From Actinophytocola algeriensis (GTDB lineage: Bacteria > Actinomycetota > Actinomycetes > Mycobacteriales > Pseudonocardiaceae): a DNA stretch of 64,000 nucleotides. Under the pieces are notes generated by a model, which had not been told where the DNA came from, searched no databases, and saw nothing but the letters and a program-made list of their open reading frames with translations. Within the stretch, counting starts at the first letter, position 1, and every line of letters starts with the position of its first letter. This document shows, in pieces, positions 1 through 64,000 of the stretch. A program made the translations under genes and the position numbers. The stretch covers positions 1,177,224-1,241,223 of the forward strand of contig NZ_JACHJQ010000002.1 in NCBI RefSeq assembly GCF_014203735.1, read 5' to 3'.

Positions 1-1244
<1,244 letters not shown>

Positions 1245-3287
1245 GTGGAGGGGCTTCGCCGGGACGATCCGGACCGCATCGGTGGGTATGTGCTGCTCGG
1301 CAGGCTCGGCGAGGGCGGCATGGGCGTGGTGTACCTCGGCCGCTCCGCGGGCGGGCGCACGGTCGCTGTCAAGGTCATCCGGGAACGGTTCGCCGCCGAC
1401 CCGAGGTACCGGGCCCGGTTCCGGCGCGAGGCGTCGGCGGCCGCGCAGCTCACCAGCACGGTCACCGCGCCCGTGCTCGACGCCGACCCGGATGCGGCCG
1501 CGCCCTGGCTCGTCACCGCCTATCTGGTCGGGGTGACCGTGCATGAGGCGGTCGGCGTGCACGGGCCGCTGCCGCCCGGCGCGGCCCGGGTCGTGGCCGC
1601 CGGGCTCGGCGAGGCGCTGGTCGAGATCCATTCGATCGGCATGGCCCACCGGGACGTCAAGCCGGGCAACGTCATGCTCACCGCCGACGGGCCCCGGCTG
1701 ATCGACTTCGGCATCGCGCGGCCCTTCGACGCGACCGCGATCACGGTCGTCGGCACGACTGTCGGCACCCCTGGCTACATGGCGCCGGAACAGGCGCAGG
1801 GCGAACCCGCGAGCCCGGCGTCCGACGTGTTCTCCGCGGGTGCCGTCCTCGCCTACGCCGCCACCGGTCGCGCGCCCTTCGGTACCGGCGACACCGCGAT
1901 GATCCTCGCCAGGGCCGACCGGGTGCAGGCCGATCTCGCGGGCATCGCCGACCGGCACCTGCTGGACGTGATCACCGCTTGTCTGGCCCGCGACCCCGCG
2001 GCCCGGCCCTCCGCTGGGACGCTGGCCCACCTGGCCGCGCCGGGCGGTCCGGACTGGCTGCCCGCGGCGGTGCGCGAGGAGATCGACCGCCGCGCCACCA
2101 CTGACCCAGCGGCACTGCCCGCTCCCCTGCCGACGCCCGGCATGGCGGACGTGACCGTCGACCCGGTGGTGACGCGGCCCGCGCAACCGCGCAGGCGCAC
2201 ACTGCTCGTCGCGGGCGGTGCGACCGCGGCCGCAGCGGTCGTCGCCGCCGGGCTGACGTTGTTCCGCGACCGGGACGAACCCACCGCGGCGCCACCGAAG
2301 AAGACGACCACCGAGCCGACCACCACAACGTCGACGCCGCCGCCGATCGCGGTCCCGCTCTGGAGCACCAAGGTCAGCGACTACTACCCGGACGTGTTCA
2401 CCGTGGGCGGCGTCGTCGTGGCGATCAGCCAGGAGGACCGGGTGCACGCCATCGACCCGGCCACCGGAAAGGTCCTGTGGACTACGCCGTCCACACTCCT
2501 CGGCGAGGTCGCGGGTGGTCACGTCTACGCGGCCGAGAACACCAACCCGGTGCTGCGCGCGTTCGACCCGCGCACCGGCGCGATCCGGTGGTCGTACACG
2601 CCACCGTTCCGAGAGGTCATCGTCCGGTTGACCGAGACCGGGTCGGTCGCCTCCTTCGGCTGGGAGTCGCTGCGGGCACGGGCCGCCACGAACGGCGCCG
2701 GCCTGTGGACCGCGGCCGTGGACGCGCAGAACGGGCTCGCGGCCGGTGGCGAGCTGATCGTCGCCGCGTCCGGGACCGCGCTCACCGGGCTGGCGGCGGC
2801 CAGCGGCCAGACGCGGTGGACCTACCCCGTCGACGAGCCGTTCTACCTCGCGGTCGGCGAACGCGCGGTGTACGCGACAGACCGCAACGGGGTGCTGCAC
2901 GCGATCGCGGCGGCAGGTGGCACCGCGTTGTGGCGGGTGCCGTCGATGATGCCCGCCTCGGCGCCGGTGCCGGTCGGCGACGTCCTCTACCTCGGCGGCG
3001 GGCGGGGTGAGGTGATCGCGCTGGCCGCCGCGACCGGGACACGGACGTGGGCGCGGGAGTACGGAGCCGACTGCGTGGTCGGGCACGTCGACGGGGTGCT
3101 GCAGGTATCGACCGGCAGCGAGGTCCACGTGCTCGACGCCGCCGACGGCACCACCCGGTGGACCTACGAGTCGGACGTCAACCCCAAGACGCCGCCGTGT
3201 GCGGTGGGCGGCGTGGTGTACGTCGGCACCCGGGAGGGCGCGGTCGTCGCGCTCGCGCCGCCGGGAGGTGCGCGTGCGGGTTCTTGA
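1245..3287 (+). CDS. Membrane Ser/Thr protein kinase with C-terminal PQQ-like beta-propeller sensor
   Basis: A PknB/Hanks-type receptor kinase of about 680 residues. The cytoplasmic kinase domain covers about residues 10-270: glycine loop GRLGEGGMGVVYLG, ATP lysine in VAVKVI (about 40), catalytic loop HRDVKPGN (about 134), DFG in LIDFGIA (about 153), and GTPGYMAPEQ in the activation segment. A basic stretch and one hydrophobic helix follow (about 315-340), then a Pro/Thr linker. The extracellular part (about 355-680) is built of PQQ/quinoprotein-type blades with repeated DPATG, DPRTG and AASGQTRW motifs, probably a ligand-sensing propeller. The GTG start at 1245 follows a G-rich SD. Its 3' end overlaps the next kinase gene by 14 nt, so the two are co-translated. 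Confidence 0.9.
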   Translation: MEGLRRDDPDRIGGYVLLGRLGEGGMGVVYLGRSAGGRTVAVKVIRERFAADPRYRARFRREASAAAQLTSTVTAPVLDADPDAAAPWLVTAYLVGVTVHEAVGVHGPLPPGAARVVAAGLGEALVEIHSIGMAHRDVKPGNVMLTADGPRLIDFGIARPFDATAITVVGTTVGTPGYMAPEQAQGEPASPASDVFSAGAVLAYAATGRAPFGTGDTAMILARADRVQADLAGIADRHLLDVITACLARDPAARPSAGTLAHLAAPGGPDWLPAAVREEIDRRATTDPAALPAPLPTPGMADVTVDPVVTRPAQPRRRTLLVAGGATAAAAVVAAGLTLFRDRDEPTAAPPKKTTTEPTTTTSTPPPIAVPLWSTKVSDYYPDVFTVGGVVVAISQEDRVHAIDPATGKVLWTTPSTLLGEVAGGHVYAAENTNPVLRAFDPRTGAIRWSYTPPFREVIVRLTETGSVASFGWESLRARAATNGAGLWTAAVDAQNGLAAGGELIVAASGTALTGLAAASGQTRWTYPVDEPFYLAVGERAVYATDRNGVLHAIAAAGGTALWRVPSMMPASAPVPVGDVLYLGGGRGEVIALAAATGTRTWAREYGADCVVGHVDGVLQVSTGSEVHVLDAADGTTRWTYESDVNPKTPPCAVGGVVYVGTREGAVVALAPPGGARAGS

Positions 3288-4563
3288 ACGGCACGACCCG
3301 AGGACGATCGGCAGCTACCGGGTGCTGGCGCGGATCAGCGCGGGCGGTCTCGCGATGGTCTATTTCGGACGGTCGAGGACCGGGCGGGCGGTGGCCCTCA
3401 AGGCCGTGCACACCGAGTTCGCCGCCGATCCCGGCCATCGCGCGCGGTTCCGGCACGAGGTCAACGCGGCCCGCGCGGTCGGCGGGCGCTACAGCCCCGG
3501 CGTGCTCGACGCCGATCCCGACGCGCCGATCCCGTGGCTGGCCATGGAGTACGTCCCGTCGGTGACACTGCGGGACGCGGCGCCGCTGCCGTCGCCGATC
3601 GTGTGGACGATCGGGTCCGGGCTGGTGGCGGCGCTCGCGTCGATCCACCAGGCCGGGGTCGCGCACCTGGACGTCAAGCCGGCCAACGTGTTGCTGACCG
3701 GCGACGGGCCGCGGCTCACCGACTTCGGCGTCGCGGCTGTGTTGCGGGACGGCACCGCCCACCTCGGTGGCGTGCCCGCCGGGTCGGCCGGGTACATGGC
3801 GCCCGAGCAGGCCGCTGGCGGGTGGGTGAGCCCGGCGAGCGACGTGTTCGCGCTCGGCGCCACGCTGGCGTTCGCGCTGACCGGCAACCCGCGCGACGCC
3901 GACGTCGGTGACGACCTGCTGCGTGCGCTCATCGAACCGTGCCTGCGGGTCGACCCGGCAGCGCGTCCGCGGCTCGCGGACCTGGCGCCCGCGCTGGCGG
4001 AGTTCGCCGGTGCGCGCCTGCCCGCCACGGTGACCGCGGCGATCGCCACCAGTGCGCGGGAGGCGGACAACCCGCCCGCCGATCCGCTCGACGGGCAGGC
4101 GCGCCGCCGGATCGGCAGGCGGGCGCTGCTGATCGGGGCCGGTGCGCTGGTGGCGGGCGCCGGTGCCGTGACGGTGGTCGCCACGACCGCGGGCGACGGG
4201 ACCGCCCAGCCCGCACCGCCGACCACCCGCGCCACGCCGACGTCGGGCACGCCGGTGACCACGACGTCCGCCAAGCCGGAACCGCGGATGGTGGAGTTCT
4301 ACGTGTTCGGCGACGCACCCGTGCGGGAACTGACCACGACGATCAACGGCGACACGGTGACCGTGCGGAATGTGCGGCTGCCGTACCGCAGACTCGTGGA
4401 GATACCCGAATGGCCAACCCGCTCCACCTACCAGATCACCTACCACCAGGGCATCGGCCAGGTCACCTACAAGGTGATCGCGGATGGCCGGGAGTACCTC
4501 TCCGGCGGCAGTTCGAGTACCGGTAGCGACCTGAGACCTGATCCGGTGGACGGCATCATCTAG
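3274..4563 (+). CDS. Second membrane Ser/Thr kinase, HLD-type catalytic loop, small extracellular domain
   Basis: About 429 residues. Kinase domain at about 10-245: glycine-rich loop in ISAGGLAMVYFGRS, ATP lysine in VALKAV, catalytic loop HLDVKPAN, metal-binding LTDFGVAAV and AGYMAPEQ. The catalytic loop has Leu where most kinases have Arg (HRD), so it is a non-RD kinase and may not need activation-loop phosphorylation. One transmembrane helix follows a basic stretch (RRIGRRALLIGAGAL), then a Thr/Pro linker and a roughly 90-residue extracellular domain. That domain (ITYHQGIGQVTYKVIADG) resembles the MmpS-like small beta domain, a weak match by eye. The start is GTG 3274, with GGGAGG (3263-3268) 5 nt upstream; it lies inside the end of the previous gene. 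Confidence 0.85.
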   Translation: MRVLERHDPRTIGSYRVLARISAGGLAMVYFGRSRTGRAVALKAVHTEFAADPGHRARFRHEVNAARAVGGRYSPGVLDADPDAPIPWLAMEYVPSVTLRDAAPLPSPIVWTIGSGLVAALASIHQAGVAHLDVKPANVLLTGDGPRLTDFGVAAVLRDGTAHLGGVPAGSAGYMAPEQAAGGWVSPASDVFALGATLAFALTGNPRDADVGDDLLRALIEPCLRVDPAARPRLADLAPALAEFAGARLPATVTAAIATSAREADNPPADPLDGQARRRIGRRALLIGAGALVAGAGAVTVVATTAGDGTAQPAPPTTRATPTSGTPVTTTSAKPEPRMVEFYVFGDAPVRELTTTINGDTVTVRNVRLPYRRLVEIPEWPTRSTYQITYHQGIGQVTYKVIADGREYLSGGSSSTGSDLRPDPVDGII

Positions 4564-4574
4564 GAAAGGCACCC

Positions 4575-5360
4575 GTGACACTGCACGTGACGAGGTCCAG
4601 CAAGGTCAGCCTCCTGCCGAGGGAGGTGGGCAGCCTGGCCGCGACGGTGCCCGCCGCCACACCGGGGACGCTGTTCGTGCTCGGCGCGGGCGGCGGCATG
4701 ACCGTCGCGCCGGACGCGGACTTCCCCGTGCTCTTCGGCCGCAACGAACCCGACGTGCACGTGTGCGTCGGGGCCGGTGACCCCCACGTCAGCAGGCAGC
4801 ACGGCACCATCACGCGTGAGCACGGGACATGGCTGCTGCGCAACATGGGCAAGCTGCCGATCCGTTTTCCCGGCGGCAGGCTCGTACTGGGCAGCGACGT
4901 CGCCGAGCTGACCGCCGGATACCACCCGCTGTTCATCGTGGCACCCGAGCAGGAGCACCTGCTGGAGGTCCGTGTCGCCGCGCATCGGCCGGCCACTCCC
5001 CCGGCGGTGGTTTCCGCGGACACCCGGCCCCGCACGGTGTGGTCGCTGACGGACGTCGAGCGGCTGGTGATCGTCTGTCTCGCCCAGCGGTACTTGCGTG
5101 GCGATCCGATGCCGCAGCCGTTGGCGTGGGAGCAGGTCGCCGACGAGTTGCGGGAGCTTGATCCCGCCGGACGGTGGAGCTGGCGCAAGGCCGCGCACAT
5201 CGTCGCCGGTGTGCGTAAGCGGTTGAGCGGGACGGTTGCTGGACTGCTGGAGCACGAGGTCCCACCGCCTGTCGGTAACGCGCTCAACCACAACCTCATC
5301 ATGGAACTGGTCATCACGACCACCATCGGCCGAGGCGACCTCCACCTACTGGGCGACTAG
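4575..5360 (+). CDS. FHA domain protein (phosphothreonine reader) with C-terminal helical domain
   Basis: A cytoplasmic adaptor of 261 residues. An FHA domain occupies about residues 45-110: the conserved GRNEPDVHV, then DPHVSRQHGTI with the Ser/Arg/His residues that bind phosphothreonine, then WLLRNMGKLPIRF. The C-terminal part (about 155-261) is a charged helical region (LTDVERLVIVCLAQRYL, WSWRKAAHIVAGVRKRL) seen in other actinobacterial FHA proteins, with a winged-helix-like look. It follows the two kinases by 11 nt, so it is probably a substrate or effector of one of them. Start GTG 4575 follows GGAAAGG. The kinase and FHA roles are family knowledge; the partnership is inferred from gene order. 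Confidence 0.85.
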   Translation: MTLHVTRSSKVSLLPREVGSLAATVPAATPGTLFVLGAGGGMTVAPDADFPVLFGRNEPDVHVCVGAGDPHVSRQHGTITREHGTWLLRNMGKLPIRFPGGRLVLGSDVAELTAGYHPLFIVAPEQEHLLEVRVAAHRPATPPAVVSADTRPRTVWSLTDVERLVIVCLAQRYLRGDPMPQPLAWEQVADELRELDPAGRWSWRKAAHIVAGVRKRLSGTVAGLLEHEVPPPVGNALNHNLIMELVITTTIGRGDLHLLGD

Positions 5361-5379
5361 TGGCTCGTCTCAGTAGGTG
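5343..5379 (+). terminator. Inverted repeat over the FHA stop codon, possible terminator
   Basis: A perfect 9-bp inverted repeat, CACCTACTG (5343-5351) and CAGTAGGTG (5371-5379), with a 19-nt loop that contains the stop codon of the FHA gene. No U-tract follows, which is common in actinobacteria. It lies exactly at the end of the kinase/FHA operon. Confidence 0.45.
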
Positions 5380-5388
5380 ACCCGGTAA

Positions 5389-5610
5389 TTGATCATGCTA
5401 GTGGGAGGGCCAGGCTTCATCGCCAGGATGCACCGCATCCTCGACCTCTACGACCACCCACCCACCGACGGACGCGTGGTCTGGGTGGACGAGTTCGATC
5501 CGCTGAATCTCCAACCCCGCGAAGGGAAAGCCTGGCGGCCGACCACCAAAGCCGCTGCGGCAACGCGCGACCTACAACCGCCACGGCGGAGTGATGCACA
5601 TGCTCGCCGA
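5389..5610 (+). pseudogene. IS630-family transposase remnant
   Basis: The frame from about 5400 reads ILDLYDHPPTDGRVVWVDEF, then DPLNLQPREGKAWRP. This is the block around a catalytic Asp of IS630-type DDE transposases (usually VICLDEFGPLNLLPRPG). After a frameshift near 5560 it continues as RATYNRHGGVMHMLA, the next conserved block. Both the N-terminal part and everything after the MHMLA motif are gone. It ends where the LysR fragment on the other strand begins, so the junction is a rearrangement scar. No terminal inverted repeats were found. Confidence 0.65.
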
Positions 5611-5705
5611 ACGGGTCGGCGAGCGGGATCTCGGTGAGCTCCACCGCGCAGTCCGGATGCCGCTTCTCGAATCCGGCGATGGCGTTCGCGAGGTCACCGC
5701 GTCCA
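5590..5705 (-). pseudogene. LysR-family regulator fragment (effector domain)
   Basis: On the minus strand the frame reads LANAIAGFEKRHPDCAVELT and EIPLADPFGEH. This matches the start of the LysR substrate-binding domain (typically a FRRRHPDCEVRVVE...DPF pattern). Only about 35-40 residues are recognisable; there is no helix-turn-helix and no C-terminus. It abuts the IS630 fragment and is certainly not functional. Confidence 0.5.
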
Positions 5706-5818
5706 CCTGGCCGCCGACCGTTGGTACTACAGCAGCACCTGGTGATCTTAGAGCTCCCTTTGCCAAAGGCTCTTAGACAGGCTGGCGGTGGTTCTGCCCT
5801 GCGGGCGGAGGTGGGAGC

Positions 5819-6045
5819 ATGAGCGCGCGAGCGGTGACGGTGGCGGTCCGGAATCGCTGCTGTGGCACGGAGAAGTCGTGTGTGTGGTCGAGTTCGACGG
5901 CCGCGCATTGGCCTTACGCCTGACTGACGGACGCTACAGCAGCGTCGACTTGGCCAAGTTCGTGTCCCCGAGCCCGGAGCCTGGACACCATCGAGGATGG
6001 CGGTGATCCGGGACTGGTCTTGGCGCCGCGCAGTCGGGTGTCGTG
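5819..6045 (+). pseudogene. Possible N-terminus of a Mu/TnsB-type transposase, frameshifted
   Basis: An ATG at 5819 follows GGAGGTGGGAGC, a good ribosome site. It opens MSARAVTVAVRNR, and after a one-step frame change continues LLWHGEVVCVVEFDGRALAL then RLTDGRYSSVDLAKFV. This small beta-rich start resembles the N-terminal module of large actinobacterial DDE transposases with Mu-type C-terminal domains. A further frame change is needed near 5970 (ending DGGDPGLVLAPRSRVS). Identification rests on a short stretch read by eye; it could be another small beta-domain protein. Broken in either case. Confidence 0.35.
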
Positions 6046-6384
6046 ACGGTGGCCTTCGCCGGATGCGGTGCCACCGGCAGCTGGGGCTGCGGCCGTGGCT
6101 TCGGCAACCATGTGGTGGTACGGCATGACCGGCACCTGTTCGCAGCTCGTCGGTTCGGGCGGCCCTCCGGTCACCACACCACGGATCGGGGTGTTGACAG
6201 TGGCCAGCTCTCTGTCAAGGAAGGTGGCCTGAGCGCGGGATGGCAGCCGGTGGCCAACGGTTCCTCGTTCGCGATGTCACCGAACCGCATCGCCATCTAC
6301 GACGGCCAGCTCCGCATCAAAGACGGACCGCCCAACGCGCCATGGAACCACGTGAGCGACGCCGGCGCCTTCGACCTGGCCTGA
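6043..6384 (+). pseudogene. Fragment of a tectonin-like repeat protein
   Basis: The C-terminal half of this 113-codon frame has two repeat units, QLSVKEGGLSAGWQPVANGS and QLRIKDGPPNAPWNHVSDAG, each followed by a short FAMSPNRIAIYDG-like spacer. This is the VKEGxLxAxW repeat of actinobacterial tectonin/propeller-like proteins, usually present in many copies. Only two units remain. The N-terminal half is Arg/Gly-rich and not recognisable, so this is probably the tail of a deleted gene. Neighbouring fragments on the left support decay. Confidence 0.5.
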
Positions 6385-6457
6385 GGTGTGGCGTCGACGG
6401 AGATCGACGGCCGGCTCCCAGGCCCAGCGACGTCTGTGGGGAGCGCTGATGGCCGTG

Positions 6458-7306
6458 TCACCGATCGGGTCGCCAGCCTGCCCACGCGGTGCGGTCGAGG
6501 TAGTGGTAGAAGGTCCGGCTGAACGGGGCGTGTGCCACGGCCGGGAGCCATGGTTTGTCCGCGCCGACGAAGTGGACCAGTTTCGGGTTGGTGAGGGCCT
6601 CCTCGACCTCCTCCGACAGCGGCAGCGGCTCGCCCATGCGCCTCGCGACGGCTGCCGCGCCCGCCAGTTCCGGGTAGACGTTCCACGCGGGGTCCAGCGG
6701 GAGCCAGTTGCCGCGCACGACCGCGTTCAGCGCCTCCTGGTCCAGGAAGATCCGGCTCCCGTACTTGCTCACGTACGCGAGGGTCTCCTCGGTGATGTGC
6801 TGCTCGCGCCACACCGCCGGGTTCACCAGGAGGACACCGGCGTTGAAGTACGGGGTGTCGGCGGGGAGGCCGAGTTGCGCCCAGTGCTGGACGCCGCCCG
6901 GCGCGTCCACCCGTGGTACCGCGGGATCCGGGATGGCGCCGAGCGGCCTGCCCTCCAACGGTGTGCGGCACAGTTCGGCCGGGTCGGCGAGCACGACCGT
7001 GTCCGCGTCGACGTACAGCACGGGGTCGTCGTCGGGGAACAGGGCCGGGATCAGCAGCCGCAGGTAGGTCGCGGTCGTGATGTGGCGGACTACCGGGAGG
7101 TCCGCGAAGCGCTCCTCCATGACGGTGACGACGTCCGGGGTGATCTCCGGGCATGACGACAGCACCTTGTCCAGCGCGCCGTCGGAGAGCCGCCGCACGA
7201 GGATCGTCACGTCCGGGTCGCTCGCGTTGTCGACCAGCGACCGGAGGGAGACCGCCAGCGGCATCGCGTAGCTCTCGTCCGCGGCGTACACGATCCGGGT
7301 CCTCAT
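6458..7306 (-). CDS. Family 8 glycosyltransferase (GT8), last gene of the NRPS operon
   Basis: Transfers a sugar from a nucleotide-sugar donor with retention of configuration; acceptor unknown, presumably the cluster product or an intermediate. The 282 residues start RTRIVYAADESYAMPLAVSL, the GT8 donor-binding start. The metal-binding DxD is in LYVDADTVV (about 110), FNAGVLLVNP follows, and the C-terminal HFVGADKPW supplies the third metal ligand (His) and the KPW donor contact. It ends YHYLDRTAWAGWRP, a tail shared by all four GT8 proteins here. It lies 42 nt after the preceding GT8 gene. Length is normal for a catalytic GT8 domain. Confidence 0.88.
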   Translation of the reverse strand: MRTRIVYAADESYAMPLAVSLRSLVDNASDPDVTILVRRLSDGALDKVLSSCPEITPDVVTVMEERFADLPVVRHITTATYLRLLIPALFPDDDPVLYVDADTVVLADPAELCRTPLEGRPLGAIPDPAVPRVDAPGGVQHWAQLGLPADTPYFNAGVLLVNPAVWREQHITEETLAYVSKYGSRIFLDQEALNAVVRGNWLPLDPAWNVYPELAGAAAVARRMGEPLPLSEEVEEALTNPKLVHFVGADKPWLPAVAHAPFSRTFYHYLDRTAWAGWRPDR

Positions 7307-7348
7307 CGGTCCGCCACCGCCATGACTTTCGCCGGTGCGCGGAACAGG

Positions 7349-8236
7349 TCACCGAACATGCGACACCCCCGGCGGTCGCCAGGTCGACCACGCCGTCCGG
7401 TCGACGTAGTGGTAGAACAGGCGGCCGTACGGCGTTCCCGTGCATTCGGCGAACCACGGTTTGTCCTTGCCGACGAACTGCACCAGCTTCGGGTTCTCCA
7501 GCACGGGGGCGTGGTCCTCGTGCACGGAGTACCGGTGCAGGCCGAGCCGTCGCGCGACCATCGCCGCGCCCACGAGCGGGGACCAGATGTTCCACGCCGG
7601 GTCCAGCGGCTGCCACCGCCCCCTCAGGACCGCGTTCATCGCCTCCTGTTCCGGGAACGTCACCTTGTCGTGGTGCGCACGCAGGTAGTCGATCGTCCTG
7701 CCGGTCAGGTCCACGTCCCGCCACGCCACCGGGTCGATCACCATCACGCCGTTGTTGAAGTACGGCGTGCTGCCCGGCACCCCCAGGTCCGCCCACCCCC
7801 ACACCCCGTTCTCCGAGTCGAAGCGCGGCGAGACGGGGTCCACCACCGCGGCGAGGACCGTGCCGTTCAGTGGCATCCCGTTCAGTTCCAGCACGTCGCC
7901 GAGGACGATGGTGTCCGAGTCGAGGTAGACGACCGGCTCGTCACCGGCGAGCAGCGACGGGATCAGCAACCGCAGGTAGATGGTCGCCGTCCAGTACTCG
8001 AACGTGGGCAACCCGTCGAACGCGCTGCCCGGCACCGTCACGAACTCCGGGGTGAGCTCCGGGCACGACGCCCGCAGCCGTTCGAGCGACCCGTCGCTGA
8101 ACCCCGGCGTCAGCACCACCACCGACAGCCGGTCCACATCGGACACGTTGTCAACGAGCGAGCGCATCGACGCGGCCAGCGGCAGCGCGTAGTTCTCGTC
8201 GGCGGTGTACACGACCCGCACGCGGTCGGCGGTCAC
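7349..8236 (-). CDS. Family 8 glycosyltransferase with Gln in place of the C-terminal metal His
   Basis: 295 residues, GT8 fold: RVRVVYTADENYALPLAASM at the start, DxD in VYLDSDTIV, FNNGVMVIDP, and FVGKDKPW near the end. The residue before FVGKDKPW is Gln (VQFVG), whereas the other three GT8 enzymes here and most of the family have His (HFxGxxKPW). That His normally binds the metal, so activity or metal use may be altered. The frame is open upstream, but GTG 8234-8236 is chosen because it overlaps the MFS stop in a GTGA pair and the protein then begins at the family start. Confidence 0.85.
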   Translation of the reverse strand: MTADRVRVVYTADENYALPLAASMRSLVDNVSDVDRLSVVVLTPGFSDGSLERLRASCPELTPEFVTVPGSAFDGLPTFEYWTATIYLRLLIPSLLAGDEPVVYLDSDTIVLGDVLELNGMPLNGTVLAAVVDPVSPRFDSENGVWGWADLGVPGSTPYFNNGVMVIDPVAWRDVDLTGRTIDYLRAHHDKVTFPEQEAMNAVLRGRWQPLDPAWNIWSPLVGAAMVARRLGLHRYSVHEDHAPVLENPKLVQFVGKDKPWFAECTGTPYGRLFYHYVDRTAWSTWRPPGVSHVR

Positions 8237-9537
8237 GACGGGTCCTTGGCCGGTGCGGCGGCCTCGACGCGCACCGGCTCCGGGTGTTCCGGGTCGATGT
8301 CGTCGACGTCCCGCAGGCGCAGCACCGCACCGGTGAGCATGATCGCGGCGCCCGCGGTGGAGATGACCGCGCCGACGAACAGGGTGGTCGCGACCCCGAT
8401 CACAGTGCCGAGCAGACCGCCGAGCAGGTACCCGAACGGCGTCGGCCCCGCGAAGCACATCCGCATCGTCGCGTGCACCCTGCCCTGCAGCGCGTCGGGC
8501 GTGAGCCGCTGGCGGTAGGTGAGCTGGTTGACGTCATACCACGCGTTCGTCGCGCCCGTCACGAGGTTGATGCCGATCAGGATCACGACCGCGTAGCCGA
8601 GCAGCGCGACCGGGGTGATCAGCTCGATCGCCATCCCGAAGAGGATCGAGTAGGCCATCGTGGGGCCGAACCCGAAGCGACGCACGACCTTCGGCAACAG
8701 GATCGCGCCGATGGTGAACGAGATCCCCTCCACCGCCATCACGAAGCCGACCACGCCGGGTCCGAGGTGCAGCGAGTTGTAGACGAACACCAGGAAGACG
8801 GCCTTGATGATGGACTGGCCGAAGTCGCACACGGCGTTCACGACCGCTACCCGTGCCAGCACCGGCTTGCTGAACACGTAGACGACCCCTTCCTTGATCT
8901 CGGTGAGCACCGTGCGCACGCCACCCGTCGCGCGCTCGCGCTTCGGGGCGGTGACCCGCACGGCCATGACCGCGGCCCCGGAGACCACATAGGACACCGC
9001 GTCCACCACCAGCGTCTTCGCGGGCCCGATCGCCTCGATGAGCAGCCCGGCGAGGCTGGGGCCCGCGGTACCGGCGACGGCCCCGGTCGCGCTGAGGCGC
9101 GAGTTCGCCGCCAGCAATTGGTCCGGCGGCACCACCTGCGGCAGGAACGACATGTAGGTGATGTCGAAGAAAACGGTGAAGACGCCGACGACGAACGCGA
9201 CCACGTAGACCACCCACATGTGGTGGTACCCGGACAGGTAGCTGATCGCGAGCAGGGCGACGGCGAGCGCCCTGCCGACGTCGCACACGATGATCACCAC
9301 CCGGCGCGGCAACCGGTCCGCGAGCGGGCCCGCGGGCAGCGAGAACAGCGCGAACGGGGCGACCCCGAGCGCGCCGACGACGCTCGCCTCGAACGGTGTC
9401 GCGTCGTAGACGAGGATCGCGAGGGTGGGGATGGCGAGGATCGACATCTGCGACCCGAAGTCGCTGACCCCCTGCCCGATCCACATCTTGAGGAAGTTGA
9501 ACCGCGCCACCGCGGCCGCCTTGCCCTTCTCCGTCAT
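8233..9537 (-). CDS. MFS multidrug-type exporter
   Basis: A 12-helix major facilitator protein of 434 residues, DHA3/enterobactin-exporter type. The N-terminal helix begins FLKMWIGQGVSDFGSQMSIL. The loop motif between helices 2 and 3 is PAGPLADRLPRR, the canonical G-x-(L/I)-ADR signature. VTGATNAWYDVNQLTYRQRL lies in the C-terminal half. It is the only transporter in the cluster and is probably the exporter and self-resistance pump for the peptide. ATG 9535-9537 follows GGGGGTGAGG and overlaps the DUF885 stop (ATGA). Its own stop overlaps the next GT8 start (GTGA). Confidence 0.88.
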   Translation of the reverse strand: MTEKGKAAAVARFNFLKMWIGQGVSDFGSQMSILAIPTLAILVYDATPFEASVVGALGVAPFALFSLPAGPLADRLPRRVVIIVCDVGRALAVALLAISYLSGYHHMWVVYVVAFVVGVFTVFFDITYMSFLPQVVPPDQLLAANSRLSATGAVAGTAGPSLAGLLIEAIGPAKTLVVDAVSYVVSGAAVMAVRVTAPKRERATGGVRTVLTEIKEGVVYVFSKPVLARVAVVNAVCDFGQSIIKAVFLVFVYNSLHLGPGVVGFVMAVEGISFTIGAILLPKVVRRFGFGPTMAYSILFGMAIELITPVALLGYAVVILIGINLVTGATNAWYDVNQLTYRQRLTPDALQGRVHATMRMCFAGPTPFGYLLGGLLGTVIGVATTLFVGAVISTAGAAIMLTGAVLRLRDVDDIDPEHPEPVRVEAAAPAKDPS

Positions 9538-11159
9538 GACCTCACCCCCGAGGACTCCGAAGTGGACCGTGCACCAGCGGCCGCGTGGCCGTCGAGGTGG
9601 TAGCGCGACGCGGTCGACAGCGGTGCGCTGCCGCACCGGACCAACCGGTCGTGGAACCGTTTCAGCTCCGGCGCCGCGACACGTTCGCGCCACTGCCGGA
9701 TGCGCAGCTTGCCCAGCGTGTACATCGCTCCCACCGGATCGGACACCACGATCAGCACCTCACGCGCGGCGCGCTCCGGCGACCAGCCGCACAGGGTGAT
9801 CGCCCGCGTGACCGCGTCGGCGAACGTCATCCGCCCCATGTGGACGGAGAGGTACACGGCGAGCCGGGTGGCGGCCTCGAGCGCGAACCGCAGCTGGGCG
9901 ACCTCGAGCAGCGGGCGGCCCTCGGCGAGCCCGTGCTCGAGGGCGAGTTCCTCGACGTAGTGCGCCCAGCCCTCGGTGAGACCCGGGAACCACGGCACGC
10001 ACACCCGGAGCACGCTCGGGCCCATGGACGCGGCCTCGATCTGGACGTAATGCCCGGCGAACGCCTCGTGGACCGCGATCACCTCGAGCATCGGGTCGTT
10101 GAGGTGCTCGCCGCGCCCCTCGGCCCCCTCCGGTTCCGGTACCCACAGGATGTGCGGCTGCCGCTCCTGCGCGAGCGGCGCCGAGATGCCGAACTCCACC
10201 AGGGCGCCGCCGCTCAGCCGCGGCGCGCGGCGCACCTCCAGCGGCACGACGGTGTCGACCGACACCAGGTCCTCGGCGGCCCAGAAGTCCCTCAGCCGCG
10301 CCATGATCCCGGTCAGGGCGGTCGTCACCGGCTGGTCGGACACCGCGCCGCCGAGCAGGTCGAACGCCGCGAACCGGTCGGCCACGCCGAGCCGGGCGGC
10401 CACCGCGGCCAGCGCGGCGAGCACCCGGTCCACTTCGGACAGGGTGGCGTCGAGCAGGTCCGCGACGGGCTGGTCGAGACCCTGCGTCGCGCGGAGGAAC
10501 TCGTCGAGCAGCTCAGGGCCGTGCAGGGCCGTGGCCGGTGCGGTCGCCGCCACGCGGTCCGCGAACGCCCGGCAGGCCGCCGACGCCGCGGTCGCCGCGG
10601 CGGAGATCCCGTCCGCCGCGTACCCGGGGTGGTCCAGGGCCACCTGCCGCTCGACGTCGGCGAGCTGCAGCGCCTGCGCCCTGGCCTGTTCGACGGCACA
10701 CAGCCGCTCCCCCGCAGGCAGCCGCGGCCCTATCGCGTCCCCCGCCGCGGTGAGGAGGTCCGGGAGCCGGGTGAGGTGGTCGCGCAGCGCGGTCATCCGA
10801 TCGGCGAGCGGTGCGTGGGTGCCCCTGGGGTAGTCGGTGACGTCCGTCGCGGCGAGCCACTCCCGCGGCCCGCGGAACGGCCGGTCCAGCTCCGCCGCGG
10901 GGAACCGCTCCCCCGCCAGCACGTGGGCCGCCGCGTCCAGGTCGGCGCACAGCTCGGGGTCCGCGGTGGCGGGGAGCTCCGCGAGCTCCCGCCGCAACCG
11001 TGCCAGCATCCGGTCGAGGTCGGCGACGGGGATCGGCTCGACCACCGGCACCCGCGTGCCGGGATCGTGCCGTCCGGCCCGGCGCGCGACGTGCGGATAC
11101 CGCTCGAAGATGTGCTCGACCACCTCGGACACGGCCGCGGTGGCGGTCTGCATGGACAC
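9534..11159 (-). CDS. DUF885 metallohydrolase-like protein (copy 1)
   Basis: 541 residues. DUF885 proteins have a thermolysin-like zinc-peptidase core; no substrate is established for this branch. The metal site is visible as HEAFAGHYVQ (HExxxGH) with the downstream glutamate in LTEGWAHYVEEL. Other landmarks are LWVPEPEG, LRRELAELPATADPEL near residue 60, and AVYLSVHMGRMTF. There is no signal peptide, so it acts in the cytoplasm. A close paralogue lies at 47108-48739. Both are in the cluster and both have a GT8 gene nearby, so processing of a peptide or acyl intermediate is likelier than housekeeping proteolysis. GTG 11157-11159 has GCAGGAG 7 nt upstream. Confidence 0.8.
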   Translation of the reverse strand: MSMQTATAAVSEVVEHIFERYPHVARRAGRHDPGTRVPVVEPIPVADLDRMLARLRRELAELPATADPELCADLDAAAHVLAGERFPAAELDRPFRGPREWLAATDVTDYPRGTHAPLADRMTALRDHLTRLPDLLTAAGDAIGPRLPAGERLCAVEQARAQALQLADVERQVALDHPGYAADGISAAATAASAACRAFADRVAATAPATALHGPELLDEFLRATQGLDQPVADLLDATLSEVDRVLAALAAVAARLGVADRFAAFDLLGGAVSDQPVTTALTGIMARLRDFWAAEDLVSVDTVVPLEVRRAPRLSGGALVEFGISAPLAQERQPHILWVPEPEGAEGRGEHLNDPMLEVIAVHEAFAGHYVQIEAASMGPSVLRVCVPWFPGLTEGWAHYVEELALEHGLAEGRPLLEVAQLRFALEAATRLAVYLSVHMGRMTFADAVTRAITLCGWSPERAAREVLIVVSDPVGAMYTLGKLRIRQWRERVAAPELKRFHDRLVRCGSAPLSTASRYHLDGHAAAGARSTSESSGVRS

Positions 11160-11185
11160 GGGCGAACTCCTGCCTGTCGGTGGTT

Positions 11186-12193
11186 CTAGCGTGGGAGCGG
11201 GAGGCCAGCGCCCGCCGCGAGCGCGGCCGCGTACACCCGCGCGGCGAGTGCGATGTCGTGCACGCCCATCCCGAACGGGTTGACGACCACACGGCCTGCC
11301 CGGCCCGCCGCGTACCCGTGCGGCACGACGGCCGCGAGTTCGGCGTCGACGGCCCGGCCACCCGGCGGTGCGCCGGCGCCCGGCGCGGCCACCCGTCCTG
11401 CGTGGCAGAGCCTGCCGAGCAGCCGGGTGGTGTCCTCACTGACCAGCGCCCAGTCGTCGACGATGAGGTGGTCGCAGCCCAGCAGCACGTCCTCGTCCGC
11501 GTCGTCGAGCGAGACGTTGAGGAACACCGCGTCGGGCGGCAGCCAGTCGAGCCGGACGTAGGGCGTGGTGGTCGTCGTGGCCGCGATGGTGACCTCGGCG
11601 GCGCGCACGGCCTCCTCGGCGCTCGCGGTCCGCACCCGCGCGTGCGGAGCGAACTCCCGTGCCGCGTCGGCGAACGCCCGTGCCTGCCCGTCGTCGACGT
11701 CGTGGACGAGGACGTCGGTGAGGCCGGTCCTGCCCGCGAGCAGCTCCAGGTGGGTGCGTGCCTGGCGGCCCGCGCCGAGGAAGGCCACCCGCCGCACGGC
11801 CGCGAGGTCACGCACCGCGCCCAGCGCCACTAACGACACCGACGCGGTGCGCAGCGCGCTGATGGTCCCCGCCTGCATCAGGCACACGGGCGCCGCGGTG
11901 TCCTCCCCGTTGAGCACGATCAGTCCCTGTGCCCTCGGCAACCCGCGGTCGCGGTTGCCGAGACAGGCGTTGATGATCTTGCAACCGTAGGTCCTGTCGT
12001 GCCGGGCGGGGAGGATCAGGCTGCGTGCCGCCGTGCCGTCCGGTGCGGTCCAGCGCAGTGCCGCCTCCGGGGTGACGGCGGCCCGGCCCGCGCCGACGGC
12101 GAGGAACGCCTCGGTCACGACGTCGAGCGGGTCGATCGCGGACAGGAGCTTCGCGACGGTGGCGCCGTCCAGGTACAGCAAGGGAGTCGTCAT
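11186..12193 (-). CDS. Ornithine cyclodeaminase/mu-crystallin family dehydrogenase, SbnB-like (diaminopropionate pathway)
   Basis: 335 residues with the family layout: N-terminal YLDGATVAKLLSAID, Lys-containing CKIINACLGNR, and a Rossmann dinucleotide motif FLGAGRQARTHLE followed by the hydrophobic SVSLVALGAV region. In staphyloferrin B and related pathways SbnB oxidises N-(1-amino-1-carboxy-2-ethyl)-glutamate to L-2,3-diaminopropionate and 2-oxoglutarate. The family also includes true ornithine cyclodeaminases, so sequence alone leaves the choice open. The SbnA-like enzyme at 41557-42510 in the same operon makes the SbnB role the best reading. It starts 1 nt after the preceding GT8 stop. Confidence 0.8.
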   Translation of the reverse strand: MTTPLLYLDGATVAKLLSAIDPLDVVTEAFLAVGAGRAAVTPEAALRWTAPDGTAARSLILPARHDRTYGCKIINACLGNRDRGLPRAQGLIVLNGEDTAAPVCLMQAGTISALRTASVSLVALGAVRDLAAVRRVAFLGAGRQARTHLELLAGRTGLTDVLVHDVDDGQARAFADAAREFAPHARVRTASAEEAVRAAEVTIAATTTTTPYVRLDWLPPDAVFLNVSLDDADEDVLLGCDHLIVDDWALVSEDTTRLLGRLCHAGRVAAPGAGAPPGGRAVDAELAAVVPHGYAAGRAGRVVVNPFGMGVHDIALAARVYAAALAAGAGLPLPR

Positions 12194-12194
12194 G

Positions 12195-13025
12195 TCATGC
12201 GCTCCTCACGGGCCGCCAGCCGGCCCAGGCGGTGCGGTCGAGGCAGGCGTAGAACAGCGCGCTGAACGGGGCGCGTGCCGAGGAGGCGAGCCACGGCTTG
12301 TCGTCGCCTGCGTAGTGGACGATCCGCGGTTCCGCCGCCAGGTAGTCCGCGGGTACCGGCGAGTCGAGCCCGAGCCTGCGCGCGACCGCTGCCATCCCGA
12401 CGAGCATGTGGTAGACGTTCCAGCCGGGCGCGAGCGGCACCCAGTCGTCCGCGAGCACCAGGTTCAGCGCCTCCTCCGCGGTGACCCGGTCGCCGGTGCG
12501 GGCGAGGTCGACCACCCGGTTCGCCACGTCGTGCGCCCGCCACGCGACCGGGTCGATCACCAGCACGCTGTCGTTGAGGAACGGGCTGTCCGGCGCGAGC
12601 CCGAGCGCCTCCCGCCGCGCGGGCGGCAGCGGCGGGTCGACCGGATCGCGCAGGGCGGCCAAGGTTCGCCCGCCCAGCGCGACATCCCGCAGCGCGGCGA
12701 GGTCGTCCTGGACGACGGTGTCCGCGTCGAGGTAGATCAGCGGGCCGTCGCCGGTGACCAGCTCGGGGAGCCGCAGTCGCAGGTGTGCGAGGGGGTGCCA
12801 GTGGTCGAGGCCCGGTGGCGACGGGTCGGTGACGGTGACGAACTCCGGGGCGAGTTCCGGACAGGACTGGCGGATCAGCGCCACCGTCTCGTCCCGGAGA
12901 CCGGTCGTCACGACCGTCACGACCGGCTCGTCCCGCGCGGTCGCGTGGTCGGCGAGCGACCGCAGCGACACCGCCAGCGGCATCGCGAACTCCTCGTCGA
13001 CGGCATAGCCGACGCGCACGCTCAT
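12195..13025 (-). CDS. Family 8 glycosyltransferase, short and divergent
   Basis: 276 residues: VRVGYAVDEEFAMPLAVSL at the start, DxD in IYLDADTVV, and HYAGDDKPW with the metal His near the end. The segment normally FNAGVxxxDP is FLNDSVLVIDP here, so the acceptor-side loop differs from its three paralogues. It ends YACLDRTAWAGWRPV like the others. It sits between the ferredoxin and the SbnB-like gene. ATG 13023-13025 follows the ferredoxin stop by 10 nt. Confidence 0.85.
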   Translation of the reverse strand: MSVRVGYAVDEEFAMPLAVSLRSLADHATARDEPVVTVVTTGLRDETVALIRQSCPELAPEFVTVTDPSPPGLDHWHPLAHLRLRLPELVTGDGPLIYLDADTVVQDDLAALRDVALGGRTLAALRDPVDPPLPPARREALGLAPDSPFLNDSVLVIDPVAWRAHDVANRVVDLARTGDRVTAEEALNLVLADDWVPLAPGWNVYHMLVGMAAVARRLGLDSPVPADYLAAEPRIVHYAGDDKPWLASSARAPFSALFYACLDRTAWAGWRPVRSA

Positions 13026-13035
13026 CGGTGTCTCC

Positions 13036-13257
13036 TCAGTCCACTTGCGACAGGCCGGTCTCGGCGTCGACCACCGCGATCGCGCTCGTCGGGCACAGCT
13101 CCGCCGCGTCCGCGAGCCGGTCGGCCGGGGCCACCTCGGCCGCGGCCGGGCACGAGCGGTCCTCGCCGTCGAGCGTGAAGAAGTCCGGTGCGATCGAGGT
13201 GCAGGTGGCCGAGCCGACGCAGCGGTCCTGGTCGACGGTGATCCGCCATCGGGTCAC
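13036..13257 (-). CDS. [3Fe-4S]-type ferredoxin, P450 electron donor
   Basis: A 73-residue ferredoxin of the kind that passes electrons to actinobacterial cytochromes P450. The cluster-binding pattern is DRCVGSATC (C-x5-C) near residue 14 and ELCPTSAI (the C-P pair) near residue 55; the missing fourth cysteine indicates a 3Fe-4S centre. An extra cysteine in RSCPAAAE is outside the pattern. It is the only ferredoxin seen and probably serves the four P450s of the operon; no ferredoxin reductase is present. GTG 13255-13257 overlaps the stop of the thioesterase gene (GTGA). Confidence 0.88.
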   Translation of the reverse strand: MTRWRITVDQDRCVGSATCTSIAPDFFTLDGEDRSCPAAAEVAPADRLADAAELCPTSAIAVVDAETGLSQVD

Positions 13258-14009
13258 GACGTGCTCCCTTCCTGGTCGAGGTCCATGCCGTCGAGCAGGA
13301 CCGCCCGCAGCTCGGCGGGTGCCTGCAGGAACGTGAAGTGACTGCCGGGCAGCAGGTGGAACTCCGTGCGACCGCAGTCGCGCCACCCGGGCATCAGGCG
13401 GGCGGGGACGTTCGTGTCGTCCCGCCAGCCGATCGCGCTGATCCGGCACGGCAGCCGGAGGGGCGCCGCCACCCGGTAGCGGGCGTTCGCGTCGACGTCG
13501 GCACGCATGACCCGCAGGCACAGCGCCACGAGGTCCTCGACCGGTTCGCCGCCCATGAAGCGGATGAGCCGCCGCACCTCCTCGGCCAGCTCGACGTCGT
13601 CCATGTCGATGTAGGTGCCGTACGGGCCGTCCTGCGGGGCGACCTGCGAGGAGACGAACACGCAGGTGGGCAGTGGGCCGCCGCGCGCGGCGAGCTGGAC
13701 GGCGATCTCGTAGGAGGACAACGCGGAACCGCAGTGGCCGAAGAACCCGAACGGCCGGTCCAGGTGCGGCTCGATCGCCTCGATCACGTCCGCCGCCAGT
13801 GCCTCGTACGTCTCGTGTGGACGCTCACGCAGCCGGTTCTCCCGGCCGGGCAGCTGGACCGGAACAATCTCGAGGTCGCCGACCGCGGCGGGCCAGCCCC
13901 GGTACATGCTCGCGCCGCACCCCGAGTACGGCAGGCAGAACAGTCGCGCCCGCGCGTCCCGGTCCGGTGGCCGCAGGAACCAGCGCGCGGGCCGGGCGGG
14001 CGCGCTCAC
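13254..14009 (-). CDS. Thioesterase-fold protein with Cys nucleophile (GHCGS), possible aminoacyl shuttle
   Basis: 251 residues, alpha/beta-hydrolase fold of the type II thioesterase family. LFCLPYSGCGASMYRGW and VPVQLPGRENRL are the family start. The nucleophile elbow is FFGHCGSALSS, with Cys where editing thioesterases have Ser (GHSMG). The catalytic His is in PGSHFTFLQ. Known Cys members include SyrC and CmaE, which carry aminoacyl groups between carrier domains, and the Cys thioesterases of obafluorin and sulfazecin. Because the assembly line here has two modules without A domains, I favour a shuttle role. GTG 14007-14009 overlaps the P450 stop. Confidence 0.8.
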   Translation of the reverse strand: MSAPARPARWFLRPPDRDARARLFCLPYSGCGASMYRGWPAAVGDLEIVPVQLPGRENRLRERPHETYEALAADVIEAIEPHLDRPFGFFGHCGSALSSYEIAVQLAARGGPLPTCVFVSSQVAPQDGPYGTYIDMDDVELAEEVRRLIRFMGGEPVEDLVALCLRVMRADVDANARYRVAAPLRLPCRISAIGWRDDTNVPARLMPGWRDCGRTEFHLLPGSHFTFLQAPAELRAVLLDGMDLDQEGSTS

Positions 14010-15259
14010 CACGGCTCCCGGCCGGGACGCGGCTTGCCCGCCACCGGCAGCCGGGTGATCCCGGCGACGAAGTTCGACGCGATGTGCTCGACCGGTCCGG
14101 CGAGCTCGAAGTCCGAGAACGCGGCGAACATCTCCGCGAACAGGACCCGCAGCGTCATCCGCGCGATGGCGAACCCCACGCAGTAGTGCGGACCTGAACC
14201 GAAGGTCAGGTGGCGGTTCGGCGTGCGCCGCACGTCGAACGTGTACGGATCGGGGAAGATCTCCTCGTCGCGGTTGGCCGAGCCGTACCAGACGACCACC
14301 CCGTCCCCTTCCGCGATCCGCTTGCCACCCAGCTCGGTCGGCGCGGTGGCGTACCGCAGCACGTGGTTGGCGGGCGACGCCCAGCGCAGCGCCTCCTCGA
14401 CACCGGTCTCGAGCAGTTCGGGGTGCTCGGCCCAGTCGGCGTAGCGGCCGGATTCGATCAGTTCGACCAGCGCGGCCTTCGGCACCTCGGGCACCGTGAC
14501 GGTCGAGCCGATCAGCATCAGGTAGCAGTTGGCCATGACCGCGCCGCGGTCCAGCGGCTCGCCCTCGACGGTCATCGTGAGCAGCACGCTCAGCAGGTCC
14601 TCGCCGAGCGCCTTGCGCCGCGCGGTCGCCGCGTCCTGGAAGTAGGCGAACAGCTCGCGGTGCGCGCGGTGCTGGGTGGCGGCCGCACCCGAGGGCAGCT
14701 GGTGCACCGGGTCGTCCGGCGCGATCGCCATCTCGGCCAGCTCGGTCAGCCGGGTCCAGTCCGGCTCCGGCAGGTCCATGAGGGTGCCGAACATGACCAC
14801 CGGCAGCTGGTGCACGGCGACGCCGAAGTCGATGGGCTCGCCGTCCAGCGCGGGCGCGAGGATCCCGCGGGCGGCGGCCCGGACCCGGTCGCGGTGCCGG
14901 TCGGCGGTGCGGCCGGCGAGCAGGCGCTGCAGCGGCGCCCGCATCTCCGTGTGGCGCGGTGGGTCCGTTGTGGACAGTTGCTGCCTGCTCGCCGGGTCGG
15001 GCTGGCCCAGTAGCGTGAGCAGCGTGCCGCCCTCGGAGGTGAAGGTCCGCGCGTCCCGCAGGACCTTCTCCACGTCGCGGTACCTCGTGACCGACCAGAA
15101 CCCGGTGCCGGGCCCGGTTTCCTGCCAGTGCACGGGATCCCGTTCCCGCATGGCGTGCCACACCGCGTGCGGGTCACCGTACCGGTACAGGTCGGGGTCG
15201 CGCAGGTCCACCGCGTCGAGGTCGACGGCGGCGGCGTCTGCCGGGGCCGTGTGCCTCAT
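14006..15259 (-). CDS. Cytochrome P450, atypical I-helix
   Basis: 417 residues. Heme ligand motif FGSGPHYCVGFAIARM near the C-terminus; ExxR is in GVEEALRW; the K-helix to meander region reads WYGSANRDEEIFPDPYTFD. The I-helix reads NCYLMLIGSTVTVPEV and lacks the usual acid-alcohol pair ((A/G)GxxT with Asp/Glu), as in several P450s that work on carrier-bound substrates. It is encoded between a Cys-type thioesterase and a standalone carrier protein, so oxidation of a carrier-tethered amino acid is the leading guess. The ATG at 15257-15259 overlaps the carrier stop (ATGA). Confidence 0.87.
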   Translation of the reverse strand: MRHTAPADAAAVDLDAVDLRDPDLYRYGDPHAVWHAMRERDPVHWQETGPGTGFWSVTRYRDVEKVLRDARTFTSEGGTLLTLLGQPDPASRQQLSTTDPPRHTEMRAPLQRLLAGRTADRHRDRVRAAARGILAPALDGEPIDFGVAVHQLPVVMFGTLMDLPEPDWTRLTELAEMAIAPDDPVHQLPSGAAATQHRAHRELFAYFQDAATARRKALGEDLLSVLLTMTVEGEPLDRGAVMANCYLMLIGSTVTVPEVPKAALVELIESGRYADWAEHPELLETGVEEALRWASPANHVLRYATAPTELGGKRIAEGDGVVVWYGSANRDEEIFPDPYTFDVRRTPNRHLTFGSGPHYCVGFAIARMTLRVLFAEMFAAFSDFELAGPVEHIASNFVAGITRLPVAGKPRPGREPW

Positions 15260-15555
15260 CGCCCGGCCGCCTCGATCGCCGCCGCCAGCTCCGCCACCGT
15301 CGGTTCGAGGAACAACGTCCGCGCGGCCACCTCGACACCGGTGGCCGCGGCGATGTCCACGAGCAGCTCGGCCGCGGCCAGCGAATGGCCGCCCAGCTCG
15401 AAGAAGTCGTCGTCGATCCCGATCGGCTCGACGCGCAGGCGGTCGCGCCACAGCTCGGCGAGCTGCCGTTCCAGGTCGGTGCCGGGCGCGCGGTACTCCG
15501 ACCACAGGCCGCGGTCCGCCCTCGGCACCATCGCGTCGTGTGTCGTCTCGGTCAT
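15256..15555 (-). CDS. Standalone peptidyl carrier protein
   Basis: 99 residues, a single T domain. The phosphopantetheine site is DDFFELGGHSLAAAELL, with the modified Ser in GGHS. A long N-terminal extension (MTETTHDAMVPRADRG) precedes the domain. It lies between two P450 genes with 4-nt overlaps on both sides, so the three are made together. It probably presents an amino acid to one of those P450s. Loading would need the standalone A-T protein or a Cys-type shuttle, since no A domain is fused. The sequence does not show which enzyme loads it. Confidence 0.88.
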   Translation of the reverse strand: MTETTHDAMVPRADRGLWSEYRAPGTDLERQLAELWRDRLRVEPIGIDDDFFELGGHSLAAAELLVDIAAATGVEVAARTLFLEPTVAELAAAIEAAGR

Positions 15556-16808
15556 CGCGTGACTCCTTCCCGCACCGCCGACCGCGCGCGGACCGGCAGC
15601 CGGGTGATCCCGTTGATGAAGTTGGAGTGCAGGTGGACCACCTCGCCCGCGACCTCGAACCCGGCGCACGTGGCCACCAGTTCCTCGAGCAGCACCGCGA
15701 GCACGACCTGCGCGGCGGGCCCGCCGATGCACCGGTGCGCACCGACCCCGAACGCGAGGTGCGGGTTGGGCGACCGGGCCGGGTCGAACGTGTACGGGTC
15801 GGTGAACACCTTCTCGTCGCGGTTGGCGGACCCCACCCACGCGCAGACCAGCTCGCCCTCGTCGAGCCACTGCCCGGCCACCTGGACGCGGGTGAGCGTG
15901 CGGCGCATCAAGTGGTTGGTGGGCGACGCCCAGCGCAGCGCCTCCTCGATCGCGTCCGGCACCAGGGCGGGGTTCTCGCGCACCGCCCGGTACGCGGCTG
16001 GCCGGTCGGCGAACGCGAGGACCATGTGCGAGGCGACCTGCGGGGTGGTCGTGATCGCCCCCATCGCGAAGCTGTAGCAGTTGAGCAGCAGCTCGTGCTC
16101 GTCGAGCCGCCGTCCCAGGTAGTCGAGGTCGAGCAGCACCGAGATCAGGTCGTCGCGCCGGGTGCGCCTGCGGTCGGCGATCAGTCCCGCGAACAGCGCC
16201 ATCAGCTCGTGGTGGGCGTTGCGCAGCGTGTCGGCCTCGGAGCCGGTCGCGTATTCCGGGTCGGACGGGGCGACCCCGGCCATTGCCCAGCGGGGCACGG
16301 CGGGCCAGTCGACGACCGGGATGCCGATGATCTCGCCGACCCCCGCCATCGGCAGCTGCAGCATCAGCCGCGCGAAGTCGACCGGTTCGCCGGACGCCAG
16401 GTGCTCGCCGAGGATCCGGCGCACGTGCCCCCGAACGATCTCCCTGCGCTCCCGCACCAGCCGGGTCGCCATGGTCCGCATCGACGGCAGTCGCACGGAC
16501 GCGTGGTGCGGCTGGTCCATCAGGTTGATGGTCCGCCCACCGGCGCTGTCACCCCGCGCGACCGCGAGGATCGTGCCGTGCGCCGAGGAGAACCGCCGGT
16601 CGTCCATGAGGACGCGGGACACGTCCGCGTAGCTCGTGACCGACCAGAACCGGTCGCCCTCCGGTGTGTGCTGGGCCCACAGCGGCGCCTGCGCACGCAG
16701 CGTGTGCCAGGCCGGGTGCTGCTCACCGGACCGGTAGCGGGCGGGGTCGTACAGGTCGATGCGGTCCAGCGGCACCGGCCGGGCCGGGGTCACGGCGGTC
16801 AGCCTCAT
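15552..16808 (-). CDS. Cytochrome P450, atypical I-helix
   Basis: 418 residues. Heme motif FGVGAHRCIGGPAAQV; ExxR in AIEEALRW; PERF-equivalent region in YTFDPARSPNPHLAFG. The I-helix is NCYSFAMGAITTTPQV, with several Thr residues but no acid before them. It shares NCYSF, the TTP motif and overall order with the next upstream P450 (16879-18120), so the two are recent relatives. ATG 16806-16808 has GAGGGGGAG close upstream and overlaps the stop of a 25-codon ORF (ATGA). Its stop overlaps the carrier protein start. Confidence 0.87.
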   Translation of the reverse strand: MRLTAVTPARPVPLDRIDLYDPARYRSGEQHPAWHTLRAQAPLWAQHTPEGDRFWSVTSYADVSRVLMDDRRFSSAHGTILAVARGDSAGGRTINLMDQPHHASVRLPSMRTMATRLVRERREIVRGHVRRILGEHLASGEPVDFARLMLQLPMAGVGEIIGIPVVDWPAVPRWAMAGVAPSDPEYATGSEADTLRNAHHELMALFAGLIADRRRTRRDDLISVLLDLDYLGRRLDEHELLLNCYSFAMGAITTTPQVASHMVLAFADRPAAYRAVRENPALVPDAIEEALRWASPTNHLMRRTLTRVQVAGQWLDEGELVCAWVGSANRDEKVFTDPYTFDPARSPNPHLAFGVGAHRCIGGPAAQVVLAVLLEELVATCAGFEVAGEVVHLHSNFINGITRLPVRARSAVREGVTR

Positions 16809-16882
16809 GACTCCCCCTCGCAGGCTCCGGGAAGCCGCTCGCGGTCGCCCTGTGACATTGATTCACTCGCAAGCTCGCTCAC
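16805..16882 (-). CDS. 25-residue ORF coupled at both ends between two P450 genes
   Basis: The only gap in this part of the operon is exactly filled by a frame of 25 codons plus stop, product beginning (M)SELASESMSQGDRE and ending PGACEGES. Its GTG (16880-16882) overlaps the upstream P450 stop (GTGA) and has AAGGAGG 7 nt upstream, a strong ribosome site. Its TGA overlaps the ATG of the downstream P450 (ATGA). The peptide is polar, acidic, has no hydrophobic stretch and matches nothing I know. It may act only to carry ribosomes across the gap, or it may be a small functional peptide. Confidence 0.5.
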   Translation of the reverse strand: MSELASESMSQGDRERLPGACEGES

Positions 16883-18120
16883 GGGCGCACCTCCTTGCCG
16901 AGCACGGGCATGGCGACCACGCCGTTGATCCAGTTCGAGGTCAGGTGGGTCACCGGGCCGACGAGGTCGAACCGTTCGAACGCGGTGACCAGCTCGGTGA
17001 ACAGCACACGCAGCGCGAAACGGGACAGCGGCGCGCCGACGCAGTAGTGCGGGCCGCCGCCGAAACCGCTGTGGTGGTTGGGCGAGCGGGCCGGGTCGAA
17101 GTGGAACGGCCGGTCGAACACGGACTCGTCGCGCTGGGCCGAACCGGTCCACGCGCACACCCAGTCGCCCTCGGCGATGGCGACGTCGCCGAGCCTGGTG
17201 TCGCGCAGCGCGCGGCGCACCAGGTGGTGCGGCGTCGCGGTCCAGCGCACGCCCTCCTCCAGCATCGTGGGCACGCGCTCCGGGTCGGCGCGCAGCCGCG
17301 CCCACTCGTCAGGGCGTTCGATCAGCGCGAGGAGGGTGTGCGCGGCGACGTGCGGGGTGGTGGAGTTGGCGCCCGCCATGAAGCTGTAGCAGTTGAGCAG
17401 GACATCCCCGTCCTCCATGGGCTTGCCGCCGGGACGCAGGGCGAGCAGTCCGCTGATCAGGTCCGTGCCCGGGTGCCTGCGGCGGTGCGCGATCAGCTCG
17501 GCGAACCTGGCGAACAGCTCGTGGTGGGCGCGGCGCAGCGTGTGCGCGGTGGTGGGCCCGGACGCGAACGCCGGGTCCTCCGGCGACAGCCCGGCGGCGG
17601 TCCAGTGCGCGATCGGGTCCCAGTGCTCCTCGGGGATGCCGATGATCTCGCCGGACACCGCCATCGGGAGCCTGCGCACCAGCACGGCGAAGTCCTGTTC
17701 GCCGTCGCGCAGCGGCGCCACCAGCTTCCGGACCTGCTCCTCGATGCGGCCGGCCCGGTCGCGGACGACCGCGTGGCTGAACGAGCGCATCGCGGTCGTG
17801 CGCAGTGCCGTGTGGTCCGGCGGGTCCATCAGCGAGATCGTGCGCCCGCCCGCCGGGTCGCCCGCCCCGACGGAGCCCAGCACGGTGCCCGACGCGGAGC
17901 TGAACGTGCGGTGGTCCTTGAGCACCCGCTCGCAGTCGGCGTACCCGGTGACCGACCAGAACCCGGGCTGGCCGGGCCGCTCGTGCCACCAGACGGGCGC
18001 GGTCCGGCGCAGCGTCCGCCACGCGGCGTGCCTGCAGCCGTCGCGGTACCCGGCGGGGTCGAACAGGTCGATCTCGGCGAGCGGGACCTCGACGTCCGGT
18101 GGTGGTGCGGTGATGCGCAT
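16879..18120 (-). CDS. Cytochrome P450, atypical I-helix
   Basis: 413 residues. Heme motif FGGGPHYCVGAPLSRF; ExxR-type MLEEGVRW; meander region FHFDPARSPNHHSGFG. The I-helix reads NCYSFMAGANSTTPHV: AGA is present but the acidic residue of the AGxDT motif is replaced (N/S). Closely related to the P450 at 15552-16808. It follows the standalone A-T gene by only 8 nt, which suggests it acts on the amino acid loaded on that didomain. ATG 18118-18120 chosen as the first start after the A-T stop. Confidence 0.87.
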   Translation of the reverse strand: MRITAPPPDVEVPLAEIDLFDPAGYRDGCRHAAWRTLRRTAPVWWHERPGQPGFWSVTGYADCERVLKDHRTFSSASGTVLGSVGAGDPAGGRTISLMDPPDHTALRTTAMRSFSHAVVRDRAGRIEEQVRKLVAPLRDGEQDFAVLVRRLPMAVSGEIIGIPEEHWDPIAHWTAAGLSPEDPAFASGPTTAHTLRRAHHELFARFAELIAHRRRHPGTDLISGLLALRPGGKPMEDGDVLLNCYSFMAGANSTTPHVAAHTLLALIERPDEWARLRADPERVPTMLEEGVRWTATPHHLVRRALRDTRLGDVAIAEGDWVCAWTGSAQRDESVFDRPFHFDPARSPNHHSGFGGGPHYCVGAPLSRFALRVLFTELVTAFERFDLVGPVTHLTSNWINGVVAMPVLGKEVRP

Positions 18121-18128
18121 GGTCGCCC

Positions 18129-19925
18129 CTACCCGGCCACGGCCGTGGTCGCGGCACCGTCGCGGTCGGCCTCGAACCTGGCCGCGAGCTCGGCGACGGT
18201 GGGGTGGCTGAAGAACTCGGCCGCCGTGAACCGGATGCCGGTCGCCCGCAACCGTTCCAGCACCGCGACGCTGCGCAACGAGTCGCCGCCCAGCGCGTAG
18301 AACTCGTCGTGCGCACCGACCCGGTCCAGCTCGAGGGCCTCCGCCCACGCGCCCGCGATGGTGCGCGCCAGTTCGGTGTCCGGCGCGACGTACGCCGGGA
18401 GCCCCTGGACGGCGTCGCGGCTCGACCACGGGGACGGCAGAGCGCCGCGGTCCGGCTTGCCGTTGACGTCCAGCGGCATCTGCCCGAGGAGGACGAACGT
18501 GGCGGGCACCGCGTGGTCCGGCAGGCGCGCGGTGACCCAGGACCGCAGCTCCGACACCGCGGGCTCGGCTCCGGCAACCGGGACGACGTAGGCGGCCAGC
18601 CGCTTGTCGCCGTCCGCGCCGGGCACCGCGACCACGGCCGCGCTCGCCACGTCGGGGGCGGTGAGCAGCACGTGCTCGATCTCGCCGAGCTCGATGCGGA
18701 ACCCGCGCACCTTGACCTGGCGGTCGACGCGGCCGTGGAACTCCAGCTCGCCGTCCGGCCGGACCGCGCCGAGGTCGCCGGTCCGGTACAGCCGCCCGCC
18801 GGGTCGTGTCGAGAACGGGTCGGGCAGGAACCGTTCGGCGGTGAGCCGTGGCCGTCCGTGGTATCCGCGGGCCACCCCGGCGCCGCCGATGTACAGCTCG
18901 CCGACCGCCCCGTCCGGCACGGGCACCAACCCCTCGTCCAGGGCGCGCACGGTGACACCGGACAGCGGACTGCCCAGCGGTACGCGGTCCGTCCCGCCCT
19001 CGGGCGCGGCCGCGTGGAACGAGGTGAACACGGTGGTCTCGGTGGGGCCGTAGGCGGCGTGCACGGTCGTGGTTCCCGCCGCCGCGGCGACGCGGGCCGG
19101 GTTGAGCACGTCACCGCCGGTCAGCAGTGTGCCGACGGACTTGAGCGCGGCGAGGTCGAAGTCGGCGAGCAGGTGGAACAGGCCGGTGGTGAGGAACAAC
19201 CAGTCCGGCCGGAGGTCGCGCAGCTGGTCGCCGAGGTCCTCGATGGACACTTGGGAGCCGGCCAGGATCGCCACCTCCGCGCCCCTGCACAGCGCGCCCC
19301 AGATCTCGAAGACCGACGCGTCGAACGCCGTGGGCGCGAAGTGCGCCACCGTCTCGCCCGGCGCGATCGCGAGCCGGGAATCGTTCCGCAGCAACGACAC
19401 CACGCTGCGGTGCTCGACGACGACACCCTTCGGGGTGCCCGTCGAACCCGACGTGTAGATCACGTACGCGCACTGGTCCGCGTCGCCGGGTTCGGCGGGC
19501 AGCGGCGCTGTGCCGTCGAGACCGGTGGCGAGGTCGATCACCGGCACCCGCGGGTCCTCGACGACCACGTCGGCCGCCGAGTCGGTGACCAGTGCGACCA
19601 CCCCGGCGTCGGCGAGCATGAACGCCCTGCGTTCCGCCGGGTAGTCCGGGTCGAGCGGCACGTACGCCGCCCCCGCCTTGAGCACCCCGAGGAAGGCGAC
19701 GATCGCGGCGGCGGAGCGGGGCACGACAACGCCGACCCGGTCCTCCCGGCCCACTCCCCCCGCCCGCAGCGCGGCGGCCAGCCGGGCGGCGCGGGAGTCC
19801 AGCTCGCCGTAGGTCAGGACACCGTCGGCGGTCCGCACCGCCGGCGCGGACGGGGTCGTGCTCGCCCAGCCCGCGACCAGCTCGTGGATCGTGCGGTGGT
19901 CCGGTGGCGTGTCCGAACGGCTCAT
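18129..19925 (-). CDS. Standalone NRPS adenylation-carrier (A-T) didomain
   Basis: 598 residues: A domain about 1-505, T domain about 515-590. Core motifs are visible: YVIYTSGSTGTPKGVVVEH (about 159), FDASVFEIW, AYGPTETTVF, YRTGDLG, QVKVRGFRIELGEIE, and NGKPDRGAL with the A10 lysine. The carrier serine is in YALGGDSLRSV (about 547). By GrsA-style alignment by eye I read the pocket residues as D-A-F-T-L-G-A-V-F-K, a hydrophobic pocket that I do not assign to one amino acid. No C domain, so it must hand its amino acid on in trans. It neighbours a P450 and a Cys-type thioesterase-fold gene, as in systems that modify an amino acid on a separate carrier before transfer. Confidence 0.9.
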   Translation of the reverse strand: MSRSDTPPDHRTIHELVAGWASTTPSAPAVRTADGVLTYGELDSRAARLAAALRAGGVGREDRVGVVVPRSAAAIVAFLGVLKAGAAYVPLDPDYPAERRAFMLADAGVVALVTDSAADVVVEDPRVPVIDLATGLDGTAPLPAEPGDADQCAYVIYTSGSTGTPKGVVVEHRSVVSLLRNDSRLAIAPGETVAHFAPTAFDASVFEIWGALCRGAEVAILAGSQVSIEDLGDQLRDLRPDWLFLTTGLFHLLADFDLAALKSVGTLLTGGDVLNPARVAAAAGTTTVHAAYGPTETTVFTSFHAAAPEGGTDRVPLGSPLSGVTVRALDEGLVPVPDGAVGELYIGGAGVARGYHGRPRLTAERFLPDPFSTRPGGRLYRTGDLGAVRPDGELEFHGRVDRQVKVRGFRIELGEIEHVLLTAPDVASAAVVAVPGADGDKRLAAYVVPVAGAEPAVSELRSWVTARLPDHAVPATFVLLGQMPLDVNGKPDRGALPSPWSSRDAVQGLPAYVAPDTELARTIAGAWAEALELDRVGAHDEFYALGGDSLRSVAVLERLRATGIRFTAAEFFSHPTVAELAARFEADRDGAATTAVAG

Positions 19926-20659
19926 CAGAACCCTCCATCGTGAGTGAGCAGGTCGACCAGGCTGGGTGGGCAGGTGGTGAAGGCGAAGTGCTCCCCGTCG
20001 AGCACCTCGTAACGGACCTCGGCGCATCGCTCCCAGCCGCGGCAGGTCTGCGCGGGCGGCACCACGTCGTCGCCCGTCCATCCGATGACCGTCACCGGCG
20101 CCGGCAGGAACCGGGCCGGGTCGTACCGGTGTGGGCGGTGCAGTTCGAGGTCGACGCGCAGGATGTCGGCGGCCACCTCGACGAAGTCCTCCCGCACCGG
20201 CGCGCCGAGCCTGCGGAACAGGTCGCGCACCTCGGCGCCGAGGTCGGCGGTGGCGAGGTCCACGAAGTTGAGGCGGCCGTACAACCCTTCATGCGGCGGA
20301 CCCCAGCCGGACGCGAACACGTGCGCGGGCAGCGGCATGCCCTTGTCCTGCAGGGCGAGGGTCGTCGCCAGCGCGAGGGGGACACCACCGCAGTGGCCGA
20401 AGAACACCAGCCGCCGGTCCGCGTACCGGTCGAGGTACTCGACGAGCGCGGTGGTGAACTCGTCGACCGTGCGGGCGGCTGGTTCGCGGAACCGGTGCTC
20501 GCGGCCGGGGGGCTGCAGGGGGCAGAACCAGGCGCCGCCGATCCGGTCCGGCCAGCGCCGGTACAGCGACGCGCCGCCACCGGCGTAGGGGAACCCGAAC
20601 AGCAGTGTTCGCGCGTCGTCCGGTGGCGGCTTCAGCAGCCACGCCCCGCGCTCGGCCAT
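19925..20659 (-). CDS. Thioesterase-fold protein with Cys nucleophile (GHCGG), possible aminoacyl shuttle
   Basis: 244 residues of the type II thioesterase family: LLFGFPYAGGGASLYRRW near the start and PLQPPGREHRF after it. The nucleophile elbow is FFGHCGGVPLA with Cys in place of Ser; the catalytic His is in DGEHFAFTT. It is the second Cys-type member of the cluster. Its stop and the A-T start share one base (TGATG), so the two proteins are made in step. That fits a transferase that takes the aminoacyl group from the A-T didomain. Hydrolysis cannot be excluded. ATG at 20657-20659. Confidence 0.8.
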   Translation of the reverse strand: MAERGAWLLKPPPDDARTLLFGFPYAGGGASLYRRWPDRIGGAWFCPLQPPGREHRFREPAARTVDEFTTALVEYLDRYADRRLVFFGHCGGVPLALATTLALQDKGMPLPAHVFASGWGPPHEGLYGRLNFVDLATADLGAEVRDLFRRLGAPVREDFVEVAADILRVDLELHRPHRYDPARFLPAPVTVIGWTGDDVVPPAQTCRGWERCAEVRYEVLDGEHFAFTTCPPSLVDLLTHDGGF

Positions 20660-20672
20660 CGTGTGCTCCCCT

Positions 20673-21443
20673 CTACGGCTCGATTTCGAGGTCCCGGCAG
20701 AGCTCGGTGAGGATCAGCCGGTGGTGGGTGTGCATGAAGAAGTGGTCACCGGAGTAGAGGCGCAACGTGAACCGGTCCGCGGTCTCCGTGCTCCAGGTCG
20801 CCAGCTGCTCGGCCGTCGTGGTCGGGTCGGATCGGCCGCCGAACGCGGAGATGCCGTACCGCAGCGGCGGTTCCTCGGTGTGCCGGTAGGTCTCGCAGAC
20901 CGCGAAGTCCGCCCGCAGCGCGGGCGCGATCAGGTCGAGCAGCCCGGGTTCGGCCAGCACCTGGCCGGGGATCCCGCCGAGCTGTTCGACCGCGTCGAGG
21001 AACCGGGCGGGTTCGAGGCGGTGGATCGAGGGCAGCTCGTCGCGGATCCTGGGTGCGCGCCTGCCGGACACGAACAGGTGCGCGGGCTCGGGCATCCCCG
21101 TCCTGCGCAGTGCCCTGGCGAGCTCGAAGCAGACCAGCGCGCCCATGCTGTGCCCGAACAGGGCGAACGGCACGTCCGCGGCGAACGGTTCCGTGGCGAG
21201 CTCGTCGACCAGCGCGGTGACCACGGCGCCGATGTCGGTGAGCGGTTCCTCGGTCAGGCGGGTCTCCCTGGCGGGCAGGCGGACCGCCCACACCTCCACC
21301 GTCGGCGGCAGCACCGCCGGGAACGCGCGGTAGGCGGCGGTGCCCGCGCCGGCGTAGGGCACGCACAGCAGCCGGACACGGGGTGCGCGCGGTGGTCCCA
21401 CCCGGATGATGCCCGGCCGGGCGGTGGTGGTGTGCTGGTTCAC
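20673..21443 (-). CDS. Type II thioesterase (Ser nucleophile)
   Basis: 256 residues. This copy has the ordinary Ser elbow, FALFGHSMGALVCFELA, and His in SGDHFFMHT. Type II thioesterases clear wrongly loaded or stalled acyl groups from carrier domains. No thioesterase domain is fused to the NRPS, so this protein could instead release the final product. GTG 21441-21443 is chosen because it overlaps the penicillin acylase stop (GTGA) and the protein then begins ahead of the family start, RVRLLCVPYAGAGTAAYRAF. Confidence 0.85.
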   Translation of the reverse strand: MNQHTTTARPGIIRVGPPRAPRVRLLCVPYAGAGTAAYRAFPAVLPPTVEVWAVRLPARETRLTEEPLTDIGAVVTALVDELATEPFAADVPFALFGHSMGALVCFELARALRRTGMPEPAHLFVSGRRAPRIRDELPSIHRLEPARFLDAVEQLGGIPGQVLAEPGLLDLIAPALRADFAVCETYRHTEEPPLRYGISAFGGRSDPTTTAEQLATWSTETADRFTLRLYSGDHFFMHTHHRLILTELCRDLEIEP

Positions 21444-23704
21444 GACGCCCTCCTCGCGATGGCGGGCTGGTGTGCGGGGGACAGCGAGTAGCCGCACACG
21501 GCCCGGGATGCCCGGGGTGCGCCGGACCGGAGCCACGTGGGGTGGCGGTCGGCGAAGTGCGGGCTCAGCGGGTGACCGGACTGGCCCGCCGGCAGCTCGA
21601 ACGTCCCGCCGCCGGGGGTGAGCACGGCCCGGCCCGCCGCACCGAACCCGGGGACGCAGGTGCGAACGCTGTGCAGCGCACCCGGCTGGGGTCGTGCCGC
21701 GATGCCGAGGAGCCGCTCCGCCCATGGCGCCAGCCCGGTCAGGGGATGGCTCAACCCGACGGAGTTCACCCGGCCCCAGGCAGGTAGCCGCCGTCCTCGG
21801 GCCTGGTGCACGCACTCGGCGATCAGCCCGGGCCAGTCGGCGGCACCGGGCGGCAGCAGCGCCGGGTCCTGTATGGACAGTATGGCCAGCAGCGGCCGGT
21901 CCACGTCGCGGAACGGGTAGCGGAACTCCGGTTCCAGCTCACGGCACGCGGTCAAGTACGGGGCGAGCACCCGCTCGGCGAGCAGCTGCCGCAGGCGCAC
22001 GAGCACCGGGAAGGCACGCGATCCGGTGCGCGCCGTGCCGTCCCACCCCGCCAGCAGCTCCACAGTGGACGACTCGGCGGGGGCTGCGACGGCGAGGTCC
22101 CGGTACCGCCGGTACAGCGCGGCGTCCGTGTCGTGCTGCAGTGCGCGCATGGCGTCCGGGGTCGGGTCGTGTGTGTCCGCCAGGACCTGCCGGATCCGCC
22201 GGGCGCGGTGCCCGGGGTCGGCGTCGTACCAGAAGGGATGCCCTGGCAGCGCGGCGTCGTTGGCGGAGACGAGGACACCCGACGGCGGGTCGACCAGCCG
22301 GGGCCGCTCCGGCAGCAGACCGGTCGCCAGGTGGGCGATCCGCCCGTCGCGGTCGGCCAGGAGGGCGTTGAGTGCGATCCCGTCGGCCTCGTCGAGGACC
22401 GCGATGCCCTCGGCGACGGTCCTGGCCGTGGCGAGGCGCTGGAAACGCAGGTCACAGGCGCGCGGGTCGAACCCGGTCCACGCGGCCGCGACCCGCTCGC
22501 CGAGCAGCGGCTTCGGCAGGACCGGCAGGTCCCCGTCGACGGTCACCTCGACGGCCACGGGCGCACCGCCGCGCACCCGGACGTGCTCGGTCGTGGTGGT
22601 CGCCCCGGCGCCCGCGGGCACCAGGTCCAGCACGGCGGCGCTCAGGTTGGTCACGCCCCACACCAGGTGCCCGTTCCCGCCGGTGAGCACGACCGGCAGG
22701 CCGGGTGTGGCGAGGCCGTGCACCGACCCGTCCGGCCAGCGCAGGTCGACCTCGTACAGCAGGTTCGGCAACAGCAGCGGCAGGTGGAGGTCGCACGCCA
22801 GGACCGGGCCGCCGGGTCCGGTGCGCACCCAGCAGTTGGAGCCTGCGACCGCCCCGTCGACCGCGACCACGTCGGCGGGCACGTCGTCACCCCGCACCGC
22901 GCGCAGCCCGGCGGGCACCGTGTCCGGTCCCCCGGGCAGCAGGAACGCCGCCACGTCCGGGGGGAGCGCCCGCCTGATGACCGCCTCGGCGCGGCGCCCG
23001 GGTTCGTGCCAGGACAGGGCGTGGAAGAGGAAGAGCGCGACGAGCAGGCTGTCAGCGACGGTCCACGGTTCGGGCCGCCACGAGAGGAAGCGGGACTCGA
23101 ATGGTGGCCCGTCGTGGGCGAAGGACGCGTTCACCCCGGCGGCGAAGGCGGTCAGCAGGTCGCGTTCCGGCGCGTCGAGGGTGTCCGCGGCCCGGCGCGC
23201 CGCCCGTTCGAGACCGAGCAGGCGGTAGTGCCGGTCGGCGGGCACCGCCGTCCGGCCCCACACCTCGGCGAGCCGCCCGCCCGCCGTGCGCCGCACCAGG
23301 TCGAGGTGGAACCCGCGGTCACGCCCCATCACGAACCCCAGGCCGCGCACCGCGTCGAGCCACGACGCCGCGGTGAGCCGCGTCACGCCGTCGCCGGTCA
23401 CCGTCGCGCGCACGTCGGCGTCGAGTCCCGGTACGGCGACCTCGTCCGGGCAGGCCGGGACCGAGGCGAGCAACGCGCGCGCGAGCGCGGTCTCGACCGC
23501 GATCCTGGCGCGGTGGTGCCGCGCGTACCAGGCGACGGCCCCCGCCCCGGCGACGACCACCGCTACCGCTGTCCACATCGGACCGGTGAGGGCGGCGGCG
23601 CAGGCCGCTGCGAGCGTCAGGACGGCGAGCCCGCCGACCGCGCGCACCGAGGGGAGCCGCCGCAGGCGCAGGCGCCGGGGCCGGTGTGCGGCGCAGGCGG
23701 TCAT
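21440..23704 (-). CDS. Membrane-anchored penicillin acylase family (Ntn hydrolase)
   Basis: 754 residues. A hydrophobic N-terminal region with two closely spaced segments (about 22-56) should anchor it in the membrane with the catalytic part outside. The family is made as one chain and cleaves itself before a Ser that becomes the N-terminal nucleophile; here that is AVAGSNCWVRTG at about residue 289. LPVVLTGGNGHLVWGVTN holds the oxyanion Asn region. Members remove acyl groups from amides; PvdQ removes the fatty acid put on pyoverdine at the start of synthesis. The first NRPS here begins with a fatty-acyl ligase, so this enzyme may remove the lipid at export. Overlaps the NRPS stop (ATGA). Confidence 0.85.
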   Translation of the reverse strand: MTACAAHRPRRLRLRRLPSVRAVGGLAVLTLAAACAAALTGPMWTAVAVVVAGAGAVAWYARHHRARIAVETALARALLASVPACPDEVAVPGLDADVRATVTGDGVTRLTAASWLDAVRGLGFVMGRDRGFHLDLVRRTAGGRLAEVWGRTAVPADRHYRLLGLERAARRAADTLDAPERDLLTAFAAGVNASFAHDGPPFESRFLSWRPEPWTVADSLLVALFLFHALSWHEPGRRAEAVIRRALPPDVAAFLLPGGPDTVPAGLRAVRGDDVPADVVAVDGAVAGSNCWVRTGPGGPVLACDLHLPLLLPNLLYEVDLRWPDGSVHGLATPGLPVVLTGGNGHLVWGVTNLSAAVLDLVPAGAGATTTTEHVRVRGGAPVAVEVTVDGDLPVLPKPLLGERVAAAWTGFDPRACDLRFQRLATARTVAEGIAVLDEADGIALNALLADRDGRIAHLATGLLPERPRLVDPPSGVLVSANDAALPGHPFWYDADPGHRARRIRQVLADTHDPTPDAMRALQHDTDAALYRRYRDLAVAAPAESSTVELLAGWDGTARTGSRAFPVLVRLRQLLAERVLAPYLTACRELEPEFRYPFRDVDRPLLAILSIQDPALLPPGAADWPGLIAECVHQARGRRLPAWGRVNSVGLSHPLTGLAPWAERLLGIAARPQPGALHSVRTCVPGFGAAGRAVLTPGGGTFELPAGQSGHPLSPHFADRHPTWLRSGAPRASRAVCGYSLSPAHQPAIARRAS

Positions 23705-26700
23705 GAGTTCTCCCCCAGCGCACGGGTGGTCGCGACGAGCGCGGCGGCGACGTCGTCGAGCAGGGCCACGGCCAGCTCCCGCGTGACCGTCGCGGGCTTG
23801 TACAACAGGGTCAGCGCCAGCTCGCCGTCGACCGGGGTGACGCCGAGGACCAGGTCGCAGGTCGTCGCCGCCACGGGGGCGCCGAGCACGTCGCGGTCCG
23901 CCCGGTGCGGCGAGAACCGCAACCCTTCGCCGACGTCCACCTGCCGGGTCTCCTCCTGCACGACCAGCATCACCTCGAACACCGGTGCGCCGCGGTCGCC
24001 GGGGTGGCGGGCCTCGAGCTCGGCCAGCACGTCCTCGAACGGGATCTCCTGGTGCGCCAGCGCGTCCACGCCCACCGCACGGGCCTGCTCGGTCACCGCG
24101 ACCGGATCGTCGTCCGCGCCGACGCGCAGCCGCAGGACGACCGTGTTCGCGACGAGGCCGACGACGTCCTCGGCGCCGGGCGTGGCGCGGTTGGCCAGCT
24201 GGGTCGCGATCCGGACGTCGTCCTGCCCGCTCCACGCCCGCAGCGTCGCCGCGAACGCGCTCAGCACGACGGTGAACTCGGTCAACCCCCGGCCGCGCGC
24301 CGCGGCGCGCAGTGCCGCCGTGTCGGCCGCACCCAGCACCCGGCCGCACGACGCGGAACGCAGCCGGGCGAGCAGGGTCGTGCCCTGTGCCCGTACGAAA
24401 CGACTGCCGGGTGGGGCGTCGAGTGTCGGCCACGGCGGTGAGAGCCGCTCGACCCAGTGGGCCAGCTCCCGTTGGCCCTCCACACCTCGCGCCCATTCCG
24501 CACGTGCCTGCGCGAGCTGCCCGTTGCCGAGCGCGGGCCGGACGTCGGGCTTCCCACCCGCCGCTCGCACCCGGTAGGTGGCGGCGGCCTCGGTGAGGAG
24601 CAGCGTGAGGGACCACCCGTCGCAGACGAGGTGGTGGATGTTCAGGTACAGCACGTGCAGCTCCGCGCCGAGCCGGTAGACGGTCGCGCGCATGAGCGGC
24701 GCGGTGTCGAGCGGGATCGGCTCGCGGACGGCCGCCGCCATGAGCGCCTCGCACCGGGCGGCGGGGTCGGTCTCCCCGCTCACGTCGACGGTCGCCAGGT
24801 CGAGCGTGGCGCGCGGTTCGACGACCTGCACCGGGCCGTCACCGGTGGTCTCGACGCGGGTCCGCAGCGCCTCGTGCCGCCGGATCAGCGCGGCGAAGGT
24901 CGTGGCGAGCACGCCGAGGTCCAGGGGCCCGTCGATGCGCAGCGCACCCGGCATCCCGAACAGCGCCACCCCGGGAAGGTGGTTCGCGACCAGCCACATC
25001 TGCGACTGCGCCCGGGACAGCGGATACCGCCGCTCCCCCGTGGTATCCACTGTGGACCGGCCTGCGCCACGGGAGGGGTTGATGGCGGCGGCGACCGCCG
25101 CGATCGTGCCCGCCTCGATGAACGCGCCCATCGACAGCGCGCCGTGCCGGGCCCGCAGGCGGCTCACCACCTGCATGGCGGCGAGCGAGTCCCCGCCCGC
25201 GGCGAAGAAGTCCGTGTGCACGTCGTAGTCGTCGGCGCCGAGCACCTCGGCCCACACGTCGTGCACGGCCTGCTCGAGCGCGCCGCCCGGCGCGGTGTGC
25301 CCGTGCGGCTGCGCGACGTCGCGGGTCGCCAGGGCCGGCTCGGCGGGACGGGTCACGTCCGCCACGCCCGGCAGCGCGGTGGCCCGGTACGGGGTGTTCG
25401 CGTCCTGGTCGAAGGCGGTGAGCACGCGGCGGTGCGCCTCCGCCGCGAGCGCCACCGTCGACGGCGTGAGCGCGTTCTCGTCGTACTCCAGGATCACCCG
25501 CAGCTCACCGGTGCGGAGGTCGACCGTGTAGTTCGACCCGAAGGCGTAGTGGGTGGACTCCAGCTCGTCGCTGTCGACCAGTGCCACGTCGCCGTCGCGC
25601 AGCATCTCGCGCGTGGTGTGGTAATCGGTGAAGTTGAAGCTGGAGTCGAACATCGGCCGGGTGCCGAAGTCCCGCTGGATCGCGGCGTTCGGGTACCAGC
25701 GGTGGCCCATCATGGCCAGTTCGTCGCCGTACACCTGCCGCGCCAGGTCCGCCCACGTCTGGTCCGTGAGGTCGACACGCAGCGGCAGCTGGTTGAGGAA
25801 CAGCCCCAGCAGCCGTTCCGAGTCCCGTGCCTCGGGGCGGCAGGCGTAGACGAGGCTCGTCGTGACCTCGTCCGTGCCGGTGAGCCAGGAGATCACCCGC
25901 ACGTGCGCGGCCAGCAGCAGTGCCTTGAGCGGCACGTCGAGGCGGGTCGCGACCGCGCGGAGCCCGTCGATGCGGCCCGGCAGCTCGACGGACAGCTGCC
26001 GCATGGCTGGTGCCTGCGGCCGGTCCGGCGCGACCAGCCTGGCGGGCGACGCGGTCCGCGCGCGCCAGAACTCACGGTCGGCCGGGTCCGCCAGCGCACG
26101 CTGTTCGGCTGCCACGTAGTCGGCGAACCTGGTCCTCGGCCGCGGCACGGCGCCGGTCCCGCCCGCCCGCAGCTCGAGGTAGTGCGTGTGCAGGTCCTCG
26201 AAGAACACGTTCACCGACCAGCCGTCGAGGATCGCGTGGTGGTGGGTGAAGATCAGCTGGTACTCGTCGGCGGACAGGGTGAGCACGACGAGCCGGTGCA
26301 GCGGCGCCCGCTCGAGGTCGAAGTCGTGCGCGGTCTCCGCGGCGGCGACCTGCCGGATCCTGGATTCCTGGTCGGCGGGGGCGAGGTGGTCGAGTTCCTC
26401 GAAGTCCACCACCGCCTCGACGCCGGTGTGCACGCGCTGGGTCGGGCCGTTCGGGTGGGCGAGGTCGAAACTGGTGCGCAGCACCGGGTGCGCGTCGGTC
26501 ACCGCCTGTGCGGCGGCGCGGAACGCGTCCGGGTCCATCGGTCCGCGGACCCGGTAGCTCAGCACGATGTGGTAGACACGGGACGCCGGTGCCAGCTCCT
26601 GGTGGTAGATCATGCCGGACTGCATGGCCGTCATCGGGTACGCGTCCTCGACGTCCGCGGGGAACGTCCTGGCCAGTTCCGCGGGCAGCAGCGAGAACGG

Positions 26701-29700
26701 CGCGCGTGACCCGGTCACGTCCTCCTCGCCGAGCACGGCGCGGGTGGCGAGCGCGGACAGCACCGGTGCGGCGTACACGTCGCGCACGGTCAGCCACAGA
26801 CCGCGCTCCCTGGCGAGTCCGACGAGCCGGATCGCCCGCATGGAGTCGCCGCCGAGGTCGAAGAAGTCGGCGTCCGCGGACACCGCCGACGACGCCGCGA
26901 GCACCTCGCGGAACAACTCGGCGAGCAGGCCCTCGCGGGCGTCGCGGGGTGCCACGGCGGGCGCGTGCCCGTCCGGCGCCGAGGTCGCGGTCACCGCGGC
27001 CCGGTCGAGCTTCCCGTTGTTGGTCAACGGGAGCGCGTCCACGACCGCGACGGCACGCGGCACCATGTAGCGCGGCAGGACGGTCCGCACCCCGCGCACC
27101 AGGTCCGCCGTGGACAGCGTGGCACCCTCGCCCGGGACGACGACGGCGACGATGCCCGAGCCGCTGCCGTCCCGTTGCGCGGCGGCGGCCGCCGCGGCCA
27201 CCCCCGGTTGCGCCGTGAGCGCCTCCTCGATCTCGGACAACTCGACGCGGAACCCGTTCACCTGCACCTGGGCGTCCCGGCGGCCGAGGTAGGACAACCC
27301 GGTGCCGGTGCGGCGTGCGAGGTCGCCCGTCCGGTAGACGCGTGCGCCGGGCGCCGCGCCGAAGGGGTCGGGCACGAAGCGCGTCGCGGTCTCCCGGGGC
27401 CGCCCGACGTACCCGGTGCTCACCTGCGGGCCGCCGACCCAGAGCTCGCCGACGCACCGGTCGAGCACGGGCGCACCGGCCGGGTCCACCACGTGCAGTG
27501 CCGTGCCCGGCAGGGGTCCGCCGATCGCGGACTCGGCGGTGTCGGTCTCGTCGGGGCGCAGCCACCGCCACGACGCATGCACGGTGGTCTCCGTGGTGCC
27601 GTACAGATTCACCAGCCGGGCCGGACCGCCGACCGCCGCGTACCACTGGTCGGCGAGGTGCCGGTCGAGCTTCTCCCCCGCGAACAACAAGTACCGCAGG
27701 TGATCGGCCGCGCCGTCCCGCGCCGCGATCGCGGGCAGCATCACCGCGAGCGCCGACGGGGTCTGGCTGAGCACCGTCACCCGCTCCCGCGCGAGCAGCG
27801 CGGCGAACGCGTCCGGCTCCCGCCGTGTCCACTCGGGAACGACGACGAGCCTGCCGCCGTGCAGCAGGCAGCAGAACAGCTCGTACATCGACACGTCGAA
27901 CGAGCAGGCGTGGAACAGCGACCAGGTGTCGTCGTGGCCGAACCCGAACGGGCCCGCGGTCGCGTCCAGCAGGCTGAGCAGGTTGTGGTGGGTCACGTGC
28001 ACGCCCTTGGGCCGCCCGGTCGACCCGGACGTGTAGATCACGTACGCGGTGGCGTGCCCCGGCACCGGCGCGACCGGTCCGACGTCGGCACCTACCAGCC
28101 CCGCCAGGTTGTCCTCCGTGATCGTGAGCCGCGCCCCCGAGTCGGCGAGCACGGCGTCGACCCGCGCTGGTGGCCAGGAGTCGTCGAGCACCACGCACGC
28201 CGCGCCCGCCGCCATCACGCCGACGATCGCGACGACGAGGTCGGTGCCGCGGGGCAGCGCGACCGCGACGGTGTCGCCGAGGCCGATCCCCCTGTCGCGC
28301 AACCCCGTTGCCAGCAGGCCCACGCGAGCCGCGAGGTCCTCATAGGACAGCTCGGTGCCCGCGCAGCTGACCGCGGTCGCACCGGCCCGCGCCGCGGCCA
28401 CCGCCGCGAAGCGGCGGCCGACCGACTCGTCCGCGCGTGGCACGCGGTCGGCGGCCACGCCGACGGCGCCCTCGGCGGCCACCGCCGCCGGAGCGGCGGC
28501 GAGCTCGTGCACCGGGCGGGCGCCCGGTGCCGTGCCTGCCGTGAGGATCGCGCGCACCAGGTCGAGCAGCGCCGTGACCGACTGCGCCCCGGTCGCCCGC
28601 CGGTCGAACTCGACGTCGACCGCGAGAATGCCGCCGTCGTCGCGGACGAGGACGTTGAGGTCGAACTTCGCGCCCGCATGCGGCACCCGCAGCTCGGTCA
28701 CGTCGAGGCCGCGGAAGGCGGGCGCGGGCAGGGCGGTGCCGGCGTCGGCGACGACGACGGAGAACCGGGCCCGCTCCGCCGGGTCGCCTGCGGCGGGCAC
28801 GTACGGGTGCGCGACCGCGCCGAGCACCGCCGTCCTGGTCCGCGTCACCAGCTCGGCGAACGTGGCGCCGCCGGTGACGTCGAGCCGGACCGGGACGGTG
28901 TCCAGGAGGAGGCCGACCAGTCCGGCCAGGCCTTCGCGGTCCCTGCGGGCGACCGGCATGCCCAGCACGAGGTCGTCGCGGCCGGTGAGCCGGGACAGGG
29001 CGACGCCGATCGCCGCCGTGACGACGAGGAACGCGCTGGACCGGGTACCGGCGGCGAACGCACGCACGGCGGCGGTCGTGGCCTCGTCGACGGTCGCGGT
29101 GACCGCACCGCCGCGTTCGTCGTCGTCCGGCCCCGGCGGCGGCAGCGGCAGTGCGCCGAACGCGGCGCCGCGCAGCCGGTCCCGCCAGTACCGCCGGGCC
29201 GCACCGAGGTCGGCGTAGCGCAGCTGGTCGTCCTCCCAGCGGGCGTAGTCGACCATGTCGAGGTCGTGGGCGGGCGGGGCCGCGCGGCCGCCGTCGAGCC
29301 GGGTGTCGTAGCACCGGGCGAGGTCGTCGAGCAGCACCGCGACCGACACGCCGTCGGCGAGCACGTGGTGGAGCACCACGAAGAACACGTGGTCGTCGGG
29401 GCCGGTGCGGAACAGGGTCATCGCCACCGGCGGCATCCCGTCGAGCGGGAGCTTCCGGTCGGCGAGCCGCGCGCACTCCCGCAGGCACGCGTCGAGGCCC
29501 GGCAGCTCCCGGCGCGTGAGCCGGTCCGGCACGGCGGGCAGGACGTGCTGGCGGGACTCGCCCTGCCCGGCGGTGAACACCGTGCGCAGCGACGGGTGCC
29601 TGCGGTGCAGGTCGGTGAGCGCGCCGTCGAGGGCGGCGTCGTCGAGCGGCCCGCGCAGGCGCAGCGCGCCGCCGAGGTTGTACGTGCCGTCCTCGGCGAA

Positions 29701-29955
29701 GAAGTCGGTCGCCCACAGCCCGCGCTGCGCCATCGTCAACGGTCCGCGCCGCGCGGCGCCGTCCCGCGCCGGTGGCCACGTCAGGTTCCGGCGCCTCGTC
29801 AGGAAGGAGACGAGCTCGGCGCGGTGGCTCTTCATCTCGGCGAGGAGGTCCGGCGGCGGCGCCGTGCCCGCGCCGCGGTAGTGGATCCGGTCACCGGTCA
29901 GCGTGACGGTGACGCCCGCGTCCTCCAGGCGCTCCAACAGGTCCCGCGCGTTCAC
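23701..29955 (-). CDS. NRPS, TubC-C-A-T-C-T-C (third protein of the line)
   Basis: 2084 residues. A TubC docking domain (about 1-50, RDLLERLEDAGVTVTLTGDR) is followed by C1 (HHVLADG, about 197), A (TSGSTG, about 642), T1 (LGGDSMRAI, about 1036), C2 (HHAILDGW, about 1242), T2 (AGGDSLAAM, about 1588) and C3 (HHLVCDGW, about 1775). The second module has no A domain. By eye the A pocket is D-V-Y-S-L-A-L-V-H-K; substrate not assigned. It ends with an intact C domain and no thioesterase, so C3 either releases the chain onto a free or carrier-bound amine or joins to the standalone A-T or T protein. No epimerisation or methylation domain. The TubC domain marks an entry point from another protein, presumably the 29952-33212 NRPS. 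Confidence 0.92.
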   Translation of the reverse strand: MNARDLLERLEDAGVTVTLTGDRIHYRGAGTAPPPDLLAEMKSHRAELVSFLTRRRNLTWPPARDGAARRGPLTMAQRGLWATDFFAEDGTYNLGGALRLRGPLDDAALDGALTDLHRRHPSLRTVFTAGQGESRQHVLPAVPDRLTRRELPGLDACLRECARLADRKLPLDGMPPVAMTLFRTGPDDHVFFVVLHHVLADGVSVAVLLDDLARCYDTRLDGGRAAPPAHDLDMVDYARWEDDQLRYADLGAARRYWRDRLRGAAFGALPLPPPGPDDDERGGAVTATVDEATTAAVRAFAAGTRSSAFLVVTAAIGVALSRLTGRDDLVLGMPVARRDREGLAGLVGLLLDTVPVRLDVTGGATFAELVTRTRTAVLGAVAHPYVPAAGDPAERARFSVVVADAGTALPAPAFRGLDVTELRVPHAGAKFDLNVLVRDDGGILAVDVEFDRRATGAQSVTALLDLVRAILTAGTAPGARPVHELAAAPAAVAAEGAVGVAADRVPRADESVGRRFAAVAAARAGATAVSCAGTELSYEDLAARVGLLATGLRDRGIGLGDTVAVALPRGTDLVVAIVGVMAAGAACVVLDDSWPPARVDAVLADSGARLTITEDNLAGLVGADVGPVAPVPGHATAYVIYTSGSTGRPKGVHVTHHNLLSLLDATAGPFGFGHDDTWSLFHACSFDVSMYELFCCLLHGGRLVVVPEWTRREPDAFAALLARERVTVLSQTPSALAVMLPAIAARDGAADHLRYLLFAGEKLDRHLADQWYAAVGGPARLVNLYGTTETTVHASWRWLRPDETDTAESAIGGPLPGTALHVVDPAGAPVLDRCVGELWVGGPQVSTGYVGRPRETATRFVPDPFGAAPGARVYRTGDLARRTGTGLSYLGRRDAQVQVNGFRVELSEIEEALTAQPGVAAAAAAAQRDGSGSGIVAVVVPGEGATLSTADLVRGVRTVLPRYMVPRAVAVVDALPLTNNGKLDRAAVTATSAPDGHAPAVAPRDAREGLLAELFREVLAASSAVSADADFFDLGGDSMRAIRLVGLARERGLWLTVRDVYAAPVLSALATRAVLGEEDVTGSRAPFSLLPAELARTFPADVEDAYPMTAMQSGMIYHQELAPASRVYHIVLSYRVRGPMDPDAFRAAAQAVTDAHPVLRTSFDLAHPNGPTQRVHTGVEAVVDFEELDHLAPADQESRIRQVAAAETAHDFDLERAPLHRLVVLTLSADEYQLIFTHHHAILDGWSVNVFFEDLHTHYLELRAGGTGAVPRPRTRFADYVAAEQRALADPADREFWRARTASPARLVAPDRPQAPAMRQLSVELPGRIDGLRAVATRLDVPLKALLLAAHVRVISWLTGTDEVTTSLVYACRPEARDSERLLGLFLNQLPLRVDLTDQTWADLARQVYGDELAMMGHRWYPNAAIQRDFGTRPMFDSSFNFTDYHTTREMLRDGDVALVDSDELESTHYAFGSNYTVDLRTGELRVILEYDENALTPSTVALAAEAHRRVLTAFDQDANTPYRATALPGVADVTRPAEPALATRDVAQPHGHTAPGGALEQAVHDVWAEVLGADDYDVHTDFFAAGGDSLAAMQVVSRLRARHGALSMGAFIEAGTIAAVAAAINPSRGAGRSTVDTTGERRYPLSRAQSQMWLVANHLPGVALFGMPGALRIDGPLDLGVLATTFAALIRRHEALRTRVETTGDGPVQVVEPRATLDLATVDVSGETDPAARCEALMAAAVREPIPLDTAPLMRATVYRLGAELHVLYLNIHHLVCDGWSLTLLLTEAAATYRVRAAGGKPDVRPALGNGQLAQARAEWARGVEGQRELAHWVERLSPPWPTLDAPPGSRFVRAQGTTLLARLRSASCGRVLGAADTAALRAAARGRGLTEFTVVLSAFAATLRAWSGQDDVRIATQLANRATPGAEDVVGLVANTVVLRLRVGADDDPVAVTEQARAVGVDALAHQEIPFEDVLAELEARHPGDRGAPVFEVMLVVQEETRQVDVGEGLRFSPHRADRDVLGAPVAATTCDLVLGVTPVDGELALTLLYKPATVTRELAVALLDDVAAALVATTRALGENS

Positions 29956-32900
29956 AGTTCCCCCTCGTACCCGGCGAGCACGGCGGGCGCGCCGACGTCC
30001 GCCCGTCCCCGGTCGACGGCCGCGGCGATCTCAGCGACGGTGCCCAGCTCGAAGAGCGCCTCGAGCTCCAGCGGGAACCCGGTCCGCACCGAGATCTCGT
30101 GCGTCACCTGGACCGCCAGCAGCGAGTGCCCGCCGATCTCGAAGAAGTTGTCCTCGACGTCGACGGAGTCGCGGCCGAGCAGCTCGCACCACACGTCGGC
30201 GACCACCTGCTCGGTCGGTGTGCGGACCGCACCCGGCGCCGCGACCCCGGCACCGGGTGCGGCGGCTCCGGTCCGCAGCACGTGCGCGACGGCGGCCAGC
30301 CAGCGCGCCGCCGTGCTCTCGTCGAGGATCTCCGGCCGGTACAGCAGTTCCAGGCGCAGACGATCGTGCTCGCCGGACACGTCGAGCATGAGGTCGAGGT
30401 CGGTCACCGGTTCGCCGTGGTCGCTCGGCACCACCTCGATGTCGGGCAGCGACGTGCCGGTCCGCCAGGCACTCTGGTGGGTCACCTTCACCTGGAACAG
30501 CGGGAACCTGCCCGCCCTGCGGGGTGGCGCGACCGCGGCGACGATCTTGTGGAACGGCAGCCGGTCGTGCTCGTAGGCGCCGAGGCAGCGCGTGCGCGCC
30601 AGGTCCAGCAGTTCGCCGAAGGTCCGCCCGCCACCGGCGAGCCGGACCGGCAGCTGGTTGACGAACGTGCCGACCAGTTCCTCGCTGCCCGGCCAGGACC
30701 GGTTCACCGAGTCGATCCCGACGACCACGTCGTCGGTGCCGGTGAGGTCCCGGAGCACGGCGTGGAAGGCGGCCACGACCGCCATGAACGGTGTGGCGTC
30801 CGCCGCGCGTGCGGTCGCCACCACGGTGCTCGTCTCCCGCGCGGACAGCTCGGTCACGACGTGGCGCGCGGTGAAGTCGCCGACCACGGGTCGCGGGCGG
30901 TCGACCGGCAGGTCGATCGCCGGTGGCGCGCCCGCGAGCCGACCGGTCCAGTACCGCTCGTGCTCGACCGCCTCTGCGCCCGCCAGCCACCGCCGTTCCT
31001 CGGCGATGTACTGGCCGAACGTCGCGGCGGGCGGGGACACCGCGGTGTCGCCGTCGAGCCACCGCTGGTAGTGCTCGGCGATCTCCCGGCCGAGGATCGC
31101 CAGCGACCAGCCGTCGGCGACGAGGTGGTGGAGCACGAGGGTCAGGACGTGGTGGTCGTCGGCGACCCGCCGCAGGTGGGCGGTCATGAGCGGCGGTCTC
31201 GGGGTGGCCGCGGACAGCCCGTGGTCCGGCACGCCGTCCTCGGACAGCCGCACCGTCGCCTCGGGCCACACCGCACCTGCCGGCACCCCGCCCTCCTGTG
31301 TGAACACCGTGCGCAGCGGCTCGTGCCGGGCGACCACGGCGTCGAGTGCGTGCCGCAGCGCGTCCCGGTCGAGCAGACCCGTCAGCGCCAGTTCGACGTG
31401 GATCAGCTGGGCGCCCTTACCCGGTTGCAGCTGCTCGAGGAACCAGAGCCGTTCCTGGCCGGAGGACAGCGCGCCGGGCACCGGCGGCGCCGCGGCGGCG
31501 TCCGGCGCGGCGCGGGCCGCGGTCAGCGCCGCGGCCAGCCCGCGCGGGGTGGGGTCGGCGAGGAAAGCCCGCAACGACAGGGTGTCCGCGGCGAACCGGG
31601 TGCGGGCGGCGGCGACGAGGGTCATCGCCACGAGCGAGTCACCGCCCGCCGCGAAGAAGTTCTCGTCGGCCGCCACCGACGGCACGTCGAGCACCTCGGC
31701 CACCAGTGCGCGCACCGCGTCCGGTTCTGGCACGCCGAGCAGCGCGCGGTGGTCGGCCTTGCCCGCCACGTTCGTGGGGATCTCGTCGACGACGGTCACG
31801 CGGTGCGGCACGAGGTAGCCGGGTGCCGAGGCGCGGACGTGCGCCAGCACCCGGTCCGCCTCCGTCCCGCCGCGCACGGTGACGAACGCGTGCAGGCGGC
31901 CCGCCGACAGCACGCAGGCGGCCGCGGTCACGTCCGGTACCCGCAGCAGCCCCGCCTCGACGTCACCCAGCTCGACGCGGTGCCCGCGCACCTTGACCTG
32001 GCGGTCGCGGCGGCCGTGGTAGTCGAGCGCACCGTCGGCGCCCCGGGTGCCGAGGTCGCCGGTGCGGTAGAGGCGTGCCCCCGCCGCACCCGTCAGGTGG
32101 TCCGGCACGAACGCCAGCGCGGTGGCGACCGGGTCGGCCACGTACCCTCGCCCCACGCCGCGACCGCCGACGTACAGCTCCCCGGCCGTCCCGTCCTGGC
32201 ACTCGCCGCCGTGCTCGTCGACCACGTACAGGCGGGTGTTCAGCACCTCCCTGCCGATCGGCGGCCAGTCCCGCCCCGCGCACTCCTGCGCGGAGACGAG
32301 GTGGTGGGTCACGTCGTCCGAGCACTCCGTGGGGCCGTAGGCGTTGACCACACCGACGTCGGGGCAGCAGTCGTACCAGCGGCGTACCAGCGGCGCGGGC
32401 AGCGCCTCCCCGGTCGCGACGAGGAACCGCAGCGACCGCAGTGCGGCGCGCATGCCGGGGTCGGCCGCGAGCTGCTCGACGACGACGGCGAGGAACGACG
32501 GCACGATCTCCAGCACCGTGACGCCGTGACGCCGCACCCACGCCGCCAGCTCGGCGGGCTCCGCGAGGTTCTCCGGTGCGGCGACCGCGACGGCCGCACC
32601 GACCGTCAGCCCCGTCAGCGCCTGCCACACCGAGATGTCGAACGACAGCGGGGCGGTGAAGCCGACCACGTCGTCCCGGCGCAGCGCCAGGTCGGCCACC
32701 TTGGCCGCGGTGTGGTTGGCCATCCCCGCGTCGACGACCATCGCGCCCTTGGGCACCCCGGTCGACCCGGACGTGAAGATGACGTAGGCGAGTCCTTCCG
32801 GATGGCGCTCGACCGGGGCCGCCACCGCCGCGCCCGCCGCGGTCACGACCGGCGCAGGCGCGAACTCCTTCGCCCGCGCCTCGTGCTCCGGTTCCGCGAG

Positions 32901-33212
32901 GACCACCCGGACCCGCGCCGCGCCGCACATCCGCCGGGCACGGTCGACCGGGGTGTCCGGGGCGACGGGCACGAACGCCGCGCCGGTGCGCAGGACGCCG
33001 AGCACCATCGCCACGTACCGGGGCCCCCGGTCGGCGACGACCGCGACGACGTCCTCCGGTCCCGCGCCGTGCCGCCGCAGCGCGGTGGCGAAGGCGCCTG
33101 CCTCCCGGTCGAGCTCCGCATAGGTGCGATGCGTCCCGTCGCCCACCACAGCCGTCGCGTGTGGACGGTCGGCGACGTGGGCCGCGAAGGCGGTGGGGAT
33201 ATCGCGTGGCAT
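29952..33212 (-). CDS. NRPS, A-T-C-T (second protein of the line)
   Basis: 1086 residues: A (TSGSTG at about 147), T1 (AGGDSLVAM, about 524), C (HHLVADGW, about 697), T2 (IGGHSLLAV, about 1028). It has no N-terminal C domain; the previous NRPS ends with one, so the first module is split between proteins. The second module is C-T with no A domain and must be loaded in trans. Pocket residues read by eye: D-I-W-E-V-T-A-D-D-K. This differs at one position from the A domain of the first NRPS (D-I-W-E-L-T-A-D-D-K), so both probably take the same amino acid. Three acidic residues in the pocket suit a basic side chain. ATG 33210-33212, 2 nt after the previous stop. Confidence 0.92.
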   Translation of the reverse strand: MPRDIPTAFAAHVADRPHATAVVGDGTHRTYAELDREAGAFATALRRHGAGPEDVVAVVADRGPRYVAMVLGVLRTGAAFVPVAPDTPVDRARRMCGAARVRVVLAEPEHEARAKEFAPAPVVTAAGAAVAAPVERHPEGLAYVIFTSGSTGVPKGAMVVDAGMANHTAAKVADLALRRDDVVGFTAPLSFDISVWQALTGLTVGAAVAVAAPENLAEPAELAAWVRRHGVTVLEIVPSFLAVVVEQLAADPGMRAALRSLRFLVATGEALPAPLVRRWYDCCPDVGVVNAYGPTECSDDVTHHLVSAQECAGRDWPPIGREVLNTRLYVVDEHGGECQDGTAGELYVGGRGVGRGYVADPVATALAFVPDHLTGAAGARLYRTGDLGTRGADGALDYHGRRDRQVKVRGHRVELGDVEAGLLRVPDVTAAACVLSAGRLHAFVTVRGGTEADRVLAHVRASAPGYLVPHRVTVVDEIPTNVAGKADHRALLGVPEPDAVRALVAEVLDVPSVAADENFFAAGGDSLVAMTLVAAARTRFAADTLSLRAFLADPTPRGLAAALTAARAAPDAAAAPPVPGALSSGQERLWFLEQLQPGKGAQLIHVELALTGLLDRDALRHALDAVVARHEPLRTVFTQEGGVPAGAVWPEATVRLSEDGVPDHGLSAATPRPPLMTAHLRRVADDHHVLTLVLHHLVADGWSLAILGREIAEHYQRWLDGDTAVSPPAATFGQYIAEERRWLAGAEAVEHERYWTGRLAGAPPAIDLPVDRPRPVVGDFTARHVVTELSARETSTVVATARAADATPFMAVVAAFHAVLRDLTGTDDVVVGIDSVNRSWPGSEELVGTFVNQLPVRLAGGGRTFGELLDLARTRCLGAYEHDRLPFHKIVAAVAPPRRAGRFPLFQVKVTHQSAWRTGTSLPDIEVVPSDHGEPVTDLDLMLDVSGEHDRLRLELLYRPEILDESTAARWLAAVAHVLRTGAAAPGAGVAAPGAVRTPTEQVVADVWCELLGRDSVDVEDNFFEIGGHSLLAVQVTHEISVRTGFPLELEALFELGTVAEIAAAVDRGRADVGAPAVLAGYEGEL

Positions 33213-33214
33213 CG

Positions 33215-36200
33215 TCAGCTCCTCCCGGCGAGTTCGGCGACCGTGCGGTCCGCGTCCGCGACGAGGACGCGCAGCGCGGCGTGCACGCGGGCGGCGAGGT
33301 CCTCGACTCCCGTGTGGCCGTACCGGTCGGTCGCGTACCGGTAGGACACGCGGTAGCCGAGGTCGCGCGCCTCGATGTCGACCAGGAGCGGGTAGGGCGC
33401 GGCCGCGGTGTCCACGTCGGTCAGTTCGGTGGTCAGCCCGTCGAACTCGACCGGGACGTCACCGGGCTGCATGACCACCATGACGTCGAACGGTTCGGAC
33501 GCGGACGGCAGCAGCGGCACCAGGTCCTGGAACGGGAGACCGGCGGACCGGTAGGCGCGCAACGCACCGGTTCGTGCCCGTGCCACCGCCTCGGCGCCGG
33601 TGTCGCCCGCCGACAACTCGACCGCGAGCATCGACACGTTCAGCAGCGGCCCGACCACGTTCGTCCACTCCGGACGGTCCCGTTGGGCGATGAGCGTGCC
33701 GAGGAGCACGGTCTCCCGGGCCGGGCCTCCGCTGTGCACGAGCGCGGACAGGGCGGTCACGAACACGAGGTAGGGCGTCGTGCCGGTGCGGCCCGCGAGG
33801 TCGCGGATGCCTGCCGCGAGGTCGTCGTCGATCCAGCGCGTGTGCCTGCCCGCACCGGGTGCGCCGGGCGCCGAGGGCAGCGGCGAGCGGATCACCGTGC
33901 CGTCCCCGACGCCGCGCCACAGCCGCGCCATGGCGTCGCGGTCCTGACCGTCGCGGGCGGCCCGCTCGTCGCGGCAGTACTCCGCGAACCCGTACCCGTC
34001 GCGGGGTGGCGGTGCGGTGTCACCGGCCAGGCGCCGGTTGTAGGCCTGCGCCAGGTCGGTGAGGAACACCGACAGGGACCAACCGTCGCAGACGAGGTGG
34101 TCGATCGTGACGAACAGTGCCCAGTCCTTCTGGCCGAGGCGGGCGAGCAGCGCGCGCACCGGCAGGTCGTGGCGGAGGTCGGTGACCTTGCCCGCTTCCT
34201 GCGCGACCAGCCGGTCGAACACCTCGTCGCCGAACTCGGCCACCGCGCCACGCAGGTCGAGCCGGTGCAGCGTGAAGTCCGTGGCGGGGCGCGGGGTCCA
34301 GGTCAGTGTGCCGTCCTCGGTGGCGAACCGCGCGAGCAGCACCGGGTGCCGCGCGAGCACCTCGTGGAGCGCGGCGTCCAGCGCGTCGTCGTCCAGCACC
34401 CCGCGCATGCGCAGCACGCCGGGCATGTTGTAGGCGGGCCGGTCCGGGTCCAGCTCGCGCAGGTACCAGAACCGTTGCTGCGCCGTGCTCGCGGGCACCG
34501 GCGTGTCCGAGGGCACCGGCGTGTCCGAGGGCACCGGCCGCGGCGTCGCCGGGTCGGCGCGGTGCACGGCCGCCACGAAGTCGCCGAGGCTCGGGTGGGC
34601 GAACACCGCGTCGACCCCGAGCGCGACGCCCACGGTCTGCTCGACGCGGTCGATCATCGTCAGCGCCAGCAGCGAGTGCCCGCCGAGCTGGAAGAAGCTC
34701 TCCTGCCCGCCGATCGTGTCGCGGCCGAGCAGGTCGGCCCAGATCCGCCGGACCGCGGCCCCGACCGGGTCGTCGTGGTCCTCCGCCACCGGCCGGTCCG
34801 CGGCCTCCGGTGCCGGGTAGTCCAGTGCCGCGTGGTCGACCTTGCCGTTCTTCGACCGCGGCAGCGCGCCGAGCGACACGAGCACGGTGGGAATCATGTG
34901 CCGGGGCAACAGGTCCGCGAGCGCGGTCCGGAGCCGCTCGTCCTCGGCCACGCCGAGCAGCCGCGCCGTGCCGTCCTCGCCGCCGCCGGTGGCGACGTAG
35001 CCGACGAGAGAGGCACCCGCCGGTCCGCCGTGGACCTTCACCGCGGCCTCCGGCGCACGGGCGCACTCGCGCAGCGCGGCCTCGACCTCGCCCGCCTCGA
35101 TCCGCTGGCCCCTGATCTTGATCTGCCGGTCGGCGCGGCCGAGGAACTCCACGTCACCGTGCGGATCGACGCGTCCCAGGTCGCCCGTGCGGTAGAGCCT
35201 TCCTCCCGGTGCCGCCGACCACGGGTCCGGGACGAACATCTCCGCCGTGCGCCGGGGGTTGCCCCGGTAGCCGCGGCCCACCGCACCGCCACCCACGTGC
35301 AGGATCCCTACGACGCCGGGCGGCACCGGCCGCAGCCGGTCGTCCAGCACCAGCACGGAGGTGTTCGCGAGCGGGCGGCCGACCGACGTCGTGCACGGCC
35401 CGTCCGGGCCGTGGGCGCACAGGCCCGCCGTGACGTCGTCGGTGCACTCAGCGGGGCCGTACGCGTTGTGGACCGGGATGTCCGGCAGCTCACGGACCCA
35501 CCTGCGCAGCACGTCGCCGGTGAGCGCCTCACCGGTGGACAGCATGACGCGCAGGTCGCCCGGTGTGGCCGCGAGCCCGGCGTCGAGCAGTGCCACGATG
35601 TTCGACGGCACGAGCTCCAGCATCGTCACGCCACCGTCCACAACAGACCTCAGCAGGCCGGCGGGTGACTGCGACACGGGCTCCGGGACGATCCGGACCC
35701 GGCCGCCGAGCATCAGCGGGGTCAGCAGCTGCCACACGGAGATGTCGAACGACACGGGCGCGGTCTGCGCGACGCAGTCGTCCGCGGCGAGCCCGAAGTG
35801 CTCGGCCAGCTGCCACATGTGGTTGGTGACACCGAAGTTGGTCGACACTGCCGCCTTCGGCACGCCCGTCGACCCGGAGGTGTGGATGATCGTCGACGCG
35901 CCGTGCTCGGCGCACAGCCGCGGCGGCCGCGTGGTGCTGCTGCCCGCGGCCAGGGTCGCGAGGTCCAACGCGGCCGGGCGGTCGCCGAGCGCGCCGGACA
36001 GCAGCGCCAGCCCGCTCCCGTCCGCGATCGCGGCGGCGGGCTCGACCGCGGCCACCATGGCGGCCGCCCGCCGCGGGGCCTCACGTGGGCTGACGGGGAC
36101 GTAGCACCCGTCGGCCTTGTGGATGCCGACGAGCGCGACCAGGTAGTCGGCCGACCGGGCCGCGCACACGACGACGTTGCCGTCGACGCCCACTCCCCCG

Positions 36201-39200
36201 GCACGCAGCCGGTGCGCCACGTGGTTCGCGCGGGCGTCCAGTTCGGCGTAGGTCAGCCGCACCTCGCCGTCGTCCACGGCCACCGCGTGCGGGGTCAGGT
36301 CCGCCATGCGTTCGAACGAGTCCAGGTAGTTCCCGGGGCGTTCGACGTCCGGGCCCGTGCCCGCCGCCACCACGACCGCCGCTTCGGCGGGGGTCAGGAG
36401 CGGGAACGCGCCCACCTCGGTGTCCGGCCGCGCGGCGAGTGCGGCCAGCAGGGTCAGGTAGGTCGTGGCGACCTGACCGGCCTGCGCACCGGACACGACG
36501 TCCCGGTCGTACTGGAGCTGGAAGTCGAGCCTGCCGGGCCGGACCGCGGCGTTGAGGCCGAGGTCGGACTGCGTCGTGTGGTCCGAAACGGGGTAGCCGT
36601 GCAGCACCGCTGGTCCACACGCGATACTCGCGTCCGGGTCGCCCACGACCACCGCGGCGACGTCCGCGCCGCCGGGCAAGGCCGTGGTGTAGCAGGAGAA
36701 CATCGCCTGGAACACCGTGCCGGTGACGGCGTCCCGGTCGGGGTTCACGAGCCGCGTGATGTCGGACAGCGGCAGCTGCTGGTGATCCAGGGCGTCGAGG
36801 ACGTTCGCCTGCGTCGTGTGCGCGAACTCGGGGAACGGCACCTCTTCCGCGTAAGTGGACCGGATCGGCAGGACGTTGACGAGGTACCCGATCCACGACT
36901 CCAGCGCCAGGTCCGCGCGGCCGTCCGCCGGCACGCCGACGACCAGGTCGGGTTGACCGGTGAGCCGGTGCAGCACCACCTGGTAGGCCGTCAGGAGGAC
37001 GTTGTGCAGGGTGAGCCCGGCCGCGCGGGCGAACCGGGCGAGCCCGTTCGCCACCTCGGCACCGGCGGTGAACGCCAGCGCCTCGCCGGTGCCCGGCGTC
37101 GCGTCCTGGTGCACGGGCAGCGTGAGCGCGGGCAGCTCACCCGCGAGCCGGTCCCGCCAGTACGCGGCCAGTTCCTCCCCGCGCTCGGCGAGCGCGGCCC
37201 GTTCGAGCGCCGCGGGCGAGACCGCGGCCGGGGCAGGCACGGGGACGCCCGCGTACTCGGCCACCATCTCCGCGATCAGCACCCCGAACGACGCGACGTC
37301 GCACACGATGTGGTGCAGCGACAGGACGAGCAGCCAGTCAGTCCCCCGCCGCAGCAGGGCGGCGCGCACGAGGCGGTCGGCGGCGAGGTCGAACGGCGTG
37401 GTCGCGAACGTCCGGTACCACTCCGCCTCCGCCGCCTCGTCCCACGTGCGCGCGTCGACGACCGGGACCGGGACGTCGGCGTCGGCACACACCTCGGCAC
37501 GCGGTACGCCGCCCGCACCGCGCACGGCGAGGCGCAGGCTCGGGTGCCGCCGCACGACGGCGGCGAGCGCGGCCGACACCGCGTCGGCGGACACCTCGCC
37601 GGTCAGCCGGAACGCCCGCGTGACGTTGTAGTCGCCGCCCGAGGGCAGTGCCCGGTGCAGGAACCAGAGCGCGCGCTGGGCCGCGTTCAGCTCGTAGTCG
37701 CCGATGTCCGGTGTGGACGGTGTCGGCGACCCCGCCGGTGCGGCGAGCGCGGTGTGCACCAGCTCCGCGATCGACCCGGCCCGCAGCGCCGTGCCGGGAC
37801 GCAGCCGTACGCCGAGTGCGGTCTCCAGCTCGCGCCCGATCCGCGCCGCGGTCAGCGAGTCGGCGCCGAGAGCGGGCAGGGAGTCGGCACCGCCTGGGCG
37901 TTCCGGCAGCCCGAGCACCTCGCGCAGGTGGTCGCGCAGAACGTCGGTCACGACGTCGGCACCGGCGCCCGCGGGCAGGCGGTCCGCGAGCGGGGGCGCC
38001 AGGTCCGGTGCGTCGACCGTGCTGACGTGCAGTGCGGGCAGGCCGTCCTCGACGAACCGGGCGCGCGCGGCGTGCCGCCGCACCTTGCCGCTCGACGTCT
38101 TCTCCACCGTGCGCGGCGGGACCAGCACGACGGTGCGGGCGGTGACGCCGTGGCCGATGGTGAGCGCGGCCCTGATGCGCGCTGCGATCCGCGGGTGACG
38201 TTCCGGTGGCGTGCCCGGCCTGATCTCCTGGCACACGACGACGGCCTCGTCCCCGTCGTGCGGGATGCCGAACACGGCGCCACACCCCGGCCGGATGTCC
38301 TCGTGGCAGCGGGAGATGTCGTCCTCGAGGTCCTCCGGGTGCACGTTCCGGCCGCGGTACACGATGAGGTCCTTGCGCCGGCCCGCGACGAACAGCGCCC
38401 CGTCGTGGACGAACCCGAGGTCGCCGGTCGCCAGGAACGGTCCCGCGGGTTCGTCGGGCACCGTCACGCCGAACGTGTCGGCCTGACCGCCCCAGTACCC
38501 GGAACCGTTGCCAGGACCGGCCACGACGATCTCGCCGAGTCGCCCGTCCGGCAGGGGACCCGCCGTCTCCGGCCCGACGACCCGCACGGTGGCGTGGTCG
38601 GGCAGCCGGTAGGCGACCAGTTCGCGACCGTCCCCCTCCGTCGCCACCGCGCGGCCCGCCGCGAGGGCCTCGGTGTCGAAGGTGGTGCTGCTGCTCGGTG
38701 CAGGCGCCGTCGCCACCAGCAGCGTGGCCTCGGCGAGCCCGTAGCACGGGGTGTGGGCGCCGGCACGGAAACCGGTCTCGCGGAAGGCCGCGCTGAACGA
38801 CCGCATCGTGTGCCCGAACACCGGTGCCGCGCCGTTGAACGCGACGCGCCAGCTCGACAGGTCCAGACGCGCCTTCTCCTCGTCGGTGACCTTGCGGGTG
38901 CACAGGTCGTAGGCGAAGTTCGGGCCGCCGCTGATGTCCGCGCGTTCCTCGGCGATCGCCTCCAGCCAGGAGGCGGGCCGGTGCACGAACGACAGCGGGT
39001 CCAGGAGCACGCCCCGCCCGCCGGTGTACAGCGGTTGCAGCAGCCCGCCGATCAGACCCATGTCGTGGTGCAGCGGCAACCAGCTCACGATCGTCGAGTC
39101 CGGGGTGACGCCGAACGAGTCGCGGATCGCGGCCTCGTTGGCCATCAGCGCGCCGTGGGAGACCCGCACGCCCCGCGGTGTGCTCGTCGACCCCGAGGTG

Positions 39201-39718
39201 TACTGCAGGAACGCGATGTCCTCCGCCGCGATGGCGGGCAGCGCACCGGTCCCGCGCATGGCGCCGGGCGCGTCGACGAGCAGCCAGTCGTGCGCCTCGG
39301 CGAGATGCCGGGTCGCCGCGGTGCCGTGCAACGCGGCCTCACGTACGAATGTGGTCGAGACGATCAGCGACACCGCGCAGTCCTCGGCGGCGGCGATCAC
39401 CCTGCGCACGGCACCGTCCTCGACCGGCGGCGGCACCGGCACCGCGATGGCACCGGCGGCGAGGCAGCCGAGGAAGGTCACCGCGAACTCCGGCGCGGGC
39501 GGCAGGATCAGCATGACCCGCGCGCCCGGCGGCACCCGGTCCGCCAGCGCACCGGCCATCGCGTACGACCGCTCGGTGAGTTCGCCGTAGGTCAGCGCGG
39601 TGCGCGTGCCGTCGCGGTGTGGCGGCCCGAACGTGAGCGCGACCCGCGAGGGTTCCGCGTCCGCGTGCGCGCGCAGCCGCGCGACGATGTCGCCGGCGCC
39701 GGAGGGGTCACCGGGCAT
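33215..39718 (-). CDS. NRPS initiating protein, FAAL-ACP-C-A-T-C
   Basis: 2167 residues. A fatty-acyl-AMP ligase occupies about 1-560 (YTSGSTSTPRGVRVSHG, SWLPLHHDMGLIGG, YGLAEATLL, KTSSGKVRRH). An ACP follows (LGADSLTAARI, about 619), then C1 (HHIVCDVAS, about 803), A (HTSGSTGVPK, about 1281), T (LGGHSLLAL, about 1681) and C2 (DHLVCDGW, about 1874). The FAAL activates a fatty acid as adenylate and loads the ACP; C1 then acylates the first amino acid. C1 has Val instead of Gly after the catalytic Asp, and C2 has Asp in place of the first His of HHxxxDG, though the catalytic second His is kept. A pocket: D-I-W-E-L-T-A-D-D-K. ATG 39716-39718 overlaps the P450 stop by 11 nt. Confidence 0.93.
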   Translation of the reverse strand: MPGDPSGAGDIVARLRAHADAEPSRVALTFGPPHRDGTRTALTYGELTERSYAMAGALADRVPPGARVMLILPPAPEFAVTFLGCLAAGAIAVPVPPPVEDGAVRRVIAAAEDCAVSLIVSTTFVREAALHGTAATRHLAEAHDWLLVDAPGAMRGTGALPAIAAEDIAFLQYTSGSTSTPRGVRVSHGALMANEAAIRDSFGVTPDSTIVSWLPLHHDMGLIGGLLQPLYTGGRGVLLDPLSFVHRPASWLEAIAEERADISGGPNFAYDLCTRKVTDEEKARLDLSSWRVAFNGAAPVFGHTMRSFSAAFRETGFRAGAHTPCYGLAEATLLVATAPAPSSSTTFDTEALAAGRAVATEGDGRELVAYRLPDHATVRVVGPETAGPLPDGRLGEIVVAGPGNGSGYWGGQADTFGVTVPDEPAGPFLATGDLGFVHDGALFVAGRRKDLIVYRGRNVHPEDLEDDISRCHEDIRPGCGAVFGIPHDGDEAVVVCQEIRPGTPPERHPRIAARIRAALTIGHGVTARTVVLVPPRTVEKTSSGKVRRHAARARFVEDGLPALHVSTVDAPDLAPPLADRLPAGAGADVVTDVLRDHLREVLGLPERPGGADSLPALGADSLTAARIGRELETALGVRLRPGTALRAGSIAELVHTALAAPAGSPTPSTPDIGDYELNAAQRALWFLHRALPSGGDYNVTRAFRLTGEVSADAVSAALAAVVRRHPSLRLAVRGAGGVPRAEVCADADVPVPVVDARTWDEAAEAEWYRTFATTPFDLAADRLVRAALLRRGTDWLLVLSLHHIVCDVASFGVLIAEMVAEYAGVPVPAPAAVSPAALERAALAERGEELAAYWRDRLAGELPALTLPVHQDATPGTGEALAFTAGAEVANGLARFARAAGLTLHNVLLTAYQVVLHRLTGQPDLVVGVPADGRADLALESWIGYLVNVLPIRSTYAEEVPFPEFAHTTQANVLDALDHQQLPLSDITRLVNPDRDAVTGTVFQAMFSCYTTALPGGADVAAVVVGDPDASIACGPAVLHGYPVSDHTTQSDLGLNAAVRPGRLDFQLQYDRDVVSGAQAGQVATTYLTLLAALAARPDTEVGAFPLLTPAEAAVVVAAGTGPDVERPGNYLDSFERMADLTPHAVAVDDGEVRLTYAELDARANHVAHRLRAGGVGVDGNVVVCAARSADYLVALVGIHKADGCYVPVSPREAPRRAAAMVAAVEPAAAIADGSGLALLSGALGDRPAALDLATLAAGSSTTRPPRLCAEHGASTIIHTSGSTGVPKAAVSTNFGVTNHMWQLAEHFGLAADDCVAQTAPVSFDISVWQLLTPLMLGGRVRIVPEPVSQSPAGLLRSVVDGGVTMLELVPSNIVALLDAGLAATPGDLRVMLSTGEALTGDVLRRWVRELPDIPVHNAYGPAECTDDVTAGLCAHGPDGPCTTSVGRPLANTSVLVLDDRLRPVPPGVVGILHVGGGAVGRGYRGNPRRTAEMFVPDPWSAAPGGRLYRTGDLGRVDPHGDVEFLGRADRQIKIRGQRIEAGEVEAALRECARAPEAAVKVHGGPAGASLVGYVATGGGEDGTARLLGVAEDERLRTALADLLPRHMIPTVLVSLGALPRSKNGKVDHAALDYPAPEAADRPVAEDHDDPVGAAVRRIWADLLGRDTIGGQESFFQLGGHSLLALTMIDRVEQTVGVALGVDAVFAHPSLGDFVAAVHRADPATPRPVPSDTPVPSDTPVPASTAQQRFWYLRELDPDRPAYNMPGVLRMRGVLDDDALDAALHEVLARHPVLLARFATEDGTLTWTPRPATDFTLHRLDLRGAVAEFGDEVFDRLVAQEAGKVTDLRHDLPVRALLARLGQKDWALFVTIDHLVCDGWSLSVFLTDLAQAYNRRLAGDTAPPPRDGYGFAEYCRDERAARDGQDRDAMARLWRGVGDGTVIRSPLPSAPGAPGAGRHTRWIDDDLAAGIRDLAGRTGTTPYLVFVTALSALVHSGGPARETVLLGTLIAQRDRPEWTNVVGPLLNVSMLAVELSAGDTGAEAVARARTGALRAYRSAGLPFQDLVPLLPSASEPFDVMVVMQPGDVPVEFDGLTTELTDVDTAAAPYPLLVDIEARDLGYRVSYRYATDRYGHTGVEDLAARVHAALRVLVADADRTVAELAGRS

Positions 39719-40916
39719 CGGGGGCCTCCGATGCCCGCCAGCGGACCCGCAGCGCGATCTCGTTGGCGCCGCAGATCATCCTCGGGTCGAGCAGCCTGCT
39801 GTTCGGGTAGTCGATCGAGAACGACTCCGTCGCGGCCAGGAACTGCTCGAGCACGACGTTGACCTCGAGCCGTGCCAGTGGCGCGCCGAGGCAGAAGTGG
39901 ATCCCGCTGCCGAGGGAGATGTGCTGGTTGGGCGAGCGGGTCATGTCGAAGGTGTCCGGCCGGTCGAACTTCCGCTTGTCCCGGTTGGCCGACGTCAGCC
40001 ACACCGACACCATCTCGCCCGCCGGGATCACGTGCCCGGCCAGCGGCACGTCCCTGGTTGTGCGCCGGGCGACGCGCGTCGTCTGGGACCGGAACCGCAT
40101 GACCTCCTCGACCGCGCCGTCGAGCAGACCGCTGTCGGCACGCAGCCGGTCCGCCGCCTCCGGGTGCTGGTCGAGGCACAGGATGGCGTTCGCGAGTGTC
40201 TGCGTCGCGCCGCCCTCGCCCGTCGCGACCAGCAGTGCGACGAGCCCGGCGATCTCGTCGTCGCCGAGCACCTGACCGTCCAGTTCGGAACCGATCAGCA
40301 TGCTGACGAGGTCGTCCTCCGGGGCGCGGCGCCTGCTCGCGATCAACGCGTGCACGTTGCGGTGCATCTCCTGGGTGAGCGCGGAGAAGACCTCGATCAG
40401 GTTCTGCGTCTGGGTTTCGGTGATCGCGAGCAGGACCTTCAGCCACTTCCCGAACAGCGGGTAGTCCTCGCGCGGGATCCCGACCAGCCGCGCGATGACG
40501 GTCAGCATCACAGGGAACGTGTACTCGTCCACGAAGGACACCGTGTCCTGGCGGCGGATCCGCCGGAGGGCCTGACCGGCCACCTCCTCGATGACCGGCC
40601 GCATGCCCGCCACGTAGCGCGGGGTGAAGACCTTGTTCACGAGCGATCGCAGCTGCCGGTGGCGCGGCGGGTCCATCCAGGCGAGGTTGCCGGTGCCGAA
40701 GAGCTTCAGCGGGGAGGTCTCCGGCACCTCGGTCACCGTGTTGGAGAAGTCGGCGGGGTTGGCGAGGACCGCGACCGCCTCCGAGTACCCGAACACGTGC
40801 CAGCCGCCCTTGGGGTCGCACTGAACCGGGTCCCGGTCGCGCATCTCCCGGAACCACGCGACGAGCTCCTGCTCGCCGGCGGGCGGGTTGGTCCACACTG
40901 TCGCTTGCGAGGTCAC
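39708..40916 (-). CDS. Cytochrome P450 (separate lineage from the other three)
   Basis: 402 residues. Heme motif LGSGIHFCLGAPLARLE; ExxR in AVEEVMRF; WLTSANRDKRKFDRPDTFD in the meander. The I-helix is LLVATGEGGATQTL: an acid is present (Glu) but the following alcohol is Gly, so the proton-delivery pair is again incomplete. Sequence and position (just before the initiating NRPS) separate it from the three P450s at 14-18 kb. It is more like free-substrate hydroxylases of the CYP105/107 type; the substrate could be the fatty acyl chain, an amino acid or the finished peptide. GTG 40914-40916 overlaps the previous frame's stop (GTGA). Confidence 0.85.
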   Translation of the reverse strand: MTSQATVWTNPPAGEQELVAWFREMRDRDPVQCDPKGGWHVFGYSEAVAVLANPADFSNTVTEVPETSPLKLFGTGNLAWMDPPRHRQLRSLVNKVFTPRYVAGMRPVIEEVAGQALRRIRRQDTVSFVDEYTFPVMLTVIARLVGIPREDYPLFGKWLKVLLAITETQTQNLIEVFSALTQEMHRNVHALIASRRRAPEDDLVSMLIGSELDGQVLGDDEIAGLVALLVATGEGGATQTLANAILCLDQHPEAADRLRADSGLLDGAVEEVMRFRSQTTRVARRTTRDVPLAGHVIPAGEMVSVWLTSANRDKRKFDRPDTFDMTRSPNQHISLGSGIHFCLGAPLARLEVNVVLEQFLAATESFSIDYPNSRLLDPRMICGANEIALRVRWRASEAPDAR

Positions 40917-41353
40917 GCTGCTCCCCTTCGGGTCGCCGGGATGGGGCCGCCGGTCACCGGAAGCCCGCCTGGTGGGGCGTACATCGCCACGTCGAACCGG
41001 TCGCACCACACCAGGTAGACCGTGCCCTCGGCATCGACCTCCGCGGAGGGCAGCGGGTACTCCTTCAGCCCGCCCGCGACACGGTGGTGCGACAGGGGCG
41101 CGACGAGCACCGAACTGCTCCAGGTCGCACCGCCGTCGGTGCGCACGACCGGCTGACCGCCGCTGCCGCCCGTGTGGTCGCCGGTGGCCGCGGGCGGGCG
41201 CCACGTGCGGCCGCCGTCCGAGGACGTGGTCATCCGCAGCTCGCTCGTGTCGTTGTCGCCGTAGTGCGTGTAGCAGTTGCCGTAGAACGGGCTGGTCTCG
41301 TGGTTGTCGCACACGACCCAGTTCATGTCGGCGGACCCGGTCACCGTGGTCAC
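40913..41353 (-). pseudogene. Sialidase/BNR-repeat protein, C-terminal fragment
   Basis: 146 codons reading MNWVVCDNHETSPFYGNCYT, SSDGGRTWRPP and TDGGATWSSSV. These are Asp-box (SxDxGxTW) motifs of secreted actinobacterial exo-sialidase-like proteins. The N-terminal half of the propeller is missing and the signal peptide is in the separate preceding frame (41350-41541). The two frames overlap by GTGA, so this piece could still be translated, but without a signal peptide and with half the blades gone it should not fold normally. Likely product of an internal deletion. Confidence 0.6.
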
Positions 41354-41541
41354 CGGGTCGTCAGCACCGGCGGCGTGCCCGCCGGGCCGTCCATCGCGAG
41401 CTGGGCGTCGGTGTACGGGTCGGTGCTGATCAGGATCAGCGGGCTCCCCTGCGGCGTGGCCCGTGCCGGCGCGACGAGCGCGGCGGCCAGCACCGAGACC
41501 AGGAGGACGACGGTGGACGGTCTGCGTGACGGGTGCGGCAC
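41350..41541 (-). pseudogene. Sialidase/BNR-repeat protein, N-terminal fragment with signal peptide
   Basis: 63 codons. A Sec signal peptide is clear: basic start (MPHPSRRPS), hydrophobic core VVLLVSVLAAALVAP, and ARA cleavage site. It is followed by GSPLILISTDPYTDAQL, the conserved mature N-terminus of the sialidase-like family. The frame then ends and the C-terminal fragment follows in another frame. About half of a normal protein has been lost between the two. It could still be secreted as a short peptide. Confidence 0.55.
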
Positions 41542-41556
41542 GGGAACGCCGCCTTT

Positions 41557-42510
41557 CTATCCGAGGTTCGCCGCGACCCAGTCGCGGTCGTAGACCGTGT
41601 CGCGGTAGGGCTCACCGCGGTCGGCGCACAGGAACGCGACGACCGGCGGCGGGCCGCGGTGGCTCGCGAAGTACCGGGTGATCGCCGTGTACACCCCGCC
41701 GGTCGAGGCGCCCGCGAAGATGCCGTGGTCGCGCAGCAGGGCGTGGCACCCCGCCACCTCGTCCACCTCGGACACGGTGACGACCTCGGTGATCGTCGCG
41801 TGGTCCAGCAGCGCGGGCCGGATGCTCGACCCGATGCCCGGGATGCGGCGGCGCCGCGGCGCCGCCCCGAAGATCGCCGAACCCTCGACGTCGACCGCGA
41901 CCACCGTGGCCGACGCGTTGCTCTCGACGACCCGGCGGGACAGCCCGGTGACCGTCGCCCCCGACCCGACGCCCGCGAACAGGTAGTCGATCCGGTCCAG
42001 CGCCGCCACCAGCTCGCCGCCGGTCAGCTCGTAGTGCCCCCGCGCGCCGTCGGGGTTGGCGTACTGGTCGGGCCAGTACGCGGCCTCGATCTCCTTGCAC
42101 AGGCGGGCGACGCGGTCCAGCCTGCTCAGCAGGAAACCACCCGCGCTGTCGGGCTCCTCGACCTTCTCCACCCGCGCGCACACCGACCGCAGCACGCGTT
42201 CGGTGGCCGTGTTGACGTTCGGGTCGAGCACCGGGACGAACGGCACACCGAGACGGCCGCAGAACATCGCGAGCGCGAGCGCGAAGTTGCCGGACGAGGA
42301 CTCGACGACGGTCGTGCCGCGCGTGATGTCGCCGCGCCGCACCGCCTCCCGCAGGATCCAGTAGGCCGACCGGTCCTTCGCGCTCCCGCTCGGGTTGGTG
42401 GACTCCAGCTTGGCGAACAGCCGCGACCGCGGGTCCGGCAGGGGCACGAGCGCGGTACCGGGGAGCGTGCCCCTCGCCGCCTCGACCCGCTGCCACAACA
42501 CCTCGTCCAT
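41557..42510 (-). CDS. PLP-dependent SbnA-like synthase (2,3-diaminopropionate pathway)
   Basis: 317 residues, cysteine synthase fold. The PLP lysine is in NPSGSAKDRSAYWIL; the substrate loop VESSSGNFALALA and the phosphate-binding glycines FAGVGSGATVTGLSR are present. SbnA joins O-phosphoserine and glutamate to give N-(1-amino-1-carboxy-2-ethyl)-glutamate, which SbnB then cleaves oxidatively to L-2,3-diaminopropionate. The SbnB-like partner is at 11186-12193 in the same operon. A cysteine or cystathionine synthase role is possible from the fold alone but unlikely in this setting. ATG 42508-42510 lies 5 nt after the SUMF1 stop. Confidence 0.82.
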   Translation of the reverse strand: MDEVLWQRVEAARGTLPGTALVPLPDPRSRLFAKLESTNPSGSAKDRSAYWILREAVRRGDITRGTTVVESSSGNFALALAMFCGRLGVPFVPVLDPNVNTATERVLRSVCARVEKVEEPDSAGGFLLSRLDRVARLCKEIEAAYWPDQYANPDGARGHYELTGGELVAALDRIDYLFAGVGSGATVTGLSRRVVESNASATVVAVDVEGSAIFGAAPRRRRIPGIGSSIRPALLDHATITEVVTVSEVDEVAGCHALLRDHGIFAGASTGGVYTAITRYFASHRGPPPVVAFLCADRGEPYRDTVYDRDWVAANLG

Positions 42511-42515
42511 GCGCG

Positions 42516-43364
42516 CTAACCCACCGCGCAGACACGGAAACCGATGTCGTAGGAGGTGTACTCGGGGTGCGAGTACACCCGCACCCACGCGGCGGTGCCA
42601 CTCGGGCTGCAGTTGTTGTAGAAGGACCCGCCGCGCACCACACCGAGCTCGACGGGACCGCTGCGCAGCCGCACGGTGCGGGCGGGCTTGGTCTCGTCGT
42701 ACGGGAACAGGTGCCATTTCGTGGCCGCCCACTCCCACACGTTCCCGATGACGTCGGCGAGGCCGAACGGGCCGGCCGCCGCCGGGTAGCGGCCGATGGG
42801 GGTGGTGTCGCCCACGAACATGCTGTGGTTGCACACGTCCGGCGTCGGCGGCGCGTCTCCCCACACGTACTGGCGGCCGTCCGTGCCCCGCGCCGCCATC
42901 TCCCACTCGGCCTCCGTCGGCAGCCGGGTGCCCGACCACGCGCAGTAGGCGAGGCAGTCGGGGCGGCTGACGTGCGTGACCGGGTGGTCGGCCTTGTCGG
43001 CGACATCGGTGCCGGGGCCGCGCGGCGTGCGCCACGACGCACCCTCGACCTCGGCCCACAGGTGGTCCTGGTCCGGTGTGGTGGTGTCCTCGCCACCCAG
43101 CCAGACCCAGCTGCCGCCCTTGCGCTCGGCGGTCGTCACGTACGAGGTCTCCTCGGCGAACCGCGCGAACTCGGCCACCGAGACCGGCGTCCGCGCGATC
43201 CGGAACGCGGGCACGTCGACCGTGTGGGCCGGGTACGCGGCCACGGGCCTGCCGTCGGGGCGGATCTCGTCGCAGCCCATCGTGAACGGGCCGGCCGGGA
43301 TCGTCACCCAGTCCACCGCGACCGGCCGTGACCGGGCGGGTGGCGCACTCGTCAGGTCGGTCAC
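42516..43364 (-). CDS. SUMF1/formylglycine-enzyme-like protein, lacks the FGE cysteine pair
   Basis: 282 residues covering the whole SUMF1 fold: WVTIPAGPFTMGCDE at the start, ISVAEF-type segment (VSVAEFARFAEE), LPTEAEWEMAARG, YVWGDAPPTPDVCN, IGNVWEWAATKW and VVRGGSFYNN. True formylglycine-generating enzymes bind copper with a C-x4-C pair just after RGGS; here that part reads RGGSFYNNCSPSGTAAW with a single Cys, so it should not be a canonical sulfatase activator. SUMF1 proteins in natural product clusters act as oxidative or structural enzymes (PvdO in pyoverdine maturation, the C-terminal part of EgtB). No signal peptide. GTG start overlaps the small protein's stop. Confidence 0.82.
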   Translation of the reverse strand: MTDLTSAPPARSRPVAVDWVTIPAGPFTMGCDEIRPDGRPVAAYPAHTVDVPAFRIARTPVSVAEFARFAEETSYVTTAERKGGSWVWLGGEDTTTPDQDHLWAEVEGASWRTPRGPGTDVADKADHPVTHVSRPDCLAYCAWSGTRLPTEAEWEMAARGTDGRQYVWGDAPPTPDVCNHSMFVGDTTPIGRYPAAAGPFGLADVIGNVWEWAATKWHLFPYDETKPARTVRLRSGPVELGVVRGGSFYNNCSPSGTAAWVRVYSHPEYTSYDIGFRVCAVG

Positions 43365-43534
43365 GGCTGTGCCTGTTCCCCGGACGGCGCCTGCTGTGAC
43401 GGCGCCGGGTCCGGTACGAGTTCCTCGGTCGCGCCGTAGACGACCTCGTCGTCCAGGCGCAGGATCATGTCGCGCAGTTCCTCCGGCGTGAGCGCCTTCA
43501 GTTCATCGGCGTCGACGAGCTGGGACAGGATCAT
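43361..43534 (-). CDS. 57-residue acidic protein of unknown function
   Basis: Coupled to MbtH (ATGA) and to the SUMF1 gene (GTGA), so it is very probably translated. The N-terminal 40 residues (MILSQLVDADELKALTPEEL, then RDMILRLDDEVV) should be helical; the tail is rich in Pro, Gln and Ala (DPAPSQQAPSGEQAQP). It has no Cys, no transmembrane segment and no carrier-protein serine motif. It looks neither like a RiPP precursor with a recognisable core nor like a formylglycine substrate (no CxPxR). I do not recognise a family. A docking or regulatory partner of the NRPS or of the SUMF1 protein is possible. Confidence 0.6.
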   Translation of the reverse strand: MILSQLVDADELKALTPEELRDMILRLDDEVVYGATEELVPDPAPSQQAPSGEQAQP

Positions 43535-43749
43535 GCGTCCTCCCTGACGTGGTGGGCCATCGCGTCTCGCACACTCTTCGGCCGCATGTCGGTCCACACG
43601 CGCTCGATGTGGTCGAGGCATTCCGCACGGGACCGCGGCGCGCCGACCGGGGACCAGCCGTTCGGCATGTCCCTGCCGTCGGGCCAAATCGAGTACTGCT
43701 CCTCAGCGTTGACAACGACCAGATAATTCGCTTTCTCGTCGTCGAACAT
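43531..43749 (-). CDS. MbtH-like protein, NRPS chaperone; first gene of the operon
   Basis: 72 residues. MbtH proteins bind A domains and keep them soluble and active. The family landmarks are present: NYLVVVNAEEQYSIWP, PNGWSPVG, and ECLDHIERVWTDMRP. The conserved Trp residues and the S-x-W-P motif are intact. It is the first gene after the promoter at 43865-43893. The start ATG 43747-43749 is preceded by GGAAAGGTG. One MbtH presumably serves all four A domains. Confidence 0.93.
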   Translation of the reverse strand: MFDDEKANYLVVVNAEEQYSIWPDGRDMPNGWSPVGAPRSRAECLDHIERVWTDMRPKSVRDAMAHHVREDA

Positions 43750-43864
43750 CGAAATACACCTTTCCCGGGACGATCCACACCGAATTGCGGACGCACGCCG
43801 ATAAACACGTGAAATACAAAGGTGCGACGAATCCGTTGACGTCGAAGTGCGACCCCGCCCACTC

Positions 43865-43893
43865 AAGCTAGGAGAGCCATCCGAAACTGTCAA
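43865..43893 (-). promoter_or_regulatory. Promoter of the 37-kb NRPS operon
   Basis: On the minus strand: TTGACA (43888-43893), a 17-nt spacer, and TAGCTT (43865-43870). The -35 is perfect and the spacing ideal for the main vegetative sigma factor. Transcription would begin near 43857, leaving a leader of roughly 108 nt before mbtH. It has the same form as the promoter at 48874-48902. Confidence 0.7.
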
Positions 43894-43933
43894 GCGACCC
43901 CAATGAATGCGCGGGGCCGGCCACCGGTAGCCG

Positions 43934-43962
43934 GAGCGACGGGCGCTCGCATTGTCGATGCG
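43934..43962. promoter_or_regulatory. Pair of short inverted repeats in the divergent regulatory region
   Basis: Two palindromes lie close together: GAGCG-acggg-CGCTC (43934-43948) and CGCAT-tgtcg-ATGCG (43948-43962). They lie upstream of the operon promoter and about 20 nt before the start of the StrR-like gene, a natural place for binding of that regulator. They do not match the published StrR operator, so the assignment is only positional. Confidence 0.3.
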
Positions 43963-43982
43963 CACACAACCGGCATATTTTG

Positions 43983-45035
43983 ATGAAGTACCTCGAAACC
44001 ATTCCTCAGGCGCTGGTCAAGTTCCGCCGAGCGCGGTACATGTCGAATGTGCCGGGCCCGTCATCGACGTTGGGGGTCACTGTGGACTGTGAGAGCGCCG
44101 TTCCCGAGGAGACAGAGGTCAGCTCACCCGTGCGGACCGTGCGGCTGGACGAGTTGGCGCCCGCCGACTCGCCGCGCAGCGACGGCGAGGACGAGGCGCA
44201 CGTCCGGCTGCTCGCCAGCGCCGACACGCGACTGCCGCCCATCCTCGTGCACCGCGGCACGATGCGGGTCATCGACGGCATGCACCGGCTGCGTGCCGCA
44301 CGTCTGCGCGGCGACGAGACCATCGAGGTCCGCTACTACGAGGGCTGCGCGGAGCTCGCGTTCGTGCTGGGGGTGCGGGCCAACGTCACCCACGGCCTGC
44401 CGTTGTCGCTGGCCGACCGCGAGGCCGCCGCGGTCCGCATCCTCGCGCTGTACCCGCAGTGGTCCGACCGCGCGATCGCCAGGGCCAGCGGCCTCGCCGC
44501 CAAGACCGTGAAGGGCATCCGCCGGTGTACAACCGGGGACCTTCCGCAATTGCACACCAGGGTCGGCCAGGACGGCCGCGTCCGCCCGGTCGACAGCGCG
44601 AGAGGACGCATACTCGCGAGCGAGGTGCTCGCGGCGAGACCCGGCGCGTCGCTGCGCGAGGTCGCGCGGGTCGCCGGGATCTCCCCGAGCACCGTGCGGG
44701 ACGTGCAGCAACGCGTGCGACGCGGGGAGGACCCCGTCCCCCCGAAACGCCGCGTCCACGCACCGAGCAGGCGGCGCACGACCACATGGGACCAGACCGC
44801 CGCGCTGCAAACCCTGATGCAGGACCCATCGCTGCGGTTGTCGGCGAAGGGAAGGGAACTGCTGCGGTGGCTCCGCGTGATCGCCGTCGAGCGCCTGGAA
44901 TGGCACCAGGTGGTCGACACCGTGCCCGGTCACTGCATGGAGACGGTGGCCGAAGTGGCCCGCGGCTGCGCACAGGAACTGCAGAACCTGGCGGACGAGC
45001 TGGAACGAAGGAATCCGATGGGAGACCACGCATGA
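43983..45035 (+). CDS. StrR-like (ParB-domain) cluster activator
   Basis: 350 residues. StrR, NovG, Bbr and Tei15-type proteins activate antibiotic clusters. The ParB-like domain is recognisable: VRLDELAPADSPRSDGEDEA, LPPILVHRGTMRVIDGMHRL, RAARLRGDETIEVRYY, and NVTHGLPLSLADREAA. Two helix-turn-helix segments follow (YPQWSDRAIARASGLAAKTV and GASLREVARVAGISPSTVRD). It is divergent from the NRPS operon and is probably its activator. The start is uncertain: ATG 43983 is the annotated choice, TTG 43980 and ATG 44040 are alternatives, and no clear SD decides. Its stop overlaps the M24 start (ATGA). Confidence 0.87.
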   Translation: MKYLETIPQALVKFRRARYMSNVPGPSSTLGVTVDCESAVPEETEVSSPVRTVRLDELAPADSPRSDGEDEAHVRLLASADTRLPPILVHRGTMRVIDGMHRLRAARLRGDETIEVRYYEGCAELAFVLGVRANVTHGLPLSLADREAAAVRILALYPQWSDRAIARASGLAAKTVKGIRRCTTGDLPQLHTRVGQDGRVRPVDSARGRILASEVLAARPGASLREVARVAGISPSTVRDVQQRVRRGEDPVPPKRRVHAPSRRRTTTWDQTAALQTLMQDPSLRLSAKGRELLRWLRVIAVERLEWHQVVDTVPGHCMETVAEVARGCAQELQNLADELERRNPMGDHA

Positions 45036-46186
45036 GTGTTCAGCCGGACTATGTCGGAGCGGATTTCGCCGCGGCGGAGTTCGAACAACGCGCGACCCGG
45101 GTACGCGCGGTACTGCGGGAACGGGGGCTCGGCGCGCTGGTGACGACCGGGGCGGAGGACATCTATTACCTGCTGGGGCTGAACTTCCAGGGTTATTCCT
45201 CGTTTTCCCTGCTCGTGCTCCCCGCCATCGGTCCGCTGATCCTCGTGGCCAGGACGATGGAGCGGCACACCATCCAGTACCAGGCGCCGGACGTGAAACA
45301 CGTCGGTTACGGCGACGACGAGGACCCGGCGCGGGCGGTGCTCGCCGCGGTGGCCGAGACCAGCGGCGACATCGGCGTGGACCGGCGGGCGATGTCGTTG
45401 CCCGTCGACATCTGGGAACGCGTGGCCGCCGGGTCCGGGCACCGGGTGTGGCGGGACGGCTCCGGTCTCCTGCCGGCGGTCCGGGCGGTCAAGTCACCCG
45501 CCGAGATCGCCCACGTGCGGGCGGCCGCCGCCATCTCGGACGCTGCGGTCGCCGCCGGTGTCGCCGCGACCCGGGCGGGTGTGTCGGAACGCTCGGTCGC
45601 CGCCGCGATCCACCACGAACTCGTCGAGCGGGGCAGCGAGTACCCGGGCTTCGCCCCGTTCGTGCGCGGCACCGACATCCTGCACCACGAGCACATCACC
45701 TGGCAGGACCGGCCGGTGCGGTCGGGGCAGGGCCTGTTGTTCGAGCTGTCCGCGAGTGTCTACCGCTACCACGCGCCTCTGACCAGGATGGTCTACGCCG
45801 ACCGCCTCCCACCCGGCGTCGCGGCCGCGGCGGCGACCGCGCTGGCCGGGCTCGACGCGATCACGCGGGCGCTTCGTCCCGGCGTGCTGAGCGGCGACGT
45901 CTACACCGCGTGGGAGGACACCGTGGGTGGTCCGGGACGCCACCACTGCGGGTACCTGATCGGTGTCGCGTTCCCGCCGAGCTGGTTCGGCGGCAGCGGC
46001 ATCACCGGGCTGCGCGACGGCAGCGCACTGACCGTCGCGGAGGGCATGGTCTTCCACGTGATGTCGTGGATCCTCGGCGAGAACGCGGGCCAGTACTGCC
46101 TGTCCGACACTGCCCTGGTCACCGCGACAGGGTGTGAGCTGCTGACCCGCGCTCCACGCGAACCTGTCGTGCGGCAGGCCGGATGA
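45032..46186 (+). CDS. M24 family hydrolase, ectoine hydrolase (DoeA/EutD)-like
   Basis: 384 residues with the creatinase/prolidase two-domain layout. The N-terminal domain has TTGAEDIYYLLGLNFQGYSS; the C-terminal pita-bread domain has FELSASVYRYHAPLTRMVY and CGYLIGVAFPPSWFGG. In true M24 peptidases the first of these carries metal-binding Asp residues; here the Asp positions are replaced, as in DoeA/EutD-type ectoine hydrolases, which open a cyclic amidine. So it is unlikely to be an ordinary Xaa-Pro peptidase. It is translationally coupled to the StrR-like gene, which puts it in the cluster. A role on an amide or amidine of the product or precursor is inference. Confidence 0.75.
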   Translation: MSVQPDYVGADFAAAEFEQRATRVRAVLRERGLGALVTTGAEDIYYLLGLNFQGYSSFSLLVLPAIGPLILVARTMERHTIQYQAPDVKHVGYGDDEDPARAVLAAVAETSGDIGVDRRAMSLPVDIWERVAAGSGHRVWRDGSGLLPAVRAVKSPAEIAHVRAAAAISDAAVAAGVAATRAGVSERSVAAAIHHELVERGSEYPGFAPFVRGTDILHHEHITWQDRPVRSGQGLLFELSASVYRYHAPLTRMVYADRLPPGVAAAAATALAGLDAITRALRPGVLSGDVYTAWEDTVGGPGRHHCGYLIGVAFPPSWFGGSGITGLRDGSALTVAEGMVFHVMSWILGENAGQYCLSDTALVTATGCELLTRAPREPVVRQAG

Positions 46187-46190
46187 CCCC

Positions 46191-46248
46191 GCCGGGCGAC
46201 ACCGCCGCGGGGGTGGCACCCGGCGGCGGTCACCCCCGCTCGCCCGGC
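46191..46248. terminator. Strong hairpin between convergent M24 and GT8 genes, bidirectional terminator
   Basis: Nested inverted repeats: outer arms GCCGGGCGA (46191-46199) and TCGCCCGGC (46240-46248), and inner arms GCGGGGGTG (46207-46215) and CACCCCCGC (46231-46239). The hairpin begins 5 nt after the M24 stop and its right arm lies in the last codons of the GT8 gene. It can work in both directions and separates the two operons. Confidence 0.7.
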
Positions 46249-47102
46249 CGCCACCTGGCCCACGCCGTCCGGTCCAGGTGCTCGTAGAAGAGGTCGCTCA
46301 TCGGCCCGCGCCTGCCGTCGACGTGCCACGGCTTGTCCGCGCTGGAGAAGTGCACGACCTTCGGTGCGCGCACCGCGGCCGCGTACCGCTCCGGGAGCGT
46401 GTACGCCAGCCCGAGCCGCGCCGCCATCTCGATGGTGCCGACGACCATCGTGAGGATGTTCCACTCCGGCTCGAGGCGTAGCCAGTCCCCCTTCAGGATC
46501 ACGTTCACCGCCTCCTCGTCCGGGTTCTCGATCTCCTCCCGGTACTTGCGGCAGTACGCCAGCGCTTCGGACATCACACCGAGCCGTCTGCACTCCGCCG
46601 GGTCCACGAGCATCACGCCCGCGTTGAAGTACGGCGTGCTCCGCGCGACGCCCATCTCGACCCACCGCCTGGCCTCCGGTTTGACGTCGAACCGCCGCAT
46701 GATGGGGTCCTGGACCGCGCCGACTGCCTTGCCGTCGAGCGGGGTCCTGCGCAGTTCCCACAGGTCCGTGCGGACGATCGTGTCCGCGTCGAGCACGACG
46801 TACGGTTCGTCGTCCTCGATCAGCGACGGGATCAGCAGCTTCAGGTACGGCGTCACGCTCCAGTGCTCGAGGTCGGGCAGACCGTCGAGCAGGGACCGCG
46901 CCGTCCTGATCACCTCGACGTGGAGCCCAGGGCAGGACTCGAGCACCCTGCCCAGGACCTCGTCGGCGAAGCGTGGCGTCACGATCGTGACGGTGATGTG
47001 CTCGAGGTCGGAGGTGTGTGCCGCCAACGAGTGCAGCGACACGGCGAGCGCCATCGCGTAGTTGTCGTCGACGGTGTACACGACCCGCAGTCGTTCGGTC
47101 AT
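46230..47102 (-). CDS. Family 8 glycosyltransferase of the second operon
   Basis: 290 residues: LRVVYTVDDNYAMALAVSL at the start, DxD in VVLDADTIV, FNAGVMLVDP, and HFSSADKPW with the metal His present (Gly of HxxG replaced by Ser). It ends YEHLDRTAWARWRP, the tail shared by all GT8 proteins of the window. The longer frame upstream is not used: ATG 47100-47102 is the family start and lies 5 nt after the DUF885 stop. It forms a two-gene operon with DUF885 copy 2. Confidence 0.87.
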   Translation of the reverse strand: MTERLRVVYTVDDNYAMALAVSLHSLAAHTSDLEHITVTIVTPRFADEVLGRVLESCPGLHVEVIRTARSLLDGLPDLEHWSVTPYLKLLIPSLIEDDEPYVVLDADTIVRTDLWELRRTPLDGKAVGAVQDPIMRRFDVKPEARRWVEMGVARSTPYFNAGVMLVDPAECRRLGVMSEALAYCRKYREEIENPDEEAVNVILKGDWLRLEPEWNILTMVVGTIEMAARLGLAYTLPERYAAAVRAPKVVHFSSADKPWHVDGRRGPMSDLFYEHLDRTAWARWRPGERG

Positions 47103-47107
47103 GGTCG

Positions 47108-48739
47108 TCAGCTCCCGGTGTCCGTGTCGTCGGTGTGCGCGAGCCCGTCCCGGTAGTAGCGCAGTGCCGTGGACAGCGGGACGTTGCCACAGGCCACGAG
47201 CCGGTCGTGGAACTCCTTCAGTGCCGGGCGGCCCGTGCCCACCTCGCGCCGCCACGCGCGGATGCGTGACTTGCCGAGCGCGTACATGGCGCCGCCCGGG
47301 TCGGCGGCCACGATCACGACCTCGCGCGCCGCGCGTTCCGCCGACCACCCGCACAGCGCCATCGCCCGCGTGACCGAAGCACCGAAGGACGTTCGTCCCA
47401 TGTGGACGGCGAGGAAGACGAGGAGCCGGGTCGTGGCCTCCAACGCGGACCGCAGTTGCGCGACCTCGACGAGCGGGCGGCCCTCCGCGAGCCCCCGCTC
47501 GATCGCCAGCTCCTCGACGTAGTGCCCCCACCCCTCGGTGAACGCGGGGAACCACGGCACGCAGGCCCGCAGCACGCTCGGGCCCCTGGTGACCGCTTCG
47601 ATCTGGACGTAGTGACCCGGCACGGCCTCGTGGACCGCGATGACCTCGAGCATGGGGTCGTTGAGGAACCGGACGCGCACGTCACCGTGTCCGCTGTCCG
47701 GCTCCGGCACCCAGAGCACGTGCGGCGCGCGGTCTCGCGCCAGTGGCGGGGAGATGCTGAACTCCACCCTGGCGGCGCCGGTGAGCCGCGGTGCCCGGCG
47801 GACCTCCAGCGGCGTCGCGGTGTCGACGGACACCACGTCGGCGCGGGCCCAGAACTCCCGCAGCCTGGCGATGGTCGCGGTGAGGACGTCCGGCACGGGC
47901 GCGGCGGAGACCTCCGCACGCAGCAGGTCGAACGCCTCGCCGCGACCGGACACGCCGAGCCGGGCCGCGAGGGCGTCGAGCCGGGCGACCAGCGCGGCAA
48001 CCTCGGTCTCGGCGTGGTCGAGCAGTTCCTCCGCCTGCTGGTCGACGCCCTGCGTCACCTGGAGGAACTCGTCGAGCAACTCGGGGCCGTACAACAGGTT
48101 CGCGGGCTCGGCGGCCGCCACCGCTTCCGCGTACCGCCTGCACGCCGCCGCGGCCTCGGCGGCGGCCACCGCGATGCCGTCCTCCGCGTATCCGGAGTGG
48201 TCGCGCGCCACCACGCGGCCGACGTCCTCGAGTCGTGCCGCCTGCGCGCGGGCGTACTCGATCCCGATGAGCCGTTCACCGGCCGGGAGGCGGTCGGCGA
48301 CCGTGCCGGCGGCCTGTTCGAGGAAACGTGGCAGGCCGGCCAGTTGTGCGCGCAGCGCGGCCATGCGGTCGACGAGCGACGGGTGCCCGGCGTCGGGAAG
48401 ACCGGGCACGTCCGTGGCGCCGAGCCACGTCAGCGGGCCCGGCCAGGCGCGGCCGAGCGCGGCGGCGGGGAACCGTTCGCTGCCGAGGACGTGGACGGCC
48501 GCGTCCAGGTCGGCACGCAGCTCGGGGTCGGCCGTGGCTGGCAGCGCGGCCAGCTCGGCACGCGCGGTGGCCAGCAGGTCGTCGAGCGCACCGACCGGGT
48601 GCGGACCCACCTCGGGCAGCACACCGTCGAACTCGTGGCTGCCCGCCCGCCTGGCGACGTGGGGGTGGTGGGAGAAGATGTGATCCACCACTGAGGACAC
48701 CGCGGCGTTCGCGGTCCCGATGTCGGCCTGTGTGCTCAT
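47108..48739 (-). CDS. DUF885 metallohydrolase-like protein (copy 2)
   Basis: 543 residues, closely similar over the whole length to the protein at 9534-11159 (shared blocks: HPHVARRAGSH, AELAALPATADPELRADLDA, YGPELLDEFLQVTQGVDQ, LWVPEPDS, CVPWFPAFTEGWGHYVEEL, MALCGWSAERAAREV). The metal site is HEAVPGHYVQ plus the Glu in TEGWGHY. Two near-full-length copies in one cluster suggest two similar steps or two product parts. ATG 48737-48739 is used; AAAGGAGG lies about 12 nt upstream, a little far. First gene of its operon. Confidence 0.8.
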   Translation of the reverse strand: MSTQADIGTANAAVSSVVDHIFSHHPHVARRAGSHEFDGVLPEVGPHPVGALDDLLATARAELAALPATADPELRADLDAAVHVLGSERFPAAALGRAWPGPLTWLGATDVPGLPDAGHPSLVDRMAALRAQLAGLPRFLEQAAGTVADRLPAGERLIGIEYARAQAARLEDVGRVVARDHSGYAEDGIAVAAAEAAAACRRYAEAVAAAEPANLLYGPELLDEFLQVTQGVDQQAEELLDHAETEVAALVARLDALAARLGVSGRGEAFDLLRAEVSAAPVPDVLTATIARLREFWARADVVSVDTATPLEVRRAPRLTGAARVEFSISPPLARDRAPHVLWVPEPDSGHGDVRVRFLNDPMLEVIAVHEAVPGHYVQIEAVTRGPSVLRACVPWFPAFTEGWGHYVEELAIERGLAEGRPLVEVAQLRSALEATTRLLVFLAVHMGRTSFGASVTRAMALCGWSAERAAREVVIVAADPGGAMYALGKSRIRAWRREVGTGRPALKEFHDRLVACGNVPLSTALRYYRDGLAHTDDTDTGS

Positions 48740-48873
48740 GGGACACTCGCCCTCCTTTCCTGTGACGACCGCAGGGCAGGGGCAGAGAGAACGAATTGAC
48801 CGGCTATCCCCCATTGTGCCGAGGAGTTCCCCCTCGCCATTTCTTGACGAGTTCCCGGCAACGATCTCCAGCC

Positions 48874-48902
48874 AAGTTATGCGGACCACTACCGAGTGTC
48901 AA
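48874..48902 (-). promoter_or_regulatory. Promoter of the DUF885-GT8 operon
   Basis: Minus strand TTGACA (48897-48902), 17-nt spacer, TAACTT (48874-48879). Start of transcription would fall near 48867, giving a leader of about 128 nt. Same -35 and spacing as the NRPS operon promoter, with a -10 that differs at one base (TAGCTT there). Adenine/thymine-richer than the surroundings. Confidence 0.65.
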
Positions 48903-49289
48903 GGGCCGTATCGGGGTTCCAGAAAAGGCAAACACATGAGCAGGAATGCGCGAACCGGAACTGGGGACATTACCCAGTCGAACACTCGTTGACCTGCTTC
49001 GGGCAATCGGCCAGAATGGGTGACCCGGCGCACGCGTGAAAGCGCCTGACCGGGGTACGTGGCGGGCAGCGCCGATCCCGAGGCGCAGGCGCGGGAGGTG
49101 CTGCTGCGGGACTCCGAGGTGCGCACCGAGGTCCCCGGCGCCGCGCCCGACACCGTCGCCGGTGTCCTGCTACCGCTTGATCTCCCGATCGACCCGGACT
49201 GCCGCTCTCAGCTCCCGGGAAGATCTTCATGCCCACCTCACGACAGCCGACTCCTCCGCACCCAGCCGTCACCGCGGTCCGTCCAAGTC
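48903..49289. other. Region beyond the cluster boundary without recognisable genes
   Basis: About 390 bases. A plus-strand frame from 49059 (VAGSADPEAQAREVLLRDSE at its start) looks protein-like for about 45 codons and may be a gene fragment, but I cannot name its family. The rest is unstructured. Confidence 0.4.
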
Positions 49290-49560
49290 AGTGCTCCGCG
49301 CCCTGACGGAGCGGGTAGCCCGAGGTTGTCGCCGGCCGCGGCCCAGCTCGCCAGTAGGCGCAGGGCGTCCTGCGTGGGCGATCCGGGCTCGGTGGTGTAG
49401 GTGAGAAGGCTCTGGCCGGAGTCGGCGGGCAGCGCCAAGGAGTTTGACGCCGCTGGTGTGGATGCGGACGTTGTGCGCGGCCAGCGGCGGCGGAACTCAT
49501 CGCCGCGGGTGGAGAGCGCGATGGGCAGCGCCGTACCCGCCACTGTGTGATAGCCGCGGA
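49290..49560 (-). pseudogene. XRE/MmyB-type regulator, C-terminal remnant
   Basis: Read on the minus strand across frameshifts: LSTRGDEFRRRW, then in another frame AAHNVRIHTSGVK, then LALPADSGQSLLTYTTEPGS followed by PTQDALRLLASWAA. This is the ligand-binding end of MmyB-like regulators (EFRxxWAAHNVRxH...PGSPSxDALRLLASWA). The DNA-binding half is missing and at least two frame changes and a deletion are needed. Confidence 0.6.
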
Positions 49561-49649
49561 GTTGGTCGAAGGCGAAGCCGATTTCTACCAGGGCCAGGCA
49601 GACGGCCGGCCACCGTCGACGTACGACCAGTGAAGGCACTCCAGGGCGA

Positions 49650-49800
49650 TCACGACGACGCCCCGTTCCCGCACGCCAGAAGCTCACGCAGGAAGTCACG
49701 GACCGGTTCGATCGCCACGCCCGTGCCGTCGAGCACGACCCACGGCAGATCCGCCGCGCCAGTTGGCCGAACCGAGCCGCTGCGCGCGACAACGAGCTCC
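49650..49800 (-). pseudogene. Tyrosine recombinase (integrase) N-terminal remnant
   Basis: The minus strand reads DLPWVVLDGTGVAIEPVRDF then LRELLACGNG before a frameshift and stop. This matches the N-terminus of actinobacterial phage/transposon tyrosine recombinases (LPxLVxDxDGxPVxPVxxFLRDLxACGNSPxT). Only about 35 residues remain; the catalytic domain is gone. Confidence 0.5.
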
Positions 49801-49919
49801 GCGACAGAACGACCGCCGCCTCATCTTCTACGTCCAGTGCCGTCGATGCCGCTCCTCACGGTCGAGCGAGAGGACATCAGCGTCAGCGCCATCACCGTGC
49901 GCTCGGGGGGACGATACGC

Positions 49920-50022
49920 CAGTAGTGCGGTCAACAAGACAAGCCAGAATGTTGCATCAGGCCAGGATCGAACAGGGCATGCGGGTACTGGAGGTCGGGT
50001 CTGGTTGTTGTCAGCCGAGCTG
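49920..50022 (+). pseudogene. Protein-isoaspartate-type methyltransferase fragment
   Basis: A short plus-strand stretch reads ARMLHQARIEQGMRVLEVGS, the SAM-binding motif I (VLEVGSG) with its preceding helix as in PCMT-like methyltransferases. It is cut off at once by the convergent LysR gene. Clearly a remnant. Confidence 0.45.
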
Positions 50023-50023
50023 C

Positions 50024-50935
50024 TCAACCGCGCTTTGAAGCGGCATCGGTCACAAGCTGCCACATTTCATGGTTCCCGCATTCTGCCGTGATCTCAGCCG
50101 TCGCCTGTGCCGCGGCGAAGAAGTCGTCGGCCAGCGGCGAGGTGCGCGACGCCGCCATCGCGACGAATACCTGGTCGGGCGCCAGGTCCGGGACGGGCAC
50201 GTAGCTGATGTCCGGGCGTGAGAAGAACACGGTCTCCGAACGCCCCACGAACGAGATGCCACGGCCGGCCGCGACGTGCTCGAGCTTCTCCTCCACTCCG
50301 CGCACCCGGAGCCCGGAGTCGGGGTGCGGGCGCCTGGTGGGCTGCGTGCTCGCGTCGGCATGCCAGATCAGCGGCTCACCGGCCAGGTCAGCCTCGGTGA
50401 CCTCATCCTTGCCGGCCAGTCGGTGATCGGCGGGCAGCACCACCATGAGGGGCTCGGTGTAGAGCGGAGTCAGGCGCAGGCCGGCCTCGTCGATGGGCAG
50501 CCGCACGTAGCCGACGTCGACGCGGCCGTCGAGCAGCATCGGGGCCTGGTCGTCCCATTCCATTCGCTGCACGTCCACGACTACGTCCGGATGCCGGTCC
50601 TCGAACACCCGCGTTGCCGGGATGACCGGGATGCCGGCCCGAAAGCCGACCACCAGCCGCTGGCCGCCGCGTTCTGCCACGGACACCCGGCGCCGGACCG
50701 CGTGCGCGGAGGCGAGCAGCGGACCGGCGTCGTCCAGCAGCTGTCGGCCCGCGTCAGTCAGCGTCACGCCGTGGCTGTCCCTGGTGAACAGGGAGGCGCC
50801 GAGATCCCGTTCCAGCGCGCGGATCTGCCGGCTGAGCGCCGGCTGCGCGATGTGCAGCTCATCGGCGGCGCGGCCGAAGTGCAGCCTGTCGGCGACGGCG
50901 ACGAAGTAGCGCAGCTTGCGCAGGTCCAGATCCAT
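50024..50935 (-). CDS. LysR-family transcriptional regulator
   Basis: 303 residues, complete. The winged helix-turn-helix is LRKLRYFVAVADRLHFGRAA with DELHIAQPALSRQIRALERDLGASLF; the effector domain begins LVVGFRAGIPVIPATRVFED. It is divergent from the short-chain dehydrogenase at 51156, with a 220-nt space that should contain its operator. LysR proteins usually control the neighbouring divergent gene, so the oxidoreductase group at 51-55 kb is its likely target. ATG at 50933-50935. Confidence 0.9.
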   Translation of the reverse strand: MDLDLRKLRYFVAVADRLHFGRAADELHIAQPALSRQIRALERDLGASLFTRDSHGVTLTDAGRQLLDDAGPLLASAHAVRRRVSVAERGGQRLVVGFRAGIPVIPATRVFEDRHPDVVVDVQRMEWDDQAPMLLDGRVDVGYVRLPIDEAGLRLTPLYTEPLMVVLPADHRLAGKDEVTEADLAGEPLIWHADASTQPTRRPHPDSGLRVRGVEEKLEHVAAGRGISFVGRSETVFFSRPDISYVPVPDLAPDQVFVAMAASRTSPLADDFFAAAQATAEITAECGNHEMWQLVTDAASKRG

Positions 50936-51155
50936 GGGGCCTCCCGGTCCGGCAATGCCTCGAAGGTATCACCACGGCTGAAACAGGTCTTGGACACCCG
51001 CTCAGGCCGGTGGCATCGTTCGTGGGGCCGAGAGAACTCGGTACAAGAATTCGGGATCGGTATTTGATAGCAGGGCCCAAAACCGGGATGAGCACATCAA
51101 GAATCGGGCCTCTTCCGTTCCTGTCTCAGAAACCCATAAATTCAAAGGTGTGATC

Positions 51156-51890
51156 GTGGGAAAGCTCGATGGCAAGGTAGCGGTGATCACCGGTGGATCT
51201 ACCGGTATGGCACTGGCCGGCGCCAAACTGTTCGTCGAGGAAGGAGCGCACGTCTTCATCCAGGCCCGGCGGCAGGAAGCGCTGGACGACGCCGTCAAGC
51301 TGATCGGCCGCAACGTCACCGCCGTTCAGGGTGACGCGGCCGAACTGGGTGACCTGGAGCGCTTGTACGACACCGTCAAGCGGGAAAAGGGCTCGATCGA
51401 CGTGCTGTGGGCCAGCGCCGGGATGGGCGAACCCGCCGTCCTCGGCGAGATCACCGAGGAACAGTTCCACCGCGCCTTCTGGCTCAACGCGCGCGGCACC
51501 CTGTTCACCGTGCAGAAAGCACTGCCGCTGATCAACGACAACGGCTCGATCTTCATGACCGGATCCAGCGCCTCCCTCGGCGCCTTCCCCGGCTGGAGCC
51601 TCTACGCGGGAAGCAAAGCCGTCCAGCAGGCCTGGGCCCGCGTCTGGCTCAACGAACTGCGCGACCGCAAGATCCGGGTCAACGTCCTCACCCCCGGCCA
51701 GGTCGCCACCGCCAAACAGGAAGAACTGTTCGACGAGGCAACCAAGGCCGCATTCGAATCCCTCATCCCCCGCGGAAAGATGGGCCGCCCCGAAGAAATC
51801 GCCACCGTCGCCCTGTTCCTCGCCTCCGACGACTCCAGCTACGTCAACGGCCTGGAACTTGTCACCGACGGCGGCACCACCGCCATCTGA
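51156..51890 (+). CDS. Short-chain dehydrogenase/reductase (classical SDR)
   Basis: 244 residues. NAD(P)-binding TGGSTGMALAGA (usually TGxxxGIG; the third Gly position is changed to Ala), DxAE-like GDAAELGDLE, catalytic Ser in TGSSASLGAFPGW, and Tyr/Lys in YAGSKAVQQAW. The C-terminal VTDGGTTAI is the usual end. GTG 51156 is preferred because AAAGG lies 7 nt upstream; GTG 51150 touches the SD and would be too close. Substrate unknown. Probably regulated by the divergent LysR gene. Confidence 0.88.
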   Translation: MGKLDGKVAVITGGSTGMALAGAKLFVEEGAHVFIQARRQEALDDAVKLIGRNVTAVQGDAAELGDLERLYDTVKREKGSIDVLWASAGMGEPAVLGEITEEQFHRAFWLNARGTLFTVQKALPLINDNGSIFMTGSSASLGAFPGWSLYAGSKAVQQAWARVWLNELRDRKIRVNVLTPGQVATAKQEELFDEATKAAFESLIPRGKMGRPEEIATVALFLASDDSSYVNGLELVTDGGTTAI

Positions 51891-52110
51891 ACCACACATC
51901 AGATCACGGGACGCCCTCGTCCCATGTCCCTGACCTGACCCTCCTGGGAATGGCGGCAGGTTCACGCATCCCAATCCACCGGCGGAAGACGAGCCGGAAA
52001 TGTCAGGAAAGCGCGGCGGTGGCCGGGAACGTGACGGCCGACGCCCTGCGCCTGCCCCGGCACGAACGAGACAGAGCGACACCTCGAGAAACTGGAAGAG
52101 AGCACACCTC

Positions 52111-52734
52111 ATGAGCAGCATCACCCTCATCGGTACGGGGAACATGGCCCGTGCCATCGGCACGCTCGCGGTGGCGGGCGGCAACACCGTCGAGGTCGTG
52201 GGACGCGATCAGTCCAAGGCCGATGATCTGGCCAAGGCTCTGGGCGGCGGCGCGACGACGGGCAAGTGGGGCGCCGTCCCGGCTGGCGACATCGTCATCA
52301 CGGCCCTGTTGTACGACGGTGTCGTTCCGGTCGTCGCCGAGTACGGAGACGCCCTCGCGGACAAGGTCATCGTCGACATCAGCAACCCCTTCAACGCCAC
52401 GTTCGACGGACTGGCCCACAGCGAGGAGACCTCGATCGCGCAGGAAGTCGCCAAGGTGGCCCCGGCCGGCGCCAGCGTGGTGAAGGCATTCAACACCATC
52501 TTCCGCAATGTCCTGGAGAATGGCCGGCCCAACGTCTTCATCGCTGGCGACGATGCTCAGGCCAAGGCGGGCGTGTCGGCATTCATCGAAAGCCTCGAGC
52601 TGCGCCCGCTGGACGTCGGCGGCCTGAAAATGGCGCACTGGCTGGAAGGAATGGGCGTGGTCACGATGGGCCTCGCCGGCAACGGGGTCGGCCACTGGGA
52701 CTTCGCCCTCGGCGTCAACGAATTTACCGGCTGA
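52111..52734 (+). CDS. NADP-binding oxidoreductase, F420-dependent NADP reductase-like (copy 1)
   Basis: 207 residues. The N-terminal Rossmann motif is ITLIGTGNMARAIGTLAVAG, with GRDQSKADDLA after the second strand. ADKVIVDISNPFNATFDG and AGASVVKAFNTIFRNVL are the conserved blocks of the F420:NADP oxidoreductase (FNO) superfamily, and DVGGLKMAHWLEGMG the C-terminal block. It is a paralogue of 53327-53950. ATG 52111 follows GGAAGAGAGCACACCTC. The true cofactor partner is not shown by the sequence. Confidence 0.83.
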   Translation: MSSITLIGTGNMARAIGTLAVAGGNTVEVVGRDQSKADDLAKALGGGATTGKWGAVPAGDIVITALLYDGVVPVVAEYGDALADKVIVDISNPFNATFDGLAHSEETSIAQEVAKVAPAGASVVKAFNTIFRNVLENGRPNVFIAGDDAQAKAGVSAFIESLELRPLDVGGLKMAHWLEGMGVVTMGLAGNGVGHWDFALGVNEFTG

Positions 52735-52859
52735 ACCCCGTGGCCGAGCAGTCGGCGAACAGGGGTGCCGGACGCCCTGACAATGGTTGATGGACCACCG
52801 ACTCGCTGATGTCGGACATCAATGTTGGCGAAAGATCCTGTCAAAGGAGACATCTCGCG

Positions 52860-53219
52860 ATGAAGCTCGGGTTCGTGATTCCCATTGCCGGGCCCGCCGT
52901 CAGCAGTGCTGCTGGCCTGAGTGAATTCAGCCGCGGACTCGAGGACGGCCGCTGCGGGGTCGGCTGGCTCGGGGTCGACGGGCCGGCGCCCGCCCCTTCG
53001 GCCAACAGTCAGGACGAGGGCGCCGACCGCCTGTGGTCGATCGCGCGTCGAGCGGCGGAGGACGCCGGCCGCGATCCCGACGCACTGAAGACGGCCATGC
53101 GGATCAACCTCGAACCGGGCACGTCCGTCGACTCGGTCGCGGACAAGTTGCAGCGGTACGCCGAGGCCGGTGTTGACGAGGCGTACTTCGATGCCTTCCG
53201 CGATGTTCACCAGCCTTGA
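52860..53219 (+). pseudogene. Luciferase-like (F420-dependent) oxidoreductase with large internal deletion
   Basis: The frame is open and has a good ribosome site (AAAGGAGA before ATG 52860), but codes for only 119 residues. The N-terminus MKLGFVIPIAGPAVSSAAG and the C-terminal DPDALKTAMRINLEP with KLQRYAEAGVDEAYFDAF belong to the two ends of LLM-class F420-dependent oxidoreductases of about 280-300 residues. The whole middle of the barrel is missing, replaced by a short GVDGPAPAPSANS joint. It may be translated but should not be active. It lies between the two FNO-like genes. Confidence 0.65.
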
Positions 53220-53326
53220 CCAGCTGCTCGACTTCGCCGGCCAGGTGATCGCGCGTACCGGCCGGTTGTGACCGCCGAAGAAACGGCCACCTGAGGAACG
53301 ACCCCCCAAGGAAGAGAGCACTCACC

Positions 53327-53950
53327 ATGAGCAGCATCAGTTTCATCGGCCTCGGGGGCATGGCCCACGCCATCGCCGCACGCGCGGTCGCGGGCGGCAA
53401 CTCCGTCGAACTCATCGGTCGCGACCCGGCCAAGGCCAAGGGCCTGGCCGCCGAACTCGGCACCGGAACCACGGCGGGGACCTTCGGCACGGTCCCTGTG
53501 GGCGACATCGTCGTCCTCGCCGTGCCGTACACCAGCGCTGTGCCGGTCGTCGCCCGGTACGGGGATGCACTGGCCGGCAAGATCATCATCGACATCTCCA
53601 ACACCTTCGACGCCGACGCCACCGGCCTGCTCACTCCTGAGGGCACGTCAGGTGCGCAGGAGATCGCCAAGGCGGCCCCGGCGAGCGCGTACGTCGTGAA
53701 GGCGTTCAACACCGTCTTCGGCCACGTCCTGGTCCAGGAGCGTCCGTTGGACGTGTTCTTCGCCGGAGATGACGCGGGCGCCAAGGCGAGCGTGTCGGTG
53801 TTCATCGAGAGCCTCGGACTGCGTCCCCTCGACGTCGGCGGCCTGGAGATGGCTCGCTGGCTGGAAGGGGTCGGGCCGCTGCTGATGGGCCTGGCCCGCC
53901 ACGGCGCGGGAACCTTCGACGTCGCCCTCGGCGTCGACTTCCCCGCCTGA
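53327..53950 (+). CDS. NADP-binding oxidoreductase, F420-dependent NADP reductase-like (copy 2)
   Basis: 207 residues, the same length as copy 1 and clearly homologous: ISFIGLGGMAHAIAARAVAG, GRDPAKAKGLAAELG, AGKIIIDISNTFDADATG, SAYVVKAFNTVFGHVL, LRPLDVGGLEMARWLEG. The two copies flank a deleted LLM gene. ATG 53327 with AAGGAAGAGAGCACTCACC upstream, similar to the leader of copy 1 (ggaagagagcacacctc), so the duplication included the start region. Confidence 0.83.
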   Translation: MSSISFIGLGGMAHAIAARAVAGGNSVELIGRDPAKAKGLAAELGTGTTAGTFGTVPVGDIVVLAVPYTSAVPVVARYGDALAGKIIIDISNTFDADATGLLTPEGTSGAQEIAKAAPASAYVVKAFNTVFGHVLVQERPLDVFFAGDDAGAKASVSVFIESLGLRPLDVGGLEMARWLEGVGPLLMGLARHGAGTFDVALGVDFPA

Positions 53951-54003
53951 GCGCACCCCACACCACCAATTCTTCCGCCGCATCACTCACAAGGAGCAGT
54001 CGC

Positions 54004-54948
54004 GTGCGCGTCTTCGTCACTGGCGGGACCGGCCATTCCGGTTCGTACATCATTCCCGAGCTCGTCACCGCCGGGCACGAGGTCACCGGCCTGGCCCGGT
54101 CGGACACAGCCGCGGCGGCGCTCTCCGCGCTCGGCGCGAAGGTCCGCCGCGGCGACCTCCAGGACCTCGACGGACTCAAGGAGGCGGCGGCAGACTCGGA
54201 CGGCGTCATCCACGTCGCGCACAGGCAAGACCTGCTTCCGTCCGGCGGGATCGACGCCGTGGCCGCCGCGGAGATCCCGATCATGCTCGCGTACGGCGAG
54301 GCGCTCGCGGGAACCGGGAAGCCGTTGGTCGCGGCGGGGAGCATCGGCTCGCCCGGGACCGGGCGGGACCTGGGCCGACCGGCCACCGAGGAGGACCCGG
54401 CCCTTCCCGTCGGTGATGAGCACAAGGGAACCCTGCGGGCTCGTAACGTCGTGGAGACCGCCGTCATCGGCCTCGCCGAGCGGGGAGTGCGGTCTTCGGT
54501 TGTGCGGATTGCCAATATCGCGCACAGCACGACCGATCGTGCCGGCTTCCTCCCCACGCTGATCGCCCTGGCGAAGGAGAAGGGCTTCGCCGGTTACCCC
54601 GGCGACGGCGCGAACCTGTGGAACGCCGTGCACGTCCGCGATGGGGCCGCCTTGTTCCGCATGGCGCTGGAGAAGGGCCCTGCCGGCAACTACTGGCACG
54701 CAGTTGAGGACGGGGGCATTCCGTTCCGCGAGATCGCCGCGGCCATCGGCAGCCGCCTGGGTCTGCCCGCCGTGAGCGTGCCCCTGGACGAACTGATGCT
54801 GCCGGGAAATTTCGGGTTCCTCGCGAACGTAGCCACGCAGAGCTACCCGACGTCCAACCTCATCACCCGCCGGACCCTCGGCTGGGAACCCGGCCAGCCC
54901 GGCCTCCTCGCCGATCTGGACAACGGCCACTACTTCTCCGCCGACTGA
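54004..54948 (+). CDS. NAD-dependent epimerase/dehydratase family protein (atypical extended SDR)
   Basis: 314 residues. Rossmann motif VFVTGGTGHSGSYIIPELV; VRRGDLQDLDGLKEAAADSD holds the conserved Asp; VRIANIAHS and NLWNAVHVRDGAALF follow. The Tyr-x-x-x-Lys pair of catalytic SDRs is not present at the usual place, so it may be an atypical SDR such as those acting on nucleotide or flavin cofactors. GTG 54004 with AAGGAG 9 nt upstream. Last gene of the oxidoreductase group. Confidence 0.83.
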   Translation: MRVFVTGGTGHSGSYIIPELVTAGHEVTGLARSDTAAAALSALGAKVRRGDLQDLDGLKEAAADSDGVIHVAHRQDLLPSGGIDAVAAAEIPIMLAYGEALAGTGKPLVAAGSIGSPGTGRDLGRPATEEDPALPVGDEHKGTLRARNVVETAVIGLAERGVRSSVVRIANIAHSTTDRAGFLPTLIALAKEKGFAGYPGDGANLWNAVHVRDGAALFRMALEKGPAGNYWHAVEDGGIPFREIAAAIGSRLGLPAVSVPLDELMLPGNFGFLANVATQSYPTSNLITRRTLGWEPGQPGLLADLDNGHYFSAD

Positions 54949-55227
54949 ACAACGTATTGTGAACACCATCTGCGGGAGCGCTCCCATATAGTTGCGGATA
55001 GTGCTGATAATCCGTCACGTTCAAGCTGCGGTCACGCGTCGACCGCACTCTGGAACGGGGTGGGTCCGGGGGCTGGTATCCAGGTTGTGAGGAGTGCTGC
55101 GGGCGAGTTCTGCCGAACGCGCTACCTGCGAGTGTCAACCGTGCGGTGATAATTCCGGACGGGCGAATCCATATTTGTCGATGTACTCCGCGGCGCTCCC
55201 GCCGCGGACTCTCACAAAGGAGTCATC

Positions 55228-56061
55228 GTGCGTCTGGTATGGCAGCTCTTGGCGGTTGCGGCGGTCTGGATCCTTGGCAATCTGGGCACGGCTGCGGTGA
55301 AGGACAACCCCTGGCTGGCGCTCGTCGCTGGCCTGCTGACGGCTGTCGTCGCGGTCCTGGTCTACGGCTGGGTGGTGCGGCGAACCGAGCACCGGGCCCC
55401 CGTCGAGGTGTCGCTGAAGGGAGCAGGTGCCGGAATCAGCTGGGGCACGCTGCTCGGCATCGCGCTGTTCGGGGCAGTCATCGCGAACATCGCCTTCTTC
55501 GGTGACTACACGATCAACGGCCTGGGCACGCCGGCGAGCGCCGTCGCCCTGCTCGGTGTCATGGCGGGTGCCGCCGTGACCGAGGAGCTGGTCTTCCGCG
55601 GTGTCCTGTTCCGGAACGTCGAGCGCTGGACCGGAACCTGGATCGCGCTCGCGCTGACCGGCTCGCTGTTCGGCCTGATCCACCTGCTCAACGCAAACGC
55701 CACCCTGTGGGGTGCCATCGCTATCGCCATCGAGGCAGGTGGGATGCTGACCGCCGCGTACATCGCCACCCGCAAGCTGTGGGTGCCGATCGGTCTGCAC
55801 TTCGGCTGGAACATCGCCGCGAGCGCCATCTTCAGCACCGAGGTGTCCGGCAGCAACACCGCGCAGGGCCTGCTGGACGCGACGATGTCGGGTCCCGCGC
55901 TGGTCACGGGCGGCGACTTCGGACCGGAGGGCAGTATCTACGCGGTGGTGTTCGGCGTGCTGGCCACCGGCGTGTTCATGTGGCTGGCCTACCGGCATGG
56001 CCACGTGGTCCCCGTCCGTCGCTCGGCCCGTTCGGACGTGGCCGCCAGCCTCTCCCGGTGA
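55228..56061 (+). CDS. CPBP-family intramembrane metalloprotease (CAAX-protease-like)
   Basis: 277 residues with about eight hydrophobic helices. The three metal motifs of the family are visible: TEELVFRGVLFRN (EExxxR), FGLIHLLNAN (first His) and GLHFGWNIAAS (second His and Asn). Members cleave inside membranes or act in bacteriocin self-immunity. GTG 55228 has AAAGGAG upstream. It stands alone, with no obvious partner; a gap of 279 nt precedes it. Confidence 0.87.
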   Translation: MRLVWQLLAVAAVWILGNLGTAAVKDNPWLALVAGLLTAVVAVLVYGWVVRRTEHRAPVEVSLKGAGAGISWGTLLGIALFGAVIANIAFFGDYTINGLGTPASAVALLGVMAGAAVTEELVFRGVLFRNVERWTGTWIALALTGSLFGLIHLLNANATLWGAIAIAIEAGGMLTAAYIATRKLWVPIGLHFGWNIAASAIFSTEVSGSNTAQGLLDATMSGPALVTGGDFGPEGSIYAVVFGVLATGVFMWLAYRHGHVVPVRRSARSDVAASLSR

Positions 56062-56172
56062 CCAAACTCCGGCGGGGTCCTGGACCGGTGGCGACAGCTC
56101 GACGTCACGCCCGGGATCTGCCGATCGCACTCCCGCCGAAACGCCTGCGACAAACGGCGAGGCTCCGCAGAC

Positions 56173-56440
56173 ATGACGTCCCTGCCGATCGTCCTGACCC
56201 ACGGCTGGCCCAGCACTTTCCTGGAGCTCACCGACCTCGCCCGGCGTCTCGCGGAGCCGTCGAAGCACGGCGGCGACGCGTCCGACGCGTTCACGGTCGT
56301 CGTCCCCTCGCTGCCCGGCTACGCGTTCTCGCCGCGACGTCTGGCCCTCCCGCCGACGCTCCAGACTCACCAGGTCTGGCACCGGCTCATGCGGGACGAG
56401 CTCGGCTTCGACCGGTACGCCGCCCACGGCGGCTCCACGC
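56173..56440 (+). pseudogene. Epoxide hydrolase (EPHX1-type) fragment
   Basis: Reads LPIVLTHGWPSTFLELTDLA, AFTVVVPSLPGYAFSP and HRLMRDELGFDRYAAHGG. This is the HGWP oxyanion motif and the run-up to the nucleophile of alpha/beta epoxide hydrolases. The frame ends just where the GGDWG nucleophile block should come; the N-terminal 90 and C-terminal 200 residues are absent. Confidence 0.6.
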
Positions 56441-56587
56441 TGAAGAAGCCGTCGGTGACGTCGCTGAGGTCCGCGCCGCGGAGGTCCGCACCGTGCAGGT
56501 CTATTCCCGGTAATGCCCCGCCGGGAAAGTGGTTCCGCGAAGCTCGGCGCCGGGAACGAGTCGGCCGCGGAAGTCATCGGTCTCCAT
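56440..56587 (-). pseudogene. Pentapeptide-repeat protein fragment
   Basis: Minus strand: METDDFRGRLVPGAELRGTT in one frame, then IDLHGADLRGADLSDVTDG in the next. These are A(D/N)LxG pentapeptide repeats. A frameshift separates the two parts and the gene runs into the epoxide hydrolase fragment on the opposite strand, so it is truncated. Confidence 0.5.
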
Positions 56588-56879
56588 GGGTCGAGCATGA
56601 CACTGTCCGGTCGTGCTGGGAATTGGCGACGTGGAGGCCGGTCGGAGGAACATTCCGCCCGGCTCGCCTGGCCCCGGCCGACGGAACCCCCTCACGGCAC
56701 CATCGCCACCCACCGAGAGTGTGTCGGTTCGATTCTTTCGGCCGATTGAACGCCGGGCGCCGCGCTGTGACACTCGGGGGATTGTCCGTGAAGTTCGCGG
56801 GGAATTCATGGGGCTGCGTTCGTGACCGACGGGCTGTTCCAGGGCGTGGCCATGAGTTTCGCCAAGGAGGGTTCTGTCG

Positions 56880-57419
56880 ATGAGAAAAAACAGGAGCCGG
56901 TTCGTCTCTGCGGTGATCACGCTGGTCATGGCCGCCGCGACAGCGGTGGTGGCGCCGACGGTCAGCACGGCCGATACCGAGCTGTTGTCGTGCACCGGCA
57001 CCGGCACCAACACCTACCAGCCCGGTGTCACCCTCCAACCGAGGACCGTCGCGGTCTCCTCCAGCGCCCACTACGAACCCTGCGTCTCGACTGGTTCACC
57101 GGCGATCACCTCCGGCGGCTACCAGGCGAACGCGACCAGCGTCGTGTCCTGCCTCGCCGGCAGCTTCGCCATCACGGTCACCATCACCTGGAACACCGGC
57201 GAGACCACCACCGTGACCGCCATAGGCATCATCGCCCAACGGCCCGCCAACGAGGTCGTCGTGGTCTACCAGGGAACGGTGACCGCGGGCAGGTTCACCG
57301 GCGCCACCGTCGTCATGACCGCCGCCCTGCTCAACACGACACCCGCGCAATGTCTCACCCCACAAGGCGTCACCGCGACCAACGGCCCCGCCACGATCGT
57401 CATCACCCAGTTGACTTGA
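56880..57419 (+). CDS. Secreted protein of unknown function
   Basis: 179 residues with a clear signal peptide: MRKNRSRF, hydrophobic VSAVITLVMAAATAVVAP, and a likely cut after STA. The mature part (about 148 residues) is rich in Thr, Val and Ala in alternating beta patterns (SFAITVTITWNTGETTTVTA) with four Cys (SCTG, EPCV, VSCLAG, AQCL) that could form two disulfides. It resembles other small actinobacterial secreted beta-sandwich proteins, but I cannot name a family. ATG 56880 has AAGGAGG 9 nt upstream. No clear operon partner. Confidence 0.75.
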   Translation: MRKNRSRFVSAVITLVMAAATAVVAPTVSTADTELLSCTGTGTNTYQPGVTLQPRTVAVSSSAHYEPCVSTGSPAITSGGYQANATSVVSCLAGSFAITVTITWNTGETTTVTAIGIIAQRPANEVVVVYQGTVTAGRFTGATVVMTAALLNTTPAQCLTPQGVTATNGPATIVITQLT

Positions 57420-57870
57420 CCGGCACCAACGCGGCCGGGCAGACAGGTAGGCGGTGGGGTCCGTCGATTCCGCACGGACTCTGACGCCCACCGGAACCGG
57501 CAGGGACCGGGGTCGGCCTGGAGCACCCAGCGACATCAATCGAGCAGGACGTCGACCTCGTGTTCACCGCCACGAACGCGGGCGCGGACAAACCACAGGA
57601 AAGATCATCGAACGGCTGCTCGGCGAGCACCTCGGCATCTCCGTGATGACCGCCCGCAGACACCGGCGACCATGGCGGCGCTGATGGCCGGGCACGACAT
57701 CGTGGTCGTGCCGTCGCACAGTCCGTCGACACGCTTCTCGCCGTTTCGCCCGACCGCAGGCGGTTCCGCCCGCGACCATCCTCCGGCAACTCGAGGAACT
57801 GATCTGGCACCATCAGCCGGCAACGCCGCGGTCCCGACCCTCGTCGACCGCTGACGAGCACACACCACGC
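57420..57870. other. Gap without a supported gene
   Basis: About 450 bases. One plus-strand segment reads KIIERLLGEHLGISVMTARR near 57600, and another reads MAALMAGHDIVVVPSHSPS after a frame change near 57670. They look like pieces of a decayed gene, but I cannot identify it. No complete frame is credible. Confidence 0.4.
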
Positions 57871-58440
57871 TCAGGCCAGGTCGGGCCGAGTGCGCCAGAC
57901 CAGGGTCAGGGCTTGCATGCCTTGTTCGGCCAGCTGGACAGCTCTGGGGGAACCGACGGGGCCCAACTGCCCCAGACCGGCGACGCCGTGCAACATCCCC
58001 CGGGCGAGCTCGCAGGTCTGCAAAGGATCACGCACGGCGATGCCCTGGTTCGCGGCCCACGTGGCCACCAATCCGACGACCAGTTCGATCACGGGGGTGG
58101 CGGCCCGGAAACGTTCTTCGGCATCGACGAAGGTGTCGTTCATCAACCGGTACAGGTGCGGGCTGCCGGCGGCGAACGCCACATAGCACCGCGCGGCCTC
58201 GATCAGTCGAAGGTCGCTGTCGGTCACATCGCGAACCGCCTCGGCCATCCGCAGGCGCAGACGCTCGTGGCCGATCTCGACCAGGGCCAGCAACAAGGCG
58301 TCCCTGTTCACGAAATGCTGGTAGACCATCGGCGCCGTCTACTCAACCTCGCTGGCGATGCGCCGGACGGTCAGGGCGGCGACACCCTCCCGCTCCAGTA
58401 CCTCCAAAGCGACTGTGACGAGACGGTTGATACCGCGATG
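57871..58440 (-). pseudogene. TetR-family regulator with in-frame stop
   Basis: The open part (57871-58329, 152 codons) begins at MVYQHFVNRDALLLALVEIG, the end of the TetR DNA-binding helices, and continues to a normal C-terminal WHG-type ligand domain ending WRTRPDLA. In the same frame upstream lies INRLVTVALEVLEREGVAAL and TVRRIASEVE, then a TAG codon (58339-58341), then TAP. That is a complete TetR helix-turn-helix interrupted by one stop between the two helices. A nonsense mutation is the simplest cause. A product restarting at 58329 could bind ligand but not DNA. Confidence 0.65.
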
Positions 58441-58665
58441 TGAACAGTTGGGGTGCGGCCGAGCCCACCCGCCGTGACGTCACGTCCCAGACCACACGGG
58501 GTTGCAGTTCACCACGCAGGAAACCAAGCGGCGTGTTCTGGAGCTGTACGAGGGCGTCAACCTGTTCACGGTCGTGCCGCATGCCACGACCTCACCGGGA
58601 ACAACGGGCCACGACCCTGCGATCAGCGCTGGTCGGGAGCAGATTTCCGCAGCACACGCGGTGAC

Positions 58666-59043
58666 TCAGGCAACCAGGGAGGCGTGCGCGGCGACGACCT
58701 GCCAGCCCGCCGGGGTGTTGGCCCACGTCCGGGTGTAGCGCATCCGGACAGCGAAGGGCTGTCCGCCGACGGTGCCCGCCACCGAGCCAAGGAACCAGGT
58801 GACCCCGAGGTGCGGCCCGGCCAGCACGCGCAGATCCTCCTCCTCGACGCTGGTCAGGACCTGCTGCCCGGACCGGTGAGCCGCCAGGTCGTCCTCCTTC
58901 GTGAGCAAGGACCCGTCCGGCCCGGTGAACAGCACGTCGTCGGCGAGCAACTCAATCAGTACCGGCACGTCCGAGGCCAACTGCGCGGCCTGCAAACGGC
59001 GCTCAGCAGTTCTCAGAGACGCGACGGGGTCGTCCATGTTCAT
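58666..59043 (-). CDS. SnoaL/DUF4440-type NTF2-fold protein
   Basis: 125 residues. The NTF2 cone fold is indicated by ERRLQAAQLASDVPVLIELL, ADDVLFTGPDGSLLTKEDDL, RVLAGPHLGVTWFLGSVAG and YTRTWANTPAGWQVVAAHAS. DUF4440 members are often small enzymes or ligand-binding proteins of unknown role. ATG 59041-59043 follows GGAGCGGGTG. No operon partner remains; it lies between a TetR pseudogene and insertion sequence debris. Confidence 0.72.
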   Translation of the reverse strand: MNMDDPVASLRTAERRLQAAQLASDVPVLIELLADDVLFTGPDGSLLTKEDDLAAHRSGQQVLTSVEEEDLRVLAGPHLGVTWFLGSVAGTVGGQPFAVRMRYTRTWANTPAGWQVVAAHASLVA

Positions 59044-59238
59044 CACCCGCTCCACTGTGCCGCACCCCAGCCGCCGGGGCGCGGCGTTCTGCCGAAAGCA
59101 GCAAGGACCGGCTCGAGAACACAAACCTCGAGAGGCGTGACCTGTGCGAGATTGTGCGAAACCTCCTCACGACCTTGCGGTGCTCGATGCCGAGGCCAAT
59201 GACCAGCACACCTGGGTAACCACATCTGGCTAGGCCCC

Positions 59239-59604
59239 TTACACCTGAGCAAAACGTGCGTTGAGCTTCCCCCGTTGCCCGGACACCTTGGCGTTGCCCC
59301 GGGACAACTCGCGGCTGATCGTGGACGGCGCGCGACCCAGCACACGAGCGATCTCGCGGACACCCCCGCCAGCGGCCCGCCGACAGCTGATCTCCTCCCG
59401 CTCCGCGAAAGACAACCGTGCGGTCAATTCCCCGGCAACAGGCACAGCCTCAGGCATCACACCACCAGCCTGGCGGAACCACCGCCACGCCACCGCCTTC
59501 GACACACCGGCCCCACACGCGGCGTGCTCAACCACCTCACCAGCACGAATCCCAGATCAGAACCGACGCCGAACCTCGACCGGCAACCCAGGACGACCCC
59601 TCAT
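59239..59604 (-). pseudogene. IS30-family transposase, N-terminal part with nonsense codon
   Basis: From ATG 59602-59604 the frame reads MRGRPGLPVEVRRRF, then TGA (59557-59559, in place of an expected Trp TGG), then SGIRAGEVVEHAACGAGVS, FAEREEISCRRAAGGGVREI, and ARVLGRAPSTISRELSRG. This is the helix-turn-helix half of IS30-type transposases. It ends abruptly at 59239; the DDE catalytic part is absent. No terminal repeats seen. Confidence 0.65.
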
Positions 59605-59654
59605 CACGCCTCACCTCACGAACAGGTGTTGCACCGACCGGGTGAATCCGCCCC

Positions 59655-60010
59655 TCACCTGAAGTCCTGCTCAGCCATGGCGAAGAGGATCGAAGCAGTC
59701 GTGACCACACCTTCTCCCCAGGGCGGCCTGCCGAGGAACCGGAAATTCCGCCCGAGCAGATCGGAGACCTTTGCCGCAGCTGAATCGCCGATCGGGGTGC
59801 GGTGCCGACGGTGCCGACGGTGCAGCCGCAGCCCGGACAAACGATCCCGCGCATCCTGGCGACGCGTTTGTGGTTGACCAGGTGCCCGGCCTCACGCAAC
59901 TGGGCGGTGACACGCGGGACGCCGCAGGTGCCGGCCGAGTCGCGGTGGATCACGCGGATCCGGGCGGCCAGACAGTCGTCGCCGGCGGCACGGGCCGCTT
60001 GCCGGCGGCC
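59655..60010 (-). pseudogene. IS3-family transposase (orfB) remnant
   Basis: Minus strand: IRVIHRDSAGTCGVPRVTAQ, LREAGHLVNHKRVARMRGI, then after a frameshift RRHRTPIGDSAAAKVSDLLG and RNF. This is the N-terminal HTH_21-type region of IS3 orfB just ahead of the DDE core. The catalytic core is missing and one frame change is needed. Its upstream end joins directly to a truncated alpha/beta hydrolase gene on the other strand. Confidence 0.6.
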
Positions 60011-60483
60011 AGGTCGCCGTGTACGAGGTCCCCTACATGGGTGACGACGTGATGGTGAAGCACTGGTCGGAGTACGTCGACCGGTTGACCGCAGCCCTCG
60101 CGGACGACCGGCGTGCGGACGCGATCGCCCTGTTCATGTGGCTCGCAGGCTCGTCCGACGACGACATCGCCGCGGCGCGTGGCTCCTCGTTCTGGCCCGG
60201 TCTGCTGGCGCTCTCCCCCACCCTCGCCCACGACGCGGCCTGCCTCGGTGCCGGGCCGCCGCCCGTCGCCCGGCTGGCCGCCATCACGCAGCCGACTCTG
60301 GTGGCGACCGGCGGGGTTCCTGATCCGCACATGGGTGGGCTGCGACCCGGGTTCTTCGACCAGGCAGCCGACGCGATCGTGGCCGCGCTCCCCAACGGCG
60401 AACGCCGGGTCGTCGAGGGCCAGTCGCACGTCGCCGACCCGTTGGCGTTCGCGGTCGTGCTCGCGCGGTTCTTCACCCCATGA
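60008..60483 (+). pseudogene. Alpha/beta hydrolase lacking its N-terminal half
   Basis: The frame begins inside a known domain: VYEVPYMGDDVMVKHWSEYV, then LFMWLAGSSDDDIAAARGS, PTLAHDAACLG, ITQPTLVATGG and the C-terminal catalytic-His region VVEGQSHVADPLAF. The N-terminal half with the nucleophile elbow (GxSxG) is lost at the IS3 junction. Its last 11 bases overlap the convergent STAND gene's stop. It may be translated from GTG or ATG codons near 60020 but cannot be catalytic. Confidence 0.6.
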
Positions 60484-63400
60484 ACCCTCGCTCGGTTCGT
60501 TCCCCGGCCAGTGCCCGGACCCGTTCGATGGGTGCGCAGGGTTCGCAGGTCCACAGCCGTGTCACCCCGTCGGCGTGGGCGCTGACCAGGCGCTGCGCGT
60601 CGCGGCCGTAGGTGACCGACGGCGCCATCGGCCCGCTCCAGCGCATGACGACCGGCGCCTGACCCGCGCCGACGGGCCAGAACCTGACCGTCTTGTCGCT
60701 GCCCGTGCTCGCGACCCACCGGCCGTCCGGGCTGTACGCCACGTCCCACACCTCACCCTCGTGCCCACGCAGGACGACAGGCGGCCTGGCGGCGTCCCAC
60801 AGCAGCACCGTCCCGTCCTGTGCCCCGGCGACGATCCGGGTGCCGTCCCGGCTGAACTCCGCGTTCCGCATGCTCCGGTCCGCGTCCAGCACCCGTCGCA
60901 GCGCACCCGTCCTGGTGTCCCAGACACGCAGGGTGCCGTCGTCGGACGCGCTCACCAGCCGCCTTCCGTCGGCGCTGAACGCCGTGCGGCGCACGAAATG
61001 CCGGTGACCGCGCAGCACCGTTGGCCGGGTGGACTCGCCGACCCGCCACAGGCGCGGGAACCCGTCCGGGCCGGAGCCCGACACCAGAAGGCCGTCCGGG
61101 CTCAGCGCCACTCCCAGCGCGTCCGGGCTCGACGGTTGGCTGAACAGCACCCTGCCGCTCCCGGTGTCCCACACCCGGATGACCCAGTCCTCGGCGAGCG
61201 CGGCGGCCCGGCGGCCGTCGGCGCTGACGGCGACACCGAGCACCGTGGCCGGACCGCCCCGGAGGACCGTCGGTGCCTCGTCGGACGCGGTACGCCAGAC
61301 CCGCACGGTCCCGTCGTAGCCGCCGCTGACCACGGTCTTCTCGTCCGGGGTGACGGCCGTGTCCATCGCGGGACCCCAATGGCCGTCGGGCAGCGCGAGC
61401 ACCTCGCCGCCTGCGGGATCCCACACGCGCAGGGTGCCGTCGACCCCGGCGCTGATCAGGCGTGTGCCGTCGGGGGCGAACCGCACCCCCGCGACCCCGC
61501 CCTCGTGCCCGCGCAGCACGAACGGGTCGGTGCGCGCGGTCGTGTCCCAGAGCCGGAGCGCACCGTCACCGCCGCCGGTCACGATCGAACGGCCGTCCGG
61601 TCCGAACGCCACCGACGTGAGTTCGCTGGTCTGGCTGTCGAACACCGTCGGCGGCCCCTCGCCGCCGAGCTGCCATACCCGCAGCGAGCCGTCCCGGCCC
61701 GCGCTGGCCAGCTGACCGTCGTGGCTGAAGGCCAGCGCCTTCACGTGGTGGGTGTGGCCGGTCAGCACCTCGGGCCCGGCCGTCGTCGCGACCGGCCAGA
61801 CGCGGATCACCCGGTCGTCCCCGCCGACCGCGAGCCGCTGCCCGCTCGGGTCGAACGCCAGGCTCAGCACCCGGCCGGGCACGGTGAGCACCCTCGGCGC
61901 GGTGGCCGCCGGCGCCCACAGGCGAACCGTGCCGTCGTCACCACCGGTCGCCAGCTGCCCGGACGGGCCGAACGCCACGGCGTTCACGTTCCCGGTGTGG
62001 CCGGGGAAGGTGCGCTGCCGGGCACCGGAACCGACGTCCCACACCGTGGCCGCGCCATCCGAACCCACGGTGGCCAGCAGCCGGTCGTCGGGGCTGAAGT
62101 CGACCCCGGCGACCGGGCCGCCGGTGGTCAGGACCGTCGGTTTCCTGCCGAGCACGTCCCCGTCGCGATCCCAGATCCGGACCGTGCCGTCGAAGCCGGC
62201 ACTCGCCAGCTTGGCGCCGCTGGCACTCACGTCGAGGCCGGAGAGGTCGCCCTGGCCGGTGTCCAGCCCGACGCGGCCCCGGGAGTCGGCCACCGCCTGG
62301 CGCAGCACCGCCGCCGCCTCCGCCGACGGCGACGTGTCGAACGCCTTCATGGCCAGTGACAGCCCGAGTTCCGGCTGCCTGGCCAGTTCGGCGCGGGCGG
62401 TGGCCACCTGCCTGCGGTGCTCGGCCAGATCGCGTTCGGCCGCCACCCGGCCCGCCTGCACGACGGCCAGCCCGGCGAGGAGGCTGACCACCACCAGCGC
62501 ACAGCTCAGGCTCATGACGAGCACGTTCCTGCGACGCCGTGCGGCCGCCTGCTCACGGCGCGCCCCGGCCCTGCCGGCTTCGAGGAACGCCTGCTCACGG
62601 TCGTTGAGCACGGTGTCGGGTCGCCGTTCCCATGCGGACAGCCGGGCACCGCGGTAGAGCAGTCCCGGGTCCCGCTCGTGGCTGTCCCAGTCGGCTGCGG
62701 CCTCGGTCAGCCGCCGGTGCAGGTGCAGTGCTTCGCGGTCCTCCGTCAGCCACTCGCGCAGCCGGGGCCAGGAGCCGATCAGTGCCTCGTGGGCGATCTC
62801 GACGGTGTCACGGTCGAGGGTGAGCAGCCGCGCGGCCGCGAGTCGTTCCAGTACCAGGGCGAGATCCGCGTCCTGGCTGTCGAGTTCGGCGCGGGTGACA
62901 CGGCGTTTGGTGTCCTCGGTGCCCTCACCCAGCGCGGTCAGCCGCAGGAACAACGCGGCCGCCACCTGCTGCTGACGGGGTTCGAACGAGTCGTACACCG
63001 CTTCCGCGGTCTGCCGCAGGGCACCGTCGATGCCACCGGCCGCCTGGAAACCTGCCAGTGACAGGGAGTTCCCTCTGCGCCGCAGCCAGGTTTCGCGGAG
63101 CGCGTGGGAAAGCAGTGGCAGGACACCGGTCTCGCCGTCGGCGTGGGTGCACAGGGTGGCCTGCAAAGCGGATTCCACCGAGCAGCCGACGCGCGTCGCG
63201 GGTTTCGTGATCGCGTCGCGCAGTTCCTGTCCCGACATCGGGCCGACCACCACCTGGTGGTTCTGCAGCACCTCGACCAGTTCCGGGTACCGGCTGCAGC
63301 GGCCGTAGAAGTCGGCGCGAATCCCCAGGACGATCCGCACCCGGCTGTTCTCCTCGGCCGCCGCGGTCACGAGCGACTCGATGAACCGGGAGCGTTCCCG

Positions 63401-64000
63401 CTGGTCGCGGCAGAGCGTGAAGACTTCCTCGAACTGGTCGACGACGATGATCACCTCGGCGTCGTCCGGCCGGTTGCTGAGCGCCTGCCGCACCAGCCGG
63501 TGCAGACCACGCGGCCCCTCGGCCAGTTCGCCGGCCAGCATGGCCGGGCCCGCGCCGAGCGGGGCGGCGAACTGGATCGCACATTCCTCGACCGGGTGCT
63601 GCCCCGGCGTCATCGTGATGACGACCGACTCCCCGGCCCGCAGTTGCGGCAGCAACCCCGCCCGCAGCAGCGAACTCTTCCCCGCACCCGAGGCGCCGAC
63701 CACGGCGACGAGCCGATGTGCACGGACCCGTTTGCTCAGCTTGTCGACGAGATCCTGCCTGCCGAAGAACAGGTCCGCGTCACGTTCCTGGAACGCGCTC
63801 AAACCCACATAAGGCGCCCGCGCGTCCGGGTCGGGCGGCTCAGGTTCCTTCTGCCGGGCGATGTCGGCGGCGACCTCGTGCCAGCGTTGTTCCCATTCCC
63901 CGGCATCACCGTCACAGGCACGGACATAAGCCAGCGTGATCGCCAGGCTGGGCAGTTTCTGCCCACCCGCCGCCGCCGACAACGCCGAAGCGGACACATG
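60473..64000 (-). CDS. STAND ATPase with transmembrane helix and C-terminal WD40 propellers (5' end beyond window)
   Basis: At least 1175 residues visible. The left part of the protein (SASALSAAAGGQKLPSLAIT and VRACDGDAGEWEQRW) belongs to an N-terminal helix-turn-helix-type module that continues off the window. The nSTAND domain has a P-loop, VVGASGAGKSSLLRAG (about 100), Walker B VIIVVDQFEEVF (about 186) and a winged-helix-like EIAHEALIGSWPRL. A transmembrane helix lies at about 490-515 (VLVMSLSCALVVVSLLAGLA). A dozen or more WD40 repeats follow (DGTVRIWD, DGTVRLWA, DGSLRVWQ, DGALRLWD, DKTVRFWP), enough for two propellers. Such proteins are signal-sensing NTPases; some STAND proteins are antiphage sensors, but nothing here proves that. 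Confidence 0.88.
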   Translation of the reverse strand, partial: HVSASALSAAAGGQKLPSLAITLAYVRACDGDAGEWEQRWHEVAADIARQKEPEPPDPDARAPYVGLSAFQERDADLFFGRQDLVDKLSKRVRAHRLVAVVGASGAGKSSLLRAGLLPQLRAGESVVITMTPGQHPVEECAIQFAAPLGAGPAMLAGELAEGPRGLHRLVRQALSNRPDDAEVIIVVDQFEEVFTLCRDQRERSRFIESLVTAAAEENSRVRIVLGIRADFYGRCSRYPELVEVLQNHQVVVGPMSGQELRDAITKPATRVGCSVESALQATLCTHADGETGVLPLLSHALRETWLRRRGNSLSLAGFQAAGGIDGALRQTAEAVYDSFEPRQQQVAAALFLRLTALGEGTEDTKRRVTRAELDSQDADLALVLERLAAARLLTLDRDTVEIAHEALIGSWPRLREWLTEDREALHLHRRLTEAAADWDSHERDPGLLYRGARLSAWERRPDTVLNDREQAFLEAGRAGARREQAAARRRRNVLVMSLSCALVVVSLLAGLAVVQAGRVAAERDLAEHRRQVATARAELARQPELGLSLAMKAFDTSPSAEAAAVLRQAVADSRGRVGLDTGQGDLSGLDVSASGAKLASAGFDGTVRIWDRDGDVLGRKPTVLTTGGPVAGVDFSPDDRLLATVGSDGAATVWDVGSGARQRTFPGHTGNVNAVAFGPSGQLATGGDDGTVRLWAPAATAPRVLTVPGRVLSLAFDPSGQRLAVGGDDRVIRVWPVATTAGPEVLTGHTHHVKALAFSHDGQLASAGRDGSLRVWQLGGEGPPTVFDSQTSELTSVAFGPDGRSIVTGGGDGALRLWDTTARTDPFVLRGHEGGVAGVRFAPDGTRLISAGVDGTLRVWDPAGGEVLALPDGHWGPAMDTAVTPDEKTVVSGGYDGTVRVWRTASDEAPTVLRGGPATVLGVAVSADGRRAAALAEDWVIRVWDTGSGRVLFSQPSSPDALGVALSPDGLLVSGSGPDGFPRLWRVGESTRPTVLRGHRHFVRRTAFSADGRRLVSASDDGTLRVWDTRTGALRRVLDADRSMRNAEFSRDGTRIVAGAQDGTVLLWDAARPPVVLRGHEGEVWDVAYSPDGRWVASTGSDKTVRFWPVGAGQAPVVMRWSGPMAPSVTYGRDAQRLVSAHADGVTRLWTCEPCAPIERVRALAGERTERGFMG

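Follow-up and report, generated by a model that had tools for sequence, protein, structure and literature searches.

What kind of NRPS cluster lies in this window (the whole stretch of DNA analysed, 64,000 nucleotides), and is its gene set new? An earlier note took it for a lipo-initiated, diaminopropionate-using and GT8-decorated cluster unmatched by any known one. All gene families named there lie inside 6458..48739 and were borne out by Pfam, NCBIfam or solved-relative matches (Table 1). No product is named for the cluster or its relatives in the literature searched (open-licence PMC papers only, a weak negative), but the set is not unique, since its core is common to ten other actinomycetes. 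Thus, what is new here is an uncharacterised cluster family together with its GT8 variant, and not a singular gene set. From sequence, we give about an even chance to the cluster belonging to an uncharacterised family of lipo-initiated actinomycete NRPS clusters for cationic peptides that are later deacylated, with A-less modules fed hydroxylated aliphatic residues via Cys-thioesterases.

Table 1. Features of the cluster by position, with the basis of each assignment
Feature	Coordinates	Strand	Basis
GT8a, family 8 glycosyltransferase	6458..7306	-	Pfam E 7.5e-38; nearest solved relative LgtC; DXD motif
GT8b	7349..8236	-	Pfam E 1.6e-36; 51.8% to GT8a
MFS exporter	8233..9537	-	Pfam MFS_1; 67% to S. 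shandongensis
DUF885a, predicted zinc-peptidase-like protein	9534..11159	-	Pfam E 3e-45; fold search
SbnB-like dehydrogenase	11186..12193	-	TIGR03944, under cut-off
GT8c	12195..13025	-	Pfam E 9e-26
TE3, Cys-type thioesterase, proposed aminoacyl shuttle	13254..14012	-	Pfam thioesterase; GHC
P450a, proposed carrier-bound amino-acid hydroxylase	14006..15259	-	Pfam; solved relatives
Free-standing carrier protein (T)	15256..15555	-	Pfam PP-binding E 6e-16
P450b	15552..16808	-	Pfam; 81% to S. shandongensis
P450c	16879..18120	-	Pfam; 77% to S. shandongensis
A-T didomain, aliphatic (Val/Ile-like) code	18129..19925	-	Pfam A, A-C, T
TE2, Cys-type thioesterase	19925..20659	-	Pfam; GHC
TE1, Ser-type thioesterase (editing)	20673..21443	-	Pfam; GHS
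Penicillin-acylase family enzyme, proposed cap remover	21440..23704	-	Pfam penicillin amidase E 6e-98
NrpsC: TubC_N-C-A3-T-C-T-C; A-less module 25081-26649	23701..29955	-	Pfam domains
NrpsB: A2-T-C-T; A-less module 30015-31472	29952..33212	-	Pfam domains
NrpsA: FAAL-T-C-A1-T-C	33215..39718	-	Domain search, solved relatives, codes
P450d, start uncertain (40916 or 40898)	39708..40916	-	Pfam; 48-64% in 9/10 relatives
SbnA, 2,3-diaminopropionate biosynthesis	41557..42510	-	TIGR03945 over NCBIfam cut-off
SUMF1/FGE-fold protein without copper cysteines	42516..43364	-	Pfam E 5e-60; alignment to solved FGEs
Regulator, named StrR-like	44040..45035	+	Pfam HTH_23; 41-45% homologue in 3/10 relatives
M24 peptidase, creatinase N-terminal domain	45038..46186	+	Pfam E 3e-24; 0/10 relatives
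GT8d	46230..47102	-	Pfam E 2e-34
DUF885b	47108..48739	-	Pfam E 3e-49

Apart from the families already listed, the cluster contains a stand-alone A-T didomain, a free T, a Ser-type thioesterase, an MFS pump and an M24 peptidase (at about 45038-46186). A broken reading frame at 40913-41541 was also absent from the earlier list. The regulator stands as such (HTH domains, nothing else in Pfam), whereas "StrR-like" is only the name given to it in the earlier note.

The related clusters come from genera including Saccharopolyspora, Umezawaea, Streptomyces, Micromonospora and Hamadaea; the family claim, over 54 kb, is drawn from open genomes only and not from the literature. The three synthetases, the acylase, the SUMF1-fold protein, a DUF885 protein, the A-T didomain and a Cys-thioesterase were each found in all ten relatives (41-79% identity), and eight of them kept the order DUF885-SUMF1-SbnA-P450d-NrpsA-B-C-acylase. 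Since this core was found again in ten other genomes, the gene grouping is more than chance. Genes, domain order, codes, catalytic residues and conservation were observed directly. In Hamadaea, the third synthetase lacks an A domain. The nearest relative, the S. shandongensis cluster, shares the core plus P450b, P450c, the free T and TE2 (63-81%); unlike the present cluster, it has neither GT8 nor M24 genes, and its SbnA/SbnB pair is divergent and located elsewhere. Across Pseudonocardiaceae, Streptomyces, Micromonospora and Hamadaea, the core is nearly fixed and the arms vary, a pattern that is usually the sign of a conserved pharmacophore.

The variable part is clearest for the GT8 enzymes. 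All four genes encode a GT8 domain (Pfam E 9e-26 to 8e-38) with a DXD-type metal motif, and no GT8 was detected at E<=1e-3 in any of the ten relatives within 45-80 kb of sequence each. "GT8-decorated" therefore describes the present strain but not the family at large. As both GT8 and M24 genes are missing from 10/10 relatives, they are, as far as sequence tells, strain-specific decoration. The same absence would suit a separate or merged cluster, with the right end (GT8d, DUF885b and M24) and the GT8 genes having no role in modifying the NRPS product, and GT8d lies about 2.9 kb away from the main operon, with two genes of the opposite strand in between. We find this unlikely: GT8a, GT8b and GT8c lie within a co-directed run of mostly overlapping or nearly overlapping genes, and DUF885b is a paralogue (63.0% identity) of the core DUF885a.

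For the assembly line, the proposed FAAL-ACP starter and lipo-initiation were upheld. The best solved relatives of the first domain were the FAAL-type FadD23 and FadD32, and it is followed by a T domain that retains its Ser and then by a C domain; GxDS in this T and HHxxxD in this C domain were kept in 11/11 clusters. Both A-less modules were recovered as C-T units, one in NrpsB and one in NrpsC, and the terminal C domain of NrpsC has no T after it in cis. The codes of A1 and A2 are almost invariant across the family, with residues E, T, A, D and D constant in all eleven. In its nine-residue code, A1 matches a PvdL domain at every position; we take this PvdL domain to be the 2,4-diaminobutyrate one, so 2,4-diaminobutyrate or 2,3-diaminopropionate is the expected substrate. 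PvdL was the best of 15 matches for the A1 pocket stretch (133 residues), whereas the whole A1 domain scored higher against Txo2 (322 bits) than against PvdL (316 bits).

Of the SbnA/SbnB pair, SbnA exceeded its NCBIfam cut-off (367.8 vs. 349.95 bits), whereas SbnB matched its own model under the cut-off (187.1 vs. 326.9 bits). The use of diaminopropionate is thus likely via these two enzymes, but not exclusive, given the PvdL-type code of A1, which would specify 2,4-diaminobutyrate.

The stand-alone A-T didomain carried Val-like codes in every one of the 11 genomes. Four P450s had been claimed and all four were supported. Against solved structures, P450a scored 270 bits with 8vxg (reconstructed CYP125), 240 with 4l0e (second entry group) and 193 with 3mgx; the last two are presumably P450sky and OxyD, both carrier-bound amino-acid hydroxylases. 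Four of the ten relatives had no close match to P450a (28-36% at most). Two of the three stand-alone thioesterases have Cys in the GHxxG motif and the third has Ser, in agreement with the earlier description as Cys-type; the GHC Cys of TE3 was present in 11/11 genomes. In sulfazecin and obafluorin, a Cys-thioesterase makes a strained ring at release, with the domain in cis. A beta-lactam or beta-lactone closed in this way, leaving a warhead as product, would fit the two Cys enzymes and the diamino acid supply; it seems very improbable here, since both are type II stand-alone thioesterases nearest to RedJ/RifR-like ones (3qmv, 3fla) and not C-terminal release domains.

We favor a role of the Cys-thioesterases as aminoacyl shuttles. 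The known shuttles CmaE and SyrC are Cys enzymes. In PMC8748450, there is precedent for a TEII that moves an aminoacyl group from carrier to carrier, and the LgnA, CmaE and SyrC systems combine an A-T didomain, a stand-alone alpha/beta-hydrolase and an A-less module; all three parts co-occur in the present cluster. LgnA is a Ser enzyme in that paper, whereas our candidates have Cys, and the present cluster further differs in having a pair of A-less modules and as many as three P450s. Alternatively, A1 or A2 could load the A-less modules in trans with another diamino acid, the Cys-thioesterases and the A-T didomain serving only to supply a hydroxylated residue that the terminal C domain attaches at the end, for a product richer in diaminobutyrate or diaminopropionate. 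In capreomycin, the diaminopropionate domain CmnA-A1 loads the A-less CmnI in trans (PMC12400406), A1 and A2 are conserved in 11/11, and a terminal C domain with no cis T suits a residue brought by the A-T didomain. Trans loading is possible but somewhat doubtful, as it does not explain a Cys-thioesterase beside the A-T didomain in every genome.

Among the tailoring enzymes, the penicillin acylase was confirmed, with its nucleophile Ser (motif GSNxW) in 11/11 and glutaryl-7-ACA and penicillin G acylases as solved relatives. The SUMF1 protein was likewise correctly named. It shares the fold of formylglycine-generating enzymes (FGEs) at 130 bits; true FGEs have two copper cysteines and the present protein lacks both, the corresponding positions after GGSF being Asn and Ser/Arg/Met in 11/11. 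Judging by these residues, it cannot be an ordinary FGE. The two DUF885 proteins were also supported, and HExxxGH was kept in 12/12 proteins.

At the level of the pathway, all substrates are inferred, as are the shuttle, removal of the cap, glycosylation and export. The FAAL would load a fatty acid as start, and A1 and A2 would attach a pair of diamino acids: 2,4-diaminobutyrate, 2,3-diaminopropionate supplied by SbnA/SbnB, or both. The chain would grow to about five residues through the first A-less module, A3 and the second A-less module, and the terminal C domain would transfer it in trans to a carrier. The A-T didomain would activate an aliphatic amino acid (Val/Ile-like), P450a-c may hydroxylate it while carrier-bound, and the Cys-thioesterases may ferry the hydroxylated residue to the A-less modules. 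The acylase would afterwards cut off the fatty cap, so the lipid would be a temporary handle. DUF885 proteins may serve trimming or protection, the GT8 enzymes –in the present strain alone– would glycosylate the product, probably at the new hydroxyls, and the MFS pump would export it. The family is a source of several testable enzymes: a SUMF1-fold protein other than an ordinary FGE, possible Cys-thioesterase shuttles, a presumably temporary cap, and a GT8 set possibly decorating or self-protecting.

Among known systems, the pyoverdine pathway of Pseudomonas (PvdL, PvdQ, PvdO) also has a FAAL-started NRPS and the identical nine-residue A code. It too includes a penicillin-acylase-family acylase and a SUMF1-fold protein. 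A siderophore or metallophore matured in the pyoverdine style would use these same kinds of parts, but we regard it as very unlikely: by eye, none of the four A domains in the window has the Tyr-like code of the pyoverdine chromophore module, the cluster within the window has no catechol or hydroxamate enzyme, and the SUMF1-fold protein is nearer to FGE than to PvdO (30 bits, E 3e-6). The acylase agrees with PvdQ in family and nucleophile Ser, but PvdQ is absent from its 18 PDB matches at E<=0.001, the nearest being other acylases, and a twin membrane hairpin is predicted before it. A speculative reading, to which we give little credence, is pyoverdine-like maturation for another purpose: a fatty-acyl-capped diaminobutyrate/diaminopropionate peptide would be deacylated by the hairpin-anchored, possibly cytosol-facing acylase, its adjacent diamino acids closed with the copper-free SUMF1-fold enzyme into a shared cyclic amidine or related pharmacophore, and its arms would be strain-own, here multiply glycosylated. 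The tuberactinomycins (capreomycin, viomycin) share with the present cluster the diaminopropionate supply and an A-less module (PMC12400406), and the present cluster differs from them in its FAAL start, acylase, carrier-type P450s and Cys-thioesterases.

The cluster is real and coherent, and it belongs to a conserved, uncharacterised actinomycete NRPS family, in which its GT8 set is the variant feature; its novelty is provisional. Every enzyme family that the earlier note had listed from the sequence was present in a frame-plot gene call with Pfam/NCBIfam scans. From 43364 to 6458 all genes lie on the minus strand, mostly overlapping or a few bases apart, with wider spacings before P450d (658 bases) and GT8c (228 bases).

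Features of the cluster and its surroundings
Feature	Position	Strand
Two Ser/Thr kinases with an FHA protein (outside the cluster)	1245-5360	+
Stand-alone A-T didomain	18129-19925	-
NrpsC, TubC_N-C-A3-T-C-T-C	23701-29955	-
NrpsB, A2-T-C-T	29952-33212	-
NrpsA, FAAL-T-C-A1-T-C	33215-39718	-
Two short frames between SbnA and P450d; by eye one broken secreted sialidase/BNR-like protein	40913-41541	-
Regulator and M24 peptidase	44040-46186	+
GT8d, then DUF885b, after the regulator/M24 pair		-
Large nSTAND1-WD40 protein (outside the cluster)	60473-63997	-

The SUMF1 orthologue occurred in 4/390 genomes of the strain's family, its own counted (E<=1e-60), and in 1/396 of an even phylum sample, its own genome only. 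A GTDB contig scan retrieved 28 loci. Of these, 19 are no more than 40% identical and nine are 60-69% identical; two of the nine lie on contigs (lengths 234407 and 938859) already counted among the within-family matches, so the relatives number ten. Their gene content was read from 45-80 kb around each core. The S. silvae contig is just 45.5 kb, so its cluster arms may be cut.

All ten relatives share the three synthetases, the acylase, the SUMF1 protein, DUF885, the thioesterase TE3 and the A-T didomain, and eight keep the order DUF885-SUMF1-SbnA-P450d-NrpsA-B-C-acylase. SbnA (66-72%) and P450d (48-64%) are each found in nine, P450a (44-85%) in six, and SbnB in six at 60-66%, with 43% in Hamadaea. 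In S. shandongensis the SbnA and SbnB present, at 37% and 29%, both lie off the core.

The arms vary. The four GT8 genes of our cluster share 41-52% identity; neither GT8 nor M24 was found in any relative (E<=1e-3, 45-80 kb around each core), and a regulator homologue was found in three. P450b, P450c, the free T and TE2 exceed 60% only in S. shandongensis, whose cluster is a sister type of ours. Four Streptomyces clusters encode an FMN_bind_2 (PaiB/KtzT-like) protein, which in S. atratus is joined to an A domain; it points to piperazate. Genes interpreted as CysD/CysN, together with one resembling an N-monooxygenase, lie near the core in the S. griseus BIG105 and Umezawaea relatives (L060-L063, L019-L022), where BIG105 also has a second DUF885. 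Other GT8 genes from the strain's taxonomic family lie, by eye, near NRPS and StrR-like genes (L102 in G072, L103 in G066), so the pairing of GT8 with StrR may not be confined to clusters of this type. Our genome has another NRPS locus, unrelated to this one (L110, G000:C10, about 262-280 kb), with a StrR-like gene 53.9% identical to ours and genes resembling a cupin and the aminotransferase EctB.

On the assembly line, the closest solved structures to the NrpsA FAAL are FAAL-type enzymes, and condensation histidines and carrier serines are unbroken in the compared relatives. The A3 code, DVYS(L/V)A(L/M)VH with minor changes, is kept in 10 genomes and is not known to match a substrate; in Hamadaea tsunoensis (L083-L086) A3 is wholly missing, cleanly lost between C and T, leaving a third A-less module. 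The A1 code is DIWELTADD in 8/11 genomes (a conservative variant in 3/11) and the A2 code DIWEVTADD or DIWEITADD in 11/11, with E, T, A, D, D invariant. A PvdL domain has the A1 code, and PvdL heads the 15 matches for the A1 pocket stretch; when the complete domain is compared, Txo2 comes out slightly ahead of PvdL (322 vs 316 bits), and two-domain LgrA has a higher summed score. An A-domain signature survey gives two Dap signatures as 80% identical to Dab ones (PMC12283262), so Dab and Dap are not separable for these domains.

Among the maturation enzymes, the acylase keeps its nucleophile motif GSNxW in 11/11. Where called in full, its N-terminus has two hydrophobic stretches with basic flanks, two helices in a poor structure model; by the positive-inside rule it may face the cytosol, unlike PvdQ. 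The SUMF1-fold protein scores 130 bits against FGEs and has Asn and Ser/Arg/Met at the two FGE cysteine positions, with Cys two positions further on in 10/11 (Phe in G018). In DUF885 the motif is HExxxGH (12/12 proteins) rather than the shorter, classical HExxH; its peptidase activity is therefore predicted from the fold.

The two A-less C-T modules, one each in NrpsB and NrpsC, raise the matter of delivery in trans. The A-T code is DAF(F/L)LGAVF here and DPFWLGGCF, DA(F/L)WLGGTF or, once, DVWWLGGTF in the relatives, all Val/Ile-like codes. P450a resembles 4l0e (P450sky) and 3mgx (OxyD), but a reconstructed CYP125 scores above both. The active site is Cys in TE3 (11/11 genomes) and TE2, and Ser in TE1. 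Published accounts describe LgnA as a Ser-type TEII that shuttles an aminoacyl group (PMC8748450), and trans-iterative loading by the Dap A domain of capreomycin (PMC12400406). Both precedents, TEII shuttle and trans-iterative loading, would be compatible with the A-less modules.
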